Positions 1 through 64,000 of a stretch of 64,000 nt of DNA are shown one piece after another. Position 1 is the stretch's first letter; every line of letters begins with the position of its first letter. A program made the position numbers and the translations under genes. Below the pieces are notes generated by a model. That model ran no database searches and had not been told where the DNA came from. It worked only from the letters and a program-made list of their open reading frames with translations. This stretch comes from Paraburkholderia phenazinium (GTDB taxonomy: Bacteria > Pseudomonadota > Gammaproteobacteria > Burkholderiales > Burkholderiaceae), in NCBI RefSeq assembly GCF_900141745.1, contig NZ_FSRM01000002.1, positions 1,178,001 to 1,242,000 on the forward strand, given 5' to 3'.

Positions 1-303
1 CGCGTAGTGCAGCCAGTATGTATAGCGCAAACGCTCAGGCGTGCCAACTGCCGGTGCGAAGCGGCCCTGGCCGTAACGGCCCACCAGATACTCGATGATA
101 GCGCCCGATTCGGCGATCGTGAGGCCTTCATCGGTGATAACCGGCGACTTGCCGAGTGGGTGGACCGCGCGCAATTCGGGCGGTGCCAGCATGGTCTTGG
201 GGTCGCGCTCGTAGCGTTTGATCTCGTACGGCACGCCAAGCTCTTCAAGCAGCCACAGGACTCGTTGCGAGCGGGAGTTGTTCAGATGATGGACTGTCAG
301 CAT
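1..303 (-). CDS. Glutathione S-transferase, N-terminal part (runs off the window)
   Basis: The reverse strand from an ATG at 303 encodes 101 residues open to the window edge. It begins MLTVHHLNNSRSQRVLWLLEEL and contains the thioredoxin-fold GST N-domain signature: a Ser/Arg-rich glutathione site after the first strand, LLEELGVPYE, then the cis-Pro region HPLGKSPV and the E-S-G (AESGAIIEYL) motif that binds the gamma-glutamyl group. It continues into the start of the C-terminal helical domain (YTYWLHYA). Enzymes of this family conjugate or reduce electrophiles with glutathione in the cytosol; the substrate cannot be told. The shine-dalgarno is weak. The C-terminal half lies outside the window. 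Confidence 0.85.
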   Translation of the reverse strand, partial: MLTVHHLNNSRSQRVLWLLEELGVPYEIKRYERDPKTMLAPPELRAVHPLGKSPVITDEGLTIAESGAIIEYLVGRYGQGRFAPAVGTPERLRYTYWLHYA

Positions 304-791
304 AGGGGATCCGGGCCTGTGGAGTGCCACATGATAGCTCTGTTGGACGGGGCGCTTTTAGAACCCACGGTCGGCTTCCAGGCGGTTCGTGTCCGGGAAG
401 AAGCAAAAGAACAGGCTTCGCGCATCTAATTCACGGCGCCGGATATCAGGCGATGGGTTTGACTCATCTGCACGTGAGCTTTGCCCTACCCGCGCTTTAT
501 TGTGGTTTTTTGGTTTAACGATTGCGGTCGTCACAATCAATATTGAAAGTGGCTCTATCCCAGGTGCCGCGCTTTAGTGAATAATCTGCCCGGGAGATTT
601 GCGTTAGAAACTGGCAACTGGATATTGAAACCTGCGCACCCGCTGCAATACGCGGAGGTGATTGGTGTGTCCATGGAAGCCATTAATGCAGCTGGAATAG
701 ATTTATGGGACGCGACGAAGAAGCGCCGGTTTTCGGCTGTACCCGTTAATGATAAAAAAACCTTCGTTTTAATCTAAAGGATGCATTGAGC
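304..791. other. Intergenic region between GST and the LprI-like gene
   Basis: There is no convincing gene here. A GTG-initiated 66-codon frame at 577-777 has no ribosome site or recognisable domain. Base composition falls in 480-620 and 740-792 (AT-rich blocks), as expected for divergent promoters serving the GST (leftward) and the small secreted protein (rightward). No strong -35/-10 pair was assigned. Confidence 0.5.
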
Positions 792-1169
792 ATGAAAAAA
801 ATCGTTTTGCCGTTACTGCTGGCTGCATTTTCGATGACGGCTCACGCAGCCGGTTGCGCCAAGCCCCGCAATGCATTTGACCAGGTGTATTGCTCGAGCA
901 CGCAGTTCTCCCAGTCCGACCGCGACCTGAACCAGGAATACGACCGCGTGAAGCTGGCCTTGCACCCGGCGGAACAGGCGACGCTCAAGCACGGACAACT
1001 CGCATGGCTCAGCCAGCGCGATGCCCGATGCAGCCTTGAAAAGGACGAGGGCTACTTCGTCAATCTCGAGTGCGCAACGGACATGACGCAGCAGCGCATT
1101 GCCTTCCTGCGCGAGCGTGAACGCGAATGCAGCAGCACGGGATGCGTCGACGCGAAGCTGGGCGAATAA
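792..1169 (+). CDS. Exported LprI/DUF1311-like small protein
   Basis: 125 residues starting at the ATG at 792, which is 10 nt after AAGGA; a TTG six bases upstream is too close to that site. A Sec signal peptide (MKKIVLPLLLAAFSMTAHA) is followed by a mature part with six cysteines and the spacing of the lysozyme-inhibitor LprI N-terminal domain: C-A-K near the start, D-x-x-Y-C-S, a helix with LNQEYDRVK, W-L-x-x-R-D-x-x-C, and a C-terminal helix of TQQRIAFLRERE. Such proteins act in the periplasm; lysozyme inhibition is established only for some members and is not claimed here. It stands alone upstream of the alpha-2-macroglobulin gene. Confidence 0.75.
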   Translation: MKKIVLPLLLAAFSMTAHAAGCAKPRNAFDQVYCSSTQFSQSDRDLNQEYDRVKLALHPAEQATLKHGQLAWLSQRDARCSLEKDEGYFVNLECATDMTQQRIAFLRERERECSSTGCVDAKLGE

Positions 1170-1270
1170 CCGGCTGAAGTTGCTTCTACCGCATCCACGT
1201 CAGGCACCGGCAGCACGAGCACGAATCGAGCAGCAATAAAACTAGCGCTAACAAAAGCAAGAGGAAACGG

Positions 1271-1294
1271 GGATAAGAAGCCGCAAGCTTATCC
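1271..1294 (+). promoter_or_regulatory. Inverted repeat in the leader of the alpha-2-macroglobulin gene
   Basis: GGATAAG at 1271-1277 and CTTATCC at 1288-1294 form a 7-bp stem with a 10-nt loop. It ends a few bases before the GAGGG ribosome site at 1300, so the hairpin could influence initiation or be a protein-binding site. No function is proven. Confidence 0.4.
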
Positions 1295-1308
1295 TTGATG
1301 AGGGAAGC

Positions 1309-4300
1309 ATGGATATTCTGCGATTTCTGTTCGTTCTGCCGCTGCGTCTGGTGCGCGGCCTGTTCCGCCTCATCGCGAAGATTACGCGGCCGGTCTTCGG
1401 CAGTGTCTCGTGGTCGGCTCCCGCATGGGCGCCGGCCACGGGCGCCGCGATCCGGCGCCGCCCCCGGCACTTCGCTGGCGGCTTGCTCGGCGCCATCGTG
1501 CTGGTGGTCGCGGCAGTGGCCGGCTGGCATTGGTATTCGCATCGTCCGAAAGCCCCTGAACCGGAACGGATTAGCTTCCAGGCCAAGGTGCCCGCTGTCA
1601 CGGATTATGTGCAGGCGGATGGCACGCCCAAGATTACGATTCATCCGCTGGAAGTGGACTTCTCGCGCTCGGCTGCGCCGATCGAACTGGTCGGCAAGAC
1701 AGTCACCAAAGGCATCACCATGACGCCGGCGCTGAAGGGCGAGTGGAGCTGGGCGGACGATCGCACGCTGCGCTTCGTGCCCGCGGCGGACTGGCCGGTC
1801 GGTGCGCATATCGAACTGGCGTTCGATATCAAGCAGGCGTTCGCCCCGCACGTGCTGATGGCCGATGACCATCTGGCCTTCGACATCGCACCGTTCATCG
1901 CCAAGGCGGGTGCCGCCGAGTTCTATCAGGATCCGCAAAACGCGGCGGCGAAAAAGACCATCATGCCGGTGAGCTTCAACTACCCGGTCGACACGGCGCA
2001 ATTCGAAAAGCGCATCTCGCTGGCGCTCGCCGGTAGCGACGGCAAGTTCAACACGCCGCTCAAATTCACCGTGATCTACGACACGGCCAAACTGAACGCG
2101 TGGGTCCACTCGCAGCCGCTCGACCTGCCGCGCGACGACGGCGCGGTGCAACTCACGCTCGATAGCGGCGTGCGCAGCTCGCGCGGCGGTGCGGGCACCA
2201 AAGACCCTTTGAAGTCGGTGGTGCGGGTGCCGGGTCTTTATAGTCTCGCCGTCAACAGTGTGACTCCGACGCTGGTCGACAACGACCGCTACGAACCGGA
2301 GCAGGTGCTCGTTACCGAACTCAGCGGCGCCGTGCGCGGCAGCGATATGAGCGGCGTGATCAAGGCCTGGGTGCTGCCCAAACGCAAGCCGGACGTGGAC
2401 CAGAAGGACGACGATCCGCCGTATGAGTGGGACCCCGCGGACGTGAGCGAGAGTGTATTGCGTCAGTCGCAGCCGCTCAAACTCGAACTGGTGCCGACGG
2501 AAAACGAATTCGCAGAGCTGCAAAGCTTCAAGTTCCACGCCGACCCGGGACAGCGCGTCTATGTGCGGATTGCTTCCGGGCTGAAGTCGTTCGGCGGTTA
2601 CATGCTCGGCAAGCCTTCGGTTCAGGCCTTCACGGTGCCCGACTATCCGAAGCTGTTGCACTTCATGGCGGATGGCTCGCTGTTGTCGTTGAGCGGCAGC
2701 AAGCGGATCTCCGTGGTGTCGCGCAATCTGCCCGGCATGAAGGTGGAGATCGGTCGCGTATTGCCGGACCAGTTGCAGCATCTGGTGAGCTTCAATCAAG
2801 GTACCTATACCAAGCCGGAGCTCGGCTACAACTTCAGCGAGGATCATATCGTCGATCGCTTCGAGGAGAAGCGGGCGTTTCCGAAGGCGGGTCCGGGTCA
2901 GGCGCATTACGAAGGAGTGGACCTCGGTCAATATCTGAAGGACGGCAAGCGCGGCGTGTTCCTGCTGCATCTGTCAGCCTACGATCCGGTCGCCGAGAAG
3001 AAGGCGGCTGAAAAAGCTGCCAAGGAAAAGAGTCAAGATTCCAGCGGCGACGCCAGTTCGAGTGACGACTCCGGCAATGACAACGGCGACGTCAACAGCG
3101 ACTCGAGCGACGACAGCAGCAACGGCGACGACCAGTCGCCGACCGATACGCGCATGATCGTGGTCACGGATCTGGGCATGCTCGTCAAGCGCGCGCTCGA
3201 CGGCAGCCAGGATGTGTTCGTGCAGTCGATCCACACCGGGCAACCGGTGGCTGGTGCGACGGTGTCGGTGCTGGCGCTCAACGGTCAGACGCTGTACACC
3301 CAGGACACCACCGCCGATGGCATGGTGCACTTCCCGACCTTCAAGGGACTGGACCACGAGAAGCGGCCGACGCTATACGTCGTGAAGAAGGACGATGACC
3401 TGTCGTTCCTGCCGGTGGGCGGCCAGGACCGCCAGCTCGACTTCTCGCGCTTCGACGTGGGCGGCGAGCGCAATCCGACCAGCGAAGGTCAACTGTCTGC
3501 CTATCTGTTCTCGGACCGCGGCATTTACCGGCCGGGCGATCTGTTCCATATCGGCCTGATCGTGCGCGCGGCGAGCTGGGCGCGTAGCCCGGGCGGCGTG
3601 CCGTTGCAGGCCGAGATCGTCGATCCGCGCGGCATTACGGTTCAGCGCATGCCGATTAGCGTCGACAACTCCGGCTTTAGCGAGCTGGCGTATACGCCTT
3701 CCGAAACGGCGCCGACCGGCGCGTGGACGGTGAACCTGTATATCGTCAAGGATGGCAAGGCGACGGATCAGCCGATCGGCTCGACCACGGTGCAAGTGAA
3801 GGAGTTTCTGCCGGACCGCATGAAGGTCGAGGCCAAGCTCTCGTCGCAGGTGGCCGAAGGGTGGGTCAAGCCGGATCAGTTGAAGGGTATCGTCGACGCG
3901 CAGAATCTGTTCGGCACGCCGGCGGCTGACCGGCGCGTCGAGGCTTCATTGACGCTGCGTCCGGTATGGCCGGAATTCCGCAGCTGGCAGGACTATCATT
4001 TCTTCGACGTCCGACGCGCCCAGGAGGGTTACACCACCAATCTGCAGGACGGCAAGACCGACGACAAGGGACACGCCGAGTTCGATCTCGACCTCAAGAA
4101 ATACGCAGATGCAACTTATCAGCTGTATTTTCTGACCAAAGCGTATGAGGCGGACGGTGGCCGCAGCGTGGCCGCGAACGTGCAGACGCTGGTGTCTAGC
4201 GACGACTGGCTGGTCGGCTACAAGTCGGTCGACGATCTCTCCTACGTGAAGCGCAGCAGTCCGCGTACGGTGCATCTGGTCGCGATCAATCCGCAGGCCA

Positions 4301-7300
4301 AATCGATCGATCTGAAGGACCTGAAGGCGCAACTGGTCGAGCGGCGCTATGTGTCGGTGCTGACCAAGCAGGATTCGGGCGTCTACAAGTACGACTCGCG
4401 TCTGAAGGAAGTGCCGATCAGCGAAAATCCGCTGACGATTCCGGCTGCGGGTCTCGACTACACGCTGCCGACCGACAAGCCGGGCAACTACGCGCTGATT
4501 ATCCGGAGTGCTGATCGAACGGAAGTGAATCGCGTCGAATATTCGGTGGCGGGCGACGCCAACGTGTCGCGTTCGCTGGACCGCAACGCGGAGTTGCAGA
4601 TCAACCTGAGCAAGCATGACTATGCCCAGGGTGAGCCGGTGGAGATCGCGATTCGCGCGCCGTATGCGGGTAGCGGTTTGATTACGATCGAACGCGACAA
4701 GGTCTACGCGCACGCGTGGTTCCATGCCGACACCACCAGCTCCGTGCAACACATCACCGTGCCGCCGGGCTTCGAGGGCAACGGCTATATCAACGTGCAG
4801 TACATCCGCGATCCGTCGTCGGACGAGATTTTCATGAGCCCGCTGAGCTATGGTGTCGTGCCGTTCTCGGTGAACATGGACGCGCGCCGTAACGCGCTCA
4901 CGCTCGATGCGCCGCCGCTGGTCAAGCCAGGACAGACGGCGACGTTCAAGCTGCACGCGGCGCATCCGACGAAGGTCGTGGTGTTCGCGGTGGACGAAGG
5001 CATCCTGCAGGTCGCCCGCTATAAGCTCGGGGATCCGCTGAAGTTCTTCTTCCGCAAGCGCATGCTTGAAGTGGGCACCTCGCAGATTCTCGATCTGATC
5101 TTGCCGGACTTCGAGAAGCTGATGGCGATGGCGGCGCCCGGCGGCGATGCGGACGATGCTATCGGCAGTCAGCTCAACCCGTTCAAGCGCAAACGCGACA
5201 AGCCGGTGGTGTATTGGTCGGGGATCGTCGATGTGGATGGCGAGAAGGACGTCAGCTACACCGTGCCCGATTACTTCAACGGCAAGCTGCGGGTGATGGC
5301 GGTGTCGGTATCGCCGGATCTGGTGGGCACTGTTGAAGCGGCCACCACGGTACGCGGCGACTTCGTGCTGTCGCCGAACGTGCCCAATATGCTCGCGCCT
5401 GGAGACGAAGCCGAGGTTAGCGTGGGTGTGGCGAACAATCTCACGGGCCTCGGCGACAAGCCGGTACCTGTGACGGTGACGCTGAAGACCGGCCCGCAGC
5501 TGAAGGTGCTCGGCAATGCTTCGCAGAACCTGAGCCTCGCGCAGATGCATGAGGGCGTGGCGCTGTTCCGCGTCAAGGCGACCGATACGCTGGGCTCGGG
5601 CAACCTCACTTTTACGGCGAGCTACGCAGGCAAGTCGGCGGCGCAGAGCCTCGATCTGTCTGTGCGGCCGGCTGCTGCGTATCGATCGCAGGTCGATATC
5701 GCCCGCGTCGGCGCTAACAGCAACACGGATCTGCCAGGCTTGCGCAAGATGTACGACGCGTATGCATCGCGCGATGCGAGCATCTCTACGGTGCCGGTGG
5801 TGTTGTCGGAAGGTTTGACGTCGTGGCTCGTCAACGTGCAGAACTATTGCAGCGAGCAGATCGTCAGTGCGGCGATGCCGCGGCTGATTGCGTCGAAGTG
5901 GCCGTCGGTACCTGCACTGACGCACGCGCTGCAACCCGCCAACGGCGACCCGCAAGTCACCAACGACCAGGCGCTGGCGCAAGCGCTCGACGTGCTGCGT
6001 ACGCGTCAAAATAGTCAAGGCGGGTTTGGACTGTGGTCAGCGACACCAGATGCTGAGCCGTTTATATCGGCGTACGCGATGCAATTCCTCCTGGAGGCGC
6101 GCGATCGGGGTGTCGCAGTGCCGGGCGACGTGCTCGACGCAGGCAACCAGTATCTGCATCAACTCGCGAGCGACGACAGTCTGGATTCGCTCGACTTGCT
6201 GCGCCAGCGCGCCTATGCGGTCTACTTGCTGACTCGCCAGGGGAATGTGACGACCAACGATCTGGCAGCGGTGCAGAAACGCTTGCAGGAAGCGTTCCCG
6301 AACGACTGGAAGAACGATCTTGCTGCTGCGTGGCTTGCTGCGTCCTATGAACTGCTCAAGCAGGACAAGGAGGCGAACACGCTGATCGCAGGTCCGCAGC
6401 GCGAACTGGAACGCAAGCAGGATCCCGCAAAGTTCGAGTATGGTTACTACACTGATCCGCTGACGCGCGATGCGAGCGTGCTGTATCTCCTGTCGAAGTA
6501 CTTCCCTGACCGGGCGAAGGGACTGTCGCCGCAGGTGATGGAGAACATCGCCGGGCCGCTGGCGCGCAATCAGTTCAATACGTTGTCGTCGTCCATGACG
6601 GTGCTCGCGCTCGATGCGTACGGCAGTTTGAACGCAACCGGTGTCGACAAGCTGGCGATCGACGAGGTCCACGCCGACGGCAGCGTCAAGGCGATCTCGA
6701 CGCTGCAGGGCAACCTGTTGCAATCGGGTAGCTGGAGTGCGGCGGCTACGAAGCTGCGTTTCGTCAACGGCAGCAGCTTGCCGGCGTGGCGGGTCAGCAG
6801 TCAGACGGGCTACGACCGTGGCGTGCCGGACAAGGCGATCAAGAATGGTCTCGAGATCGTGCGCGACTACACCGATACCAACGGCAAACCGCTCGACAAG
6901 ATCACACTGGGCGAGGAGATCGAGGTTCACGTGAAGATTCGCGCGACGGGCGACGAGGGCGTGGGTAACGTGGCGATTGTCGATCTGCTGCCGGGCGGTT
7001 TTGAGCCGGTCATCGAGCCTCCGCCTGCTGCGGATAGCCAGACAGACGACAGTAACGCGCAGAGTGGCCAGGGCGATCAGTCCAGCCAGGGGAATCAAGG
7101 CGACCAGGCCAACCAGGGCGATAACAACAGCAGCGACAGCGACAACAACAACGGCGACAATAACAGTGACAGCAGCGACGCGAAGGCTGCGCCGTACCGC
7201 TCGCCGATCGGTCTGTCGAGCTCGACCTGGCAGCCCGAGTACGCGGATATCCGCGAAGACCGCGTCGTGATCTACGGAACCGCGACGCCGGACGTCAAGG

Positions 7301-7437
7301 AGTTCGTATATCGCATCAAGGCCAGCAATGCCGGCACCTTCATCGTGCCGCCGGCTTTCGGCGAGTCGATGTACGATCGCCGGATCCAGGCCCGTTCGCC
7401 AGGAGGCGCTACGCTAACGGTGGTACGCACACCGTAA
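1309..7437 (+). CDS. yfhM: Bacterial alpha-2-macroglobulin, membrane-anchored (YfhM type)
   Basis: 2042 residues from an ATG with GAGGG five bases upstream. Bacterial alpha-2-macroglobulins trap attacking proteases in the periplasm through a bait region and a reactive thioester. The thioester motif C-S-E-Q is present at residues 1514-1517, inside the alpha-helical thioester domain (repeats such as QGGFGLW). Unlike E. coli YfhM, no lipobox is visible; a hydrophobic segment at about 56-75 (AGGLLGAIVLVVAAVAGW) after a basic N-terminus should anchor it in the inner membrane. Macroglobulin-type beta domains fill the rest. Two long acidic Ser/Asp/Asn/Gly linkers, about 575-615 and 1915-1965, are unusual insertions. 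pbpC follows 38 nt downstream, the arrangement known for this family. Confidence 0.93.
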   Translation: MDILRFLFVLPLRLVRGLFRLIAKITRPVFGSVSWSAPAWAPATGAAIRRRPRHFAGGLLGAIVLVVAAVAGWHWYSHRPKAPEPERISFQAKVPAVTDYVQADGTPKITIHPLEVDFSRSAAPIELVGKTVTKGITMTPALKGEWSWADDRTLRFVPAADWPVGAHIELAFDIKQAFAPHVLMADDHLAFDIAPFIAKAGAAEFYQDPQNAAAKKTIMPVSFNYPVDTAQFEKRISLALAGSDGKFNTPLKFTVIYDTAKLNAWVHSQPLDLPRDDGAVQLTLDSGVRSSRGGAGTKDPLKSVVRVPGLYSLAVNSVTPTLVDNDRYEPEQVLVTELSGAVRGSDMSGVIKAWVLPKRKPDVDQKDDDPPYEWDPADVSESVLRQSQPLKLELVPTENEFAELQSFKFHADPGQRVYVRIASGLKSFGGYMLGKPSVQAFTVPDYPKLLHFMADGSLLSLSGSKRISVVSRNLPGMKVEIGRVLPDQLQHLVSFNQGTYTKPELGYNFSEDHIVDRFEEKRAFPKAGPGQAHYEGVDLGQYLKDGKRGVFLLHLSAYDPVAEKKAAEKAAKEKSQDSSGDASSSDDSGNDNGDVNSDSSDDSSNGDDQSPTDTRMIVVTDLGMLVKRALDGSQDVFVQSIHTGQPVAGATVSVLALNGQTLYTQDTTADGMVHFPTFKGLDHEKRPTLYVVKKDDDLSFLPVGGQDRQLDFSRFDVGGERNPTSEGQLSAYLFSDRGIYRPGDLFHIGLIVRAASWARSPGGVPLQAEIVDPRGITVQRMPISVDNSGFSELAYTPSETAPTGAWTVNLYIVKDGKATDQPIGSTTVQVKEFLPDRMKVEAKLSSQVAEGWVKPDQLKGIVDAQNLFGTPAADRRVEASLTLRPVWPEFRSWQDYHFFDVRRAQEGYTTNLQDGKTDDKGHAEFDLDLKKYADATYQLYFLTKAYEADGGRSVAANVQTLVSSDDWLVGYKSVDDLSYVKRSSPRTVHLVAINPQAKSIDLKDLKAQLVERRYVSVLTKQDSGVYKYDSRLKEVPISENPLTIPAAGLDYTLPTDKPGNYALIIRSADRTEVNRVEYSVAGDANVSRSLDRNAELQINLSKHDYAQGEPVEIAIRAPYAGSGLITIERDKVYAHAWFHADTTSSVQHITVPPGFEGNGYINVQYIRDPSSDEIFMSPLSYGVVPFSVNMDARRNALTLDAPPLVKPGQTATFKLHAAHPTKVVVFAVDEGILQVARYKLGDPLKFFFRKRMLEVGTSQILDLILPDFEKLMAMAAPGGDADDAIGSQLNPFKRKRDKPVVYWSGIVDVDGEKDVSYTVPDYFNGKLRVMAVSVSPDLVGTVEAATTVRGDFVLSPNVPNMLAPGDEAEVSVGVANNLTGLGDKPVPVTVTLKTGPQLKVLGNASQNLSLAQMHEGVALFRVKATDTLGSGNLTFTASYAGKSAAQSLDLSVRPAAAYRSQVDIARVGANSNTDLPGLRKMYDAYASRDASISTVPVVLSEGLTSWLVNVQNYCSEQIVSAAMPRLIASKWPSVPALTHALQPANGDPQVTNDQALAQALDVLRTRQNSQGGFGLWSATPDAEPFISAYAMQFLLEARDRGVAVPGDVLDAGNQYLHQLASDDSLDSLDLLRQRAYAVYLLTRQGNVTTNDLAAVQKRLQEAFPNDWKNDLAAAWLAASYELLKQDKEANTLIAGPQRELERKQDPAKFEYGYYTDPLTRDASVLYLLSKYFPDRAKGLSPQVMENIAGPLARNQFNTLSSSMTVLALDAYGSLNATGVDKLAIDEVHADGSVKAISTLQGNLLQSGSWSAAATKLRFVNGSSLPAWRVSSQTGYDRGVPDKAIKNGLEIVRDYTDTNGKPLDKITLGEEIEVHVKIRATGDEGVGNVAIVDLLPGGFEPVIEPPPAADSQTDDSNAQSGQGDQSSQGNQGDQANQGDNNSSDSDNNNGDNNSDSSDAKAAPYRSPIGLSSSTWQPEYADIREDRVVIYGTATPDVKEFVYRIKASNAGTFIVPPAFGESMYDRRIQARSPGGATLTVVRTP

Positions 7438-7475
7438 TCCCGCGGCCACACGTCTGAAGCGAAAGCCCATGACGT

Positions 7476-9926
7476 GTGGCCCGGCAAGCGACGCTGTTCC
7501 AGCTTTCTGCGAATCTCATCATCGTGTCTTTACTTCGTTCCTTGCTGCATGCGTGTGGCCGCTGGCTGCACCGCTGGCAGAACTGGCTGGTCGGCGCGCT
7601 GCTCGTCGTGGGCGTGCTGGCGGGTTGCCGTCTCTGGCCGCATCCTTCGCTGCAGGGATGGAAACCGTCCTCCACTGCCTTCTACGACGACCACGGCCGC
7701 CTGTTGCGTTTGACGCTGGCGAGCGACGATCGCTATCGCCTGTGGGTGCCGCTCAAGGATATGTCGCCGCAACTGGTTGACGCAGTGCTGTTGCACGAAG
7801 ACCGCTGGTATCGCTGGCACCCCGGTTTCAATCCGTACGGCCTCGCGCGCGGCGCGTGGGTGACCTACGTGCGGCACGGCAACCCGCAGGGTGGCTCGAC
7901 CATCACCATGCAACTGGCGCGCTCGCTATGGCAACTGAATACGCGCACGCCATGGGGCAAGCTGAAGCAGGTGGGGCGCGCGATCCAGCTCGAGCTGTTC
8001 TATTCCAAGCAGCAGATTCTCGAGGCGTATCTGAACGATGCGCCGTATGGCCGAAACGTCGAGGGGGCCGGCGCGGCCAGCATCGCGTATTTCAACAAGC
8101 CGGTGGGCGCGTTGAGCTTGCCGGAAGCATTGACGCTGGCAGTGATTCCGCAGGACCCGGCGCGCCGTTTGCCGCGTGTGCCGACGCGAGGGCCGGCGGG
8201 TGCCGATGGCGTGATCAACCCGCAGCTCACGACTTCACGCAACCGCCTGTACGCGCGTTGGCTGGCGGGCCATCCGCAGGATGCTTCGCTCAAACCGCTG
8301 TTTGCGTTGCCATTGAATATCCGGCCGTTGTCGCGCCTGCCGTTCGAGGCGCCGCATGCAGTGGAGCAACTGCTGGCGGCGCGACAGATCGACGGCGAAG
8401 ATCACGAATCGCGTCTGCGGACGACGATCGACCTGGATCTGCAGCACACCCTCGAGCGGCAGATTACCCGCTACGTTGCACGTAACAACGGGATCGGGAT
8501 TCGCAACGCGTCCGCCATGCTGGTGGATACGCGCGACATGGGCATCAAGGCGATGGTTGGTTCGGCTGATTATTTCAACCGCTCGATACAAGGTCAGGTG
8601 AACGGAACGTTGGCACGGCGCTCGCCGGGGTCGACGCTCAAACCGTTTATCTATGCACTTGGCTTCGACCAGGGCGTGCTGCATCCACAGACCGTGCTGC
8701 GGGACGTGCCAACCTCGTTCGGCCCGTACACGCCGGAGAATTTCGACGGCCATTTCCTCGGGCCGATTACCGCAACCGATGCACTGAACCGCAGCCGCAA
8801 TATTCCGGCGGTTTGGGTGGCGTCGCAATTGCATCAGCCTGATCTGTATCAGTTCCTGCAGCAGGCCGGCATTGGGCATCTGGCGAGCGAGCAGCACTAT
8901 GGGCTCGCGCTGGTGCTCGGCGGTGGCGAGGTGACCATGCAGGATCTGGCCGGCCTCTATGCGATGCTCGCCAATCGCGGCGAACTGAAACCGCTGCGCC
9001 TGCTCGCCAGCGATCCTCAGGTACCGGGTACGCGCATGCTGAGCGACGAGGCGAGCTTCATGGTCATGGATATGCTGCGTCAGCATCTGCGGCCGGACGA
9101 AACCACCGGGGCGCAACCATCGCATTTGCCGGTGTACTGGAAGACTGGCACGTCATGGGCGTTTCGCGATGCGTGGACCGCAGGCGTGTTTGGTCCTTAT
9201 GTGCTGATCGTGTGGGTGGGCAATTTCGACAGCACGAGCAATCAGGCATTCGTTGGCGTGGATGCAGCTGCGCCGCTGTTTTTCCAGATCGTCGATGGGC
9301 TTGAAGCCGAACGTCCGCAGCTTGCCGAGCCATTCCGGCCCAGGCCGGGTAACGTCAAACGCGTGCAGATCTGCCTTGCCAGCGGCGAGCTGCCGAATCA
9401 ATGGTGTCCAGAGAAGGGTTGGACGTGGTTTATTCCAGGCAAGTCGCCGATCCGCGTGAGCAATGTGCATCGTCCGGTGGTGATCGATGATGCGAGCGGT
9501 CTGCCGGCGTGCCCGCCTTATACGGGCAAGCGCACGCACGAAGAAGTGTATGAATTCTGGCCGTCCGATCTGCAGCAGGTTTTTGCGCAAGCAGGTATCC
9601 CGCGCCGCAAGCCACCGCAAAATCCGGAGTGCCGTAATGCGGGCACGCCGGATGGCGATCCGCCGCAGATCACTTCACCCGTGCGTGGCAGTGTCTATGC
9701 GATGCGTCTGAAACAGCTTGGCCAGGAGCGTATCGCCTTCAATGCCACCACGGATGCCGATGCGCATGCGCTGTACTGGTTCGTCAACGACGCGTATGTG
9801 GGCCGTAGCGATCCGGGCACGGCGCTTTACTGGCAACCGCGCACGGCGGGTAGTTACAGCGTGCGGGCGATCGACGATCATGGGCGGATCGATCAGCGCA
9901 CGCTTGAGGTCGGGTTGGTGGATTGA
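7476..9926 (+). CDS. pbpC: Penicillin-binding protein 1C
   Basis: 816 residues from the GTG at 7476; an in-frame GTG at 7524 is an alternative start and neither has a good ribosome site. A basic N-terminus and one membrane segment (LVGALLVVGVLAGC) precede a GT51 peptidoglycan glycosyltransferase domain (E-D-R-W-Y-x-W-H-P-G-F, GGSTITMQLAR), then a class A transpeptidase domain with all three motifs: S-T-L-K after RRSPG, S-R-N and K-T-G-T-S. The C-terminus is the PBP1C-specific BiPBP_C domain. It builds or repairs peptidoglycan in the periplasm. Coupling to the upstream alpha-2-macroglobulin fits the repair-and-trap model known for this pair. Confidence 0.93.
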   Translation: MARQATLFQLSANLIIVSLLRSLLHACGRWLHRWQNWLVGALLVVGVLAGCRLWPHPSLQGWKPSSTAFYDDHGRLLRLTLASDDRYRLWVPLKDMSPQLVDAVLLHEDRWYRWHPGFNPYGLARGAWVTYVRHGNPQGGSTITMQLARSLWQLNTRTPWGKLKQVGRAIQLELFYSKQQILEAYLNDAPYGRNVEGAGAASIAYFNKPVGALSLPEALTLAVIPQDPARRLPRVPTRGPAGADGVINPQLTTSRNRLYARWLAGHPQDASLKPLFALPLNIRPLSRLPFEAPHAVEQLLAARQIDGEDHESRLRTTIDLDLQHTLERQITRYVARNNGIGIRNASAMLVDTRDMGIKAMVGSADYFNRSIQGQVNGTLARRSPGSTLKPFIYALGFDQGVLHPQTVLRDVPTSFGPYTPENFDGHFLGPITATDALNRSRNIPAVWVASQLHQPDLYQFLQQAGIGHLASEQHYGLALVLGGGEVTMQDLAGLYAMLANRGELKPLRLLASDPQVPGTRMLSDEASFMVMDMLRQHLRPDETTGAQPSHLPVYWKTGTSWAFRDAWTAGVFGPYVLIVWVGNFDSTSNQAFVGVDAAAPLFFQIVDGLEAERPQLAEPFRPRPGNVKRVQICLASGELPNQWCPEKGWTWFIPGKSPIRVSNVHRPVVIDDASGLPACPPYTGKRTHEEVYEFWPSDLQQVFAQAGIPRRKPPQNPECRNAGTPDGDPPQITSPVRGSVYAMRLKQLGQERIAFNATTDADAHALYWFVNDAYVGRSDPGTALYWQPRTAGSYSVRAIDDHGRIDQRTLEVGLVD

Positions 9927-9953
9927 GCGCGCTGCTTTTGCGCGCTATGCCCC

Positions 9954-11177
9954 TTACGCCTTTGCCTTCGCGCCCATGAGCTGATTCGACGGCAACGTCT
10001 CATCAAGCAGCTTGCGCGCGCTCTCGATACCCGCCACCGGCAGCCCTGCCGGATCGATCAGCCCCACCTGCACGAGTACCGACGCCTGATCCCAGTAGAT
10101 ATGCTCGTTGTACAGCTTGTCGCCGCGGAAGCACACCACAGCCAGCATCGGCACTTCGAAATACTTGCCGGTGGGCGCGACACCCGGCAGCAGCCAGTCG
10201 ATCTCGCATGTATGCGTGCAGCTGAAAACGAATTCGTCGACGATGCGGTCCGCGCCGATCGTCCGTGATATCGGAATCAGCTTCGTATCCTCAGGGTTCG
10301 AATGAACGAAGTGATGCGTGTAGAAGCGCTTGAGGTTGTCGTGGCCTACGCCGCCCGTCATCGTCGGGACGTGATTGACGTACGGTTGTTCAACCATGGT
10401 CGGCATGACCGCGTCCACGTCGCGCGTCGCGAATTCGTAGTAGCAGTGCTGTTCCCACAGCGTATTCAGGTCGTACACCGGCCCCAGCACCTTGCGCAGC
10501 AGCGTGAGGGTGCGCGAGTACGCCATCATCGTGGCGGGCTTGTCGTAGCTTTTGCGTGAGGGATTGGCGAAGGCGTGATCGCATCCCACGTAGACGTATT
10601 GCTCGATCTGTGGCCGGGTCTTCAGTGTGCTGCTGATGCGCTCGCGAACCTCGGGCGGGCAGTGCGCATCCTGTTCGGGGAAGTGGAACACCATCGGACA
10701 GCGGATGGCCGGTACTTCGTCCAGGTAAGCTTCGAGCCCGGCGCCGTAATAACTGACTGCACAGTCGACGTCGGTGCGGGCTGCGCTTAGCATGGCGAGC
10801 TTGCCGCCCAGACAGTACCCGATTGTGCCGACCTTGCCTGCCTGCTCCGGCAGCGCGCGTAACGCGCCGATGGTTGCTTCGATGTCGCCTATCGCGCGGT
10901 CAATGTCGAAGCGTTGCAGGTAACCGAGCGCGGTTTGCATATCGGCATCGCCGTAGCCGAGCACGACGCCTGGCTGGATCCGCCAGAACAGGTCGGGCAC
11001 CAGCACCACGTACCCCTCTTCTGCAAAGCGGTCGGCCATCGACTTCATAAAGTCGTTGATGCCGAAGATTTCCTGCAGCAGCACGAGTCCTGGCCCCGAG
11101 CCTTGCGCAGGACGCGCCACGTAAGCGTTGAAACGGCCGCCATCGTGGGCGGTGACTTCGATGAATGACGCGGACAT
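9954..11177 (-). CDS. Dienelactone hydrolase fused to a SnoaL-like domain
   Basis: 407 residues; the ATG at 11177 follows AGGAGAC. Residues 1-235 are a dienelactone hydrolase-type alpha/beta hydrolase with the complete Cys-Asp-His triad: C122 in G-Y-C-L-G-G, D170 in PEQDAHC and H201 in GCDHAFAN, nearly the spacing of classical DLH. Residues about 245-395 resemble a SnoaL-like/NTF2 fold (WEQHCYYEFATRD, NHVPTMTGG, GKYFEVPMLAVVCF). DLH enzymes open lactone rings in aromatic breakdown, but the substrate here is unknown. It lies 94 nt downstream of the anthranilate-CoA operon on the same strand and may be co-transcribed, although the gap suggests only partial coupling. Confidence 0.85.
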   Translation of the reverse strand: MSASFIEVTAHDGGRFNAYVARPAQGSGPGLVLLQEIFGINDFMKSMADRFAEEGYVVLVPDLFWRIQPGVVLGYGDADMQTALGYLQRFDIDRAIGDIEATIGALRALPEQAGKVGTIGYCLGGKLAMLSAARTDVDCAVSYYGAGLEAYLDEVPAIRCPMVFHFPEQDAHCPPEVRERISSTLKTRPQIEQYVYVGCDHAFANPSRKSYDKPATMMAYSRTLTLLRKVLGPVYDLNTLWEQHCYYEFATRDVDAVMPTMVEQPYVNHVPTMTGGVGHDNLKRFYTHHFVHSNPEDTKLIPISRTIGADRIVDEFVFSCTHTCEIDWLLPGVAPTGKYFEVPMLAVVCFRGDKLYNEHIYWDQASVLVQVGLIDPAGLPVAGIESARKLLDETLPSNQLMGAKAKA

Positions 11178-11271
11178 GCCTGTCTCCTGTTGACCAGAGT
11201 TCGCGCTTCAGCGCGCTACATCGGTCCCATGCAACACGGTTGCGGAAGGAAGAACGTGAGGCTACATCGTA

Positions 11272-12909
11272 TTACAGGGTGCGCAGAGCGAACCGTTTGA
11301 GCTTGCCCGTTTCGGTGCGCGGCAGTGAATCGACGAAAGCGATCAGACGCGGATACTTGTACGGCGCAACGCTATTCTTCACGAAATCCTGCAATTGCGC
11401 GACCAGATTGTCGTCTCCGGTATAGCCGGGATTGAGGACGATAAACGCTTTGACGACCTGTCCACGCGTTTCGTCCGGTGCACCGATTACGCCGCATTCC
11501 GCCACGGCATCGTGTTGCAGCAGCACGCTTTCCACTTCCGGACCGGAGATGTTATAGCCGGCGGAGACGATCATATCGTCGGCGCGTGCCTGGTAGAACA
11601 CGTAACCGTCGGCGTCCAGATAGACAGAGTCGCCAGGCAGGTTCCAGCCGTCGCGCACGAACTTCGCTTGCCGTTCGTCGGCCAGATAGCGGCAACCGGT
11701 CGGTCCGCGCACGGCAAGCTTGCCGATGGTGCCGGGTGGCACGGGCTGCATGGCATCGTCGACGGCTTGCACGACATATCCGGGAACGGCGCGTCCGATT
11801 GCATGTGCCCGGGTCTCCGCGCCCGCGGCTGAAATGAAAATATGGATCAACTCGGTCCCGCCGATACCGTCGATCATTTCAATGCCGCTTGCCTCGCGCC
11901 ATAGCCGCCGCGTCGAGTCGGGCAGCGCTTCGCCAGCGGAAACGGTCTTCTCGAGGCTCGAGATATCGAAGCGCGGTATCAGCGGCGCCATCTGCCGATA
12001 GAAGGTCGGCGCCGTGAACATGATCGTGGCGCGAAAGCGTTCGACGGTTTGCAGCAACGTCTCCGGTGTGAGCTTCTCGATCAGCACCGTAGAAGCGCCG
12101 ACCCGAAGCGGGAAGCACAGCAGACCACCGAGTCCGAACGTGAAGGCCAGTGGGGGCGTGCCGCAGAACACGTCGCTGGCGATGGGCTTGAGTACGTGGC
12201 GCGGGAACAGGTCGCACATCATCAGGACGTCGCGATGAAAGTGCATGCAGCCTTTGGGTAAGCCTGTTGTGCCGCTGGTGAAGGCGATCAGGCAGACGTC
12301 GTCGCTTGCGGTATCGCAGGCGCTGAAGTGTTCTGGTTTGCTCGCGGCAAGTGTTTCCAGGGAGTCCGGAGCATCATCATGGAACAGGCGGATCTGCTGC
12401 AGATCCGGACAAAAATACTCGTCTTGTGGATTACGGCAACGCTCGAGTTCCTCGGTCAGACGTGTGTCGCACAAGGCGGCACTGATCTGCGCCTTATCGA
12501 TGATCTGCTTGAGTTCCTTGGCGCGCAGCAGCGGCATCGTAGGCACCAGCACAAGTCCCGCCTTGAGCGCGGCCAACGCGGCGACTGCCATCTGCAAGGT
12601 ATTCGGCCCGCGCAGCAAGACGCGGTTGCCCGGCTGCAGCCCCATCTCATCGACCAGCACATGTGCGCTGCGATTCGCCAGCGTAAGCAGTTCGCGATAG
12701 GTAGTCGCCTGAGGCACGCCGTTCATGTCCGACCAGATCGCGGGACGCTCGCCGTGACCAGCCTCGATCGTGCGGTCAAGCAACTCAGTCGCGCAGTTAA
12801 AACGCGCCGGGTACGCGATGTCGGGATTGTCGAGCAGAAACACCGGCCACTGATCCTGCGGCGGCAGATGATCGCGGGCAAAGGTATCGACGTGAGCTGA
12901 CGGTTCCAT
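11272..12909 (-). CDS. abmG: 2-aminobenzoate-CoA ligase (anthranilate-CoA ligase)
   Basis: 545 residues from the ATG at 12909 (GGGAGAACCTC upstream). It is an ANL-superfamily acyl-adenylate-forming ligase: P-loop TSGTTGLPKG, the A5-type region GIGGTELIHIF, G-D-S-V-Y-L-D-A-D-G (ATP ribose binding), and catalytic Lys in TETGKLKR near the C-terminus. The G-G-T-E and GLP-KG contexts match benzoate/2-aminobenzoate-CoA ligases. It would activate anthranilate with ATP and CoA in the cytosol, the first step of the pathway completed by the bifunctional oxygenase at 17207-19582. It is the last gene of an eight-gene operon. An upstream in-frame extension overlapping the RidA gene is ignored because the ribosome site fixes the start. 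Confidence 0.85.
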   Translation of the reverse strand: MEPSAHVDTFARDHLPPQDQWPVFLLDNPDIAYPARFNCATELLDRTIEAGHGERPAIWSDMNGVPQATTYRELLTLANRSAHVLVDEMGLQPGNRVLLRGPNTLQMAVAALAALKAGLVLVPTMPLLRAKELKQIIDKAQISAALCDTRLTEELERCRNPQDEYFCPDLQQIRLFHDDAPDSLETLAASKPEHFSACDTASDDVCLIAFTSGTTGLPKGCMHFHRDVLMMCDLFPRHVLKPIASDVFCGTPPLAFTFGLGGLLCFPLRVGASTVLIEKLTPETLLQTVERFRATIMFTAPTFYRQMAPLIPRFDISSLEKTVSAGEALPDSTRRLWREASGIEMIDGIGGTELIHIFISAAGAETRAHAIGRAVPGYVVQAVDDAMQPVPPGTIGKLAVRGPTGCRYLADERQAKFVRDGWNLPGDSVYLDADGYVFYQARADDMIVSAGYNISGPEVESVLLQHDAVAECGVIGAPDETRGQVVKAFIVLNPGYTGDDNLVAQLQDFVKNSVAPYKYPRLIAFVDSLPRTETGKLKRFALRTL

Positions 12910-12926
12910 GAGGTTCTCCCGGACGG

Positions 12927-13331
12927 TTAGCTGGCTTCGTGGGGGATCACTGCAGTGGCTTCGATTTCGACCTTGGCTTGGTCTTCGATCAGCGCGACGA
13001 CCTGCACCGCGCTCATGGCGATGTCGTAATCGCCGATCAGCTCGCGAAACGCGCGGCCGATGTCCTTGAGCGCCGCAAGGTACTCGCTCTTGTCGGTCAC
13101 ATACCATGTCAGGCGCACCAGGTGTTCCGGCTTGCCACCGGCCTCGTTGAGCACGGCGACGATGTTACGCAAGGCTTGAATAGCCTGAGCCGCGAAGTCG
13201 TTTGACGTGAAGCGCGCCTCGGCATCCCAGCCGATCTGTCCGGCGATGAAGACTTGCGTCCCGACGGCCGCGACGCCGTTTGCATAGCCGCGCGGTTTGA
13301 CCCAGCCGGCGGGAAGAAGAGGTTTTTTCAT
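12927..13331 (-). CDS. RidA family enamine/imine deaminase
   Basis: 134 residues; its ATG overlaps the stop of the upstream thioesterase gene (ATGA, 13328-13331). The sequence is a RidA/YjgF/UK114-type protein: start with P-A-G-W-V-K-P-R-G-Y-A-N-G, GQIGWD, central QALRNIVAVLNEAGG-type helix, and LVRLTWYVTDK. Trimers of this family hydrolyse reactive enamine/imine intermediates, releasing ammonia. In this operon the bifunctional monooxygenase/reductase is expected to yield an amino-cyclohexene-type CoA thioester (an enamine), so a pathway-dedicated deaminase role is plausible; this is inference. An operon with such a member is known from anthranilate degradation in Azoarcus evansii. Confidence 0.88.
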   Translation of the reverse strand: MKKPLLPAGWVKPRGYANGVAAVGTQVFIAGQIGWDAEARFTSNDFAAQAIQALRNIVAVLNEAGGKPEHLVRLTWYVTDKSEYLAALKDIGRAFRELIGDYDIAMSAVQVVALIEDQAKVEIEATAVIPHEAS

Positions 13332-13771
13332 GAGCGTGGCTCGTCGATGAGGGCAGGCGGTGGAGCGAAGGACGCGAGAGCGCTCGCGATGTCGTCGGGA
13401 ATATCGATGGACTGGCCGGTCTCGAGCGAAGTGGTTACCAGCACCTGATGCGCGCGAAAGCGCACTTCGTCATGGCAATGGCCAACAATGCCGATCCGGA
13501 TCGAACGGCGGCCGATTGAGTTCACCGTCAACGTGAGCGTGACTGTCTCGCCCATGCGGCTGGGCCGCGAAAACTCGCAATCAAGCTTGACGATCGGCAG
13601 GCCGATGCGGCGCTGGCCGATCATATGTGCGTAGTCGATTTTCAGGCGCTCGGTGAACCAATCTTCCACCAGTGCATTCGTCAGCACGAGATATTGCGGA
13701 AAGAACACGATGCCGGCCGGATCGCAATGCGCGAAACGGATGCGTACGGGCATGTCGAACGTGGCGCTCAT
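13328..13771 (-). CDS. 4-hydroxybenzoyl-CoA thioesterase-like hotdog protein
   Basis: 147 residues, start ATG overlapping the acyl-CoA dehydrogenase stop by 4 nt. Single hotdog domain of the 4HBT/YbgC group: [16 protein letters not shown] carries the D-x-A-G-I-V motif with the catalytic Asp at the start of the central helix, followed by the F-x-E/W-F helix and the strand [16 protein letters not shown]. It hydrolyses acyl-CoA thioesters in the cytosol; within this operon it could release a stalled intermediate or final acid. The substrate is not readable from sequence. Confidence 0.85.
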
Positions 13772-14982
13772 GGCTTGCTCTTGCTGTCCTGTTGGGCGGC
13801 AGCGTGTGCCTTCAGCAGGTCACGGCCCACGATCAGCTGCTGCACTTCGGTTGCGCCTTCGTAGATGCGTAAAGCGCGAATCTCGCGATAGAGCATTTCG
13901 ACAGCGGTGCCGCTTTGCACACCCATACCGCCCCACAGCTGAACCGCTGCGTCGATCACTTGCTGCGCGCCTTCGCTGGCGTGCCACTTTGCCATTGCGG
14001 CTTCGCGTGTGACGCTTTCGCCCTGGTCACGCAACCAGGCTGCGCGATAGACGAGCAGGGCGCTGCTGTCGATGGTCAACGCCATCTGCGCGAGCTTCGC
14101 CTGGGTCAGCTGAAAATCGCCGAGCGTCTGGCCGAACATTTTGCGCGAGGCTGCACGCGTGAGACCCTCGGCCATGGCATGGCGCGCAAAGCCGAGCGAT
14201 GCCGCTGCTACCGAGGTGCGGAAAATATCGAGCGTGCGCATGGCCAGTTTGAAACCTTCGCCGGGTTCGCCCAGCATCTGGCTGCGCGGCACGCGTGCGC
14301 CGGCAAAATGCAAACGCGCGAGCGGATGCGGTGCGATCACGTCGATGCGCTCGGCGATTTCAAGGCCCGGCGTATCGGCATCGACAATAAACGCGCTGAT
14401 GCCGCGTGCGCCAGGCGCCTCGCCGGTTCTGGCAAACACCACATAAAAGTCGGCGATTCCACCGTTGGAAATCCAGGTCTTGTCGCCGTCGAGTACATAG
14501 GCGTCGCCATCTTCTCGCGCGGACAAAGCCATGGCTGCGACGTCCGAGCCTGCTTCCGGTTCCGACAGCGCGAATGCGGCAATGGCCGTGCCGTTCGCGA
14601 CCCGCGGCAAATATCGCTGCTTTTGTTCGTGCGTGCCGCCGAGCGAGATCGCGCCCGAGCCGAGCCCTTGCATGGCAAGCGCGAAGTCGGCGAGACCAGA
14701 ATGCCTGGCAAGCGTTTCGCGCAACAGGCAGACGGCGCGGGTGTCGATGGTGTCGCCGTGCCGACCATATGCAGTGCCGCCGACGCCGTATTTCAGCCAG
14801 CCCGCAGCACCCAGTTGGCGCACGAGACGACGGCAGGTTGCGTCGACATCGCCGCCGTGTTCCGCGTCAGCGAGATGCGTTCTGCACCACGCTTCGATGC
14901 CGGCCGCGAGTTCGCGATGACGGTCTTCGAAGAATGGCCACGCCAGCGCGCTATGGAGATCGGTCTTGCCGGAAGAGCTCAA
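13768..14982 (-). CDS. Acyl-CoA dehydrogenase of the anthranilate operon
   Basis: 404 residues. The start chosen is the TTG at 14982, one base after the stop of the enoyl-CoA hydratase gene and 6 nt behind GGAG; the longer frame starting at 15048 would lie wholly inside that gene. Full acyl-CoA dehydrogenase architecture: N-terminal helices, middle beta domain with [15 protein letters not shown] and TWISNGG, C-terminal helices with [22 protein letters not shown] containing the conserved E-G-x-x-E segment with the catalytic Glu. It should oxidise a cyclic or ring-opened CoA thioester using FAD and pass electrons to ETF. Overlaps on both sides show translational coupling. Confidence 0.9.
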
Positions 14983-14983
14983 T

Positions 14984-15835
14984 TCAGTCTCCTTCGAACA
15001 CAGGACGCGTCTTTGCCGCGAACGCGCGGTAAGCACGTTCGAAATCATGCGTGCTCATGCAGATGGCCTGCGCTTGCGCCTCGGATTCGATTGCTTCGTC
15101 GATGCTCATGCTCCATTCCTGGTGCAGCATCTTCTTGGTGATGCCGTGCGCGAAAGTCGGCCCGGCGACGAGCTCGGCGGCGAGGTTGGCGGCTTCGTCG
15201 AGCAGCGCATCGGGTTCGCACAGACGGTTATAGAAGCCCCAGGCGTAGCCTTCGTCACCGCTTGCCGAGCGGCCGGTGAACAGCAATTCCGACGCGCGTC
15301 CCTGACCGATGATGCGCGGCAGGATCGAGCACGCACCCATATCGCAGCCGGCCAGACCCACACGCGAAAACAGGAATGCGAGCTTGCTGCGCGCGGTGCC
15401 GAGACGCATATCGGATGCCATCGCGAGAATGGCCCCTGCACCCGCGCAGACGCCGTCGACGGCGGCGATCACAGGTTGCGGGCAGTGGCGCATCGCCTTC
15501 ACGAGATCGCCGGTCATACGCGTGAACAGCAGCAACTCCGGCATCGGCAGATCGATCAGCGGCGCGATGATGTCGTGCACGTCGCCGCCTGAGCAGAAGT
15601 TGCCGCCCGAGCCGTGAATCACGACGGCCTTCACATCGGTTGCGTATGCCAGTTGGCGAAACAGGTCGCGCAACTCGGCATACGATTCGAAGGTCAGCGG
15701 GTTCTTGCGTTCGGGACGGTTCAACGTGATCGTCGCGACCTTCGCGTTCACCGACCAGCCGAAGTGTTTGGCTTCGTAGCCCGCCAGCGTTACGCGATTG
15801 CCATCTAGCAATGCGTCGACGTGGGATCGTGTCAT
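14984..15835 (-). CDS. Enoyl-CoA hydratase/isomerase family protein
   Basis: 283 residues from the ATG at 15835, seven bases behind GGAGGAG; an ATG at 15865 without such a site is rejected. Crotonase fold: [12 protein letters not shown], oxyanion-hole region [14 protein letters not shown], second oxyanion segment [19 protein letters not shown], and a C-terminal helix bundle (KKMLHQEW). In the pathway it probably hydrates or hydrolytically opens the dearomatised ring produced from 2-aminobenzoyl-CoA, analogous to hydratase members in box- and abm-type pathways; the exact reaction is inferred. It sits between the MarR regulator and the acyl-CoA dehydrogenase, 26 nt below the regulator stop. Confidence 0.88.
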
Positions 15836-15861
15836 GGATATCTCCTCCGGTTCGGTGCCGC

Positions 15862-16422
15862 TCAACCCTTGAGGTTGTCGAGCAGATGTTTCTTGAGCTT
15901 GCCCAGACGCTGATGCGTGCGCGACTTCTCATCGAGGCTGAGGCCGCCGAACATTTCGACGACCCATTGTTCATGTGCCACGGCCATGCGGTCGAACAGC
16001 TTGCGGCCTTCAGGTGTCAGGCGCACGCTGATCGAGCGGCGATCGTTTGGATCCGCATCGCGTACCACGAGGCGTTCCTGTTCGAGCTGATCGGTAATGC
16101 CGGTGACGTTGCCGCCTGTGACCATCAACCGGCGCGAGAGCTCGGTCATCTTCAGGCCTTCCGGATGACGTTCGAGTTGGGCCATCAGATCGAAGCGGGG
16201 CAGCGTGGTGTCGAATTCGCTGCGCAGGCGTTTACGTAGTTCGGCTTGCACGAGGTTGGTCGTGGTGAGCATGCGCAGCCATAGACGCAGGCCCATATGG
16301 CTGTCGACGCCCGTGCTCATTTCCATGTCGACGACGTTTTCCGCAGGCTTCGCGACGCCTTTGCGTACCGCGGGCTTTGCTTCTGCGGATGCCGCCTTTT
16401 TAGCGCTAGCTGCACGGGTCAT
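15862..16422 (-). CDS. MarR-family regulator of the anthranilate operon
   Basis: 186 residues; ATG at 16422 behind GGGGGAG and overlapping the SDR stop by 4 nt. An Ala/Lys-rich N-terminal extension of about 35 residues precedes the MarR winged-helix domain: dimer helix [20 protein letters not shown], recognition helix [23 protein letters not shown], wing with [19 protein letters not shown] containing the family D-x-R-S/A motif. MarR proteins repress catabolic operons and are released by the substrate or its CoA thioester. The gene is within the operon, so autoregulation through the site upstream of 19582 is likely but inferred. Confidence 0.9.
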
Positions 16423-17210
16423 GTGACTTCTCCCCCGGAGACGGAAATGGATTGACCGGTTATCGCTGCCGAGCCCGGCATGCATAGCCACAGGGCGGCG
16501 TTGGCGACTTCGTCCGGTGCGACAAAGCGTTGTTGCGGGTTATTGCGCAACAGGATGCTGCGTGCTTCTTTCTCGCTACGTGACGTCTTGCTGGTGATCT
16601 GGTCGAGCGAAGCGCGCAGCAGTTCGGTCTCGGTGTAGCCGGGGCAGACTGCGTTGACGGTGATGCCTTTGGTCGCGACTTCGAGTGCGAGCGAACGCGT
16701 CAGCCCGATCACACCATGCTTTGCCGCGCAATAAGCGGCGACGTAGGCGTAGCCGATCTGCCCAGCAGTGCTGGCGATATTGACGATGCGGCCATAGCCG
16801 CGCTCGAGCATGCCCGGCAGTACCGCGCGCGTGCAAAGGAATACGCCAGTGAGATTGACGTCGAGCATGCGCTGCCAGAGCGCCATGTCGGTCTGTGTGA
16901 ACGGGGAGGCTTGCGCCTGGCCCGCGTTATTGATCAGGATGTCTACAGGACCGGCTTGCTCGAATGCGGCAATGACGGCAGCTTCCTGCGCCACGTCCAG
17001 CGTGATGCATGTGAGTTCGTCTGCTGCACCGCTTGGGCTTAGCGCAATTAACGCGTCCCGCTGCGCGGCTAGACGCGCAGCGTCGCGGCCCATCAACGTG
17101 ACGCGCGCCCCGGCGCGCACCAGCGCCTCAGCGGTGGCAGCGCCGATGCCACTTCCGCCGCCGGTTACGACCGCGTGTTTTCCGGCCAGTCCGGAGAGTT
17201 CTGTGTTCAC
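16419..17210 (-). CDS. SDR family 3-hydroxyacyl-CoA dehydrogenase-like enzyme
   Basis: 263 residues from a GTG at 17210 that overlaps the stop of the monooxygenase (GTGA), with AAGGA five bases upstream. Classical short-chain dehydrogenase: cofactor motif T-G-G-G-S-G-I-G at about 18-25, N-N-A-G, catalytic Ser in NIAST, Y-C-A-A-K, and PGYTETELL. The Gly motif without a following basic residue before GRDAAR does not settle NAD versus NADP. In the operon it would oxidise a 3-hydroxyacyl-CoA intermediate in the beta-oxidation-like part of the pathway. Confidence 0.88.
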
Positions 17211-19582
17211 ACCGTTCCTTCTGCGCGTTGTGCGCGTTCTTGCGGCGAGAGGCCTGCGTTTGCCGCGGCCTGAGCGCGCTCGCGCTCGAGATTGCGTTCG
17301 AGTTGCGACTTCGCTGCCGTGTATTGCTTGGGCCACATCACATCGAAATAGCCGATTTTTGCAGCTTCATTGAGCGTCCAGGAAGGATTCGCCAGATGCG
17401 GCCTTGCTATCGCGCACAGATCCGCGCGGCCGGCGGCGATGATGCTGTTCACGTGATCCGCTTCGGAGATCGCACCGACGGCGATTGTCGCAATACCGGC
17501 TTCGTTGCGGATGCGGTCGGCGAACGGCGTCTGGAACATGCGGCCGTAGACGGGCTTTTCTTCTTTGCTAACCTGGCCTGAAGATACGTCGATCATGTCC
17601 GCGCCTGCTGCCTTGAAAGCGCGGGCGATTTCTACCGCGTCGTCCGGCGTCGTGCCGCCGTCTACCCAGTCGTGAGCGGAAATGCGTACGGAGATAGGTT
17701 TGTCCTGCGGCCAGACTTTGCGGATCGCAGCGAACACTTCCAACGGATAACGCAGGCGGTTCTGCAGCGAGCCACCGTATTCGTCGCTACGCTGGTTGGT
17801 TAGCGGCGAGAGGAAGCTCGACAGGAAATAGCCGTGGGCGCAGTGCAGTTCGAGCCAGTCGAAGTCCGCGTCCGCGGCCATTTCCGTTGAGCGGACGAAT
17901 TGCGCTTCGATTTCGCGCAGATCGTCGAGGCTTGCTTCGCGCGACCATTGGCTGACGCCGCGCAGATACTGTTGCGGCGAAGCCGACACGAGAGACCAGT
18001 TGCCGTCGGGCAGCGGCTGATCGATGCCCTCCCAACTCACACGTGTCGATGCTTTGGCGCCTGCATGCCCTAGCTGCATGCCGATCTTCGCATCCGACTG
18101 CCGATGTACGAGTTCAACGATGCGCTTCCACGCGGCGAGATGTTCCGGTGCGTACATGCCGGGGCATCCCGGCGTAATGCGCGCCTCAGGCGACACGCAG
18201 GTCATTTCCGTCATCACAAGTGCGGCGCCACCCATGGCGCGCGCGGCCAGATGCATGAGGTGATAGTCGCCGGCGACACCGTCGACGGCGGAGTACTGCG
18301 CCATCGGCGAGACCACCACACGGTTCTTGAGCGTCACGCCGCGCAGCTTGAACGGTGTGAACATTGGCGGGACGGAGGGTTTTGCTGGCGCGCGTTCTAT
18401 ACCGGAGCGTGATGCAAGCCAGTCTTCGAACCCGGACACGTAGCCCGCATCGCGCTCACGCAGATTTTCATGCGAGATGCGCTGTGAGCGCGTCAGCAGC
18501 GAATACGCGAACTGCTCCGGTTCGAACGCGGTATAGCGGTCGACGTGCTCGAACCACTCCGTCGAGTTACGTGCCGCGTTTTGAATGCGCAGCACGCCGA
18601 CGCTGCGCACTTCGGTGTAGTGCTTGAGCGCGGCGGCCAGATCGCCGGGATGCGCGTCGATGCTGTTGGCGAGTTCAATCGAATCTTCCAGCGCGAGCTT
18701 GGTGCCCGAGCCGATTGAAAAGTGGGCCGTGTGGGCGGCGTCGCCCATCAGCACGACCGGTGTGTCCGGGGTGCCGTTGGCATTGCTGCGCCAGTGCACC
18801 CATTCCCGATTGACCACGCGTGGAAAGCGAATCCATTGCGATGAGCCGCGCAGATGCGCGGCGTTCGAGAGCAACGCATTGCCGTCCAGATACTTGGCGA
18901 ACAGCTTCTCGCAGAAGGCGATGCTGTCTTCCTTGCTCATCTCGTCGAGGCCGGCAGCACGCCAGACGCGCTCCGGTGTTTCGACGATGAACGTGGAGGT
19001 CTGATCGTCGAACCGATAGGCATGGGCCTGAAACCAGCCCCATTCGGTTTCTTCGAAAGCGAACGTGAATGCTTCGAAAAGTTTTTTCGTGCCTAGCCAG
19101 ACGAAGCGACAGTCGCGCATGTCGATGTCGGGCTGGTAGGTCGCGGCATACTTCTGACGAATGGCGCTGTTCGCGCCGTCGCAGGCGATGATCAGATCGG
19201 CCTCGTAAGCGGCGTCGTCCGTTACCTGGGTTTCGAACACGAGTTTGACGCCGAGTGCTTCGCACCGCGCTTGCAGGATATTCAACAGGCGCTTGCGGCC
19301 GATGCCGCAAAAGCCATGGCCGGACGAGCGGATCTTTTCGCCGCGGAAATTGATTTCGATGTCGTCCCAGTGATTGAAGGCGTCGAGTATGGCGTCCGCG
19401 CTGGGTGCGTCCGCTGCGCGGAGGTTGCCGAGCGTCTGGTCTGAGAACACCACGCCCCAGCCGAACGTGTCGTAGGGCCGGTTGCGTTCGATGACCGTGA
19501 CCTCATGCGCCGGGTTGCGGCCCTTCATCAACAGCCCGAAGTACAGGCCGGCCGGTCCTCCTCCAATACAGACGATGCGCAT
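17207..19582 (-). CDS. abmA: Bifunctional 2-aminobenzoyl-CoA monooxygenase/reductase
   Basis: 791 residues. Residues 1-385 form an FAD monooxygenase of the salicylyl-CoA/4-hydroxybenzoate hydroxylase class (GGGPAGLY, second FAD motif [14 protein letters not shown]). Residues 405-770 form an old-yellow-enzyme NADPH:flavin reductase domain ([24 protein letters not shown]-like [41 protein letters not shown]). This fusion is the hallmark of 2-aminobenzoyl-CoA monooxygenase/reductase, which hydroxylates and reduces the CoA-activated ring in one polypeptide. Stand-alone salicylyl-CoA 5-hydroxylase is the alternative annotation, but the ligase, RidA and OYE domain favour anthranilate. First gene of the operon. 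Confidence 0.88.
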
Positions 19583-19591
19583 GCTGATGCT

Positions 19592-19640
19592 CCAGTTGCA
19601 ATCTGGAATGTAATTTAGTCCTCGATATTTTAGATGTCAA
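19592..19640 (-). promoter_or_regulatory. Promoter and candidate MarR operator of the anthranilate operon
   Basis: On the reverse strand TTGACA (19640-19635) is followed after exactly 17 bases by TAAATT (19617-19612), a near-consensus sigma70 promoter. Just downstream, CCAGTTGCAATCTGG at 19592-19606 is an inverted repeat (CCAG-N7-CTGG) overlapping the expected start site, about 10-20 bases before the ATG at 19582. This is the position where a MarR repressor would block transcription. The promoter call is firm; assignment of the repeat to the operon's own MarR is inference. Confidence 0.7.
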
Positions 19641-19737
19641 GTAAATCGTTGGGGAGATGACTGCAGGGGGAGGCCTGCAGAACTCATGTCCGGACCGCGG
19701 GCCCGCTTTCAAAAAACGCCCCGCGGTCTCGACGCAC

Positions 19738-20493
19738 TCAAACCTGCGCCATGCCCCCGTCAACAAAGAATTCAGCGCCAGCGATGAAACTCGCTTCATC
19801 CGAGGCAAGGAAGAGTACCGCGTTGGCGATTTCCTCAGGGTTGCCAACGCGACCGAGAGGCACCTGTGCCGCCATGTGATCAAGAAGCCCCTGTTGCTGC
19901 GCTGGGTCATTGCCCGCAAGTTCGACAAGCCCCGGCGTCTTGATCGGCCCCGGGCTCACCACGTTGACACGGATACCGCGATCCTTGAGATCGAGCGTCC
20001 AGCTGCGAGCGAGATTGCGCACGGCGGCCTTCGATGCACTGTAGATGCTGAAAGCGGCTGTCCCGGTCGATCCCGTAACGGATCCCGCCAAAATAATGGA
20101 CGCTCCATCCCGAAGCAGCGGAAGCGCCTTCTGGACCGTGAAGACAACCGCTTTCACGTTGCGTCCGAAGGTGTCGTCGTAGTGCTCTTCGGTGATCGAT
20201 CCAAGCGGCAGCATCGAACCGCCGCCCGCGTTAGTGAAGAGCACATCGATATGAGAATGCTTTTGCTGAACCGCGTCGTACAGACGATCGATGTCTGCAA
20301 GCTTCGACATATCGGCACGCACACCGGTCACGCGGCCACCGATCTTTCTGGTCGCGGCATCCAGTTCCTGCTGGCGACGGCCGGTGATAAAAACCGAAGC
20401 CCCTTCGGCCGCGAATCGGGTGGCTGTCGCAAGGCCAATGCCACTGGTGCCGCCGGTTACAACCACGACCCTGCTATCAAATTTGCCAGTCAT
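19738..20493 (-). CDS. SDR family oxidoreductase, LysR-linked
   Basis: 251 residues from the ATG at 20493 behind AAGGAGAACTGA. Classical [19 protein letters not shown] (basic residues after strand 2 suggest NADPH), T-N-A-G-G-G, catalytic Ser in [24 protein letters not shown], and C-terminal [10 protein letters not shown]. Closest in style to 3-oxoacyl-ACP-reductase-like or glucose-dehydrogenase-like SDRs; the substrate is unknown. The LysR gene at 20608 is divergent, a common regulator/target pair. It is separated from the anthranilate operon by its promoter. Confidence 0.88.
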
Positions 20494-20579
20494 TTCAGTT
20501 CTCCTTGAGTTCCAGCGAACAGCTCGCTGCGTTGGAAACATCATGCCGGTGGGACAAAGTTAGCGGTAGACGGCTAAAA

Positions 20580-20596
20580 TGGACATAATTGTTCCA
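20580..20596. promoter_or_regulatory. Candidate LysR-binding palindrome between SDR and lysR genes
   Basis: TGGACATAATTGTTCCA is an interrupted inverted repeat (TGGA-N9-TCCA) 12 bases before the lysR start and 87 bases before the SDR start. Its AT-rich centre and position in a 114-bp divergent spacer fit a LysR operator serving both genes. The assignment is inferred from position and symmetry only. Confidence 0.45.
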
Positions 20597-20607
20597 AAAA
20601 TGGGTCA

Positions 20608-21513
20608 ATGAGCATGAAAGACGTCAACGACTACGTGCTTTTCGCGGAGGTGGTCACGCATGGCGGGTTTGCTGCGGCCAGTCGCGTTCTGCGCACGCCC
20701 AAGTCCACGGTCAGCAGGCGCATCGCCGCGTTAGAGCAACGGCTTGGGGTAAGGTTGATTGAGCGTTCGACCCGTCGGTTCAGGGTGACCGACGTTGGAC
20801 AGACGTTCTACGAGCGCTGCCGGACCATCATGCTCGACGTGCAGCAGGCCGACGCGGTCGCTTCAGAGGCATTGGGCGAGCCGCAAGGCGTCGTGCGATG
20901 CAGCTGCCCGCTAGGACTGGTGGAAGTGCTATCGACGGCATTCTCATCGTTTCTGTCGCGTTTCCCAAAGGCCACGCTACAGGTGGTGGCGGCGGACCGT
21001 GCAGTTGACCTGATCGAAGAAAGGATCGACGTTGCGATTCGTGTGCGTGTGAAGCTCGATTCGGATGCGTCACTGATCATGCGCACGCTCGGCCATTCTT
21101 CGCGTATCCTGGTTGCCGCGCCGAAAATGGCCTCGCTGTGCGCGGGCGGCGACATTGCGATCCTGAACGAGGTGGCAACGCTCGCAACCACAGACCAGAT
21201 GGGGGAAATTGTGTGGGAGTTTCGTGGTCCGAAGGATGAGTCCTTTGCGCTTCGACATCAACCCCGTATGACCTGTGTGGACTTCGCCGCACTGCGCGAT
21301 GCCGCCGTTGCCGGACTTGGCGTGGCGCTATTGCCTGACCATGCCTGCCGTGACGCGCTTGATGACGGAAAGCTTGTCCACGTATTTCCGCATTGGACGA
21401 CTCCGGTCGGCATCATTCATCTGGTTTTTACAACGCGCCGAGGCTTGCCACCCGCTGTGCGTTCGTTTATCGATCACCTGGCTTCGACCTTCAGTGATGG
21501 AACACCTCGGTGA
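20608..21513 (+). CDS. LysR-family transcriptional regulator
   Basis: 301 residues; ATG at 20608 with a second in-frame ATG two codons later, neither with a strong ribosome site. N-terminal winged helix-turn-helix (DYVLFAEVVTHGGFAAASRVL, KSTVSRRIAALEQRLGVRLIERSTRRF) followed by the periplasmic-binding-protein-like effector domain (VVRCSCPLGLVEVLSTAFSSF onward). It belongs to the CrgA/DsdC-like subgroup with a long linker. It is transcribed away from the SDR at 19738-20493, which is the most likely target. Confidence 0.9.
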   Translation: MSMKDVNDYVLFAEVVTHGGFAAASRVLRTPKSTVSRRIAALEQRLGVRLIERSTRRFRVTDVGQTFYERCRTIMLDVQQADAVASEALGEPQGVVRCSCPLGLVEVLSTAFSSFLSRFPKATLQVVAADRAVDLIEERIDVAIRVRVKLDSDASLIMRTLGHSSRILVAAPKMASLCAGGDIAILNEVATLATTDQMGEIVWEFRGPKDESFALRHQPRMTCVDFAALRDAAVAGLGVALLPDHACRDALDDGKLVHVFPHWTTPVGIIHLVFTTRRGLPPAVRSFIDHLASTFSDGTPR

Positions 21514-21791
21514 TAAAGTCCAAGCCGCTCCGGATTCAGAAGGCTTTGACCCATGGTGACCATTCGCGGTGGCGTGGTATCCGAAGAGCTATTGCCATTT
21601 GTATGGATTGCTAATAAAACGTAGAGAAAAATCGGCCGGTGGGATGGCAGAAAGAGCAGATTGATTTGTGATCCAGGTATATTGGTTCAGTTACGATGGC
21701 GGTTGCCTGGATTCCGCAAGCGATCATTTTTAAACCGCCCTTTTGTTATTGGTCCATGAATAGACGACTAGAGCATCCTTACTGCGAGGTT
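21514..21791. other. Spacer upstream of the retropepsin-like gene
   Basis: About 280 bases without a supported gene, AT-richer than its surroundings between 21590 and 21780. It probably carries the promoter of the downstream gene. An in-frame ATG at 21756 is an alternative start for that gene but would add a non-signal-like N-terminus. Confidence 0.4.
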
Positions 21792-23666
21792 ATGCGTTTC
21801 AAGGGTTTAATCGGAGTCGCCGCCTTGACGGCTGTTGTCCTTAGCCAGGCAGTTGCCGCTGCGCCAACCGACACACCCGCCGATCGTGCCGCTTCAGTTG
21901 TCGCTCAACTGCGGGATGCGTCTTCCGTCAATCACGCCACAGGTTGCGCAGCGCGTATTGCCGAGGGCGATATCGAATCCGGTGGGTTGAAAGGACGCTT
22001 CCTGATCGCGACGGATCCCGGTATGCAAACCGGCATCATCAAAACGACGAACCTGGGGCTCCTCGATTTTTCCATCGGCGTTACGAAAACGGGTGTCTGG
22101 GTTCAGGACGGAAATGCGACGATACGCGACGCCGATTTCCCAGGCTTCCGTACCGGCCTCGTGAGCGAGATCTACTGGGCAAGCGGCGGCCTTGCCAATG
22201 CATGCTGGCCTGCCGAGGTGCGATACGTTGGCGAGGAGCCACAAGGCGCAGACGTGGCGGACATTCTCGAAGTCGTGCCTCAAGGCGGCAAGGTCACGAA
22301 GGTATGGGTTTCGCGCGAGTCGCATTTGCCGCTCAAATGGACGCGCCGTGACGAACCGGCTGTGGCGACTACATCATACGCAGCGTATGGGAGCGGCACG
22401 TCGCACGGGATCCCCCTTGAGCAGACATTCGTCGATCGTGACGGCACGCGTTGGGTGTTGCATACGAAGCGAGTACGCCGGTCAGTCCCGCCGTCTGACG
22501 TGGCAGCCCTTTCTACAAAGCCTCAAACCCGCTTGACCGACTACGGAATCGACTCGGCAACCACTACAACCGTGCCGATGCGGATCGAAGGCCAGCTTTA
22601 CGTCGATGTGTTCCTCGACGGCAAGGGGCCGTTCAACTTCATGGTCGATACAGGTGCTACGCTGCAGTTATCCTCGAAGACCATCGCCCAACTCGGTCTA
22701 AAAGCCTTAGGAGAAGGGAGCGACACCGACATCGATGGAAATGCTTTTGTTGAGCGTATTGTGAAGCTCCCGGAGTTTCGTCTTGGCGATGCTCACATAC
22801 GTGGCTTGTATGCGAAGGAGGCTGATTTAGGCGGCGGCGCCAGCGGCGGACCCAGGCCGCTGGATGGCGTTATCGGCACCGAGCTATTGGACCGGTTCGT
22901 GACCACCTTCGACTATCCACACCATTCGCTGACGCTCGCACTTCACCCAAACCTGGGTGCTGCCGATGACGCGCGGTTTAGCATTCCGTTTATGCTGGAC
23001 CACACCTTGCCGGTGACGACGGGTCAGATCAATGGCATACCCGCTCAATTCTGGATCGATACCGGGTTGAATACGGCAGTGGTTGTCAACGTGCCATTTG
23101 CTTTGTTTCATGCGGGACAGATGCCGAGCCGCAGGTATGATGGCGGGTCGATCCACGGTGCGTCCGGCAAGGGATCGCCTGTATTTCTGGGCCGGCTCGC
23201 ATCAATCGAGGTCGGTCAGCTAACCGTACCGAAACCTGTCGCGCTGTTCCCTACTTTGAACGTGGGGCTGGTAAGCGACACAGAGACCGCTGGCGATCTC
23301 GGTGACGCTTTGTTCATGACGTCAGCTTTGACGTTCGACTATCAGGATCGCAAGGCGTGGGTCGTTCCCGACGCGACGGCGGCGCCCTCTGCGTCGAAAA
23401 ACGTTCAAACCGGTATGAGAGTGGAAGTCGATTCGACCGGCGACGCCGTGGTCGGAGCGATTTACAAGGATTCGCCCGCGTGGGAGGCTGGACTCAGGAA
23501 GGGCGACCAGATCACAGCGATCGACGGGAATCCGGTGTCGCAGGATCTGGTGAATGCTACGAGGCGGAAGATCTCTTCCGGTGAACTGAAGTCGGTGCGG
23601 TTGTCGGTGCTTCGCGACAAGGCCAGCTTTGACGTCGTCGTGCGACCGCGCGATTACATCCAATGA
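21792..23666 (+). CDS. Exported double retropepsin-like aspartyl protease with PDZ domain
   Basis: 624 residues from the ATG at 21792, chosen because it starts a clean signal peptide (MRFKGLIGVAALTAVVLSQAVA). After an N-terminal domain of about 250 residues of unknown fold there are two clan-AA aspartyl protease-like domains, each with a D-T-G motif: D286 in F-M-V-D-T-G-A-T and D423 in F-W-I-D-T-G-L-N, so a single chain could form a two-Asp active site. A PDZ domain occupies about 545-620 (V-G-A-I-Y-K-D-S-P-A-W-E-A-G-L-R-K-G-D-Q). The location should be periplasm or surface. No substrate is known. Confidence 0.82.
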   Translation: MRFKGLIGVAALTAVVLSQAVAAAPTDTPADRAASVVAQLRDASSVNHATGCAARIAEGDIESGGLKGRFLIATDPGMQTGIIKTTNLGLLDFSIGVTKTGVWVQDGNATIRDADFPGFRTGLVSEIYWASGGLANACWPAEVRYVGEEPQGADVADILEVVPQGGKVTKVWVSRESHLPLKWTRRDEPAVATTSYAAYGSGTSHGIPLEQTFVDRDGTRWVLHTKRVRRSVPPSDVAALSTKPQTRLTDYGIDSATTTTVPMRIEGQLYVDVFLDGKGPFNFMVDTGATLQLSSKTIAQLGLKALGEGSDTDIDGNAFVERIVKLPEFRLGDAHIRGLYAKEADLGGGASGGPRPLDGVIGTELLDRFVTTFDYPHHSLTLALHPNLGAADDARFSIPFMLDHTLPVTTGQINGIPAQFWIDTGLNTAVVVNVPFALFHAGQMPSRRYDGGSIHGASGKGSPVFLGRLASIEVGQLTVPKPVALFPTLNVGLVSDTETAGDLGDALFMTSALTFDYQDRKAWVVPDATAAPSASKNVQTGMRVEVDSTGDAVVGAIYKDSPAWEAGLRKGDQITAIDGNPVSQDLVNATRRKISSGELKSVRLSVLRDKASFDVVVRPRDYIQ

Positions 23667-23803
23667 TCCGGACCACGCTCGGCGCACAGGCCCGCAGCGC
23701 GCCTCATGGCTCGTTAAATCACGTAACGCAGGGTAATCAAGCTCAAGATGCAATCGAAATCTGTCCGATCTACACTGATGCTCCTCTTAAAGTAGGACCG
23801 AAA

Positions 23804-24193
23804 ATGCTCAAGAAAGGGGTAATCTGCGCCGCGCTGCTGTCCATGTCGATGACGGCATTGGCGGAGAACTGGAAGGTATTTCAATGGAACAACGATACTA
23901 CGCTCAGGTACGACACCGAGTCGATCACGCATAAGGGCAAAATCACTGCCACGTGGGTTTCCGCCACTTACGCGCAGCCTGCCGTACGCCCTGGGTACAG
24001 TGTCCCGCTCACTAGGCAGGTCTCGCACTGGATCTTCAACTGCGCCGACAAGACGACTGCCATCGGCCAGGTCGTGTCTTACGGTGCAGACGGTAACCAG
24101 GTGGATTCAAACCCCGGCGATCCAAACGACTTCCGTAGCGTAACGCCGCACTCGGTTGCCGATGCGATGATGAACACGGTGTGCCCACGCTGA
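23804..24193 (+). CDS. Small exported protein, surface-adhesin E-like
   Basis: 129 residues; ATG at 23804 after TAGGACCG. Signal peptide MLKKGVICAALLSMSMTALA, then a compact domain with W-K-V-F-Q, Y-D-T-E-S-I-T, W-V-S-A-T-Y and a pair of cysteines (F-N-C-A-D-K near the middle and the C of V-C-P-R at the end). The pattern resembles the surface-adhesin protein E-like domain found in many beta-proteobacterial small exported proteins; a role in adhesion is not shown for such paralogues. Its stop is 89 bases from the convergent ThDP enzyme gene. Confidence 0.65.
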   Translation: MLKKGVICAALLSMSMTALAENWKVFQWNNDTTLRYDTESITHKGKITATWVSATYAQPAVRPGYSVPLTRQVSHWIFNCADKTTAIGQVVSYGADGNQVDSNPGDPNDFRSVTPHSVADAMMNTVCPR

Positions 24194-24233
24194 ACCAGGC
24201 CTGGCAAAAACTGGCTAGACGTGTATCGCACAA

Positions 24234-24270
24234 CGGGCGGCACAGCGGCTCGCCGCCGCCGCATCGCCCG
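24234..24270. terminator. GC-rich hairpin between convergent genes
   Basis: CGGGCG at 24234-24239 pairs with CGCCCG at 24265-24270 around a GC-rich loop that can itself fold. It lies in the 89-bp gap between the convergent adhesin-like and ThDP-enzyme genes. There is no T-run, so a bidirectional terminator role is only likely. Confidence 0.4.
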
Positions 24271-24282
24271 TCGCTATAGCCG

Positions 24283-25944
24283 TCATTCAAGTCGCAGCGC
24301 AGGTGTGATCTGTCGTGGATCGGTACGCAACTCGAGCAAAGCGGGAATACCGGCCGCCTGCGCCCGAGCGAAAGCCGCGGGAAAATCCTCTGTACGCTCG
24401 ACCACTTCACCGAAGGCCCCAAACGCGTGAGCCAGCGCGACGAACCCGGGATTCTGCAAGCTGGTGCTGGAGATTCGTCCAGGATACTCACGCTCCTGAT
24501 GCATACGGATTGTTCCGAGCATGCCGTTATTCACCACGATCACGATAACAGCCGCGCCGTACTGTACCGCTGTCGCGAGTTCTTGCGGATACATCATGAA
24601 GCAACCGTCGCCGGCAAAGCACACTACCTGACGTTGCGGGTGCTTCAGCTTGGCGGCGACCGCCGCAGGCAACCCGTAACCCATCGCACCGCTAGTCGGC
24701 GCCAGTTCCGTTGCATGCCGGCGATAGCGATAGAAGCGATGAACCCACACGGTGTAGTTGCCCGCACCGTTGCTGACCAAAGCATCGTCAGGCAACACGT
24801 CGTTCAGATGGGCCACTACCTGCGCCAGATCCACACCGCTGTGGTCGGGGTGTGGCGGTTGCGGCGTCGAGTGCGCGAGGTAAGCGTCGCGTGCGGCCTG
24901 AGTCCACGCGGACCAGTTCACGTCGATACCGGGCAACGCGTCTAGCGCCTTCGCAAAGTGGCGCATGCCGGCATTGATGGCCAGCCGTGCCTGATACACC
25001 CGGCCCAGTTCGTTTGCATCGGCATGGACGTGAACCAGCTTTTGCTTCGGCACAGGGCTTTGCACCAGCGTATAGCCGCCGGAACTGACTTCGCTCAGGC
25101 GCGTGCCGACGGCGATCAGCAGGTCGGCCGCCTTGACGCGTTCAGCCAGTTGCGGCGAAATCCCGAGTCCGATCTGCCCTACGTAGTTGTCCGTACGATT
25201 ATCGAGCAGATCCTGACGTCTGAACGAGGCCGCCACGGGCAATCCGTAGCGCCGCGCAAAGCCCAGCAAGTGCGCGCAGGCCTGCTCGTCCCAGCCGGAT
25301 CCGCCTACCACCACCAGCGGCTGACGCGCTTCGCTGAACAGCGTCTGCAAGGCGTCCATGTCTTCGGCGGTGGGCGCGGCCTGGACCGCCTGCGAGGGAT
25401 GGGCATCACCCACTACGCCTGAACCGAACAGGATATCTTCGGGTAGCGCGATCACCACCGGGCCTGGCCGTCCTGACATCGCGACACTGAAAGCGCGTGC
25501 CAGTACTTCGGGAATGCGCGCCAGGTCTTCAATCTCCGTCACCCACTTTGCGATGCCGCCGAACATGCGCCGATAGTCCACCTCCTGGAAGGCCTCGCGC
25601 CCCAGAAAGCCGCGTTCGACTTGCCCGACAAACAGAATCATCGGCGTCGAATCCTGGCTGGCGGTGTGCACCCCGATGCTGGCATGCGTCGCGCCTGGCC
25701 CGCGTGTCACAAAACAGATGCCCGGACGGCCCGTCAATTTGCCATAGGCATCGGCCATATTGGCAGCGGCCCCTTCGTGACGGGCCACATAGGTGCGGAT
25801 TGCAGTCGCATCGCGCAGGGCATCGAGTACCGGCAGATAGCTCTCACCAGGCACACAATAGACGCTGTCCACACCATTGAGGACCAACGCGTCGACCAGG
25901 ATGCGACCACCGGTTCGGCCAGGCTGCGGAGTCAAGTCAGACAT
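24283..25944 (-). CDS. ThDP-dependent enzyme of the acetolactate synthase superfamily
   Basis: 553 residues; start at the ATG at 25944, inside the last codons of the MFS gene (8-base overlap, AGGAG ten bases upstream). Three-domain ThDP enzyme: N-terminal Pyr domain with catalytic Glu57 in V-A-R-H-E-G-A-A, central domain, and C-terminal PP domain with the ThDP/Mg motif G-D-G-C-F ... V-V-N-N. It resembles acetolactate-synthase-like and benzoylformate-decarboxylase-like proteins, but no regulatory subunit is adjacent and no diagnostic substrate residues could be identified. Coupling to an organic-acid type MFS transporter suggests breakdown of an imported 2-oxo or related acid. Confidence 0.82.
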   Translation of the reverse strand: MSDLTPQPGRTGGRILVDALVLNGVDSVYCVPGESYLPVLDALRDATAIRTYVARHEGAAANMADAYGKLTGRPGICFVTRGPGATHASIGVHTASQDSTPMILFVGQVERGFLGREAFQEVDYRRMFGGIAKWVTEIEDLARIPEVLARAFSVAMSGRPGPVVIALPEDILFGSGVVGDAHPSQAVQAAPTAEDMDALQTLFSEARQPLVVVGGSGWDEQACAHLLGFARRYGLPVAASFRRQDLLDNRTDNYVGQIGLGISPQLAERVKAADLLIAVGTRLSEVSSGGYTLVQSPVPKQKLVHVHADANELGRVYQARLAINAGMRHFAKALDALPGIDVNWSAWTQAARDAYLAHSTPQPPHPDHSGVDLAQVVAHLNDVLPDDALVSNGAGNYTVWVHRFYRYRRHATELAPTSGAMGYGLPAAVAAKLKHPQRQVVCFAGDGCFMMYPQELATAVQYGAAVIVIVVNNGMLGTIRMHQEREYPGRISSTSLQNPGFVALAHAFGAFGEVVERTEDFPAAFARAQAAGIPALLELRTDPRQITPALRLE

Positions 25945-27178
25945 GTAATTCAAGCTCCTTGTTGCGGGTTTCGGGCATGGCCAGCGCGGCGATAAAAACC
26001 ACCGCGTACGCGGCGGCGGCCCAGGCGCCTATCGAAGCGCCCAGACCGTATCCGGCACTGGTGATGCCGACCGCAGCCGGCACCAGTGACCCGGACGCGC
26101 GGCCAAAGTTATAGGAGAAGCCCCCCGCGCTAGCGCGAATCTGCGCGGGAAACAGTTCGGAAAAGCAGGCGCCCATGCCGGAGACGATGCCCGACTGGAA
26201 CATGCCGACCAGAAAGCCCAGGAGCAGCATGGTCAGGCCCATGACAGGCAGGTAGGTGTAGCTGAGAATCGCCAGCGTGGCGCCGAGTGCGGACAGCACG
26301 AACGTCCTGCGGCGTCCGAGCAGATCGCTCAGATAGGCCGCACCGACATAGCCGCAAAACGAGCCGAGGATATTGATCGCGAGGTAGGTCGTGGTGTTGC
26401 CCACCGACATGCTGTGCGTTTGCCGCAGATACGTCACCAGCCAGGTTAGGATCGTATAGTTCCCACCTAGCGCTCCAGCAGCCAGCATCGAAGCGGTCAA
26501 GGTGCGGCCAATCATATTGCGCGAAAACATCAGGCTGAGATTGGTGAAGATGCTGGTTTTCTCGCGCACGTCCGCGGTTGCCTTAAACGCTTCGGACTCC
26601 GGTACATTGCGGCGCATCCAGACCACGGAGAGGGCCGGCAGCACGCCGACAAGAAACAGCCAACGCCACGCCATTTCAGCAGGCAACAGGCTGAAGATGA
26701 TGAAATAGGCGAGCGCAGCCAACGCATACCCGATGGGCCAGCCGGCCTGTACCGTGCCGACTGCACGTCCGCGAATGCGCTTGTCGACCGCTTCGCCGAT
26801 CAATACCGCGCCCGCCGCCCATTCACCGCCGAATCCCAGTCCTTGCAGACTTCTCGTCAGCAGCAACTGGTGAAAGGAGTTCGTGAAAGCCGACAAGCCG
26901 GTAAACACGGCGAACCATACGATGGTGATCTGCAGCACCCGCACCCGGCCGATGCGGTCAGCCAACAGTCCTGCAATCACGCCGCCGACGGCCGACGTGA
27001 TCAGGGCCGCTGTGCCGACGATACCCGCCTGCGATTTGGTCATGCCCCACACCGTGATCAACGTCGGAATCACGAAGGCAAATAATTGGACATCCATGGC
27101 GTCCAGCGCCCAACCCATCAGACATCCCCAGAACGTTTGCCGTTGCGGGCGAGTCATGCTGCGGTACCACGCTGTCAT
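25937..27178 (-). CDS. MFS transporter, metabolite/aromatic acid:H+ symporter type
   Basis: 413 residues with 12 predicted membrane helices. It carries the MFS loop motif LLADRIGRVR and the repeat YLSDLLGRRRTF, D-A-M-D in helix 1 (typical of sugar/aromatic acid symporters), and GFGGEWAAGAVLIGEAV, a signature of the MHS/AAHS symporters. Probably imports an organic or aromatic acid with protons. It lies 26 nt below the solute-binding protein and overlaps the ThDP enzyme, so the three genes form an operon. Confidence 0.88.
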   Translation of the reverse strand: MTAWYRSMTRPQRQTFWGCLMGWALDAMDVQLFAFVIPTLITVWGMTKSQAGIVGTAALITSAVGGVIAGLLADRIGRVRVLQITIVWFAVFTGLSAFTNSFHQLLLTRSLQGLGFGGEWAAGAVLIGEAVDKRIRGRAVGTVQAGWPIGYALAALAYFIIFSLLPAEMAWRWLFLVGVLPALSVVWMRRNVPESEAFKATADVREKTSIFTNLSLMFSRNMIGRTLTASMLAAGALGGNYTILTWLVTYLRQTHSMSVGNTTTYLAINILGSFCGYVGAAYLSDLLGRRRTFVLSALGATLAILSYTYLPVMGLTMLLLGFLVGMFQSGIVSGMGACFSELFPAQIRASAGGFSYNFGRASGSLVPAAVGITSAGYGLGASIGAWAAAAYAVVFIAALAMPETRNKELELHV

Positions 27179-27204
27179 TGTGTCTCCTGGTGTTTTTAGC
27201 TTTT

Positions 27205-28113
27205 TTATTGCGGCGCGGTTTCTGCGGGCGCTACTTCTGCGCTATCGACATGATGCCGCTGCAAGGACGCCGCCACGAAACCGGAGGACTTCATTTCCTC
27301 GACGAATTGCGTGAGATAGCGCGTCGCCTCGGGCCGGTTGCGGGGCGTGGCCATGGCCTGGCGGATCACCATGAAATTCCCGTCCAGCAGACGCAGTCCT
27401 GGCAGACGTGCGACGTCCGCCGCGAGCCGCTGTTTGACGCCTGCCGCGACTTCATAGTGCTGCGTGAGCATCATGTCGGTCACCAGTGACGGAGCCGGCG
27501 CCCGCACAAGCTGTGCGTTCTTGATGCGTCGCGAGAGATACAGATCGTAGACACTTCCACCGCTGATAGCGATGCGCACGCCGGCCCGGTCCACATCGGC
27601 GTTGGTGTTGATCTTCGAATCCTGAGGCACCATATAGACGCCCTGGATAATCACGTACGGCGGCGTGTAGTCCATATACTCTGCCCGCTCGGGATCGATG
27701 CCGACGAATCCAACGTCCCACTGCTGTGCCTGGACACCTGCCGTGACCTTGCCGGCCGCGTTGTAGATGACGAAGCTAACCGGCACGCCCAAACGCTTGG
27801 CCAGTTCGCGCGCCAGATCGACCGAGATGCCCTCGGGTTGGCCGGTGGCGGTATTCATTGTGGCCAACACGGGGTTGCCGACGTTGATTGCGGCGCGCAT
27901 CGTACCGGACGGTGCAAGCTCCGACACCACCTGGGCAGACGGGCGGCTGGCCTGTGGCGAGGTTGTGCAGGCAGCCAGCGCGGCAACGCAGGCCACACAG
28001 ACAAGCGCACCGAGCCGCGAAGCCATCCACGCACTGCTGCGCCGCAGTGCCGAGCACCGCCGTTGGCCTGCCGTGTCATTCGGTGTCTTAAGTTCCATAG
28101 ATCCTTGCATCAT
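27205..28113 (-). CDS. Solute-binding lipoprotein, family 3
   Basis: 302 residues from 28113; an in-frame ATG at 28098 is possible but only three bases from AAGGA. A signal peptide ends in the lipobox L-A-A-C (VACVAALAAC-T). The mature part is an SBP_bac_3 fold: G-T-M-R-A-A-I-N-V-G-N, GISVDLARELAKRLGVPVSFV, DVGFVGIDPERAEYMDYTPPYV. This family binds amino acids or small acids in the periplasm for ABC importers, but no permease or ATPase lies here; the neighbour is an MFS symporter, so it may act as a sensor or with an unlinked permease. Confidence 0.82.
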   Translation of the reverse strand: MMQGSMELKTPNDTAGQRRCSALRRSSAWMASRLGALVCVACVAALAACTTSPQASRPSAQVVSELAPSGTMRAAINVGNPVLATMNTATGQPEGISVDLARELAKRLGVPVSFVIYNAAGKVTAGVQAQQWDVGFVGIDPERAEYMDYTPPYVIIQGVYMVPQDSKINTNADVDRAGVRIAISGGSVYDLYLSRRIKNAQLVRAPAPSLVTDMMLTQHYEVAAGVKQRLAADVARLPGLRLLDGNFMVIRQAMATPRNRPEATRYLTQFVEEMKSSGFVAASLQRHHVDSAEVAPAETAPQ

Positions 28114-28216
28114 GAGTAGCGGTCCATATCAATGGTGAAATGCGTATGCGCACAACGCGGCGCAGTCGCCCGGTGAGTCAACCAGACGACTGAAAAATGG
28201 TTACGCCGCTTCAAGA

Positions 28217-28615
28217 CTAGCTTGCCGAGATTTCCGTATGAATGCGATCGTCGTACGGACTCGCCAGAAACGGGAAAATCCGGGTGCGGTAATCGCGAAT
28301 CGCTTGAGAAGCGTTATGTGCATCGTAAGCCGCGCGGTCGTCCCATGTCTCTACTACGGTGAAGTGATTGTCCGTGCCGACCTGCAACAGAAGTTCGACA
28401 TTGCGGATGCCGTGTTCCTGGCGCGTGGTCGCGAGATACCCCCGCATGATCGGCAGCGCCTGGCTCACCTGGGGACGGACGATGTCCAGATGCACCACGA
28501 CAACCACAGGGCCATTGGCCGTATCGCTTGTCGCATCGGCCAGCGCCATATTGGCGCCACCCGCGCAGAAACAGCTCGCCATCACCAGTATGACCACGCG
28601 AATCAAACGCTTCAT
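28217..28615 (-). CDS. Exported antibiotic-biosynthesis-monooxygenase (ABM) fold protein
   Basis: 132 residues. Signal peptide MKRLIRVVILVMASCFCAGG...ALA, then a single dimeric alpha/beta-barrel ABM domain: VVVVVHLDIVRPQVSQALPI, RNVELLLQVGTDNHFTVVETWDDRAAYDAHNAS, RDYRTRIFPFLASPYDD. Known ABM proteins oxidise quinones or degrade haem, but most members are uncharacterised and exported ones are unusual. It lies between the porin and the solute-binding lipoprotein on the same strand, with gaps near 100 bp. Confidence 0.8.
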   Translation of the reverse strand: MKRLIRVVILVMASCFCAGGANMALADATSDTANGPVVVVVHLDIVRPQVSQALPIMRGYLATTRQEHGIRNVELLLQVGTDNHFTVVETWDDRAAYDAHNASQAIRDYRTRIFPFLASPYDDRIHTEISAS

Positions 28616-28713
28616 TGCGCCTCCATCTTTTGAAGTATCGAAGAAAACTGCTTAGCCTTGCCACCTGAAGTCTTGCTTACGAAGTGCCTGAATAGTCCCG
28701 CTCGAACGTGTCT

Positions 28714-29838
28714 TCAGAATGAATGACGCATACCGAGCTGAAAGCCGGTTTCACTCTGTCCAGTCCCTGGCGTCAGGAAGGTGCCCGTCGTGGTTGCCGC
28801 ATCGCCCATTTTGAACTGTGCGGTATGCGAGTTGTTGATCCGCGATGCAACCGCGTAAAGCGTCGTGCTCTTGGATAGCGAGTAGGTCGAAATCAGGCTG
28901 AACTCCTCGGCGTTGTTATGCAGCGAAGAGTCGTCCTGGATATACGCGTAGCCGGCACCTACTGTTAGTGCAGGATTGAACTGGTAGTCGGCAGAAAGGC
29001 TGTAGGTGTTGTGGTAGTTCCCCGGCGTATTGCTGACTGCACCCACAGCCGGATCGAACTTGCCGCCGGGGCTGCCGAGTGCGTTGCCCGTGGTGGCGGA
29101 AACCACGTCATTGGTGCGGAAGAAGCCCACATAGACTTTGCCCGATCCGTAGTTGTAGTTGCCGCCCGCCATCAACTGCTGGACGCGGTTGGTTTGCGTG
29201 GCATTCACCGCGTTCAGGTACGCCACAGCGACGTACACCGGTCCCTGCCAGCTTTGCACTGCCGCCTGGAAGATCCCGTTGCCGCCGGTATTGCCCGCCA
29301 GGCCGCCGAGCGAATAGTGGACTTCGACCTGGGTATGGAAGAAGGTTGGCGCAAAATAGGCGATGTCGTTATCGACCCGTGCCTGCCACTGCGCGAAATT
29401 ATTGAAGCCCGAACCATAGGTGGCCGCGCCGAACGCATCCATATTGCCGCTGTAGAACCACATCGCGGTTTCCTGGCGGCCCACACGGAAGCTACCGAAG
29501 CGGTCATCCGACAATCCAACCCAGGCCTGACGATCGAACATGCGAAACGAGTTCTGTTGTGCACCGGTGCTGGGATCGAAGCCGCCCTCAATGTCGAAGT
29601 TGGCCTTCATGCCGCCACCAAGATCTTCGACCCCCTTCAGGCCGTAGCGGCTGGTGGACAGACCGTTGCTGCCCAACACCGTTAGCGATGTGCTCTTGCC
29701 TCCGACGGTGGACGATTGGTAGCCAATGTAGTTATCCAGCACACCGTAGAGCGTTACGGAAGATTGCGCGAATGCCTGGGGCGACGCGACCACACCTAGC
29801 AATGCACCGGCGGCACCGATCCTGATCAGCTTTTTCAT
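28714..29838 (-). CDS. Gram-negative porin (OmpC-like, Burkholderiales type)
   Basis: 374 residues: signal peptide MKKLIRIGAAGALLGVVASPQAFA, N-terminal strand SSVTLYGVLDNYIGYQSS, the typical SRYGLKGVEDLGGGMKANFDIEGGFDPSTG region, and a C-terminal beta-strand ending in aromatic F (FQLGMRHSF), the outer-membrane assembly signal. A trimeric 16-strand diffusion pore in the outer membrane. Head of the minus-strand group ABM/SBP/MFS/ThDP and downstream of a LysR gene, so probably the entry pore for the same substrate. AAGGAGACCC precedes the ATG. Confidence 0.93.
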   Translation of the reverse strand: MKKLIRIGAAGALLGVVASPQAFAQSSVTLYGVLDNYIGYQSSTVGGKSTSLTVLGSNGLSTSRYGLKGVEDLGGGMKANFDIEGGFDPSTGAQQNSFRMFDRQAWVGLSDDRFGSFRVGRQETAMWFYSGNMDAFGAATYGSGFNNFAQWQARVDNDIAYFAPTFFHTQVEVHYSLGGLAGNTGGNGIFQAAVQSWQGPVYVAVAYLNAVNATQTNRVQQLMAGGNYNYGSGKVYVGFFRTNDVVSATTGNALGSPGGKFDPAVGAVSNTPGNYHNTYSLSADYQFNPALTVGAGYAYIQDDSSLHNNAEEFSLISTYSLSKSTTLYAVASRINNSHTAQFKMGDAATTTGTFLTPGTGQSETGFQLGMRHSF

Positions 29839-30107
29839 TGGGTCTCCTTGAATACTATTATTTTGTTAGTCATGTTTAGTATCGGATCTAACGCCGATTT
29901 ATATTTGTCTTCTCATGCGGGCCGCGCGCATCGCCGTATTGGCTGGCTGAATTCTTGCCGAACGGGTATGTGCTAGCAATACGTTTGACGCATAGCAGCT
30001 ATGAAATTTTGCGGGGTGTGGCTTGCGCGCCCGATTGGCCATACCGGGTAAATACCCGTATATGGCAACACGTTGGCGAGCACGCCGGGCAGCAGGGTCG
30101 CGCGGTA

Positions 30108-31034
30108 TCAGACCAGTGTCGCGCCGGCCCAGGCACCGCTATTCACGAGATGCACGATCTGTTGGCGCACCGTCTCCAGCACCTGGCGCTGGCTAGGGAT
30201 GGGCGGTCTGTTGCGTGCGGAGATGATGGCGACGTCCCGGATGATCTCGGGATTGATGAGCGGCACGGCTTGCAACGTGCCTTTGCGCATTTCCTCTTGC
30301 ACCGATACGAGTGGCAGGATCGTGCAGCCGCAGTTTTCCGCCACCAGTTGCTTGGTGATGTAGACGGAAGCGTCGCACTCCATGCTGAGATTGATGGACC
30401 TGGAAAAGCGGGCCGTCAGCGATTCCGCGAGAACCCTGAGTCCGTGGGGATGCGCGGGCAGAACCAAGGGCACGCTGGCGAGACGTTCAACCGGAAAGCC
30501 TTTGCCGATCGGGCCGAATTCGGGCGGCGCCACAAAATACAACTGCTCGCGCAGAATGACATCCGCGCCCAGCGACGCGTGATTTTCCGGCAGATACACG
30601 ATGGCCGCGTCGATCTCGCCGTTCGCGATCCACTCCCGGATATAGCCGCCCAAGCCCTCCTTGAAGCGCATCTTGATGCCGGGATACTCCTGTTTCAAAG
30701 CCTTGCCGATCGATCCAAACAGGATCTTGGCAATGGTGGGCTGCGCGGCCAGCACGATGCTCGACGGCCCTTGATGCTCCGGCGAAGACAGATCGGCAGT
30801 GGCATGCTCGAGTAATTCCTTGACCTCGGTCGCGTATTTGACCAGACGATGCCCCGGCTCCGTTAGCACGACGCCGCGGCCGCTGCGATAGAACAGACGG
30901 ATATTCAACTCCGCCTCGAGGGTCGAGATTTTCCGGCTCAAAGCCGATTGCGACAGGCCGACTTCAATGGCCGCTCGCGAGAAATTGCCGCTGGTCGCCA
31001 CGCTGAGAAACATCAATAGATCTTCGGAGGTCAT
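30108..31034 (-). CDS. LysR-family regulator upstream of the porin/transport group
   Basis: 308 residues. N-terminal helix-turn-helix (DLLMFLSVATSGNFSRAAIEVGLSQSALSRKISTLEAELNIRLF) and a full effector domain (SSIVLAAQPTIAKILFGS ...). It belongs to the NAC/Cbl-like style with a YRSGRGVVLTEPG linker. The porin starts 270 bp downstream on the same strand with an AT-rich spacer between (29840-29930), the likely target promoter. ATG at 31034 with a weak site. Confidence 0.9.
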   Translation of the reverse strand: MTSEDLLMFLSVATSGNFSRAAIEVGLSQSALSRKISTLEAELNIRLFYRSGRGVVLTEPGHRLVKYATEVKELLEHATADLSSPEHQGPSSIVLAAQPTIAKILFGSIGKALKQEYPGIKMRFKEGLGGYIREWIANGEIDAAIVYLPENHASLGADVILREQLYFVAPPEFGPIGKGFPVERLASVPLVLPAHPHGLRVLAESLTARFSRSINLSMECDASVYITKQLVAENCGCTILPLVSVQEEMRKGTLQAVPLINPEIIRDVAIISARNRPPIPSQRQVLETVRQQIVHLVNSGAWAGATLV

Positions 31035-31386
31035 CTTGCAGTCCCGGTCAAACGCATGCCTTCCACCTGCTTCCTCCTGCTGGTGCGCGCGTGTCGGTGT
31101 GTGCGCTTAGGCGTCGTCGGACATAGTTGCATGATCGTGGAAATCTCACACTTAGCTTTCACCCGATATGATGCGGCGGGGCGACGGTAGCCCTAAGGGT
31201 TTGCGCCAGGTCTTAGGTCAACGAAGGGAATATATGGCGGCTTTGCCATTCCAGTGACAGCTTGCCGCCATGAATGCTGCGCCGCCCACGCGTCATTTGC
31301 AAAGCGTGCGTATTATCATCGACTCGCGATCGCGGTTCGCGATCGGACCTGCTGGGGAAACAGAACAACCGAAGGGAATTCTGCTC
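31035..31386. other. Divergent spacer between lysR and esterase genes
   Basis: 352 bases with no supported gene. The esterase frame can be read upstream to 31270, but its signal peptide and the GAAGGGAATT ribosome site place the start at 31387. An inverted repeat of the form CGATCGCGG..CGCGATCG occurs near 31326-31346 and could be an operator; nothing else stands out. Confidence 0.4.
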
Positions 31387-32931
31387 ATGATCAACGTCAT
31401 TCGGACGGCAGTTTTCATCGTGCTTGCGATGCTCACGCTCGACGCATTTGCGGCGCCGCTGGTTCAAACCCAAAGCGGCGAATTGAGCGGCGCCACGGAG
31501 GGGCATGTCCTCTCCTTCAAGGGCATTCCTTACGCGGCGCCACCGGTTGGCCCGCTGCGGTGGACTCCACCCGCGCCGCCGACGGCCTGGCAGGGTGTGC
31601 GCGACGCCACGAAGTTCGGCGCCAGTTGCGAACAGCCGCGGCGCAATTCGAAAGCGGTCATTCCCTGGACTGCGGAATATCTCGCCGATCCGCCGTTTAG
31701 CGAGGACTGTCTGTTCCTGAACGTCTGGACTCCCACGCTGCGTCCTGCGGGCAAGCTGCCGGTCATGGTATGGATTCACGGCGGCGGCTTTTCGGAAGGC
31801 TCGGGCGCAGTGCCGGTTTACCGGGGCGATCATCTTGCGCAAAAGGGCGTTGTGGTTGTCACGATCAACTATCGGATGGGCCTGTTCGGCTTTCTCGCGG
31901 ATAAATTGCTCGATGCCGAGCAAGGCAGTTCGGGCGAGTACGGCATGATGGATCAGGTCGCCGCGTTGCAATGGGTCAAGGCCAATATCGCGAGCTTCGG
32001 CGGCGATCCGGCCCAGGTGACGATAGAAGGGCAGTCGGCCGGCGCGATCTCGGTCCATCATCTGCTCGCCGCGCCGTCGGCCGAAGGGCTGTTTGCGCGC
32101 GCGATTGCAGAAAGCAACTCGTGGGGCGATACGACGCTCATCCCGCGTGAGCGCGCCGAAGCGGTTGGCGACAAACTCTCTGGTCTGAGCGGCGCAACGA
32201 CGCTCGAGGCGCTTCGCGCGCTCTCTGCGGATCAGCTTCTCGCATTGCAGACGGATCCGCGTTTGGGCGATCACGTGCGCTTCTTCCCTGTCGACGATGG
32301 CAAATTCATTCCTGAAGGGACGAAGGAGCGGACTGATGTGCCGGTACTGCTCGGGTCTAACCATGACGAAGCTAGCGCCTTTAGCCCGACGTGGCAGATC
32401 AGCACGACCCAGGCTTACCAGGCAATGCTTGGCGATCGTTTCGCACCGGTGTCTGCGCGTTTTGCTGCGCTGTATCCAGTGAAAAGCGATGCAGACGTAT
32501 CGGCGACGGTGCGGCGGTTATTGGCGGATTCTGCTTCGGCAGGGGTGATTGCATGGTCGCAGGGGCGCGACGGCCAGGCGGCACCTGCGTATGGCTATCG
32601 CTACACGCATCCGGAACCGGGCCCGCTTGCCAAGCGCTTTGCGACGTTTCATAGCTCAGAGGTGCCGTACGTATTCGGCACGCTGGAGTATGGTCATCGG
32701 CCGTTCACTGCGAAGGACCGGGAGATTTCGCATCAACTTCAGTCTTACTGGGTCAACTTCATTCGCACCGGCAATCCGAACGGGCCGGGTCTGATGACCT
32801 GGCCGCAGCTCGATAGCGGCAACTTCATGCAGTTGGGTGACAAGCAGGCAGTCACACCGTTGCTGTCGAAGGAGCAGCGTGATGCGTTTAGCGACTGGCT
32901 AGCGGCGGGTGGGCGGATAGGCTTGTTCTAA
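31387..32931 (+). CDS. Exported type-B carboxylesterase
   Basis: 514 residues. Signal peptide MINVIRTAVFIVLAMLTLDAFA, then an alpha/beta hydrolase of the cholinesterase/type-B carboxylesterase family: FKGIPYAAPPVGPLRW, EDCLFLNVWTP, oxyanion hole HGGGFSEGSG, nucleophile in G-Q-S-A-G-A, acid in NHDEASAF and His in FHSSEVPYVFG. All catalytic residues are present. It cleaves carboxylic esters outside the cytosol; the natural ester is unknown. It is convergent with the PrpD-like gene and a relative lies at 34468-36177. Confidence 0.9.
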   Translation: MINVIRTAVFIVLAMLTLDAFAAPLVQTQSGELSGATEGHVLSFKGIPYAAPPVGPLRWTPPAPPTAWQGVRDATKFGASCEQPRRNSKAVIPWTAEYLADPPFSEDCLFLNVWTPTLRPAGKLPVMVWIHGGGFSEGSGAVPVYRGDHLAQKGVVVVTINYRMGLFGFLADKLLDAEQGSSGEYGMMDQVAALQWVKANIASFGGDPAQVTIEGQSAGAISVHHLLAAPSAEGLFARAIAESNSWGDTTLIPRERAEAVGDKLSGLSGATTLEALRALSADQLLALQTDPRLGDHVRFFPVDDGKFIPEGTKERTDVPVLLGSNHDEASAFSPTWQISTTQAYQAMLGDRFAPVSARFAALYPVKSDADVSATVRRLLADSASAGVIAWSQGRDGQAAPAYGYRYTHPEPGPLAKRFATFHSSEVPYVFGTLEYGHRPFTAKDREISHQLQSYWVNFIRTGNPNGPGLMTWPQLDSGNFMQLGDKQAVTPLLSKEQRDAFSDWLAAGGRIGLF

Positions 32932-32957
32932 AGAGGACCGCCGTTAGCGCCGTTCGG

Positions 32958-34409
32958 TCACGTCGTGATCAACGGGCGCAACTGGCGGATGTTGTCCAGC
33001 GTCTCCAGCCTGTTGATCCGCTCGATGAGCTGTTCCGTTCTGGCAGCCCCGAGGACCGGAGCCATCAGGTCACGCGCTTTCGCGCTAACGGCCTCGGTGC
33101 TGAGCGGATTCTCCTTGGTGCCGGGCGGGAACCTGGTGAAATGCTCGACGGTTCGTCCGTCGGTCGTCGTGACCTGAACGATTCCGCCACGCGGTGCGGC
33201 CGGGTCCATCAGAGCAGCGTCCGGCACAACGGTGATTTTCGAACGTTGCGCAAGAATGCGCGGATCGTGCATCAGCGCGACATCGTGGCTGTCGGCAAAC
33301 GAGACCGCGCCCTTAACGAGCGCGACCGCAACCAGATGCTGGCAATTGACGTCTGGCATGGCACTTTCACCTACGATGCCCTCAGCATCGGTAGGAATCT
33401 TGACGACAATGCTGCGGACATTGTCCGGGGTAAGACCGTATTGCTTGCGCAACGTGAGGAATGCGTCCAACGGCGACTGGATCGGATAGCCCACCGAATA
33501 GGTCTTGATTGCCGTCTCGGTGACGTAAAACCGGCTGCCGAGTCCGTCGAGCATCGCTTCCGGCTTGGGATCGGTGGATAGCGCGATGAAGAGGTTATTC
33601 GCGCCGTCGAGCACATCGTTGACGCCCGTCATGCCCGCCTGCACCATCGTGACCGCTGTGACGCCATTGCGTGCGCCCATGCCGGCAAAGTCGAATGCCT
33701 TCTCGATGTGGTCCTTGTCCTTCACCCAACTCCAGAGTCCGGACACCTGCTGGGACGAATAGGAAATGGCATAGCGCATGCCTTGCTCGTCGAGCTGCGC
33801 GAGAGATGCGGCGGCGCCGAGCGCCCCGAAAGTGGAGGCCGTGCCCTCGGCGCTACGATGCGAGCCGCGCACCAGATCGGGTCCAAGCGCCATCAACAGG
33901 CGGCATGCAAGGTCGTACCCGAGCGCCACCGCGCGAATCAGATCCTGGCCGCTACGGCCCTCGTATTCACCCATTGCTAGCGCGGCAGGAACGACCGAGC
34001 TGCCGGGGTGCGCCTTGGTGACGGGTTCGAAGTCGTCGGTCTCGTCGGAGTGGGCGCACATCGCATTGGCGAGTGCCGCGTTGACCGTCGTCGTGCGAAA
34101 GCGTGCGCCAATCACGGATGCTTGCGGTGTGCCCCCTAGTTCCTGCACGTACTTCACGGCCAACTCGCCTGGCCTCATGCGCGAGCCGGACACCATTGCG
34201 CCGAAGGTGTCGAGGATACGGTGCTTGCATTCCACCACGACCTGCTCAGGCAGCGCATTGTCGCGAGCCGCAGTCATATAGCGCGCAAGCCGGCCCGTTA
34301 TATCAGCGTCTTCTGCCGCAAACAGGCGCACAGGAGATACCGCCATTGCGGCGACGGCACCGGCGTATTGAAGCACGCGCCGGCGCGTCACCGTTCGATC
34401 TTCTGACAT
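32958..34409 (-). CDS. Tat-exported MmgE/PrpD family protein
   Basis: 483 residues. The N-terminus carries a twin-arginine signal (T-V-T-R-R-R-V-L-Q then AGAVAAMAVSPVRLFAA), followed by a complete MmgE/PrpD fold: LARYMTAARDNALPEQVV, HRILDTFGAMVSGS, NALANAMCAHSDETDDFEPVTKAHPGSSVVPAALAMGE, KTYSVGYPIQSPLDAFL. The family includes 2-methylcitrate dehydratase and iminodisuccinate epimerase, normally cytosolic. Export through Tat and flanking by two exported esterases suggest a periplasmic lyase or isomerase acting on an ester-derived acid. Substrate unknown. Confidence 0.85.
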   Translation of the reverse strand: MSEDRTVTRRRVLQYAGAVAAMAVSPVRLFAAEDADITGRLARYMTAARDNALPEQVVVECKHRILDTFGAMVSGSRMRPGELAVKYVQELGGTPQASVIGARFRTTTVNAALANAMCAHSDETDDFEPVTKAHPGSSVVPAALAMGEYEGRSGQDLIRAVALGYDLACRLLMALGPDLVRGSHRSAEGTASTFGALGAAASLAQLDEQGMRYAISYSSQQVSGLWSWVKDKDHIEKAFDFAGMGARNGVTAVTMVQAGMTGVNDVLDGANNLFIALSTDPKPEAMLDGLGSRFYVTETAIKTYSVGYPIQSPLDAFLTLRKQYGLTPDNVRSIVVKIPTDAEGIVGESAMPDVNCQHLVAVALVKGAVSFADSHDVALMHDPRILAQRSKITVVPDAALMDPAAPRGGIVQVTTTDGRTVEHFTRFPPGTKENPLSTEAVSAKARDLMAPVLGAARTEQLIERINRLETLDNIRQLRPLITT

Positions 34410-34467
34410 GCAGTCCTCACTTCATCGTCGTGGCCGGCAAATCGTTTTGGCAAGCCGGCTGATTGAT

Positions 34468-36177
34468 TTATTGCATCGAGGCCCAGAAGGCGCAGTGATG
34501 CTCGTTGCTGTAAGCGTCGCCCGATACGATTTCAGTAGCGCCGCCCGCTAACAGACCGAGCCGTTGCGTCTTGGTCGTATCGTAGCGAGGCCAGTTCGGT
34601 TGTGACGCCGTGTTGGGATCACCGGCTCGCGCAAAGCTGGCCCAGTAATTCATCATCATGTGCGACAGCTTTGTTTGTGCGCTGGTAAGCGGCAGATAAC
34701 CGCTCGACTGCCCCGCGGAGACTGGCGTGGACGCGTCGCCGCGCCAGATGTACTGAAGTTCGGACGAGTGCGCGGCGCCAATCTCAAACGACGGCGTGAT
34801 CACCATGTAGGGTGTATGCGGTGCCGTTTCGTCGCGGAACTCGTAGGTGTAAGTGGGCACCCAGGCCGACAGCGCGTCTTCGACCGGAACCGAGCCGCAC
34901 GCAAAGCGCGAATCGGTTTGCACCGCGGCGAGCGCGACCCCTGGCGCCGGATACGCGGAGAGCGGATACTCGTTGAGCACGCGGTCTGCCTTGTCGCCTT
35001 CCATAGTGCGCACGTTCGACACATAGGTTTCAGGCGTTACCGGTTGGCGGACCATGTCGTTGCCTTCGTAGACAAACACGCGGGTCTCGTGGCGCACATT
35101 GCCGATGAGCACGGGTACGCGATTGAATTTACCCGAGTGGAACGCATCGAGTACCGGCACAGGCTGAGCCTCCCCGCCGACTACGGGGCGCCAGTTCAGA
35201 TTGGTTTTCGCTTGTGCGTCGATGATCTGAGCCGGCGTCTTCTGCCGTAGACAGGCTAGCTGGCTTGCAGGATCCGCGCAGCCGATCGCTTCGGCAAACG
35301 ACTTGCCATGCGCAGCAGCGGTGTCATGGCTGATGATCGCGCAGTCGCCGATGCTCTCGATGACCGCCCGGTTGAATAGGCCCGCAGCGGCTGGCGACGC
35401 GAGCAGCCAGCAGACCGAGCCTGCGCCAGCCGATTGCCCCCCGATCGTGACATTGTTGGCGTCGCCGCCGAATGCGCCGATGTTTTGCTTGACCCATTGC
35501 AACGCGCGGATTTTGTCGAGATCGCCATAGTCGCCGCTCGATTGACCATCCGAGGATTCCGTGTCGAGGGCGGGCAGCGAGAGGTAGCCGAGTGCGCCAA
35601 GCCGGTAGTCGACCGTTACGACGATATTTCCGTGCGACACGATCTGTACGGGTTGCATGTCGGTGCTTGCCCCGTTGATCCATCCGCCGCCGTGGAACCA
35701 GACGATTACGGGCAGACGCGCATCCACATGACGCGGTTTCCAGACGTTCAGGTAGAGACAGTCTTCATTCCAGCTCGCCGCGTTGCCGGGGCGCCAGAAC
35801 ACGGCCGCCTGTACGCATGCATTGCCGGGTTGGGTGGCGTCGCGAACGCCGGTCCATGCGATCGCGGGTTGCGGTGCGCGCCATCGCATATCGCCGACCG
35901 GCGGCGCTGCGTAAGGAATCCCTTGATAGACATCGACGATGCCATGCGTGCTGCCGCGCAGGGCGCCTTCGCTGGTTTTGATCACCACAGCTTCGGCGGT
36001 CGCCGTGCTGTTGCCGGCAGCTTGCGTGGCCGTGGCGGCCAGCATCAGCGTGCAGGCAACGCAGGCCACGCAGGCAACGTGGCTCACGATGGCGACACAC
36101 CGGGTCAGGAAATTTCCAAGCGGACCGCGACTGTTCGAACTCAGGCGCGCACGAAAAGCGTTAGTGTCATTCGACAT
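34468..36177 (-). CDS. Second exported type-B carboxylesterase
   Basis: 569 residues from the ATG at 36177 (GGAGACGAGTCAGC upstream); a longer frame to 36513 has no support. The signal region is unusual: a long basic N-terminus then V-A-C-V-A-C-V-A-C-T-L, a short repeat also visible in the DNA. The catalytic domain has EDCLYLNVWKP, HGGGWINGAS, the nucleophile in G-Q-S-A-G-A, Glu in RHETRVF and His in AHSSELQYIWRG. Same family as the enzyme at 31387-32931 but clearly diverged. Shares its strand with the PrpD-like gene 58 bp downstream, so the two may be co-transcribed. Confidence 0.88.
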   Translation of the reverse strand: MSNDTNAFRARLSSNSRGPLGNFLTRCVAIVSHVACVACVACTLMLAATATQAAGNSTATAEAVVIKTSEGALRGSTHGIVDVYQGIPYAAPPVGDMRWRAPQPAIAWTGVRDATQPGNACVQAAVFWRPGNAASWNEDCLYLNVWKPRHVDARLPVIVWFHGGGWINGASTDMQPVQIVSHGNIVVTVDYRLGALGYLSLPALDTESSDGQSSGDYGDLDKIRALQWVKQNIGAFGGDANNVTIGGQSAGAGSVCWLLASPAAAGLFNRAVIESIGDCAIISHDTAAAHGKSFAEAIGCADPASQLACLRQKTPAQIIDAQAKTNLNWRPVVGGEAQPVPVLDAFHSGKFNRVPVLIGNVRHETRVFVYEGNDMVRQPVTPETYVSNVRTMEGDKADRVLNEYPLSAYPAPGVALAAVQTDSRFACGSVPVEDALSAWVPTYTYEFRDETAPHTPYMVITPSFEIGAAHSSELQYIWRGDASTPVSAGQSSGYLPLTSAQTKLSHMMMNYWASFARAGDPNTASQPNWPRYDTTKTQRLGLLAGGATEIVSGDAYSNEHHCAFWASMQ

Positions 36178-36527
36178 GCTGACTCGTCTCCTCTGAAGGT
36201 CGTTCCTCGGGCATACGGTGTGCCGCGTGGTGGGCGTCTTCGCGATTCGCTGCCTTCGTGCCCACGTCGTTCTCGCTGATTCCTCAGTTGAATGATACCC
36301 GGGCCGTGAAAAAGCGGCGGCCGAACGAACAGGCGAGACCTTCGCCCAGCGTTGCTCGGACTGTTCGGCCCAGGTGTCTGTCAACGGCGCACTGTTGTCA
36401 CCCTCCCTGTCTGGCCATGAACAACACCCCACTCGACGCTGCCCGCCTGGACCGAGGCCGGGACAACGTGGCCTTTCCCTTGTGCGGCAAGGCGCTGGGG
36501 CCCAATTGCACACGTTGACTGCTCGCC
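36178..36527. other. Spacer upstream of the tandem peptide genes
   Basis: About 350 bases without a gene. It separates the leftward esterase from the rightward peptide operon and should hold the esterase promoter and upstream activator sites for the sigma54 promoter at 36528. Degenerate copies of the TGTTGG/CCAACA motif (TGTTGT at 36393, ACAACA at 36419) are present, weaker than those upstream of other peptide genes. Confidence 0.4.
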
Positions 36528-36543
36528 TGGCACACCCTATGCA
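36528..36543 (+). promoter_or_regulatory. Sigma54 (-24/-12) promoter of the tandem peptide operon
   Basis: TGGCAC-ACCCT-ATGCA matches the sigma54 consensus TGGCAC-N5-TTGCA at ten of eleven defined positions and has the obligatory GG-N10-GC spacing. The first peptide ATG is 72 bases after the GC. Together with the similar element at 49967 it ties the peptide genes to the sigma54 activator encoded at 59867-61159. Confidence 0.75.
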
Positions 36544-36613
36544 TTAGCTGGTGTGAGCGCGACACCCGATGCTCACTTAACGTAACCCGCATAACACTTT
36601 AGGAGTATTAACC

Positions 36614-36871
36614 ATGAAATCGACTCTCATGATCAAGGATCTGCCGATCGCCGAAGAACTCGACAGCAAGGCAATGTCAGCCGTGCGTGGCGGTAGCGCA
36701 ATCTCCATCGTCGGCGGCAATGGCCAGAACGTGGTCGGCGGCGGCGGCTTTGCCAGCCCGACGACGGGTATCCAGGTTGGACCGGCCGTCAACACGGTCG
36801 ATGCAAGCTCGCATCTCAACCTGAGCCTCCCCACCATCCAGAATTTCGGTGGCACCCAGCTGGTTGTCTAA
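36614..36871 (+). CDS. GG-leader peptide 1 (tandem set)
   Basis: 85 residues; ATG after TTTAGGAGTATTAACC. The N-terminal 27 residues form a double-glycine leader (I-K-D-L-P, E-E-L-D, K-A-M-S-A-V-R-G-G) of the kind cut by C39 peptidases of ABC exporters. The predicted mature part is about 58 residues with no Cys, rich in Gly, Asn, Ser, Thr, with GGNGQNVVGGGGFASPTTG and a C-terminal half of alternating polar/apolar residues ending QNFGGTQLVV. It is nearly identical to peptide 2. The likely exporter is the C39-ABC/HlyD/NodT system at 50407-59870. Function unknown: bacteriocin-like, signalling or self-assembling surface peptide are all possible. Confidence 0.85.
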   Translation: MKSTLMIKDLPIAEELDSKAMSAVRGGSAISIVGGNGQNVVGGGGFASPTTGIQVGPAVNTVDASSHLNLSLPTIQNFGGTQLVV

Positions 36872-36882
36872 ACAATGTGCGT

Positions 36883-36904
36883 GCCAACCCCACGACGGGG
36901 TGGC
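36883..36904 (+). repeat. Hairpin between peptide genes 1 and 2
   Basis: GCCAACCCC (36883) and GGGGTGGC (ending 36904) form a strong stem around ACGAC. It starts 12 bases after the peptide 1 stop. Equivalent hairpins follow peptides 2 and 3, suggesting transcript stabilisation, processing or partial termination that sets the dosage of each peptide. Confidence 0.6.
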
Positions 36905-36934
36905 CACATCAATCTTTTCTCCAAGGAGTTAATC

Positions 36935-37195
36935 ATGCACTCGAACCTCATGATCAAAGATCTGCCCATCGCCGAAGAACTCGACAGCAAGGCAATGTCC
37001 GCCGTACGTGGTGGCAGCGCCATCGCTGTGGTCGGCGGCAATACCCAGAACGTGGTTGGCGGCGGCGGCTTTGCCAGCCCGACGACGGGCCTGCAGATCG
37101 GGCCGGCCGTCAACACGACCGACGCGAGTTCGCATCTCAACCTGAGCATCCCCACGGTCCAGAACTTTGGCGGCTTGCAAGGCGTATTGCTGTAA
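36935..37195 (+). CDS. GG-leader peptide 2 (tandem set)
   Basis: 86 residues from the ATG at 36935, eight bases behind AAGGAG. The leader differs from that of peptide 1 only at residues 2 and 4 and ends in AVRGG at 26-27. The 59-residue core keeps GGGGFASPTTG, DASSHLNLS and QNFGG but varies at about a dozen positions, mostly conservative (I/V/L, T/S), and ends LQGVLL. No Cys. A recent tandem duplication of peptide 1 is evident at the DNA level. Confidence 0.85.
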   Translation: MHSNLMIKDLPIAEELDSKAMSAVRGGSAIAVVGGNTQNVVGGGGFASPTTGLQIGPAVNTTDASSHLNLSIPTVQNFGGLQGVLL

Positions 37196-37204
37196 CAGGT
37201 GCGC

Positions 37205-37230
37205 GCGTCACCCTTCGCGGAGGGTGACGC
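37205..37230 (+). repeat. Perfect 10-bp hairpin between peptide genes 2 and 3
   Basis: GCGTCACCCT (37205-37214) and AGGGTGACGC (37221-37230) are exact complements around TCGCGG. It lies 10 bases after the peptide 2 stop and 27 bases before the peptide 3 start, with no T-run, so RNA stabilisation or processing is more likely than simple termination. Confidence 0.65.
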
Positions 37231-37257
37231 CCGTCCGCTCAACTCCAGGAGTCAGTC

Positions 37258-37518
37258 ATGCAATCGACCCTTATGATCAGAGATCTGCCCGTTAGCGAAC
37301 AACTTGACCGCAAGGGCATGTCCGCTATTCGCGGTGGCAGCGCACTCGCCGGCGTCGGCGGAAACTACGGCAACGTGTTCGGCGGCGGCGGCTTTGCCAG
37401 CCCCACCATCGGTATCCAGGTTGGGCCGATCGTGACGACCACCGACGCGAGCCAGCATGTCAACGTTAGCATTCCGAACATCCAGAATTTCGGCGGCTAT
37501 CAGCTAAACGCGCTGTAA
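37258..37518 (+). CDS. GG-leader peptide 3 (tandem set)
   Basis: 86 residues; ATG behind CCAGGAGTCAGTC. The leader (I-R-D-L-P-V-S-E-Q-L-D-R-K-G-M-S-A-I-R-G-G) is diverged from peptides 1 and 2 but keeps every consensus position. The core has GGNYGNVFGGGGFASPTIG, DASQHVNVSIPNIQNFGGYQLNAL. Conservation of GGGGFASPT, DASxHxNxS and QNFGG across three copies, while flanks vary, points to selection on the core, not just the leader. Confidence 0.85.
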   Translation: MQSTLMIRDLPVSEQLDRKGMSAIRGGSALAGVGGNYGNVFGGGGFASPTIGIQVGPIVTTTDASQHVNVSIPNIQNFGGYQLNAL

Positions 37519-37530
37519 TGGTCCGCGGTA

Positions 37531-37552
37531 TCACCTTCCGGGGAGGGTGGTG
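37531..37552 (+). terminator. Imperfect hairpin after the tandem peptide genes
   Basis: TCACCTTCC and GGAGGGTGGTG can pair with one wobble around a short G loop, 13 bases after the peptide 3 stop and before the convergent LodB-like gene end. It is the third of the post-peptide hairpins and may act as a terminator; there is no T-run. Confidence 0.4.
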
Positions 37553-37585
37553 CTGCACACTTCAAGCGTTGGGACCACACGCGCT

Positions 37586-38524
37586 TTATCCCGCCCAGAG
37601 CAGGTCGGCGTTCGCGTAGCACTCTGCAAGCGCCGCTGTGCGGGACACATAAAACTGCACGATCCAGTCCGAGTACAACGCCTCGATGAGACTGGAGCTT
37701 TCGGGGTGGCGGCGAAGCTGTGCCGCCATCGATGCCGCGCGGGCGCCGGATTCGACAGCGAATCGGAATCCGTCGCCCGTGGCGGGATCGAGTTGCACGG
37801 CGGCGTCCCCGCATACGAAGTAGCCGGGGCCGGCTGCCTGCTGAAGGCAACGCCAACGGCGGCAATCACGCCATCGCCTGCCGATGGGCCACACGCCATC
37901 CGGCCATTGGACGGCGGTCTCACGCTGGGTTGACAGGGACGTCCAGATGGTCTGCGTGGCGGTCGCCTTGATCCACAGCCAGCCTTGCTGCGCGATTTCC
38001 CAGTGATTTTGCGGCGCTTGGGAGCTTGCTGCTGCTAGTCCACGCTCTAGCCACAATGCCGGGGAACCGATCGACTCTTCGAGTTGCATGGCACGCCGAA
38101 GCCAGCCGTTTGATCCGCTGGCGTCGATCACAATGGGGCTCGTGACCGACAATTCTCCCCAGCACACGCCGGAAATTCTGCCTTGCGCAACGTGCGGCTC
38201 GAGTCGGCCGGTAACGAGCGGAACGTATCGCACGCCTGTCTCGACAGCTTCGATCCTGAAGCATTGATCGAACTTGTCGCGCATCAGTGCGCGACCGGAC
38301 TGCGGTAAGGGTTCTGGGTCGAGCCAGATGTCGGCCGCGTGCGAAAGACGCGGAGCAAGAGCAGCAAGCAGCGTTACAGAGGCGTGTGAAAGGTACTCCG
38401 GTGCGCCGCTCGAACGGCCGCGTCCGAGCATGACGACCTCCAGTCCCGCACGCGCGGCTGTGATGGCCGCAGCGCAAGCAGCGGGTCCGTCGCCAATGAC
38501 GACAACATCTGCGTAGCTGTTCAT
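37586..38524 (-). CDS. lodB: LodB-like FAD oxidoreductase (quinone-cofactor maturation partner)
   Basis: 312 residues. N-terminal FAD Rossmann motif G-D-G-P-A-A-C-A-A-A with E/L at the end of strand 2, a middle domain with DASGSNGWLRR, and the second FAD motif C-G-D-A-A-V-Q-L-D-P-A-T-G-D-G-F. This is the tryptophan-halogenase/geranylgeranyl-reductase-like group to which LodB and GoxB belong, but it is short for the group (usually near 350-380). It follows the LodA-like gene by 51 bp. LodB proteins are needed to form the cysteine tryptophylquinone of LodA; that role is inferred here from pairing. Confidence 0.75.
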   Translation of the reverse strand: MNSYADVVVIGDGPAACAAAITAARAGLEVVMLGRGRSSGAPEYLSHASVTLLAALAPRLSHAADIWLDPEPLPQSGRALMRDKFDQCFRIEAVETGVRYVPLVTGRLEPHVAQGRISGVCWGELSVTSPIVIDASGSNGWLRRAMQLEESIGSPALWLERGLAAASSQAPQNHWEIAQQGWLWIKATATQTIWTSLSTQRETAVQWPDGVWPIGRRWRDCRRWRCLQQAAGPGYFVCGDAAVQLDPATGDGFRFAVESGARAASMAAQLRRHPESSSLIEALYSDWIVQFYVSRTAALAECYANADLLWAG

Positions 38525-38539
38525 TGCATGTCGCTAGCT

Positions 38540-38570
38540 AGCGGATGACGCGACGCGCGTCGCGCGTCAA
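38540..38570 (-). repeat. GC-rich inverted repeat between the LodA- and LodB-like genes
   Basis: The sequence around 38546-38569 alternates GACGCG and CGCGTC and can fold into a strong hairpin; a second small palindrome (GCTAGCTAGC) lies at about 38530. It sits in the 51-bp gap and could adjust LodB expression relative to LodA. Confidence 0.4.
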
Positions 38571-38575
38571 GCGCC

Positions 38576-40882
38576 TCACAGATAAAGCGCCAACGCTGCA
38601 GCACCTGGCGCGGCGGTGCGAACCTGGTTCAGCAGAGCGGTGGCGGTCGAATCGCAACACAGGGCCTTTGCATACGGCACGCGCAAGCGGCCCGGCGCAT
38701 TTTGCACCGGCTTTGGACCACGGTCGACCGGAAGCACAAACAGGAAGCGATAAGCGGTTTGCGCCCCCGGCGCCCGGTCGTCGACGCGACGCGCCGAGAC
38801 CAGCCACAAGCGGGTATGGGCGGGTGTTTGTCCAGAATCGCAGGCAGCCACAGCGTGACGTAGCGCCCTGATGCGCCGGATCAGCTCGGCAGCATCGACG
38901 TGCTGCAAGGAACCGAACAGCATATTGCCAGCGAGCGCATTCGCTACGTAATCCGAACGATAGATGTCGGCGTATTCTGCCATACCGTCTGGCGTCAGAT
39001 AAGGGCCATACTCACCGTCCCATCCGCGACAGTCCACGGCCATGCCCTTGACCACCAGCGGATGCGAAGGATGCAGGCCGATCTCCTCATCCAGCATCGG
39101 GATGGCGGTTGGAGCATCGGCACGATTGAAGGTGCGCGAAGCGTCCGGGCTGAGCGCGGGCCAGAAGCTGTTCGAGGCCGCGCATAGCTTGACGTCTTCT
39201 GCGAATGGACTGCCGAGTCCATGCGTCGCGAGAAAGATGCCGCCGCGATCGCCCGAATACGTCACGTCCCAGCCGGGTGCAAATACATTGGACGAAGCAT
39301 CCGACAGGAACGACACCATTCTCACGCTGGAAGCCACCGGTCCCGTGTGATGGTCGGTGCGGGCCGCGAGGCTGAATGCGACGGAGATCGTGGTGTCCCT
39401 GGAGGTGAATGCCGGCGCGCCGGTGAGCGGATCGCTATGGTCCGGGTTGGCAGTCAACCGTTCGCCGCTGAGCGACGAAGGACCGCCATTTCTGAACTGC
39501 GATTTAGGATCGGTGTGCGTTTGCCGAAACCAGCGTTCCAGCTCGACCTGGTCGGCATACGGATAGAAATCGGGTGCGGCGACGATCGAATAGGCGGGAA
39601 GAACGGGCAACGCTGATGGTCCGCCGAGCGCGACGCTAACCACGCCCTCGGCGCAATGGTCGATGAAGAACCGGGTGTCGTATCCGCCGTCTTTGACCTC
39701 GTCCAGAAATTTCACACGGTTGTCCGGGTGCATGCACATGTTCAGCGGCGCTGCGCTTCCACGTCCTGCGGGGTGACGGATGTTGATGAACTCCGGCGCG
39801 TTGCGCGGCTCGGGGTAGCGGAGCCAGTTCGGCGCGAAGTGTGGAAAGTAGAGTTGTCGCACTTCATCGACCCCCGCGAGAAACACCCGAAACAGGGAAT
39901 TGACGATGCGCATCGTGGTATAGCGCCGATTGACGATCTCGAGCAGCCACGGCCACTGGCGTGGCACTTTAAAGCTATATATTGGCGCGCTGTCGGTCTG
40001 CACGGACTCGATAAGCGGCAGAGGTTTGGGCATCACCAGCACGGCGGAACCGGATCGCACCAACGCCACTGCATCTCCAGCCTGGCCGCTGCTCGTCATG
40101 GTGAACGGCGGTGCGTCGAGGTTTGCCGAGCGCGGCACCTTAACGCCCCATGTCGCCTGCGCCGCGCGTTTGAGCTTGTCGCCGACATGGTGTTGCATGA
40201 AGGAGAGCGAAACAGAGATTCCGGGAATGCATTCCGGGCCTTCGAACAGCTTGTAGACAGGCGTCACGAAGTCCCGCTCGTGATCACGCATTTGCTCGCC
40301 TTCGATTAGCGCTAGCGCGTGCGGTCCCTTTTGGCGACGGACAAGGAACGCGCCGAAACGTGCCGGTAGCACGCGGACGTGTGCCACGTCTCCGGCATTG
40401 GGCGAAAAGCCGCGACCAAGCGGATCGAACAGAGCTTCGACGTCGCCATTGCGGGCAATACCCAGGCGCGAAAACACCATGTCGGCGTGTACCTGGTGGC
40501 CGGTGCGGCGGGCCGGCCGATACTGGTAGGCAAGCACTGCGACGTTCAGCTCCGGCCAGTCGCCGGGTGGCCCTGCTAGTGAATAAACGTAGTTCTCCAA
40601 TAGATCCAGTTCGTCGAGCGAGATGCTTTCACCCACGGACTGCTCCGCGGGACGCGCGAGCACGTGATAAAGCAGGCTACGTGCCGGGTCTCCGGGTTCG
40701 ATGGCCCGGTACGTGGTGCGGCATAAGTCGCAGACAAGCGGATCGGTCCAGTCGATCTTCAGCGCACGGGCGAGTTCGCTCACGGTGTCCGTTGCGCGAA
40801 GATTGAGGCCGTGACGCGCGAACGCCGCTTCCCAGCCAGGGGCGATGCGATTCAGTAAATCGCGTACAAGATCAACGAGCAT
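38576..40882 (-). CDS. lodA: LodA/GoxA-like CTQ-dependent amino-acid oxidase
   Basis: 768 residues; ATG at 40882 behind GGAGGTCGCCG. It has the LodA-family landmarks: a conserved motif around the crosslink Cys (K-L-C-A-A-S-N-S-F-W-P-A-L-S-P-D, C567) and a downstream Trp in R-G-W-D-G-E-Y-G-P (W621), the two residues expected to form cysteine tryptophylquinone; FRNGGPSSLSGERL and FFIDHCAEGVVSVALGG also fit. LodA (726 aa) oxidises lysine and GoxA glycine, releasing ammonia and hydrogen peroxide, and LodA is antimicrobial. The substrate here is unknown. No signal peptide is seen, as in LodA. The N-terminal 200 residues are less conserved. Confidence 0.78.
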   Translation of the reverse strand: MLVDLVRDLLNRIAPGWEAAFARHGLNLRATDTVSELARALKIDWTDPLVCDLCRTTYRAIEPGDPARSLLYHVLARPAEQSVGESISLDELDLLENYVYSLAGPPGDWPELNVAVLAYQYRPARRTGHQVHADMVFSRLGIARNGDVEALFDPLGRGFSPNAGDVAHVRVLPARFGAFLVRRQKGPHALALIEGEQMRDHERDFVTPVYKLFEGPECIPGISVSLSFMQHHVGDKLKRAAQATWGVKVPRSANLDAPPFTMTSSGQAGDAVALVRSGSAVLVMPKPLPLIESVQTDSAPIYSFKVPRQWPWLLEIVNRRYTTMRIVNSLFRVFLAGVDEVRQLYFPHFAPNWLRYPEPRNAPEFINIRHPAGRGSAAPLNMCMHPDNRVKFLDEVKDGGYDTRFFIDHCAEGVVSVALGGPSALPVLPAYSIVAAPDFYPYADQVELERWFRQTHTDPKSQFRNGGPSSLSGERLTANPDHSDPLTGAPAFTSRDTTISVAFSLAARTDHHTGPVASSVRMVSFLSDASSNVFAPGWDVTYSGDRGGIFLATHGLGSPFAEDVKLCAASNSFWPALSPDASRTFNRADAPTAIPMLDEEIGLHPSHPLVVKGMAVDCRGWDGEYGPYLTPDGMAEYADIYRSDYVANALAGNMLFGSLQHVDAAELIRRIRALRHAVAACDSGQTPAHTRLWLVSARRVDDRAPGAQTAYRFLFVLPVDRGPKPVQNAPGRLRVPYAKALCCDSTATALLNQVRTAAPGAAALALYL

Positions 40883-41207
40883 CGGCGACCTCCGCGTGGC
40901 GTTGCTATGCGAACTCTGCTTCTGGCGTGCGATGCGTTGACGGTCTCTTGCCTGGTATGAATGCCGGTTTCGGCGCGTTACTGCCCAGACTAATATAGGT
41001 GATTCATGTGCTTGCGGTACTAGCGGATGTCCCTGGTCGTATCGCGGTGTTCCTGTTTGCAGGAAGCGTTGTTCTTTTCAAAACGATCTGGAGTCCGTTA
41101 TTTCAATTGCGCGCAAGCGCGCGCGTTCTTCTATTGATGGTCGGTAGACGCCAGCCGACGCGGCAACAGGACTGATCGACGATGAACTACCGGCTCCCAG
41201 CCCTCTC
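40883..41207. other. Divergent promoter region between lodA-like and molybdenum hydroxylase genes
   Basis: 325 bases, AT-rich near 40985-41010 (CTAATATAGGTGATT) and 41075-41110. It must carry divergent promoters for the two oxidoreductase operons. No sigma54 GG-N10-GC element with a good -24 box was found on either strand, unlike the regions ahead of the peptide genes. Confidence 0.45.
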
Positions 41208-43490
41208 ATGCTAACGCGCAGAACCTTCCTGATCGGTGGTCTCGGCGTCGCCGGCGCCCTGGTCGTGGGGTGGTCGGCGTTGCCGCTGCGCCAGCGTCTG
41301 GCAGGCTCCGCGCCATTGCCGGTACAGGGCGCGCAGGTGCCGCTCAACGGCTGGGTCAAGGTTTCGTCGGACAACAGCGTGACAGTGATGATGTGCAAAG
41401 CGGAAATGGGCCAGGGCATCTATACCGGAGCGGCCATGCTGCTCGCAGACGAGATGGATGCCGATTGGGCGCGGGTGAAGGTCGAGCAGTCGCCGATCGA
41501 CAAGATCTACAACAATCTGGATAACATCATTGGCGATCTTCCGTTTCGCCCCGACGATCACGGTGTCTTCGAAGAGTTGACCGTCTGGATGTTACGCAAG
41601 GCTTCGCGTGATTTCTTCGGCACGATGATCACGGGCGGCTCCACGAGCATCAACGACCTGTGGCAGCCGATGCGCGAAGCCGGCGCAAGCGCGCGCATGA
41701 TGTTGTGCGGCGCGGCAGCCGAACAATGGCACGTACCGGCGGGCGAATGCCGCGCCGAGAACAGCCGCGTGCTGCATCCGTCGGGACGTTCGGCAAGTTT
41801 CGGCGAGTTGGCCGAACTCGCGGGCCAGCAATCGCTGCAGACGCACGTCGTGCTGAAGACACCAGCGCAGTTCAGGCTGATCGGCAAACCGGTCAAGCGT
41901 ATCGATGGGCCGTCCAAGCTCGATGGGAGTGCGAAGTTCGGTATCGACGCGTTGCCGGACGGGTTGTTGTACGCGAGCGTGCTGATGTGTCCGACACTGG
42001 GAGGAACGCTCAAGGATTGCGACGACTCGGTGGCCCGCGCTTTACCAGGTGTCGTCAAGGTGCTGAAGGTCGATGCCTATAACGGCGGCACCGGCGGTGT
42101 AGCGGTGATTGCGGAGAATGTCTTCATTGCGATGTACGCGCTCGATGCCGTTGCCGCCTTGGGGATTGAATGGAACCATGGTGCAGCGGCCGAAGTTTCG
42201 GATTCCGACGTGGTTCGCAGCCTCACGGATGCCCTGGAGCATTCGGAAGGGCATGCTTACTATAGCCGGGGCGATGTCGACGGCGCCCTGAAAACAGCTG
42301 CCCGGGTGGTGAGCGCCGAATACCGTGCGCCGTATCTCGCGCACGCGCCTCTTGAACCCATGAACTGCACGGTACAGGTCACGGCCGACGGCGCCAAAGT
42401 CTGGGTCTCCACTCAGGTCCCGGCACTCGTGCGGAAGCAGGTGGCGAAGGTGTTGCACATGGATACCGACAAGGTGGAGGTGCAGGTGTTACTCCTCGGT
42501 GGAGGGTTCGGCAGGCGCCTGGAAGTGGACTACGTATCGCAGGCGGCCGCCATCGCGAGTGAGGCTGACGGCAGGCCGGTGCAGACGATCTGGAGCCGTC
42601 CGCAAGACATGACGCACGACTTCTACAGACCCGCCTGCGTGTCCCGCTTCAAGGCCGGGCTGAATCGCGCAGGCGAGCTGGTGGCGTGGCGCAACCTGTC
42701 GGCCAGCCAGTCGGCCGTTGTTGCATCGCTCAAGCGCAACTATGGTATCCCCGACCCGCTGCGCGATCGCACCACGGTGGAGGGCGCGTTCGACCAACCC
42801 TACGAGTGGCCCAATCTGCGGGTTGCGCAAACCACGGTCGACCTGCCGGTTCCGGTCGGGTTCTGGCGTTCGGTAGGGCATTCGCATCAGGCATTTTTTG
42901 TCGAGAGCTTCATGGACGAACTGGCCGCGGCCGCAGGCAAGGATCCGGTGGAGTTCCGGGCGGCTTTGCTCGAGCATCATCCACGGCATCTTGCGGTGTT
43001 GCGGCGTGCCGCTGTGCTTTCGAACTGGGGGCGTCCGCTTGCGCGAACCTCTGACGGCGCTGCCTGCGCGCGCGGCATTGCGCTGCACGAGGCGTTTGGC
43101 AGCATCGTCGCGCAGGTGGCGGAGGTGTCGATCGGCGCGAACAAAACCGTGTGTGTGCGGCGGGTGGTCTGTGTGCTCGATTGCGGTACGCCCGTGAACC
43201 CGAACCTGATATGCCAGCAGGTGGAAAGCGGCATCGTGTTCGGCCTGTCGGCGGCATTGTACGAAGCCATCACGATCGACCACGGGCAGGTGCAGCAGCA
43301 GTACTACAGCGACTTCCCAATCGTGCATATGGACGACTGCCCCGTCATCGACACCGAGATCATGTCGAGTGAAGCCGAGCCTCAAGGCGTGGGCGAAATT
43401 GCCACGCCACCCGTAGCGGCGGCCGTGGCCAATGCGATTTTTGCGCTGACTGGTCAGCGCCTGCGCACGCTGCCATTGCAACTCGCGTAA
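41208..43490 (+). CDS. iorB: Tat-exported molybdenum hydroxylase large subunit (isoquinoline 1-oxidoreductase type)
   Basis: 760 residues. A Tat signal (M-L-T-R-R-T-F-L-I-G-G then VAGALVVGW) precedes the aldehyde oxidase/xanthine dehydrogenase Mo-cofactor domains: GWVKVSSDNSVTVMMCKAEMGQGIYTGAAMLLADE, MITGGSTSI, KRIDGPSKLDGSAKFGIDA, LLGGGFGRRLEVDY, and the catalytic base in Q-G-V-G-E-I-A-T-P-P. It matches the beta subunit of isoquinoline 1-oxidoreductase-like enzymes, which hydroxylate heterocycles or oxidise aldehydes in the periplasm. The 2Fe-2S subunit gene follows 15 bases later. Confidence 0.88.
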   Translation: MLTRRTFLIGGLGVAGALVVGWSALPLRQRLAGSAPLPVQGAQVPLNGWVKVSSDNSVTVMMCKAEMGQGIYTGAAMLLADEMDADWARVKVEQSPIDKIYNNLDNIIGDLPFRPDDHGVFEELTVWMLRKASRDFFGTMITGGSTSINDLWQPMREAGASARMMLCGAAAEQWHVPAGECRAENSRVLHPSGRSASFGELAELAGQQSLQTHVVLKTPAQFRLIGKPVKRIDGPSKLDGSAKFGIDALPDGLLYASVLMCPTLGGTLKDCDDSVARALPGVVKVLKVDAYNGGTGGVAVIAENVFIAMYALDAVAALGIEWNHGAAAEVSDSDVVRSLTDALEHSEGHAYYSRGDVDGALKTAARVVSAEYRAPYLAHAPLEPMNCTVQVTADGAKVWVSTQVPALVRKQVAKVLHMDTDKVEVQVLLLGGGFGRRLEVDYVSQAAAIASEADGRPVQTIWSRPQDMTHDFYRPACVSRFKAGLNRAGELVAWRNLSASQSAVVASLKRNYGIPDPLRDRTTVEGAFDQPYEWPNLRVAQTTVDLPVPVGFWRSVGHSHQAFFVESFMDELAAAAGKDPVEFRAALLEHHPRHLAVLRRAAVLSNWGRPLARTSDGAACARGIALHEAFGSIVAQVAEVSIGANKTVCVRRVVCVLDCGTPVNPNLICQQVESGIVFGLSAALYEAITIDHGQVQQQYYSDFPIVHMDDCPVIDTEIMSSEAEPQGVGEIATPPVAAAVANAIFALTGQRLRTLPLQLA

Positions 43491-43505
43491 GTGGTGGGAG
43501 AGAAC

Positions 43506-43964
43506 ATGCTAACGCTCGACATCAACGGCAAGAAGGTGATGGTGAAATCGGATCCGGCTACACCGCTGCTTTGGGTGCTGCGGTGCGAACTCGGTATGAC
43601 GGGCACCAAGTTCGGCTGCGGGATTGGTGTGTGCGGAGCCTGCACGGTCCATCTGGATGGTGCGGCCCAGGTGTCGTGCCAGGCTGTCATCTCCACGCTG
43701 GGCAACAGCAGAATCACCACGATAGAAGGACTCGGAGGCGCCGAGGCCGTCGCGCTCAAGGCCGCGTGGAGCAACATCGACGTGGTGCAATGCGGTTATT
43801 GCCAGAGCGCGCAACTGATGGCGGCCTCGGCACTTCTGAAGCAGAAGCCAACGCCGAGCGACAAGGACATCAACGACGCGATGTCGAACGTGGTGTGCCG
43901 TTGCGGCACCTATCCGCGTATCCGGGCGGCCATTCACGAGGCCGCTCGAAAGAAGACCGGGTAA
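43506..43964 (+). CDS. iorA: 2Fe-2S subunit of the molybdenum hydroxylase
   Basis: 152 residues from the ATG at 43506 behind GGGAG; an upstream GTG at 43491 is not needed. It has both clusters of the xanthine-dehydrogenase small-subunit family: plant-type C-G-I-G-V-C-G-A-C-T with a fourth Cys in VSC, and the alpha-helical C-G-Y-C ... C-R-C-G. It moves electrons from the Mo centre of the partner subunit. No signal peptide is present, as expected if it is carried out with the Tat-tagged large subunit. The large-before-small gene order is the reverse of the usual iorAB. Confidence 0.9.
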   Translation: MLTLDINGKKVMVKSDPATPLLWVLRCELGMTGTKFGCGIGVCGACTVHLDGAAQVSCQAVISTLGNSRITTIEGLGGAEAVALKAAWSNIDVVQCGYCQSAQLMAASALLKQKPTPSDKDINDAMSNVVCRCGTYPRIRAAIHEAARKKTG

Positions 43965-43995
43965 AGCGTTAGTGCTTGTTCGTGTCTATGTCTGA

Positions 43996-44193
43996 CTATG
44001 ATTTGGCGGTTGGAACAGGTTGACGCATGGATGAAAAGCCTTGCGGATATTCGACGAGACGGGTTGGGTTTGGTGCTGGTTGCAGAAGCGAGCCGTACTG
44101 TGCCCCGCTTCGCGCGCCACCTACGATGGCTGTCATGGCCTGCCTGTCGAGTTCGACGCTGTCTGGAAGATCCTTGATTGCGATGATAGCCAT
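43996..44193 (-). CDS. GG-leader peptide 4 (short, Pro-rich core)
   Basis: 65 residues; ATG at 44193 behind AAGGAACAACC. The 26-residue leader (I-K-D-L-P-D-S-V-E-L-D-R-Q-A-M-T-A-I-V-G-G) follows the shared consensus, with V instead of R before GG. The 39-residue core is the shortest of the six and different in character: five prolines, three arginines, two tyrosines, no Cys (ARSGAQYGSLLQPAPNP...). It is basic rather than Asn/Gly-rich. It converges on the molybdenum hydroxylase operon and has a weak sigma54-like element 69 bases upstream. Confidence 0.8.
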   Translation of the reverse strand: MAIIAIKDLPDSVELDRQAMTAIVGGARSGAQYGSLLQPAPNPTRLVEYPQGFSSMRQPVPTAKS

Positions 44194-44562
44194 GGTTGTT
44201 CCTTATGTCGTGATCGCCTGATTGCGTGGAATGAAGGTAGAGCTCTTCGGAATGTGACGGAGCAGCGGGAAATCCATAAAGGACTGCTTCGATTCAGTAT
44301 AGACAATGCATCGCTCGCACGTGTTTTGCTCTGCACGGATGCGCCTGGCGCGATGACTGGGAAGTGATGGGCTGAAACCAACACAATAGGGCGATGCTGT
44401 TAGAAGCGGCACAACACCTGTGTATTGCAGGACGCTCTTGTGACATTGTTGTGTAATCCTGAATTGCGGAAGGCATGGGTGCGGACTAGTATCGATCGTG
44501 AGCATGTAACTTCTTACGACAGGTTGATTACGGTTTATCGGGAGCTGCGTGGCTTTAAAAAA
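44194..44562. other. Divergent spacer between peptide 4 and the kinase gene
   Basis: 369 bases. On the reverse strand TGGATT-TCCCG-CTGCT (44276-44261) has GG-N10-GC spacing and lies 69 bases from the peptide 4 start, the same distance as at the stronger sites, but its -24 box is poor. CCAACA at 44378-44383 is one copy of the motif repeated upstream of peptides 5 and 6. The kinase frame is open back to 44425, so part of this stretch may be coding. Confidence 0.4.
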
Positions 44563-46719
44563 ATGGCAAACCTTGCGCACGCGATTAGCGAATTCCAGAA
44601 CGGCGAGCTGTCGCAAGATGACTTCATCGCACAGCTCGACAGCACGCTGACGAAGGACAGTGTTGGTTCGGCACGGCTACTGGAGATATTGGGTGAAGCA
44701 CATACACACATGCCGCTGCCTCCGGAGGTGTACGCGGAAGTTCAGCGCAGGATCGAGCGGCTGAGCGGCGCCAACCTGACACTGGGCGGCGGCGAGACGC
44801 GTGTGCAGACAACGCCGCGATATTCCGCGTCCCTTGCGGGCAGTCCAGCGCAATCTGCAAGCGGCGCAGGACAATCGAGACAATCGGTGCAACCCGGACA
44901 AGCGGGTGCGCCTTCTGATGCTCAGGCCGCCACCAGTTCCGAGGCTGTCAAAGGCGTTGGCGACACGCTCAATAACCGCTTCGTGCTGGAAGAATGCCTC
45001 GGCGTCGGTGGCATGGGCACGGTGTACAAGGCACTTGACCTGCGCAAGCTGGAAGCATCCGACCGCAAGCCCTACGTCGCCATCAAGGTCCTCAACGTAC
45101 AGTTCCGCGGCAATCCCCAGTCGCTGATCGCGCTGCAACGTGAAGCCAAGAAAGCTCAGGTGCTGGCGCACCGCAATATCGTCACCGTCTACGACTTCGA
45201 CAGGGACGGTGCGGTCGTCTATCTGACGATGGAATATCTGTCTGGCAAGCCGCTCAGCCGTCTGTTGCGCAACAAGAATTTCAAGGGGATGCCATACGAC
45301 GCGGCGCTGCCGATCGTCAAAGGCATGGCCAGCGCGCTCGCCTATGCTCACGAGCATGGTTTCGTACACTGCGACTTCAAGCCAGGCAATGTGTTGCTGA
45401 CGGACAAGAGCGACGTCAAGGTGATCGACTTCGGTATCGCCCGGGCGTTTCAGCGGCCTGATGAGGAGAGCGATGCAACCGTGTTCGATCCGGGCACGCT
45501 CGGCGCGCTGACGCCTGCTTATGCGAGTCCCGAGATGCTCGAGCATCTCGAGCCCGATCCGCGTGACGACGTGTATGCGCTCGGTTGCATTGTCTATGAA
45601 CTGCTGACGGGACATCACCCGTTCGGCCGGCTCGCGGCCACCCAGGCCCGTAGTGCCGATCTCAAGCCGCAGCGTCCCGAAGGTTTGGGTACGCGCCCGT
45701 GGCGGGCCTTGCGCGGCGCTCTCTCCTTCGATCGCCGTACGCGCATGCCGACCGTCAACCGGTTCGTCAGCGAATTCTCGGCCCAGCCGCGTATTACAAG
45801 GCAACGCATGATGATTGCCGGGGGCGCTGCGCTCGCAGGGCTGAGCGTGGCTGCCCTCGGAGTCCTTTGGTACCGGATGCCTGGCAATTCTAACGGTGCG
45901 CCGAGTACAGCTTCAGCGCCACTGATTGCGGCGGCGCCGGCAACGTCGAAAGCGTTGACCGACCGCGTGCAAACGCCAGCGCCGCAAGCTGCATTGGCGT
46001 CAGGGGTGGCGTCGTCGTTAGCCGCGGTGTCGGCGCCGCTTCCACCCACGCTCGCATCGGTCGCCACATTGCTTGCGCACATGCCGTGTTCCGCGCTCGC
46101 CGCCTCGGTACAGAGCCATGCGGTAAAAGTGCATGGTTTCGTGCCGCAGGCAAACGGTATCGCCACGCTCAAGGATCGCCTGAGTGCGCTGCCGGGTGTG
46201 AGCACACTGAATGTCGACGTGACACCGGTTGCAGCGGACAAATGCGATGTCATTCAGTTCGTAGCGCCATACTGGACCCGCAACTGGCAGGCTGGCCACC
46301 CCGCCGCGCTTCAGGTGAAAGCGACTGACGGGCAACTTGCGGAGGGCGATCCTCTGGTGGTCAGCTTGACGACACCGGACTATGAGTCGTACGTGAATAT
46401 CGACTACTACCAGTTAGACGGCAGTGTCGTGCATATGGTGCCCAGTCCGCGCGCGCCAGATAATCAGGCACCGGCGAATTACGCAGCGACCGTCGGCGGC
46501 GCGGGGGACTGGGTGATTGCCAAACCGTTCGGAACCGAACTGGTGGTGCTGATGGTCACGCCGGCACCGCTCTTCAACGCACTCCGGCCGGAAAGCGAAG
46601 CGCGCGCGGAGTATCTGCGCGCACTCGACACACGTCTCACACAGATCGCGGGCAAGTATGGTCCGGATCACATCGTGGCCGACGTTACTCAGATCAACAC
46701 CCAACCTCGCAAGCAGTGA
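44563..46719 (+). CDS. Membrane Ser/Thr protein kinase with HCD catalytic loop and DUF4384-like domain
   Basis: 718 residues if the ATG at 44563 is used (an earlier ATG at 44425 is possible; neither has a good site). After a helical, Gln/Ala-rich N-terminus comes a Hanks-type kinase: glycine loop LGVGGMGTVYKA, K175 in VAIK, catalytic loop H269-C-D-F-K-P-G-N, D289 in IDFG and YASPEML. The Arg of HRD is Cys, so it is a non-RD kinase. A membrane helix (about 417-437) is followed by an Ala/Pro linker and a periplasmic DUF4384-like domain (LVVSLTTPDYESYVNIDYYQLDG). It likely phosphorylates proteins read by the FHA protein at 52131 and reset by the PP2C at 61185. Confidence 0.9.
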   Translation: MANLAHAISEFQNGELSQDDFIAQLDSTLTKDSVGSARLLEILGEAHTHMPLPPEVYAEVQRRIERLSGANLTLGGGETRVQTTPRYSASLAGSPAQSASGAGQSRQSVQPGQAGAPSDAQAATSSEAVKGVGDTLNNRFVLEECLGVGGMGTVYKALDLRKLEASDRKPYVAIKVLNVQFRGNPQSLIALQREAKKAQVLAHRNIVTVYDFDRDGAVVYLTMEYLSGKPLSRLLRNKNFKGMPYDAALPIVKGMASALAYAHEHGFVHCDFKPGNVLLTDKSDVKVIDFGIARAFQRPDEESDATVFDPGTLGALTPAYASPEMLEHLEPDPRDDVYALGCIVYELLTGHHPFGRLAATQARSADLKPQRPEGLGTRPWRALRGALSFDRRTRMPTVNRFVSEFSAQPRITRQRMMIAGGAALAGLSVAALGVLWYRMPGNSNGAPSTASAPLIAAAPATSKALTDRVQTPAPQAALASGVASSLAAVSAPLPPTLASVATLLAHMPCSALAASVQSHAVKVHGFVPQANGIATLKDRLSALPGVSTLNVDVTPVAADKCDVIQFVAPYWTRNWQAGHPAALQVKATDGQLAEGDPLVVSLTTPDYESYVNIDYYQLDGSVVHMVPSPRAPDNQAPANYAATVGGAGDWVIAKPFGTELVVLMVTPAPLFNALRPESEARAEYLRALDTRLTQIAGKYGPDHIVADVTQINTQPRKQ

Positions 46720-46738
46720 GGGCCGCGCAGCGCGGCCC
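46720..46738. terminator. Bidirectional terminator between kinase and caspase-like genes
   Basis: GGGCCGCGC and GCGCGGCCC are perfectly complementary around a single A (practical loop of about 7), immediately after the kinase stop and followed by CCTT. It lies in the 53-bp gap between convergent genes and probably terminates both. Confidence 0.65.
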
Positions 46739-46772
46739 CCTTGGACATCGCGGCTCATCTCCACTGGTTCGC

Positions 46773-48716
46773 TTACTTCAGATCTTTGACAACGCGGAAG
46801 CCGTTCTGCGACTGTCGCACGCTTTCGCTGTACTTAAAGCGCGTCGAAGCGAGCATGTAGTCGGCGCCTTCGAGCCACGAGCCGCCACGAATGACGCGCA
46901 TGTTGCAACCGGACGCATCCCAGATACGACCGTCTGCCGGGGCGTCCTTGTACGAGCTGTGCCAGCAGTCACTCACCCACTGCCAGACGTTGCCACCCAT
47001 GTCGTACAGACCATAGGGGTTTGCCGCGAACGTTCCGACGTTTTCCGGCCCCGTTTCGTGCCATGGGTCTCCGCAGCCCTTGCAGTTCGCGTTGCCTTTG
47101 CGCATCTGATCGCCCCACCAGTATGGCGTCGAGGTGCCGCCCCGTGCGGCGTATTCCCATTCTGCTTCGGTGGGCAGGCGATAGGGTTTGCCGGTCACCT
47201 TGCTGAGCCACTTGATGTACTGCTGGACGTCGTCCCAGCTGAGATCGCGAGCGGGAGCTTTCGTGCCCGTTGCGTTTTCGCTCGACAGCTTCGGGCAGGC
47301 ATTGGCCGTTACACAGGCATTCCATTGTTCGACAGTCACGGGGTATTTGCCGATCGCAAACGGCGCGCCGACCGTAACGTGATGCGGTGGCCGCTCCGAG
47401 ATGTCGCCTGCATTGCTGCCCATCGTGAACGAGCCGGCGGGTAGCGGCACCATCACTGGGCAAGCTGCGCAGTCCTTGCTCTCGCCGGCGGCTGGACTGT
47501 TGGCCGCGGGATTGGCCGGCGCCTTGGGAGCAGCGGCGACAGGTGCGGGCGGCGGCGCAGGGGCAGGTGCGGGACTACTCGCCACAACCGCGTGACCTGG
47601 TTGCGCCACGGAGGCCTGAGCTTTCGATGCGGGAGGTGGCGCGGGCGGCGCAGTTGCCGGCGCGGTGCCCGGCGTCGGCGCCGGCGCGGCGGCCTGCAAG
47701 CGCTCGATCCGTGCTTTCGCGAGCGCTGCAAAGCGGCCGTCAGGATAAGCCTTCAGATAGGCCTGGTAATCGCTCGCGTAGTTGCTGTTCTTGATCGAGT
47801 CCCAGAACGTCAGTTCGTATTGTTCGCTGCTGTCCTTCGGCATGATGCCGCGGCTGCGCATGGAGACAATCGCTGCGCTGGCAAGCTCCGGGCTATCCTG
47901 GCTTGCCACAGCGCCACCCGGATAGCGTGCGAAGCGAAAGGTGCCGGCAAGCGACGACACTGACCAGGGTCTTTGCTTATCCCCGGTATCGGCGCGTACG
48001 CTTCGTTCGACCCCACGGATGATCCCGTCGATGTCGCGTTCCGGCGCATTGCCGAGCGCACGCAGTAGCGCGCGTGTGTAGACGCCGTGGCTGCGACCGT
48101 CGGCGGCAAAGCCGCCTGGGGCTGCAGCGTAGGCGATAAAAGTCTGCTGTGGCAGCGCTAAGCCGGGCTTCTGGGTATCGGCGGAATGGAATGGATTTTC
48201 CAGGCAGGTATCGAGTATGACCACATTGGTCTTGTGCACGCGGGGTGCTGACATTGCGGCGAGCACATTGCTCAGGCCGATTCCATTGACGAGAAGAGAG
48301 GCGGGGGAGCGGGTGTCGACACCTGCCGGTACCAGGATCGTTTCGTTGCCGACCTGCAGACCATGTCCAGCAAAATAGAAGAGGCCGACACCACCGCTCG
48401 CAAGACGTGTGCGAAACGCGGCGAGCGCCTGTTGGATCTGTTGCGGCGTCCCATCCATGAGGACGCTCACCTCGAAGCCTAGCGAAGCCAGCAGCGCGCC
48501 CATGCTGCGGGCGTCGTTGGTCGCACTGCCAGGCGGAGTGGCTGCGCTGTCGCTATTGCCGATGACAAGCGCGACGCGCCGCTCGGCCGTGCTTTCCACG
48601 GCTCGCGTTGTCGTCTGAAGAATCGCGCTGCTGCCAGATCGAGTGACCGCATTGGCATCCGTCCACGACACGTGTAGGGCCCCGGCTATGCATACGAGCA
48701 GGAATTTTCGCCACAT
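46773..48716 (-). CDS. Exported caspase-like/SUMF1 fusion protein
   Basis: 647 residues from the ATG at 48716. A signal peptide ([23 protein letters not shown]) is followed by a C14 caspase-type domain with intact dyad H119 (FYFAGHG) and C171 ([12 protein letters not shown]). A spacer with an SSP-type [27 protein letters not shown] repeat and a long Ala/Pro linker (about 365-440) leads to a formylglycine-generating-enzyme-like (SUMF1) domain: [70 protein letters not shown]. The fusion would act in the periplasm. Whether the SUMF1 part is an enzyme or only a binding fold is not decidable here. Confidence 0.88.
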
Positions 48717-48879
48717 ATTCAAATCCTGGTTGTCCGTACCGAACCTGCTTCCCGATGAAACAACGATAGCACGCGCCACATGCGTCACAAGGTTAACGAA
48801 TGGTTCGTTTCTTTTTGTGAAGTTACGTTCTAAGCTAAAGGACGAAATACGAGCTCCGCACTCCCAAAGGAGGCGCAAC

Positions 48880-49305
48880 ATGCCAGTAAGAACAGCGCTC
48901 AGTGTTCTGGCCGTGATCTGCCTGACGGCCGCGGCGCCAGTCCCGCACCAGTCGCCGTCGCCGCCCGGCGCCGAGGAGTACATCATCTGGCCACCCGACG
49001 GCACCGTGATTCACGGCGGCAAGCTCTGGGTGCGAATGGGCTTGCGCGGCATGGGCATCTGTCCGAAGGGCGTCAGTTTTCCCAATAGCGGGCATCATCA
49101 TCTGCTGATCGATACCGATCTTCCGCCGCTCGACCAGCAGATCCCCTCAGACCGCAATCATCTGCACTACGGTGCGGGCGAAACCGACGCGCGCGTCGAA
49201 CTCGCGCCGGGTACCCATACCCTGCAGCTTCTGCTCGGGGATGAGAACCACGTGCCGCAGGTTCCCGCGGTGTATTCGAAAAAGATCACCATTTACGTAC
49301 GTTAG
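48880..49305 (+). CDS. Exported DUF4399 protein, copy 1
   Basis: 141 residues; the ATG at 48880 follows AAAGGAGGCGCAAC, a very strong ribosome site. A signal peptide ends near AAAPVPHQ. The DUF4399 domain has [55 protein letters not shown] and YSKKITIYV. The histidine clusters (HHH and N-H-L-H) could bind a metal. A close copy follows 45 bp downstream. Function unknown; the two lie divergently from the caspase/SUMF1 gene and just before the peptide 5/exporter operon. Confidence 0.85.
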
Positions 49306-49350
49306 GACCGCTTTGTATGCTTCGGTCCGGGAAGACGGGGGGCACGCACG

Positions 49351-49776
49351 ATGAAGAAGATAATCGCTCTCGCTGCATTGGCCGCCATGGTCTGGCTGAG
49401 TGCTGCCTTTGCGGCCGGTACGCCGTCGCCGCCCGGCGCATTCTGCTATATCGGCTATCCGAACGAAGGACAGACGATGCCTGCGGGCAAACCGTTTCGC
49501 GTGTGGTTCGGCCTGCGTAACATGGGCGTGGCACCCAAAGGCGTCAATTACCCGAACACTGGCCACCACCACTTGCTGATCGATACCAGCTTGCCCCCGC
49601 TCGACCAGGAGATTCCTTCCGATCGTAACCATCTGCATTTCGGCGCGGGCGAAACCGAAACGACGTTGGTGCTGCCGCCCGGGAAACACACGCTTCAGCT
49701 ATTGATGGGCGACTACATGCATATGCCTCACGATCCGCCGGTCTACTCGAAGAAGATCACGATCTACGTCAAGTAA
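49351..49776 (+). CDS. Exported DUF4399 protein, copy 2
   Basis: 141 residues with a clean signal peptide (MKKIIALAALAAMVWLSAAFA). It is a tandem paralogue of the preceding gene: SPPGAFCYIGYPNEGQTMPAG replaces the first strand, but [44 protein letters not shown] and [10 protein letters not shown] are shared. Divergence is greatest in the signal and first strand. Both genes are presumably one transcript. Confidence 0.85.
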   Translation: MKKIIALAALAAMVWLSAAFAAGTPSPPGAFCYIGYPNEGQTMPAGKPFRVWFGLRNMGVAPKGVNYPNTGHHHLLIDTSLPPLDQEIPSDRNHLHFGAGETETTLVLPPGKHTLQLLMGDYMHMPHDPPVYSKKITIYVK

Positions 49777-49966
49777 CTACATCAATGCTGTGTCGGGCAT
49801 TGTCTGTTGGTGTGGCGCCAACGGTGTGAATGGATCGTGTTGGAACGCGGCAATCACATGGCGGCTTGCAGATCCTGACGATGCAAGAGGCTACGTCCTT
49901 CGATTTGCTGAGCAGCGGCGTGATTTCAGGCGATTGGGTGCTTTTGAGCGGGCAGCAGCGGGGTTA

Positions 49967-49982
49967 TGGCACGACCTGTGCA
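49967..49982 (+). promoter_or_regulatory. Sigma54 (-24/-12) promoter of peptide 5 and the exporter operon
   Basis: TGGCAC-GACCT-GTGCA has a perfect -24 box (including the following G), correct GG-N10-GC spacing and one mismatch in the -12 box. The peptide 5 ATG is 58 bases after the GC. Upstream, TGTTGG occurs at 49805-49810 and 49838-49843 (33 bp apart) with CCAACG at 49818, possible enhancer sites 125-160 bp from the promoter. Confidence 0.78.
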
Positions 49983-50038
49983 TAAGATGGGTGCGAGCAG
50001 ACACGAGATGCTTCCACCCTCGACACCGGAGAACCGCA

Positions 50039-50320
50039 ATGAACACGCTCATGATTTCAGATCTGGCCGACACAGATGAACTCGACCGCAAGACGATGCG
50101 CGCGGTGCGCGGCGGCCTGGCGGCAAGCGGGCTGACGTCCTTGTTTCCCTCCCTTAGCCAGTTCAAATTCGGCAATGGCATCACGATCGGCGCTTCGCAA
50201 CTGATCAATCAAGGCCTGAACATCGACAACGTCAATGGCATGGACACGGCCTTCGCGACTGGCATGTCTTCGACGATCACGCCGCATCAGTCCGCCAATA
50301 ACAGCATCACGCTGATCTGA
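50039..50320 (+). CDS. GG-leader peptide 5 (first gene of exporter operon)
   Basis: 93 residues from the ATG at 50039 behind CGGAGAACCGCA. Leader of 26 residues: M-I-S-D-L-A-D-T-D-E-L-D-R-K-T-M-R-A-V-R-G-G. The 67-residue core has no Cys and is rich in Asn, Ser, Thr, Gly, Ile: FKFGNGITIGASQLINQGLNIDNVNG, then MSSTITPHQSANNSITLI. It shows no similarity to peptides 1-3 outside the leader. It lies 86 bp before the NodT-type outer membrane gene on the same strand, which links the leader family physically to the exporter. Confidence 0.83.
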   Translation: MNTLMISDLADTDELDRKTMRAVRGGLAASGLTSLFPSLSQFKFGNGITIGASQLINQGLNIDNVNGMDTAFATGMSSTITPHQSANNSITLI

Positions 50321-50406
50321 CAGCTGCGCTCCGGCTACAGGACGCAATCAAAACGCGCCTGCAGCTGATCGTTCTGTCCATACAGCTGCGCTTACTGGAG
50401 AAAATC

Positions 50407-51909
50407 GTGTCTGCCTTGTTCTGTCTGGCAGCGGGTCATCGCACGCCGGTTGCGGCAGCGACGCAAGAAAGTACCTGCAGCCGTGCACACGTCGAGCATC
50501 GAAGCTCAGCGCTGTGGGTGCTGGGGGCCGTGACGCTGTGTGCAGTACTGCTATGCGGTTGCGTCGACGTCAGCATGCCCGCCTATCAGCGCCCCGATAC
50601 GCCGGCGAAGGATTCGTGGTCGAACGGGAGCGTGGCCGTATCCGCCGCCGCCACCATCGAGCCCGACTGGTGGAAAACCTTCCAGGACCCGTATCTGAAC
50701 ACTTTGATTGCGAAAGCGATAGCAGGCAATTTCGACATCAAGATCCTTGCCGCACGTATTCAGGTGGCGGGCGCCCAGATCGGCGAGGCGCAGGCGGGCG
50801 CCCTCCCTACCCTGGACGCAGGCGCTGGCGGTAACTTCCAGAAGAGCACAGGCGTGCCGTTCCAGCAGCAGTACATGCTGGGGACCCAGGTCAACTGGGA
50901 CATCGACATCTGGGGCAAGGTCGAGAAGGGCGTGCAGGCACAGAAAGCCGAATTTCATGCGACGGAAGCGGATTGGCGCGCGGGGTACCTGGAACTGGTT
51001 TCCAACGTCTCCGTGACCTATTTCCAGATTCTTCAGTACGACGATCAGATTACCCAGCAGGAGAAGACGCTGGCTACTAACCGGCAGATACTCACGATCT
51101 ACGATGGTCAAAGCCGCAGCGGCCTGATACCTCAAACCGTCGTTATGCGCCAACAGGCCGAAATCAACCGGTTGACGAACGAGTTGCTGGAACTGCGCCG
51201 CTCGCGCGATCTCGCGAACAATGCGCTTGCCACGCTGGTCGGCGTGCCGGCGGGCGAATTCCAGCTGCCGGACGGGCACTTGCAGCAACGCGTCCAGTTG
51301 CCGCCGGTCCCCGCGGGACTGCCCGCCCAGTTGCTGGCGCGGCGGCCGGATATCGTGGCTGCGGAATTCCGCGTGCTGGAAGCCTACGACCTCGTCGGTC
51401 AGGCGAAGCTGGCCCAATTGCCCACCATCAGTCTGACGGGGCACGCCGGCACCGCGAGCTTTGCGCTGTCCTCCCTGCTGAAGGCGTTCACGTACGGCCT
51501 GATGCCCAGCATCGACTTTCCGATTTTCGATCCCGGCGTGCGCGCCCACGTGAAGACGAGCAAGGCACAAGGCGATCTTGCCGAGCAGCAGTATCGCCGC
51601 ACGGTGATGGGTGCATTCGAAGAGGTCGAGAACGCGCTCGTCAATCTAGACTCGCATCGCAAGCAACGTGTGGAACTGCAACAGGAAGTAGCGCGGTTGC
51701 GCCTCGTTGCCGATCAGATCGAAGCGCAGTTGAAGGAAGGCGTGGTGTCGCAGCTTGAAGTGTTCGAGACGGAGCGCACGCTGCTCGAGGCGCAACTCGC
51801 GCTGCTGGCCAATCATCAGCAGATTCTCTCGGACACCGTGCTGCTCTACAAGGCGCTTGGCGGTGGCTGGCCCGCGCTCGATGTGCAGGCTGAAGTGAAG
51901 GAAAACTAA
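50407..51909 (+). CDS. NodT/OprM-family outer-membrane efflux lipoprotein
   Basis: 500 residues from a GTG behind CTGGAGAAAATC. An extended N-terminus of about 35 residues precedes the hydrophobic segment and lipobox L-L-C-G-C (C52), then WWKTFQDPYLNTLI and two outer-membrane-efflux repeats (NFDIKILAARIQVAGAQIGEAQAGALPTL; RPDIVAAEFRVLEAYDLVGQAKLAQLPTISLTG), ending in long helices LRLVADQIEAQLKEGVVSQLEVFETERTLLEAQ. It forms the TolC-like channel of a tripartite exporter. Its partners are the HlyD adaptor and C39 ABC protein downstream rather than an RND pump. Confidence 0.9.
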   Translation: MSALFCLAAGHRTPVAAATQESTCSRAHVEHRSSALWVLGAVTLCAVLLCGCVDVSMPAYQRPDTPAKDSWSNGSVAVSAAATIEPDWWKTFQDPYLNTLIAKAIAGNFDIKILAARIQVAGAQIGEAQAGALPTLDAGAGGNFQKSTGVPFQQQYMLGTQVNWDIDIWGKVEKGVQAQKAEFHATEADWRAGYLELVSNVSVTYFQILQYDDQITQQEKTLATNRQILTIYDGQSRSGLIPQTVVMRQQAEINRLTNELLELRRSRDLANNALATLVGVPAGEFQLPDGHLQQRVQLPPVPAGLPAQLLARRPDIVAAEFRVLEAYDLVGQAKLAQLPTISLTGHAGTASFALSSLLKAFTYGLMPSIDFPIFDPGVRAHVKTSKAQGDLAEQQYRRTVMGAFEEVENALVNLDSHRKQRVELQQEVARLRLVADQIEAQLKEGVVSQLEVFETERTLLEAQLALLANHQQILSDTVLLYKALGGGWPALDVQAEVKEN

Positions 51910-51983
51910 GGGAATGCTGAGGTAAAGCGTAGGCACACGCAGACAACATCAAGGCAAAGGCAACACCAGGGGCAAACGGATAA

Positions 51984-52011
51984 TTGACTCCCGCAATGCG
52001 TGTCTTACAAT
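51984..52011 (+). promoter_or_regulatory. Sigma70-like promoter upstream of the FHA gene
   Basis: TTGACT at 51984-51989 and TACAAT at 52006-52011 are separated by 16 bases. It lies in the 221-bp gap after the NodT-type gene and 120 bp before the FHA gene, so the FHA-HlyD-PpiC-ABC-activator part may have its own basal transcription besides the sigma54 promoter ahead of peptide 5. Confidence 0.6.
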
Positions 52012-52130
52012 TTGATTGTCATCGCCCGTCCGACGGTTCGTCGCGCCAAAGCATTCGCGCCGCGGGTTTCGCCGGCCTTTCGCTGAGTCATTCGTGGCGG
52101 CAGCGAATCAACGCTTCGTGATGAAGACAA

Positions 52131-54629
52131 ATGAATCCCGGCGAGGCTCCAATTGCAGAGTTGAGGGTGACCCACGAGCGCGAGTTCGATGTGGTGCTTT
52201 CGCCTGTCTCGAACCCGGAGCTGGGGACGATCCGTATCGGCGATTGCCTGTTTGCGGTCGGCCGCGGTGAGTCTCCTTTTACCGGCTATCCTGACGAATT
52301 GATCTCTGCGTTGTCGCGCAGGCATGCCAGAGTCTTTGTCGAGCACGGTGTCGCTTATGTCGCCGATCTCGATAGCAAGAACGGCACGATGGTCAATGGC
52401 ACAAGCGTACGGCAGACCCCACACCACCTGCGCGACGGGGACGAAGTCTGCTTTGGCGGTACGTTGTGCTATCGCGTGGGCATTCAATTACGTGCGCAGG
52501 TCGAGGCCTACACGGCACAGCCCGTCACCCTCACGCTCGTTCCCGAGCGCGGCGACCTTGGGCTTCAGCCTATCGAAGTCCACACCTTCCCGTTTCTCGT
52601 CAGCAAGATCGACGAACTGTTCTCACGCTACAAGACGCGCTATCCGCATCAGGTCAATTACATATCGCGGCGTCACGCTCACATTTTTCTGAACGCTGGC
52701 GTTCCCTGCATCGAGGATCTCGGCAGTACGAACGGTACCTTCATCGCCGGAAAGCGGCTCGAGGCATCGGCAGTTTCCCTACATGACGGCGATGTCCTTG
52801 CATTCGGCGGGGACCACTTCGTCTACAAGGTGCAATTGCAAAAGGCGTCCGACCTCGAGGCTACCGTGACCGCGATATCCGTTCCCGACCCTACCCAGTG
52901 TGAGCTGCTCGATACCGACAAGACCACCTTCGTCGGCGCCGCACATTCATTTCTCGAGATCTTTTGCGTCGATCAGGTCGCGCAGCGAGAGGATGAGGTC
53001 AACGAGGCGGTCTCCCACGTTCCACACGCAGCGGATCACGATGCACGAGCCGCGGACAGCCCGCGCAAATGGCGCGTGTTCGCTGCCGAGTGGATGCGCG
53101 TGTTCTCGGGCGGCGATCGCACCGCAATCCGACGCGGCGCGGCGTGGGGAATAGCGGGCCTGGTGCTGCTGCTGGTCGTGGCGATTACGCTCTATATGAG
53201 AGGCGCGTCGCAACGCGAGGTGAAGGCGCTGCTGGCGGAAGGCAACTATTCCAACGCCGTCACGCTGGCGAACAAGGATCTCGAGCGTCATCCTGCCGAT
53301 GCGCCGATGGAAGCTCTCGCAAGCGAAGCGCTGATGAAGGCCTCTGTGCCCGAATGGCTTTCGGCATTGCGCAGAGGTAATTTCGATCAGGCGGCGGCGA
53401 CGCTCGCCGGTGCAAAGGACCAGGCCAGGCCCAACCCCGACGCGAGGCCGCTCGTCGATGAACTGGCATGGGTGGGGGATCTGGAACAGTTCGTCGTAGG
53501 CAGAGGAGGCTCGCAAGCGCCTATCCGGATGAATGCGGATGAGGACCGCATCACCCAGCTCCTTGAGCGCTGGAACGCCGACCCGCAGGCACATCAACAC
53601 GCGCTGGACCGGATTTCGTCATACGTGCCTGAGTTCGCTGAGCCGTACGCGCTGGCGATGAGTCACCTGCGCGCGCTGCAGCGCGACAACTCTGTGTATC
53701 TGCCGGCGATCGCGCGACTGAACGCAGCCATCGCCACTGAGTTGCCGCAAGGCAACTTCGACGGGCTGCGAGCGATGTTTAGCAACTACGCCGAGAAATA
53801 CCCGCGTCTTGCCGGTCTTGATGCATTGCGAGCGGATCTTCAGCGATACGCCGCCCTCGCCGACGAGGCGCGTGCGCGCAAGCTCGGTCCCCTGCTGGCG
53901 CTGATGAAATCCGCGCACTTTGCGACGCCGCCGTTCCAGCAACAGTACCGGTCGTTCGCCGCGACGCAGCTTCCTTCTGATGCGCTGATACGTCAGCACG
54001 ACCTCGTCGCCGCGGCGTGGCAGCGCGGCGATGGGCGGCAGGCGCTCGCCGGCTTGCAGTCGATGCCGCCTTCGCCATGGTCCGACGTACTCGCCCAGGA
54101 GCAGGCGCACAAGCAGGCCGTGTTCGATCAATTCGGTGCGCTGCAAAAAACGCGCGGCACGAAGGACTACGACCAGCAACTGCTGACCTTCTACGGCGCG
54201 CTGGACGCCACCGACGACGCCTGGTTCGTGCAGGCAATTGGCACCGACGTGTCCTCGATCCGCGACAAGGCGCTGGCCCGCGCGCAAGACGGGCTCACGC
54301 GCGCGCAGGCCCTGTGGCGTCAATATCGTGAGAACGGTGCGATCGGGGGCACTCAGCGGCTCGAGTCAGGCATCTCCGCACAGTTTCGTAACCAGGCCAG
54401 AACGCTATCCGAAGCACAGTCGGTGGCTCAACAAGGAATGCGCATCTATACGCAGTTGCGCGCCGATCATTCCGGCGACTGGGACAGCCTGCTCGCCGCG
54501 ATCAACGCCGAGGTGGAATTGCAGCGTCGTTCGCTGCAGGAGTTGCGCATGGTACTGGACCCGGATCTGTTGCGCGCAAAGCTCGCCCTGATCGGAGGCA
54601 CCGGCAGTGAAGCGGGAAATTCACCTTAA
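52131..54629 (+). CDS. Double FHA-domain membrane protein
   Basis: 832 residues; ATG at 52131 with a weak site. Two forkhead-associated domains: about 38-115 (R-I-G-D...G-R-G, S-R-R-H-A-R, D-L-D-S-K-N-G-T) and about 165-245 (S-R-R-H-A-H, D-L-G-S-T-N-G-T), both with the phosphothreonine-binding S-x-x-H and N-G. A membrane helix at about 337-358 (WGIAGLVLLLVVAITLYM) is followed by about 470 mostly helical residues with TPR-like character (EVKALLAEGNYSNAVTLANKDLERHP). The FHA part faces the cytosol, the helical part the periplasm. The end overlaps the HlyD gene by 23 bases. It probably links kinase signalling to the exporter. Confidence 0.9.
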   Translation: MNPGEAPIAELRVTHEREFDVVLSPVSNPELGTIRIGDCLFAVGRGESPFTGYPDELISALSRRHARVFVEHGVAYVADLDSKNGTMVNGTSVRQTPHHLRDGDEVCFGGTLCYRVGIQLRAQVEAYTAQPVTLTLVPERGDLGLQPIEVHTFPFLVSKIDELFSRYKTRYPHQVNYISRRHAHIFLNAGVPCIEDLGSTNGTFIAGKRLEASAVSLHDGDVLAFGGDHFVYKVQLQKASDLEATVTAISVPDPTQCELLDTDKTTFVGAAHSFLEIFCVDQVAQREDEVNEAVSHVPHAADHDARAADSPRKWRVFAAEWMRVFSGGDRTAIRRGAAWGIAGLVLLLVVAITLYMRGASQREVKALLAEGNYSNAVTLANKDLERHPADAPMEALASEALMKASVPEWLSALRRGNFDQAAATLAGAKDQARPNPDARPLVDELAWVGDLEQFVVGRGGSQAPIRMNADEDRITQLLERWNADPQAHQHALDRISSYVPEFAEPYALAMSHLRALQRDNSVYLPAIARLNAAIATELPQGNFDGLRAMFSNYAEKYPRLAGLDALRADLQRYAALADEARARKLGPLLALMKSAHFATPPFQQQYRSFAATQLPSDALIRQHDLVAAAWQRGDGRQALAGLQSMPPSPWSDVLAQEQAHKQAVFDQFGALQKTRGTKDYDQQLLTFYGALDATDDAWFVQAIGTDVSSIRDKALARAQDGLTRAQALWRQYRENGAIGGTQRLESGISAQFRNQARTLSEAQSVAQQGMRIYTQLRADHSGDWDSLLAAINAEVELQRRSLQELRMVLDPDLLRAKLALIGGTGSEAGNSP

Positions 54630-55980
54630 GCCGCTTGCCGAGGCGCTGGAAGATCACAGCGCCGAAGGCATCGCGATCCTGACCGCCGAGCCGGTGCGGT
54701 TGGCACGCGCGCTCGTGCTCCTCATGGTCGGGCTCGTGATCGCCGGTCTGCTCTGGTCGTTTTTCGGGCGCGCCGACGTGATCGTGAATGCGCAAGGCAC
54801 GCTTGCGCCCGAGTCGGAGGTACGCCGCTTCTACGCGCCCATCGACGGCGAACTCGCGGACCTCTATGTGGCTGAAGGCCAACCGGTCTCGAAGGGGGAC
54901 GTGCTGGCGCGCCTGAACGCCCGTGGTGCGATCGAGGCGGCGAGCAACGCTCTGCAGGCACAACTCAAACTCGAGGAGGCCGAGCGCGAGTGGCGCGAAT
55001 TTCCCGAGAAGAAGGCGCTGATGGAGCGCAAGGCTGCGGCATTGAAGGAACAGATGGAAGTGGAATCCAATCTGCACCAGAACCGCATGTCGGAGGGGAC
55101 GACCAAGCTCGCCGAAGGGCAGCGGGCGCTGCTCGAAGAGGCGCGCAGCAATCTCGACAACGCGCGGCACGCACGCGATGCGGCACGCGACGAACAGGAT
55201 AAATATGTGCGCCTGTTTGCGCAGCCGGGTGGCGGTGGTGTCGCGGAACTCCAGGTCGAAGCGAAGAAAAACGCCTATCAGGAGGCGGAAAACGCCTACC
55301 GTGTGGCGCAATCGAAACTCTCCGAACTGGACTTCCAGTTGAGCCACGAATATGCACAGGCCAATGCACAACTCGCCACGAGCGGCGAGCAAGCCACCGA
55401 CCTGCAGATTCAATACGATTCCGCGGTACGCGATATCGCCACGGCTGAGGACAAGGTGCGGCTGGAACTGCAGAGTGCCCGTCTCGTGGCGGACGCAGCC
55501 GCGCGGATTCGCTTCGAGAATATCGACAAGGACAACTTTCTTTTGATCGTCGCGCCGGTCTCTGGCGTCGTCACGGATGTGACCTCGACGCAACCCGGCG
55601 ACAAGGTACAGGCCAACACGCCGCTCGGGGCGATCGCGCCGCAGGACGCAAGACCGGTGTTGAAGGTTGAGATTGCCGAGCGCGATAGGGCCTTTCTGCA
55701 TGAAGGTCAGTCCGTCAAGCTGAAGTTCAATGCGTTTCCGTATCAGCGCTATGGGTTGATCAACGGCACCCTGGAGTACATCTCGCCGGCGACGAAACCT
55801 TCCGCACAGGATAAACAACCGGTCTACGAAGGGCGGGTTGCACTCGAACAGAACTACTACCAGGTAGCAGGCAGCCGATACGCGTTGCGTTATGGCATGA
55901 CTGCCAATGCCGAAATCGTCGTGCGCGAGCGGCGTCTGATCGATCTCGGCCTCGACCCGTTCAGGCAACTGGCCGGATGA
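54607..55980 (+). CDS. HlyD-family periplasmic adaptor of the C39 exporter
   Basis: 457 residues from the GTG at 54607 (GGAGGCACCGGCA upstream), inside the end of the FHA gene. One N-terminal membrane helix (ALVLLMVGLVIAGLLWSFFG), a biotinyl-lipoyl half (VRRFYAPIDGELADLYVAEGQPVSKGDVLARL), a long coiled-coil hairpin with KAALKEQMEVESNL and EARSNLDNARHARDAARDEQ, then the second lipoyl half and beta-barrel (VSGVVTDVTSTQPGDKVQANTPLGAI; LKVEIAERDRAFLHEGQSVKLKFNAFPY). It bridges the ABC protein and the outer-membrane channel. Confidence 0.92.
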   Translation: MKREIHLKPLAEALEDHSAEGIAILTAEPVRLARALVLLMVGLVIAGLLWSFFGRADVIVNAQGTLAPESEVRRFYAPIDGELADLYVAEGQPVSKGDVLARLNARGAIEAASNALQAQLKLEEAEREWREFPEKKALMERKAAALKEQMEVESNLHQNRMSEGTTKLAEGQRALLEEARSNLDNARHARDAARDEQDKYVRLFAQPGGGGVAELQVEAKKNAYQEAENAYRVAQSKLSELDFQLSHEYAQANAQLATSGEQATDLQIQYDSAVRDIATAEDKVRLELQSARLVADAAARIRFENIDKDNFLLIVAPVSGVVTDVTSTQPGDKVQANTPLGAIAPQDARPVLKVEIAERDRAFLHEGQSVKLKFNAFPYQRYGLINGTLEYISPATKPSAQDKQPVYEGRVALEQNYYQVAGSRYALRYGMTANAEIVVRERRLIDLGLDPFRQLAG

Positions 55981-56023
55981 CGCATGTGCGGCACGCAGGC
56001 CCTTTCTTCAAGGAGCGGATGAG

Positions 56024-56776
56024 ATGACCGCGATAGTGCGAATCGATGACGAAGTCGTGGACGTCGCCGAGTTCATACGTCTACTGAAACTGACCGGACA
56101 GTTCGAGAGCTTGATTGAAGGCGTCGTGCGAGAGAAGCTCACCGTCCACGCGGCGAGAAAGCAGGGCGTCCGGATATCCGAGGACGAAATACAGCAGCGT
56201 GCCGATCAGTTTCGCCGGGTACGCGGCCTGCATCGAGCGACCGACATGAATCACTACCTCGACGCGCTTGGGGTGAGTCTTGACGAGTTCGAGCGCTTCA
56301 TCACCGACGGCCTCTACCAGGAGAAGATGCTCGCCACGATCGGAGACCGGGTCGCAGTGCAAGAGTACTTCTCATTGAATTCGCCAAGGTTCGACGCGAT
56401 CGAAGTCAGCCATGTCGTGCTGGACAGCGAGGGCAAAGCGCGCGAAATGATCTCAGTGCTGCGCGACGATCCCGACAGCTTCGCCGAGATGGCGCGCGAA
56501 CACTCGATTGCCGAGACGCGAGAGCGCGGCGGCGTAATCGGCAAAGTGCTGCGCGGCTCGCTGAAGCCCGAGATCGAAGCGAAGATTTTCAATGCCGAAG
56601 CGGGTGACCTACTGGGGCCATTTGCGTCGCCTGACGGCTCCTGCTACGAGATTTTCGCGGTGACGGCGAAACATCCCGCAACGCTCGACGAGGATGTCGA
56701 GGCCGAAATCCAGCGCCTGCTGCGCGAAGAGTGGCTGATGGCGCGCGCCCAGGAACACGTGATCGAAGTGCGTTAG
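56024..56776 (+). CDS. Parvulin (PpiC/SurA-type) peptidyl-prolyl isomerase
   Basis: 250 residues; AAGGAGCGGATGAG precedes the ATG. N-terminal SurA-like helical region (FIRLLKLTGQFESLIEGVVREKL, QRADQFRRVRGL) and a PpiC rotamase domain at about 120-230: AIEVSHVVLDSEGKAREMI, FAEMAREHSIAETRERGGVIGKVLRGSLKPEIEAKIF, GPFASPDGSCYEIFAV. No signal peptide or membrane anchor is evident, so it acts in the cytosol, probably on the precursor peptides or transporter before export. Parvulin genes beside C39 transporters are known in cyanobacterial bacteriocin clusters. Confidence 0.88.
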   Translation: MTAIVRIDDEVVDVAEFIRLLKLTGQFESLIEGVVREKLTVHAARKQGVRISEDEIQQRADQFRRVRGLHRATDMNHYLDALGVSLDEFERFITDGLYQEKMLATIGDRVAVQEYFSLNSPRFDAIEVSHVVLDSEGKAREMISVLRDDPDSFAEMAREHSIAETRERGGVIGKVLRGSLKPEIEAKIFNAEAGDLLGPFASPDGSCYEIFAVTAKHPATLDEDVEAEIQRLLREEWLMARAQEHVIEVR

Positions 56777-56810
56777 GCCCTGCGCTGGCAAGGTCGAGGT
56801 TCGCAAGCAT

Positions 56811-59800
56811 ATGGATGCACCACAGACAGCTTCGCCCGCGGTCGACTTCCTCTCGACGGTCGAGATTCTCTCGCCATTTTCGCGGGACGAACTCGAACGG
56901 CTGGCCGCGCACGCCGAGTCCCGGCATTTCGCATTCGGCGAAACCGTATGCAATGCCGGCGAACCCGCGGACGGACTGTTTGTGATCAAGTCCGGCTCGG
57001 TGCGCATCTTTACCGAGGAACGGGGTAAAGAAATCAGCATGGGAGTACGCAAGACCGGCGAGATTTTTGCGGACATCGCGATGCTGCGCGACTATCTGCA
57101 CGAGTCGTCGGTGCGTGCATCGGCGAAGACTGAACTGCTGTTTATTCCGCGTATTGCCATCGAGCCTGTGATCGCCGCCAACCCGGACGCGTTGGCGTTC
57201 GTGACGAGCTATGTCGCAATCAGCTCAGCCGGCGGATTTGTCACGCAACTGTTCGACTTACGCAGCAAACTGAACAAGGCCGAACTCGAAGAATGTGTGC
57301 GTAGCGTCGGTGCGAAACGGATGGGCGCGGACAAGGAGATCCTCAAGCAGGGCGCGCGGGAAGACCGCCGGCTCTATGTGGTCCGTCAGGGTGAGGTGCG
57401 CCTTGTGCGGCACGAAGAGGGCCGCGATTACGTGCTGGCGACGCTTCGGCAAGGCGAGATCTTCGGTGAGAAGGCCTGTTTGCTGCGCCAGGAGCAGATG
57501 GTCTCGGTCATTGCCAACACCGAGACCCGGCTTCTCGTCATCCCCGAGAAAACGGTGCACTTCATTCTGGAGCGCAACCCGAAGCTGCGCGAAGCGCTCG
57601 AAGAACGGATCCGCTTTGCGGAACGGGAGCTGGAAAGACAAAAGCGCGTCGAGCAGCGACGCAAGCACCCCGTGGTGCTCGACCTTCATACGAAACCGGA
57701 GTCCGGCGAAAAGGTGATCCGGCGTTTTCCGCTGGTCGAGCAGGCCGAGGAGATGGATTGCGGCGCGGCCTGTCTTGCGATGATCTGCAGGCACTACGGC
57801 ATCTCGATGACGCTCGGCAAGCTGCGCGATCTGGCCAATGTGACGACCATGGGCGCGACACTGGACAGTCTGGCGCGGGCTGGCGAATCGCTAGGATTTA
57901 CCACACGGGGCGTTCAGTGCATCTATGAGTCGCTACGTAGCTTCGAGCTGCCTTTCATCGTGCATTGGGAGGGGTACCACTATATTGTTGTGTATGGAAC
58001 CTCGAAGGAATGGGTGTGGATAGCCGACCCGGCGCTCGGCTTCAGGAAGCTGAGTGTGGAGGACTTCGAGCGCGGCTGGAGCGGCACCTGCCTGCTGTTC
58101 ACGCCCGGACCCAACCTGGTGCAGATGGCGGCGTCACGTTCGCCGTGGATCCGCTTTGTTGGGTACCTGACTCCGTACCGGAAAATTCTCGCGCATCTCT
58201 TTCTGGCGACCTTCGTGATCCAGGTGCTCGGCGTAATTCCGCCTCTCATCATCCAGAACATTCTCGACGGCGTAGTCGTACACCAGAACGTCAGCCTGCT
58301 TGAACTGCTGATCGTAGGGCTGATCGTCTCCAGTGTGTTTTCACAACTCATGGCGACGGTGCGCGCCTATCTGGCGAATTTCATGGTGCGCAACATGGAC
58401 TTCGCGATGATGTCGCAGTTCTTCAAGCATACGATGTCGCTGCCGTTTTCCTTCTTCGCCAGCCGCAAGACCGGCGACATCTTCGCGCGCTTTCAGGAGA
58501 ACCAGACCATTCGCGCGTTCCTGACCGAATCGACGGTGACGACCGCGCTGAATCTGCTGATGGTGTTCATCTACTTTACGATCATGTTTGTCTACAACGT
58601 GAAGATGACGCTGGTTCTGATTGGCTTCGTCATTCCCATCGTTGCGCTGACCGCGCTCGCCACGCCGAAGATCAAACGTTACGCGCGCGAAGTATTCGCC
58701 GCATCGACGGATTCCAAAGCATTCCTGATGGAAGCGCTCGCCGGCGTCGAGACGATCAAGGGCATGGGTATGGAGCGTCCGGTTCGTCTCAGGTGGGAAA
58801 AGAAATACGCGAAGGCACTCGAAGTGCAGTACCGGTCGCAGGCGTTCAACATTCTGGTGGGCCTTGGCAGCCAGTTGCTGAACGCGGCAACGAGCATCGC
58901 GATCCTGTGGGTAGGTGCGAATCTCGTGCTCGCTCGTGAACTGACCATCGGTCAGTTGATCGCCTTCAATGCGTTCATGGGCAGTGTGCTAGGCCCATTG
59001 ATGGGCCTGGTCAGCCTGTGGAGCATGCTCAACGACGCGGGCGTCGCCATGGAACGGCTAGGCGATGTGCTCGATATCGAGCCCGAACAGAAGCCTGAAG
59101 ATCTGGCCGCGCGTGTGATCCTGCCTGATCTCCAGGGCGAAATCAGCCTGAGCGGTGTGTATTTCCGCTACGGTGGCAGCGAAAACGAATACGTGCTCGA
59201 GAACATCAGCTTCGATATCAAGCCGGGCGAGCTCGTGGCGATCGTCGGCCGCAGCGGCTCGGGCAAGACGACGCTCGCCAAGCTGCTGGTCGGTTTTTAC
59301 GGCCCCAACGAGGGCAAGATGACGGTCGACGGCTACGACCTCAACGTGATCGACAAGGCGTGTTATCGCGGGCAGATCGGCTATGTTATGCAGACCAATC
59401 TGCTGTTTTCCGGGACGATCGCAGACAACATCGCGAGCGGCGACGATGCGCCGGACCGGCGCCGCATCGAGGAGGTCGCAAAGATGGCGGACGCGCACGC
59501 ATTCATCAGCAAGATGCCGCTCGGCTACGAACAGGTAGTGGGCGAGCGCGGTGTCGGACTGTCGGGCGGCCAGATCCAGCGCTTGTGCATTGCGCGGGCG
59601 CTTTACCACGACCCGAAACTGCTGGTGTTCGACGAAGCCACCTCGGCGCTCGATACGCAGTCCGAAAGCAATATTCTCGGCAATATGCACGACATTCTGA
59701 AAGGGCGTACTGCGGTCATCATCGCGCACCGCCTGAGTACGATCATGCGCGCCGACAAGATTCTCGTGCTGTACGAAGGCGCTATCGCCGAGCAGGGGCG

Positions 59801-59870
59801 TCACGAGGAACTGGTTCAGCGCAAGGGGATGTACTACCAGCTCGTACAGAAACAGTTGAGTGCCGGATGA
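56811..59870 (+). CDS. C39-peptidase ABC exporter with two N-terminal cNMP-binding-like domains
   Basis: 1019 residues. Order: two cyclic-nucleotide-binding-fold domains (about 10-145 and 160-280; PADGLFVIKSGSVRIF and RRLYVVRQGEVRLVRHE) whose phosphate-binding cassettes lack the G-E...R-A residues and may not bind ligand; a C39 bacteriocin-processing peptidase with complete triad C317 (MDCGAAC), H390 (GYHYIVVYG) and D406 (ADPALG); six membrane helices (about 435-720); an ATPase with Walker A GRSGSGKT (813-820), signature LSGGQIQRL and Walker B LLVFDEATSAL. It should cut GG leaders and export the cores. Its end overlaps the sigma54 activator by 4 nt. Confidence 0.94.
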   Translation: MDAPQTASPAVDFLSTVEILSPFSRDELERLAAHAESRHFAFGETVCNAGEPADGLFVIKSGSVRIFTEERGKEISMGVRKTGEIFADIAMLRDYLHESSVRASAKTELLFIPRIAIEPVIAANPDALAFVTSYVAISSAGGFVTQLFDLRSKLNKAELEECVRSVGAKRMGADKEILKQGAREDRRLYVVRQGEVRLVRHEEGRDYVLATLRQGEIFGEKACLLRQEQMVSVIANTETRLLVIPEKTVHFILERNPKLREALEERIRFAERELERQKRVEQRRKHPVVLDLHTKPESGEKVIRRFPLVEQAEEMDCGAACLAMICRHYGISMTLGKLRDLANVTTMGATLDSLARAGESLGFTTRGVQCIYESLRSFELPFIVHWEGYHYIVVYGTSKEWVWIADPALGFRKLSVEDFERGWSGTCLLFTPGPNLVQMAASRSPWIRFVGYLTPYRKILAHLFLATFVIQVLGVIPPLIIQNILDGVVVHQNVSLLELLIVGLIVSSVFSQLMATVRAYLANFMVRNMDFAMMSQFFKHTMSLPFSFFASRKTGDIFARFQENQTIRAFLTESTVTTALNLLMVFIYFTIMFVYNVKMTLVLIGFVIPIVALTALATPKIKRYAREVFAASTDSKAFLMEALAGVETIKGMGMERPVRLRWEKKYAKALEVQYRSQAFNILVGLGSQLLNAATSIAILWVGANLVLARELTIGQLIAFNAFMGSVLGPLMGLVSLWSMLNDAGVAMERLGDVLDIEPEQKPEDLAARVILPDLQGEISLSGVYFRYGGSENEYVLENISFDIKPGELVAIVGRSGSGKTTLAKLLVGFYGPNEGKMTVDGYDLNVIDKACYRGQIGYVMQTNLLFSGTIADNIASGDDAPDRRRIEEVAKMADAHAFISKMPLGYEQVVGERGVGLSGGQIQRLCIARALYHDPKLLVFDEATSALDTQSESNILGNMHDILKGRTAVIIAHRLSTIMRADKILVLYEGAIAEQGRHEELVQRKGMYYQLVQKQLSAG

Positions 59871-61159
59871 AGATACTTGACCAGACCGAGGACCCGAGTC
59901 CCGCCATCTCTTACGCCGGCTTGATCGAGAAGATCGAAATCCTGCGTTCGATGTTGCGCTGGGCATCCAGGCTCGAGCGCGCCGACATCGAAAAAGTGCT
60001 CCGGCAGGCGAGCGTACTGCGTGACGAGGTGATGCAACTGTCGCACAAGGAGCGCTTCGTGCAGGCGGTGGCGGAGCCCGTGCGCGTTGAACTGTCGCGC
60101 GGCGCACGACGCGAGGCGTTGCTGGCACGCAGCTTCATTTTCGAGGGGACATTCGGCGACAATCCACAACTGCTCGAAGCGCTCGAAATCGCGGAGAAGG
60201 CGGCACCCACTGAGTTACCCGTGTTGATCGACGGCGAGAGCGGTACCGGCAAGGAACTGATGGCGAAGGTGATTCACGCAAACGGCAGCCGTGCGGACAA
60301 GCCGTTTATCTCGGTCAATTGCGGTGCGATTCCCGAGAACCTGCTGGAGTCCGAACTGTTTGGTCATCGGAAAGGGGCGTTTACAGGTGCGTCGAGCGAC
60401 CGGAAGGGCAAGTTCGAAAGCGCGCACACCGGGACGATTTTTCTCGACGAGATTGGCGAGTTGCCGCTGGCGGGCCAGGTCAAACTGTTGCGCGTGCTGG
60501 AAGCGCATGAAATCCAACGCGTGGGTTCGGACGAGACGATCGCGGTCGACACGCGCATTGTCGCGGCGACCAACCGCAACCTGCGGCGCCTGAGCGAAGA
60601 AGGCAAATTTCGCGAGGACCTGTTTTACCGGCTCAGCGTGATACACATCACCTTGCCGCCCCTGCGCGAACGGCGCGACGAGATCCCGCTGCTGCTTGCG
60701 TACTTCAGCGACGAAGCGGCCGGCATCCTGAAGCGCCGTCCAGTTCGAATGACACCACGGTTGCGCGATTTCCTGCTGACCTATCCCTATCCCGGCAATA
60801 TTCGCGAACTGCGCAACGTCATCTACCGGATCTCGTGCCTCGCAGGCGATACGGCGGATGTCGAGCATCTGCCAGTGGATGTACGACCCAGTTCAGCGTC
60901 GCCGTCCGCATCCGCCGTAAGCGTGGTGCCGAATCTGATGTCGCTCGGTGATGCCAAACGTGCAGCCAGCGACGAGGCGGAGAAAGTGTTCCTCGAACGC
61001 GGTCTCCAGGAAGTGGGCGGCACCGTTGCCGAACTGGCGCGGCGCGTCGACATGAACCGCTCTCATCTGCAAATGCTGCTCAAGAAGCACGGACTGCATT
61101 CAAAAGACTTCCGTCATCGCAACGGCCAGACGCATGACAAGGAGCCGGGCAGCAGTTGA
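59867..61159 (+). CDS. Sigma54-dependent transcriptional activator without receiver domain
   Basis: 430 residues; its ATG overlaps the ABC stop (ATGA), which excludes longer frames. About 90 helical residues (IEKIEILRSMLRWASRLERADIEKVL) replace the usual receiver or GAF sensor. The AAA+ domain has Walker A GESGTGKE (123-130), the sigma54-contact loop G-A-F-T-G-A (170-175), Walker B TIFLDEIGELP and the R-E-D-L-F-Y-R-L region; the C-terminus has a Fis-type helix-turn-helix (GTVAELARRVDMNRSHLQMLLKKHGL). It should act on the sigma54 promoters found ahead of the peptide genes, including the one driving its own operon. Confidence 0.93.
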   Translation: MKILDQTEDPSPAISYAGLIEKIEILRSMLRWASRLERADIEKVLRQASVLRDEVMQLSHKERFVQAVAEPVRVELSRGARREALLARSFIFEGTFGDNPQLLEALEIAEKAAPTELPVLIDGESGTGKELMAKVIHANGSRADKPFISVNCGAIPENLLESELFGHRKGAFTGASSDRKGKFESAHTGTIFLDEIGELPLAGQVKLLRVLEAHEIQRVGSDETIAVDTRIVAATNRNLRRLSEEGKFREDLFYRLSVIHITLPPLRERRDEIPLLLAYFSDEAAGILKRRPVRMTPRLRDFLLTYPYPGNIRELRNVIYRISCLAGDTADVEHLPVDVRPSSASPSASAVSVVPNLMSLGDAKRAASDEAEKVFLERGLQEVGGTVAELARRVDMNRSHLQMLLKKHGLHSKDFRHRNGQTHDKEPGSS

Positions 61160-61184
61160 GCAGCAACGGCCTCAAGGTTGCACG

Positions 61185-61955
61185 CTAGGGTGTGGGATTC
61201 AGGAGGGTTTTGTCGGCGGCGGAGGGGTCTTCGGCACGGACCACGACAGCGGTGATGTTGTCGCGGCCGCCGCGCGTAAGGGCAGCTGCAATCAAGGCCT
61301 CGCAGGCAGCGTCGCAATCGGCCGCGATCAACGCGGCCTGCATCTGCTGCGCACTCAATTCGTTACTTAACCCATCGCTGCACAGCAGGAACATGTCACC
61401 GTCGGCTACGGCCAGCGTGTTGGTGTCGAATTCGAGCTGATCGGTCGCACCCACCGCACGGGTAATCACGTGTTGGGCCGGATGATTGACCGCTTCTTCC
61501 TCAGTGAGAAGTCCAAGCGCCTTGAGCTCCTCAATCTGGCTGTGATCGCGGGTCAGTTGCCGCAAATGGCCATCGCGGTACAGATACAGCCGGCTGTCGC
61601 CCGCCCACAGATAGCCGCAGTAGCTATCGCATGCGAACAGCGCAACGACTGTACTGCCGATCACGGATACTTGCCGTCTTGCGGCTTCCTGCCTCAGCCG
61701 TTGATTGACCGTCAGCAGGCGTTTGCGCGCGTCCGCGAGGTAGCGGGCAATCGTATCGGGCGCAGACAGACGGCTTAGCGCGTCGACGATCAAGCCGCTC
61801 GCGAGGTCGCCGACGGCATGGCCTCCCATGCCATCGGCGACTGCCCAGCAGGCGCGCTCCGGCTGCTGCAGGCAGGCGTCCTCATTGTGTTCGCGGACCC
61901 GGCCCACATCCGAGCGGGCCGCCGATACCCATCTGAATTGACTGGTACACGTCAC
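61185..61955 (-). CDS. PP2C-family Ser/Thr protein phosphatase
   Basis: 256 residues from a GTG at 61955, five bases after the stop of peptide 6; the frame runs further up but would overlap that gene. All PP2C metal and catalytic motifs are present: A-R-S-D-V-G-R-V-R-E-H-N-E-D, A-D-G-M-G-G-H, I-G-S-T-V-V, A-G-D-S-R-L-Y, ITRAVGA, L-C-S-D-G-L-S and R-G-G-R-D-N-I-T. It is soluble and cytosolic. It would oppose the kinase at 44563. Co-transcription with peptide 6 places phospho-control under the same sigma54-type promoter. Confidence 0.9.
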   Translation of the reverse strand: MTCTSQFRWVSAARSDVGRVREHNEDACLQQPERACWAVADGMGGHAVGDLASGLIVDALSRLSAPDTIARYLADARKRLLTVNQRLRQEAARRQVSVIGSTVVALFACDSYCGYLWAGDSRLYLYRDGHLRQLTRDHSQIEELKALGLLTEEEAVNHPAQHVITRAVGATDQLEFDTNTLAVADGDMFLLCSDGLSNELSAQQMQAALIAADCDAACEALIAAALTRGGRDNITAVVVRAEDPSAADKTLLNPTP

Positions 61956-61960
61956 GGTAT

Positions 61961-62251
61961 TTACGCCGCATGGTTCGTGCTGCGTTCGTCGGGAGAAGCA
62001 TTGATGTTCGCACCCGTTCCGGTGTTGTTGACATTGATCGACTGGAACTGGTTGATCATCTGTCCAGCATAGAAGTTGTTGGTGGTCTGGTACAGGTTGG
62101 CGACAACGGGGCCGGCGCTCGGCGTACTTGGCGTGAACGGCTGTATCCAGCCGTATAGCCACGGGGCGCCGTCTCCGCCGCGGATCATCGCCATTGCCTT
62201 GTGGTCAAGCGCGAAGCTGTCTGGAAGGTCGTGGATCGTAATGGAAGCCAT
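61961..62251 (-). CDS. GG-leader peptide 6 (upstream of PP2C)
   Basis: 96 residues; ATG at 62251 behind CCGGAGACTCGAC. The 26-residue leader reads I-H-D-L-P-D-S-F-A-L-D-H-K-A-M-A-M-I-R-G-G. The 70-residue core begins with an aromatic/Pro stretch (DGAPWLYGWIQPFTPSTPSAG) and continues with an Asn/Gln-rich half (NLYQTTNNFYAGQMINQFQS, INVNNTGTGANINA). No Cys. It is the longest core of the six and differs from all others. The PP2C gene follows 5 bases after its stop. Confidence 0.82.
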   Translation of the reverse strand: MASITIHDLPDSFALDHKAMAMIRGGDGAPWLYGWIQPFTPSTPSAGPVVANLYQTTNNFYAGQMINQFQSINVNNTGTGANINASPDERSTNHAA

Positions 62252-62314
62252 GTCGAGTCTCCGGAGTGGTCGCCGACTCGCGACCGCGGTTCATGGGGTA
62301 GATGGCCGATACGG

Positions 62315-62330
62315 TGCAAGTAACGTGCTA
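62315..62330 (-). promoter_or_regulatory. Sigma54-like promoter of peptide 6/PP2C
   Basis: On the reverse strand TAGCAC-GTTAC-TTGCA has a perfect -12 box and a -24 box with one substitution (A for the first G of GG). The peptide 6 ATG is 65 bases downstream, within the 58-74 range seen at the other peptide genes. Loss of a GG position lowers confidence. Confidence 0.55.
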
Positions 62331-62439
62331 GCTTTGCGGCGCTTTGTGCGCATGCCGGTAAGCCTTTGATTGCGCGGGAATTGTTCGTTAGTCCTCGCGT
62401 GGAGCGGGGCACGCGGCACAGCGAAATGTGGGGGCCTCG

Positions 62440-62556
62440 CCAACACTGGTGGATGCAGCTGTGTCCGCGACCCAACACATCGGACGGACGTCGTGGAATG
62501 CTTCGGGCTCCTGATATGGCGGGCAGCCTCCAACAGTTTGGCACGACGAGTGTTGG
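62440..62556. promoter_or_regulatory. Four TGTTGG/CCAACA motifs, possible enhancer for two sigma54 promoters
   Basis: CCAACA at 62440-62445, 62472-62477 and 62530-62535 and TGTTGG at 62551-62556 lie in a 117-bp block between the divergent peptide 6 and LRAT-like genes. Gaps of 32 and 21 bases approximate three and two helical turns. The same hexamer occurs twice (33 bp apart) upstream of the peptide 5 promoter and once upstream of peptide 4. Binding by the sigma54 activator is inferred. Confidence 0.4.
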
Positions 62557-62633
62557 CCAGGCACTGACATAGTAACCTCGGCCACTTTCGAAAATTATCC
62601 GATTCCTTAGGGAAATCAATGGCTTGAATGCTC

Positions 62634-62649
62634 TGGTCCGGTTGATGCA
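62634..62649 (+). promoter_or_regulatory. Weak sigma54-like element before the LRAT-like gene
   Basis: TGGTCC-GGTTG-ATGCA keeps GG-N10-GC and a good -12 box, but the -24 box matches only TGG and the final C. The gene starts 74 bases downstream, the spacing seen at the peptide genes. It could be chance in GC-rich DNA. Confidence 0.35.
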
Positions 62650-62721
62650 AGAGAGCTCGCAACAGTGTTGGATATGTGTGCAAGCGCCGCTTGCGGGAAC
62701 CCGGAAACACAGAGGCGAGCC

Positions 62722-63252
62722 ATGAACAGCAAACAACAAGACGTCCGTAGCGAACGGCAACGCGTAATGCGTAGCGCGGCTGGCGCCTCGTCGGACCTTC
62801 CGTTCGTTGACGAATGCGACATACCGCTCGGCGCGCATCTCGTGACGAGCCGTGGTGGCTACGAACACCACGGCATCTACGTAGGCGCAGGCAAGGTCGT
62901 TCACTACGCGGGGTTTGCCGCCGGCCACTGCCGCGGTCCCGTCGTTGAAGTCACGCTGGACCGTTTTGCCGCCGGTAGCGCGATTGCAATCCGCCTTCAT
63001 CCCTGTGCGCAATACATGGGCGCGGAGGCCGTTTTGCGGGCCCGTTCGCGCCTGGGCGAAAACCGCTATCGCCTGTTGACGAACAATTGCGAGCATTTTT
63101 GTGCGTGGTGCCTGTCCGGTGAGAGTCGCAGCCAGCAGGTCGAGACTTGCCTCACGCATCCGCGCGCGGGGCTGCATGTATTGGCGAGCCTTTTCAAGGC
63201 CCTCGTCGCAGCCGAATTGAAGGGTGCCTATTCGGGCGCCCGTGTCGCCTGA
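62722..63252 (+). CDS. LRAT/NlpC-P60-like acyltransferase or amidase-fold protein
   Basis: 176 residues from the ATG at 62722 behind GAGGCGAGC. The LRAT-domain triad-type residues are present: H50 in E-H-H-G-I-Y-V-G, H61 in V-V-H-Y-A-G, and nucleophile C123 in N-N-C-E-H-F-C-A-W-C. DIPLGAHLVTSRGGYEHHG is typical of bacterial LRAT-domain proteins. These circularly permuted papain-like proteins transfer or hydrolyse acyl groups; bacterial members are little known. No signal peptide. It is divergent from peptide 6 and may share its control region, so acylation of an exporter component or peptide is conceivable. Confidence 0.83.
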   Translation: MNSKQQDVRSERQRVMRSAAGASSDLPFVDECDIPLGAHLVTSRGGYEHHGIYVGAGKVVHYAGFAAGHCRGPVVEVTLDRFAAGSAIAIRLHPCAQYMGAEAVLRARSRLGENRYRLLTNNCEHFCAWCLSGESRSQQVETCLTHPRAGLHVLASLFKALVAAELKGAYSGARVA

Positions 63253-63324
63253 TGGCCGTTCCGTTCACAGAACTTAGGTTGCGAACGACGGGCTGTAGGG
63301 CCTCAAGCTTCGAAGGGGAATGAC

Positions 63325-63573
63325 ATGTATGCCGCCGAAAAGTCTTTGCGTTGGATCGTCGATAAGTGGCTCGCGCCCACCCCCGCGATGCCGGCACGCG
63401 TCACCCGTCTTTGTCGTGCGGGTTCGCGTCGTGGGTGTGTGGTGTGCGTCGAGACAACGCGTCCCGGAGGTGTACTCTCGATCGTCTTCTTTCGTCATGA
63501 CGACGGTTCGTGGAATGTGTTTCCTCCAGTGGCCGAGCGTCCGGCGATGAACGGCTACAGGCGGGCTGCGTGA
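63325..63573 (+). CDS. Small hypothetical protein
   Basis: 82 residues; AAGGGG seven bases before the ATG. The sequence (MYAAEKSLRWIVDKWLAPTP ... VFFRHDDGSWNVFPP ... RPAMN) is basic, with two Cys close together (G-C-V-V-C-V) and a beta-rich C-terminal half, and no signal peptide. I recognise the style from short Burkholderiaceae proteins without assigned function. It lies 72 bp after the LRAT-like gene on the same strand and converges with the hydrolase gene. Function unknown. Confidence 0.65.
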   Translation: MYAAEKSLRWIVDKWLAPTPAMPARVTRLCRAGSRRGCVVCVETTRPGGVLSIVFFRHDDGSWNVFPPVAERPAMNGYRRAA

Positions 63574-63576
63574 GCT

Positions 63577-64000
63577 TCAGCGCTGCTGTCGAAAAATCCA
63601 TTCACGAATCGGCTCAATCGTGTATGCGATACGCCAGGTGTTTCGATGTCCGCTGGCCCCTGCCGACGACTCGCCTGGCGGAATGACGGTGCCTTTGCGG
63701 AACGTCACATAATTGATTGAGCTACCTTCAGCGTCGATCTTTTCAAACGCGGCCCGAAATTCCTGAGCCGTCCACGTTCCATCCCACACCGCGCGGCTAA
63801 TCCTGGCGCCGTCCTTCTTCAGTTCCTCAGTGATGGCGTTTTGCCCCGGGTACGCTTTGTCGTCGTCCTGCGAGACAAGAATCCACAGCTTCTGTCGGGC
63901 CATCGGCTTCACGCGCGCGGGATCCCATTGACCGGCAACGAGGAACGAGGCTGCAAAGAATTCGGGGTACTTGATATCCATCGCGATGGACATCATGCAA
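63577..64000 (-). CDS. Alpha/beta hydrolase or esterase, C-terminal part (runs off the window)
   Basis: The reverse strand is open from the window edge to a stop at 63577, about 140 residues. It starts just after a probable nucleophile elbow (residues C-M-M-S-I-A-M at the edge) and continues KYPEFFAASFLVAGQWDP, KLWILVSQDDDKAYPGQ (an Asp of the triad region), EELKKDGARISRAVWDGTW and ends in IREWIFRQQR. It resembles the C-terminal half of PHB-depolymerase/prolyl-oligopeptidase-like hydrolases. The catalytic Ser and the start lie outside the window. Confidence 0.65.
   Translation of the reverse strand, partial: CMMSIAMDIKYPEFFAASFLVAGQWDPARVKPMARQKLWILVSQDDDKAYPGQNAITEELKKDGARISRAVWDGTWTAQEFRAAFEKIDAEGSSINYVTFRKGTVIPPGESSAGASGHRNTWRIAYTIEPIREWIFRQQR

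What the first reader, a model, noticed from the sequence alone, without database searches (positions are those of the whole stretch)
36528..63573. A dispersed double-glycine peptide export system with phospho- and sigma54 control
Seen: six genes encode different peptides behind one shared leader (consensus I-x-DLP-x3-ELD-x2-AM-x-A-I-R-GG), and the same 27 kb encodes a C39-ABC exporter, HlyD adaptor, NodT-type channel, parvulin, double-FHA protein, Ser/Thr kinase, PP2C phosphatase and a sigma54 activator. Known: C39 ABC proteins cut after GG and export the core. Inferred: all six peptides are cargo of this one exporter, and the kinase/FHA/phosphatase set gates secretion. I recall no described system with this combination; the cores lack Cys, so they are not lanthipeptide- or microcin-like in the usual sense.
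Basis: partly seen in the sequence, partly recalled or inferred. Interest (0 to 1): 0.88.

Follow-up and report, generated by a model that had tools for sequence, protein, structure and literature searches.

The report
Phospho-controlled secretion system for small peptides
Soil bacteria of the Paraburkholderia group carry a conserved set of genes that appears to switch on, trim and export a family of small, mostly cysteine-free peptides, combining a peptide exporter with a kinase-phosphatase control pair that is usually seen in other machines; what the peptides do is not known.

Summary
Six short genes share a double-glycine leader, and the named export and signalling genes are there. In 80 fetched loci of named genomes the main gene order recurs (72 of 80 have HlyD and FHA in the flank). 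In 58 genomes of the genus, leader, two-cNMP C39 exporter and kinase are found in the same 42 genomes (in one, decaying) and in none of the other 16; 143 of 150 listed leaders lie on the exporter's contig, within 21.1 kb.

New here: peptide genes, hardly the machinery genes, carry sigma54-type -24/-12 sites (129 of 178; 38 of the other 49 stand behind another peptide gene), with TGTTGG/CCAACA sites above 121 of 126. Distant exporters (35-38% identity) in other families still have activator, parvulin, HlyD or FHA genes beside them.

The LodA-like gene inside the interval is a bystander (5 of 58 genomes).

The exporter half resembles cyanobacterial 'long-type' C39 clusters and HetC; the kinase/PP2C/FHA half resembles the type VI phospho-switch. 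My searches listed no paper on the combination. Phospho-gating and the peptides' role are inferred; no fold was predicted for the cores. Verdict: real, conserved module, new variant of a known kind.

The parts
36614..36871 (+). GG-leader peptide pepA1 (27-aa leader, 58-aa core)
36935..37195 (+). GG-leader peptide pepA2
37258..37518 (+). GG-leader peptide pepA3
36528..36543 (+). sigma54-type -24/-12 site, 86 bp above pepA1; best PWM score in the window
43996..44193 (-). GG-leader peptide pepB (26-aa leader, 39-aa core, K+R 4, D+E 1), divergent from the kinase
44365..44383 (.). enhancer-like TGTTGG-N7-CCAACA, 1 mismatch, between pepB and kinase (second, 2 mismatches, at 44398-44416)
44425..46719 (+). 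Ser/Thr kinase with one predicted membrane segment and a weak DUF4384 match (24.7 bits, cut-off 27) behind it
46773..49004 (-). caspase (C14) + FGE-sulfatase domain protein; real start probably at a signal-like segment about residue 97 of this ORF (by eye)
48643..49305 (+). DUF4399 protein, first copy (ORF start uncertain)
49351..49776 (+). DUF4399 protein, second copy
49805..49823 (.). enhancer-like TGTTGG-N7-CCAACG above pepC (second, 2 mismatches, at 49838-49856)
49967..49982 (+). sigma54-type site 72 bp above pepC
50039..50320 (+). GG-leader peptide pepC (26-aa leader, 67-aa core)
50407..51909 (+). NodT-type outer membrane channel
52131..54629 (+). two FHA domains, membrane segment near residue 335, large C-terminal part
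54607..55980 (+). HlyD-type adaptor
56024..56776 (+). parvulin-type PPIase, no signal peptide seen by eye
56811..59870 (+). 2x cNMP-binding + C39 peptidase + ABC exporter; catalytic C317, H390, D406 assigned by eye from recalled C39 motifs
59867..61159 (+). sigma54 activator (AAA+ with GAFTGA, weak Fis-type HTH), overlapping the exporter gene's stop
61185..61955 (-). PP2C phosphatase, directly downstream of pepD
61961..62251 (-). GG-leader peptide pepD (26-aa leader, 70-aa core), once in each of 73 loci
62315..62330 (-). sigma54-type site (one mismatch in the -24 element), 79 bp above pepD
62427..62445 (.). enhancer-like TGTTGG-N7-CCAACA, 1 mismatch, above pepD (others with 2 mismatches at 62517 and 62551)
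62722..63252 (+). LRAT-domain protein, conserved beside pepD
63325..63573 (+). small conserved protein, no Pfam family

Best explanation
A dedicated type I secretion module for a family of double-glycine peptides. (1) With sigma54, the activator encoded behind the exporter gene switches on the peptide genes through -24/-12 promoters and TGTTGG/CCAACA upstream sites (sites shown; binding inferred). (2) The 26-27 residue leader, with a low-confidence helix in both models, docks on the C39 domain, which cuts after GG (leader and catalytic residues shown; cleavage inferred from family knowledge). (3) ABC protein, HlyD adaptor and NodT channel carry the core in one step to the outside (parts shown; transport inferred). 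(4) A membrane kinase, a PP2C phosphatase and a membrane protein with two FHA domains form a phosphothreonine switch that probably assembles or licenses the exporter; the tandem cNMP domains add a nucleotide signal (membership of the module shown by co-occurrence and synteny; gating inferred by analogy). (5) The cores have few charged residues and are rich in N, V, S, A, G, T; they often occur as tandem paralogues, and in this window no further gene fits directly behind pepA3, pepB, pepC or pepD, which favours an extracellular structural or signalling role over killing (inferred).
For: Co-occurrence: in 58 genus genomes leader 42, exporter 42 (41 full length plus the decaying one of G008), kinase 42 (broken in G008), the same 42 (set identity). 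Of the 150 leader hits that one search listed, 143 lie on the exporter's contig, all within 21.1 kb; 7 are on other contigs. Ten of the 16 negative genomes carry other, 32-37% identical ABC exporters. Order sample: leader 2 of 250, exporter 2 of 250, the same two. Synteny in 80 loci: ABC 80, activator 80, PpiC 79, PP2C 74, pepD 73, HlyD 72, FHA 72, OEP 71, DUF4399 67, CaspFGE 66, LRAT 66, pepC 57. Promoters: 129 of 178 peptide upstreams, 126 of them with the site 55-110 bp above the start, and 38 of the 49 without lie within 600 bp behind another leader peptide; Markov mean 7.0 for a slightly looser form; ABC 0 of 82, HlyD 0 of 73, FHA 2 of 71, OEP 3 of 70. Enhancer: 121 of 126 against 15.7 shuffled; 27 of 29 GTTGG-N7-CCAAC dyads in 1.78 Mb lie there. 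pepD Ka/Ks 0.15 leader, 0.22 core. Distant loci keep activator, PpiC, HlyD or FHA beside the exporter.
Against: No export, cleavage or phosphorylation data. The enhancer dyad with one mismatch is not commoner than its reversed control in the own genome (15 against 14 places), though 3 of the 15 fall in this window. 11 of 178 peptide upstreams have neither the promoter motif nor a leader peptide close in front. In this window pepB has only a degenerate GG-N10-GC element and pepA1 no upstream site with 2 or fewer mismatches. LRAT (15 of 66) and the small gene (6 of 65) also have the motif. Five of 80 loci show no leader within the flank, and 8 of 80 lack HlyD and FHA there. AlphaFold gave no fold for the cores (mean pLDDT 41.6 and 56.2). 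The activator has no FHA domain, so nothing direct ties it to the kinase. Related genomes are not independent.
Confidence: 0.7

Rival explanations
1. The cores are bacteriocins (microcin-like) released to kill relatives.
For: Double-glycine leader plus C39 exporter is the classical route of class II bacteriocins and microcins (recalled); several divergent cores per genome would fit a toxin repertoire.
Against: In this window 68 bp, 31 bp, 86 bp and no space separate pepA3, pepB, pepC and pepD from the next gene behind them (coordinates), so no immunity gene follows directly; other loci were not searched for one. pepA1, pepB, pepC and pepD match no Pfam or PHROGs family and the six match no NCBIfam family. 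pepD occurs once per locus and is under purifying selection. Charged residues make up 8.1% of core residues.
Confidence: 0.2
2. The peptides are precursors of modified natural products; caspase-FGE or LRAT protein (or the FAD and LodA-like enzymes here) modifies the core before or after export.
For: FGE/PvdO-type and LRAT domains are conserved beside the peptides; LRAT genes have the promoter motif in 15 of 66 cases; the parvulin weakly matches a 'putative peptide maturation' family (TIGR04500, 98 bits, cut-off 180).
Against: 164 of 178 cores lack Cys, the usual FGE and lanthionine target (recalled); the caspase-FGE protein has a signal-like segment by eye; the LodA-like gene is in 5 of 58 genomes.
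Confidence: 0.2
3. The kinase, phosphatase and FHA protein are mere neighbours with other duties (general envelope signalling), and only exporter plus activator serve the peptides.
For: No physical link was tested; the activator lacks an FHA domain; kinase, FHA and HlyD are outside the flank in some loci.
Against: The kinase is present in exactly the exporter-positive genomes and 39 of 42 lie on the same contig within 18.6 kb; all 8 fetched kinase loci have a leader peptide on the strand opposite to the kinase (L095-L101, L102); FHA proteins adjoin the exporter in 3 of 7 distant loci by Pfam (L126, L129, L130) and in a fourth by a weak phmmer hit (L112), and L130 has a cNMP-kinase fusion gene there; the genes decay together in G008.
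Confidence: 0.15

Closest known systems
Cyanobacterial 'bacteriocin' clusters of groups I, II and VI with long-type C39 ABC protein (PMC3140520; passages seen)
   Same: CAP_ED(cNMP)-C39-ABC exporter with HlyD and a rotamase protein (SurA), double-glycine precursors nearby.
   Different: The words kinase, phosphatase, FHA, forkhead and sigma do not occur in its main text; precursor subclasses named in the passages are NHLP and N11P.
HetC of Nostoc PCC 7120 (PMC10986499; passages seen)
   Same: cNMP-C39-ABC exporter; its cNMP part binds ppGpp in vitro; catalytic residues needed for cell differentiation.
   Different: No gene with a double-glycine leader was found near hetC and its substrate is open; FHA and forkhead do not occur in the text, and the single hits for kinase, phosphatase and sigma concern other matters.
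Threonine phosphorylation pathway of type VI secretion, PpkA/PppA/Fha (PMC5995506, PMC3953482; search listing with abstract starts only)
   Same: Kinase, phosphatase and FHA protein that switch a secretion machine.
   Different: Here the machine is a type I peptide exporter; no type VI part among the genes annotated here (32958-63996).
Rv1747 and PknF of Mycobacterium tuberculosis (PMC3908365, PMC5549992; search listing with abstract starts only)
   Same: FHA-domain ABC exporter under a cognate Ser/Thr kinase.
   Different: FHA domains are in the ABC protein itself; no leader peptides, C39 domain or sigma54 that I know of (recalled).
RaxX-RaxSTAB of Xanthomonas (PMC6637879; search listing with abstract start only)
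   Same: Small precursor peptide with its own exporter in a Gram-negative (C39 type is recalled).
   Different: Tyrosine-sulfated peptide in a 5-kb cluster; no phospho-switch or sigma54 set is mentioned in the listing.

Membership tests
Peptidase-containing ABC exporters (PCAT) | C39 domain fused to ABC exporter, with catalytic Cys, His, Asp | tested here: met
   PF03412 132.9 bits over cut-off 22; C317/H390/D406 assigned by eye; HlyB has Tyr where C317 stands
Peptidase-containing ABC exporters (PCAT) | cuts the leader after GG and exports the core | not testable with these tools
   needs biochemistry
Type I secretion system | ABC protein, HlyD-type adaptor and TolC/NodT-type channel encoded together | tested here: met
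   ABC 80, HlyD 72, OEP 71 of 80 loci
Double-glycine leader peptides | short ORF with conserved leader ending in GG and variable core | tested here: met
NHLP/Nif11 export systems | exporter over cut-off of TIGR03796 or TIGR03797 | tested here: not met
   560 bits against 853, and 403 against 709
Cyanobacterial long-type C39 clusters | cNMP-C39-ABC with HlyD and rotamase protein | tested here: met
   architecture only; no tree with cyanobacterial proteins was made, so membership is open
Type VI threonine phosphorylation pathway | kinase, phosphatase and FHA protein encoded with a type VI machine | tested here: not met
   kinase, PP2C and FHA present, but the machine is type I; no type VI part among the genes annotated here
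sigma54 regulon | activator with GAFTGA and -24/-12 promoters at the targets | tested here: met
   GAFTGA in sequence; promoter-like sites
sigma54 regulon | transcription depends on rpoN and on this activator | not testable with these tools
   needs mutants
Bacteriocin/microcin | cognate immunity gene beside the peptide | tested here: inconclusive
   no room directly behind the peptides in this window (coordinates); other loci not searched
Curli-type amyloid | match to curlin repeat | tested here: not met
   no Pfam match at E 0.05 for pepA1, pepB, pepC, pepD
Known anti-phage defence systems | system-specific PADLOC proteins | tested here: not met
   8 proteins scanned; only matches through shared kinase, caspase, phosphatase, ATPase and cNMP domains

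The most novel reading that the evidence does not exclude
A previously undescribed class of signalling-gated peptide secretion system, common in Burkholderiales and with distant versions in other families of the phylum: a type I exporter that is licensed by a type VI-like kinase/phosphatase/FHA switch and nucleotide-sensing domains, and that delivers asparagine-rich, charge-poor, mostly cysteine-free peptides which assemble outside the cell (matrix or fibre) under a dedicated sigma54 enhancer circuit.
Probability: 0.25. Interest if true: 0.85.

Novelty: new variant of a known kind. Interest (0 to 1): 0.62.

Why it matters
It gives Ser/Thr phospho-switches, known to me mainly from type VI secretion and Rv1747-like exporters, a new partner: a double-glycine peptide exporter. 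It points to hundreds of candidate secreted peptides (556 homologues at E 0.01) with one testable promoter logic, and it offers a substrate-rich relative in which the open question of what cNMP-C39 exporters such as HetC carry, and why they need a nucleotide sensor, can be tested.

Tried and rejected
Rejected: the LodA-like gene as a part (5 of 58 genomes; no match to a solved structure at E 0.01; 'LodA-like' is by eye and recall); its neighbours (FAD, MoCo, 2Fe-2S) were set aside with it without a search of their own. Rejected: NHLP/Nif11 systems, defence systems, phage families, curlin, an FHA domain on the sigma54 activator.

Led nowhere: AlphaFold of pepD and pepC, so no fold search was run; a pepC profile against solved structures gave nothing below E 0.3; literature searches for the combination (searches gave 0 papers; others gave 3, 1, 44 and 3, of which 3, 1, 15 and 3 were listed and none describes it by title or abstract start). 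The Ka/Ks script stopped with an error after pepD; pepC and pepA were not done. The genome-wide enhancer search did not exceed its control.

Dropped before counts: 2 of 180 peptide ORFs (upstream under 200 bp); 3 of 129 promoters (site not at 55-110 bp); 2 of 180 cores (length). One search listed 150 hits and said that more were not listed. In one search one base of the loose pattern was optional by a slip in the script; one search repeats it with the base fixed and gives the same 129 of 178.
Full report
What is there. The window is part of an 8.3 Mb, two-contig genome; the closest named loci of its exporter are Paraburkholderia phenazinium (97%) and Paraburkholderia sp. DHOC27 (94%). Six short genes share a leader of 26-27 residues ending in GG. 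Three (pepA1-3) are tandem paralogues with 68-79% identical cores; cores of pepA, pepB, pepC and pepD are 16-29% identical between groups.

Is it more than chance? A five-leader profile finds the sixth at E 2.8e-9; the next ORF of the window has E 0.41. In 80 named loci fetched by the exporter, the usual order is CaspFGE(-), DUF4399, DUF4399, pepC, channel, FHA, HlyD, PpiC, exporter, activator, PP2C(-), pepD(-), LRAT, small protein; counts of 80: exporter 80, activator 80, PpiC 79, PP2C 74, pepD 73, HlyD 72, FHA 72, channel 71, DUF4399 67, CaspFGE 66, LRAT 66, small protein 64, pepC 57. Some loci are cut by contig ends, and the kinase lies outside most flanks. 180 leader ORFs were found in 75 of the 80 loci; the five without are L041 (short), L073, L077, L081 and L086. 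Eight loci (Noviherbaspirillum, Herbaspirillum, a Rhodocyclaceae bacterium, and the cut L085) lack HlyD and FHA in the flank; there PpiC (except in L085), exporter and activator stay, and some keep PP2C and peptides.

Whole-genome test. In 58 genomes of the genus, the leader profile (E 0.01) is found in 42, the exporter in 42 (41 with a full-length match at 76-100% identity, and G008 in pieces), and the kinase in 42 (in pieces in G008); these are the same genomes. Ten of the 16 others have other ABC exporters of 32-37% identity. Of the 150 leader hits that one search listed, 143 are on the exporter's contig, all within 21.1 kb; 7 are on other contigs, in three genomes together with the kinase. 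Kinase and exporter share a contig in 39 of 42, at 6.8-18.5 kb. In 250 genomes of the order, 2 have leader and exporter, the same two. In 398 genomes of the phylum, 3 have the leader, and these are the 3 with a 78-100% identical exporter. So the leader goes with this exporter and not with other such exporters in general. The genomes are related, so these are not independent events, and the thresholds were mine.

A natural loss. In G008 (5.2 Mb) the exporter lacks about residues 314-391 in frame, which hold two of the three catalytic residues, and its matches change frame again near residue 890; kinase, CaspFGE, FHA, PP2C, LRAT and one DUF4399 gene also match in shifted frames or pieces. The module seems to decay as a unit.

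Transcription. I looked for -24/-12 sites in the 300 bp above 178 peptide genes. [TC]GGCA-N6-[TAG]TGC is in 129 (opposite strand 6), 126 of them at 55-110 bp, whose pattern was slightly looser by a slip, gives 129 too, with a Markov mean of 7.0 (maximum 12 in 20 runs) and 9 on the opposite strand. A stricter form (TGGC-N7-[TGA]TGC-[ATC]) is in 73, against a mean of 2.4 and 10 on the opposite strand; the strictest (TGGCAC-N5-TTGC) in 12 against 0.2. Of the 49 without the motif, 38 stand within 600 bp behind another leader peptide, as later genes of arrays would. Machinery genes mostly lack it: exporter 0 of 82, CaspFGE 0 of 69, HlyD 0 of 73, DUF4399 1 of 134, PpiC 1 of 79, FHA 2 of 71, PP2C 2 of 73, channel 3 of 70; LRAT has 15 of 66 and the small gene 6 of 65 (starts of these genes were estimated from length). 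In the window, sites above pepA1, pepC and pepD rank 1st, 4th and 6th of all positions on both strands. Above 126 of these promoters, TGTTGG or CCAACA occurs in 121 (shuffled mean 15.7), mostly 100-160 and 200-240 bp above the -24 element; 27 of the 29 exact GTTGG-N7-CCAAC dyads in 1.78 Mb of loci are there. Seven of the eight window sites with at most two mismatches (0-4 in ten shuffled windows) lie between pepB and kinase, above pepC, and above pepD. In the own genome, however, the one-mismatch dyad is no commoner than its reversed control, 15 against 14 places, with three of the 15 in this window. Kinase loci L097 and L098 show several leader peptides on the strand opposite to the kinase, and L098 has the promoter motif and an upstream site before the first gene.

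Machine parts. The exporter has two cNMP domains, a C39 domain and ABC parts, with C317, H390 and D406 assigned by eye; HlyB has no Cys there. The channel is a NodT family member over cut-off. The FHA protein has two FHA domains, a membrane segment and a large C-terminal part. The kinase has glycine loop, lysine, HxD and DFG stretches (recalled motifs, positions) and one membrane segment. The activator has GAFTGA but no FHA or receiver domain among its Pfam matches. PpiC has no signal peptide by eye; CaspFGE and DUF4399 have signal-like starts by eye.

Distant relatives. Seven further phylum genomes have an exporter of 35-38% identity, six over nearly the full length and G581 from residue 277; none has the leader profile. 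I took stretches around all seven. Activator, PpiC and HlyD precede the exporter in L125, L127 and L129; L129 also has an FHA protein and a channel behind it; L126 has PpiC, HlyD, exporter, FHA and three channel proteins; L130 has a cNMP-kinase protein, HlyD, exporter and FHA. L128's neighbours were not scanned; the G581 contig is 5.6 kb, with a weak FHA hit in L112. I infer that the combination of C39 exporter with FHA, kinase and sigma54 activator is old.

The cores. 178 cores have median length 68 and are rich in N (14.3%), V, S, A, G and T; 164 of 178 lack Cys; K, R, D, E make up 8.1% together. pepD is under purifying selection (median Ka/Ks 0.15 leader, 0.22 core; 136 pairs of 17 sequences, 131 and 136 unsaturated). 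AlphaFold gave a low-confidence helix in the leader and nothing for the cores. A structural or signalling role is my preference because of tandem paralogues, few charges and the lack of room for an immunity gene behind the peptides in this window; it is inference.

What is known. C39 exporters with an N-terminal cNMP domain, HlyD and SurA-like rotamase are described in cyanobacteria (PMC3140520, passages), and HetC's cNMP domain binds ppGpp while its substrate is open (PMC10986499, passages). Kinase, phosphatase and FHA control of type VI secretion (listing) and of Rv1747 by PknF (listing) are described. My searches for the combination listed no paper describing it; most subscription papers are outside that library, and only titles and abstract starts were seen.

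Verdict. The finding is real and the module is conserved, co-inherited and has a clear promoter logic. It is a new variant of a known kind. Gating by phosphorylation and the role of the peptides are open.

Noticed in passing
window 37586-40882 (-): FAD enzyme (weak QhpG/GoxB/LodB matches) next to a 768-aa protein without any Pfam or NCBIfam family, LodA-like by eye; it also stands next to pepA in G007. A possible quinone-cofactor oxidase pair unknown to the libraries.
   Followed up: partly
L130:6405-7901: Ser/Thr kinase fused to a cNMP domain, two genes before a C39 exporter related to this one and its FHA protein: the nucleotide and phospho signals may be one circuit.
   Followed up: partly
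L132/L133 (G008): Whole module decaying in a 5.2 Mb relative: exporter lacks the C39 centre and changes frame near its end, several partner genes broken.
   Followed up: partly
L066:14622-15793: In an Oxalobacteraceae genome three tandem pepA-like peptides stand directly beside a pepD copy whose reading frame ends early, so pepA probably belongs to this system.
   Followed up: no
L102:37-291: A leader with an insertion before its SIVGG end, with promoter motif and upstream sites: the leader may tolerate a longer helix.
   Followed up: no
window 62722-63252 and 66 of 80 loci: LRAT-domain gene conserved beside pepD, in 15 of 66 cases with its own sigma54-type site; a possible acyltransferase or hydrolase acting on the peptides.
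   Followed up: partly
window 46773-49004: Caspase-type peptidase fused to an FGE/PvdO-like domain, probably exported, in 66 of 80 loci.
   Followed up: no
kinase loci L095-L102 and L069: pepB-type cores are short with a recurring YPxGF stretch, unlike the other cores; the pepB-like cores of L076, L082 and L083 lack it.
   Followed up: no
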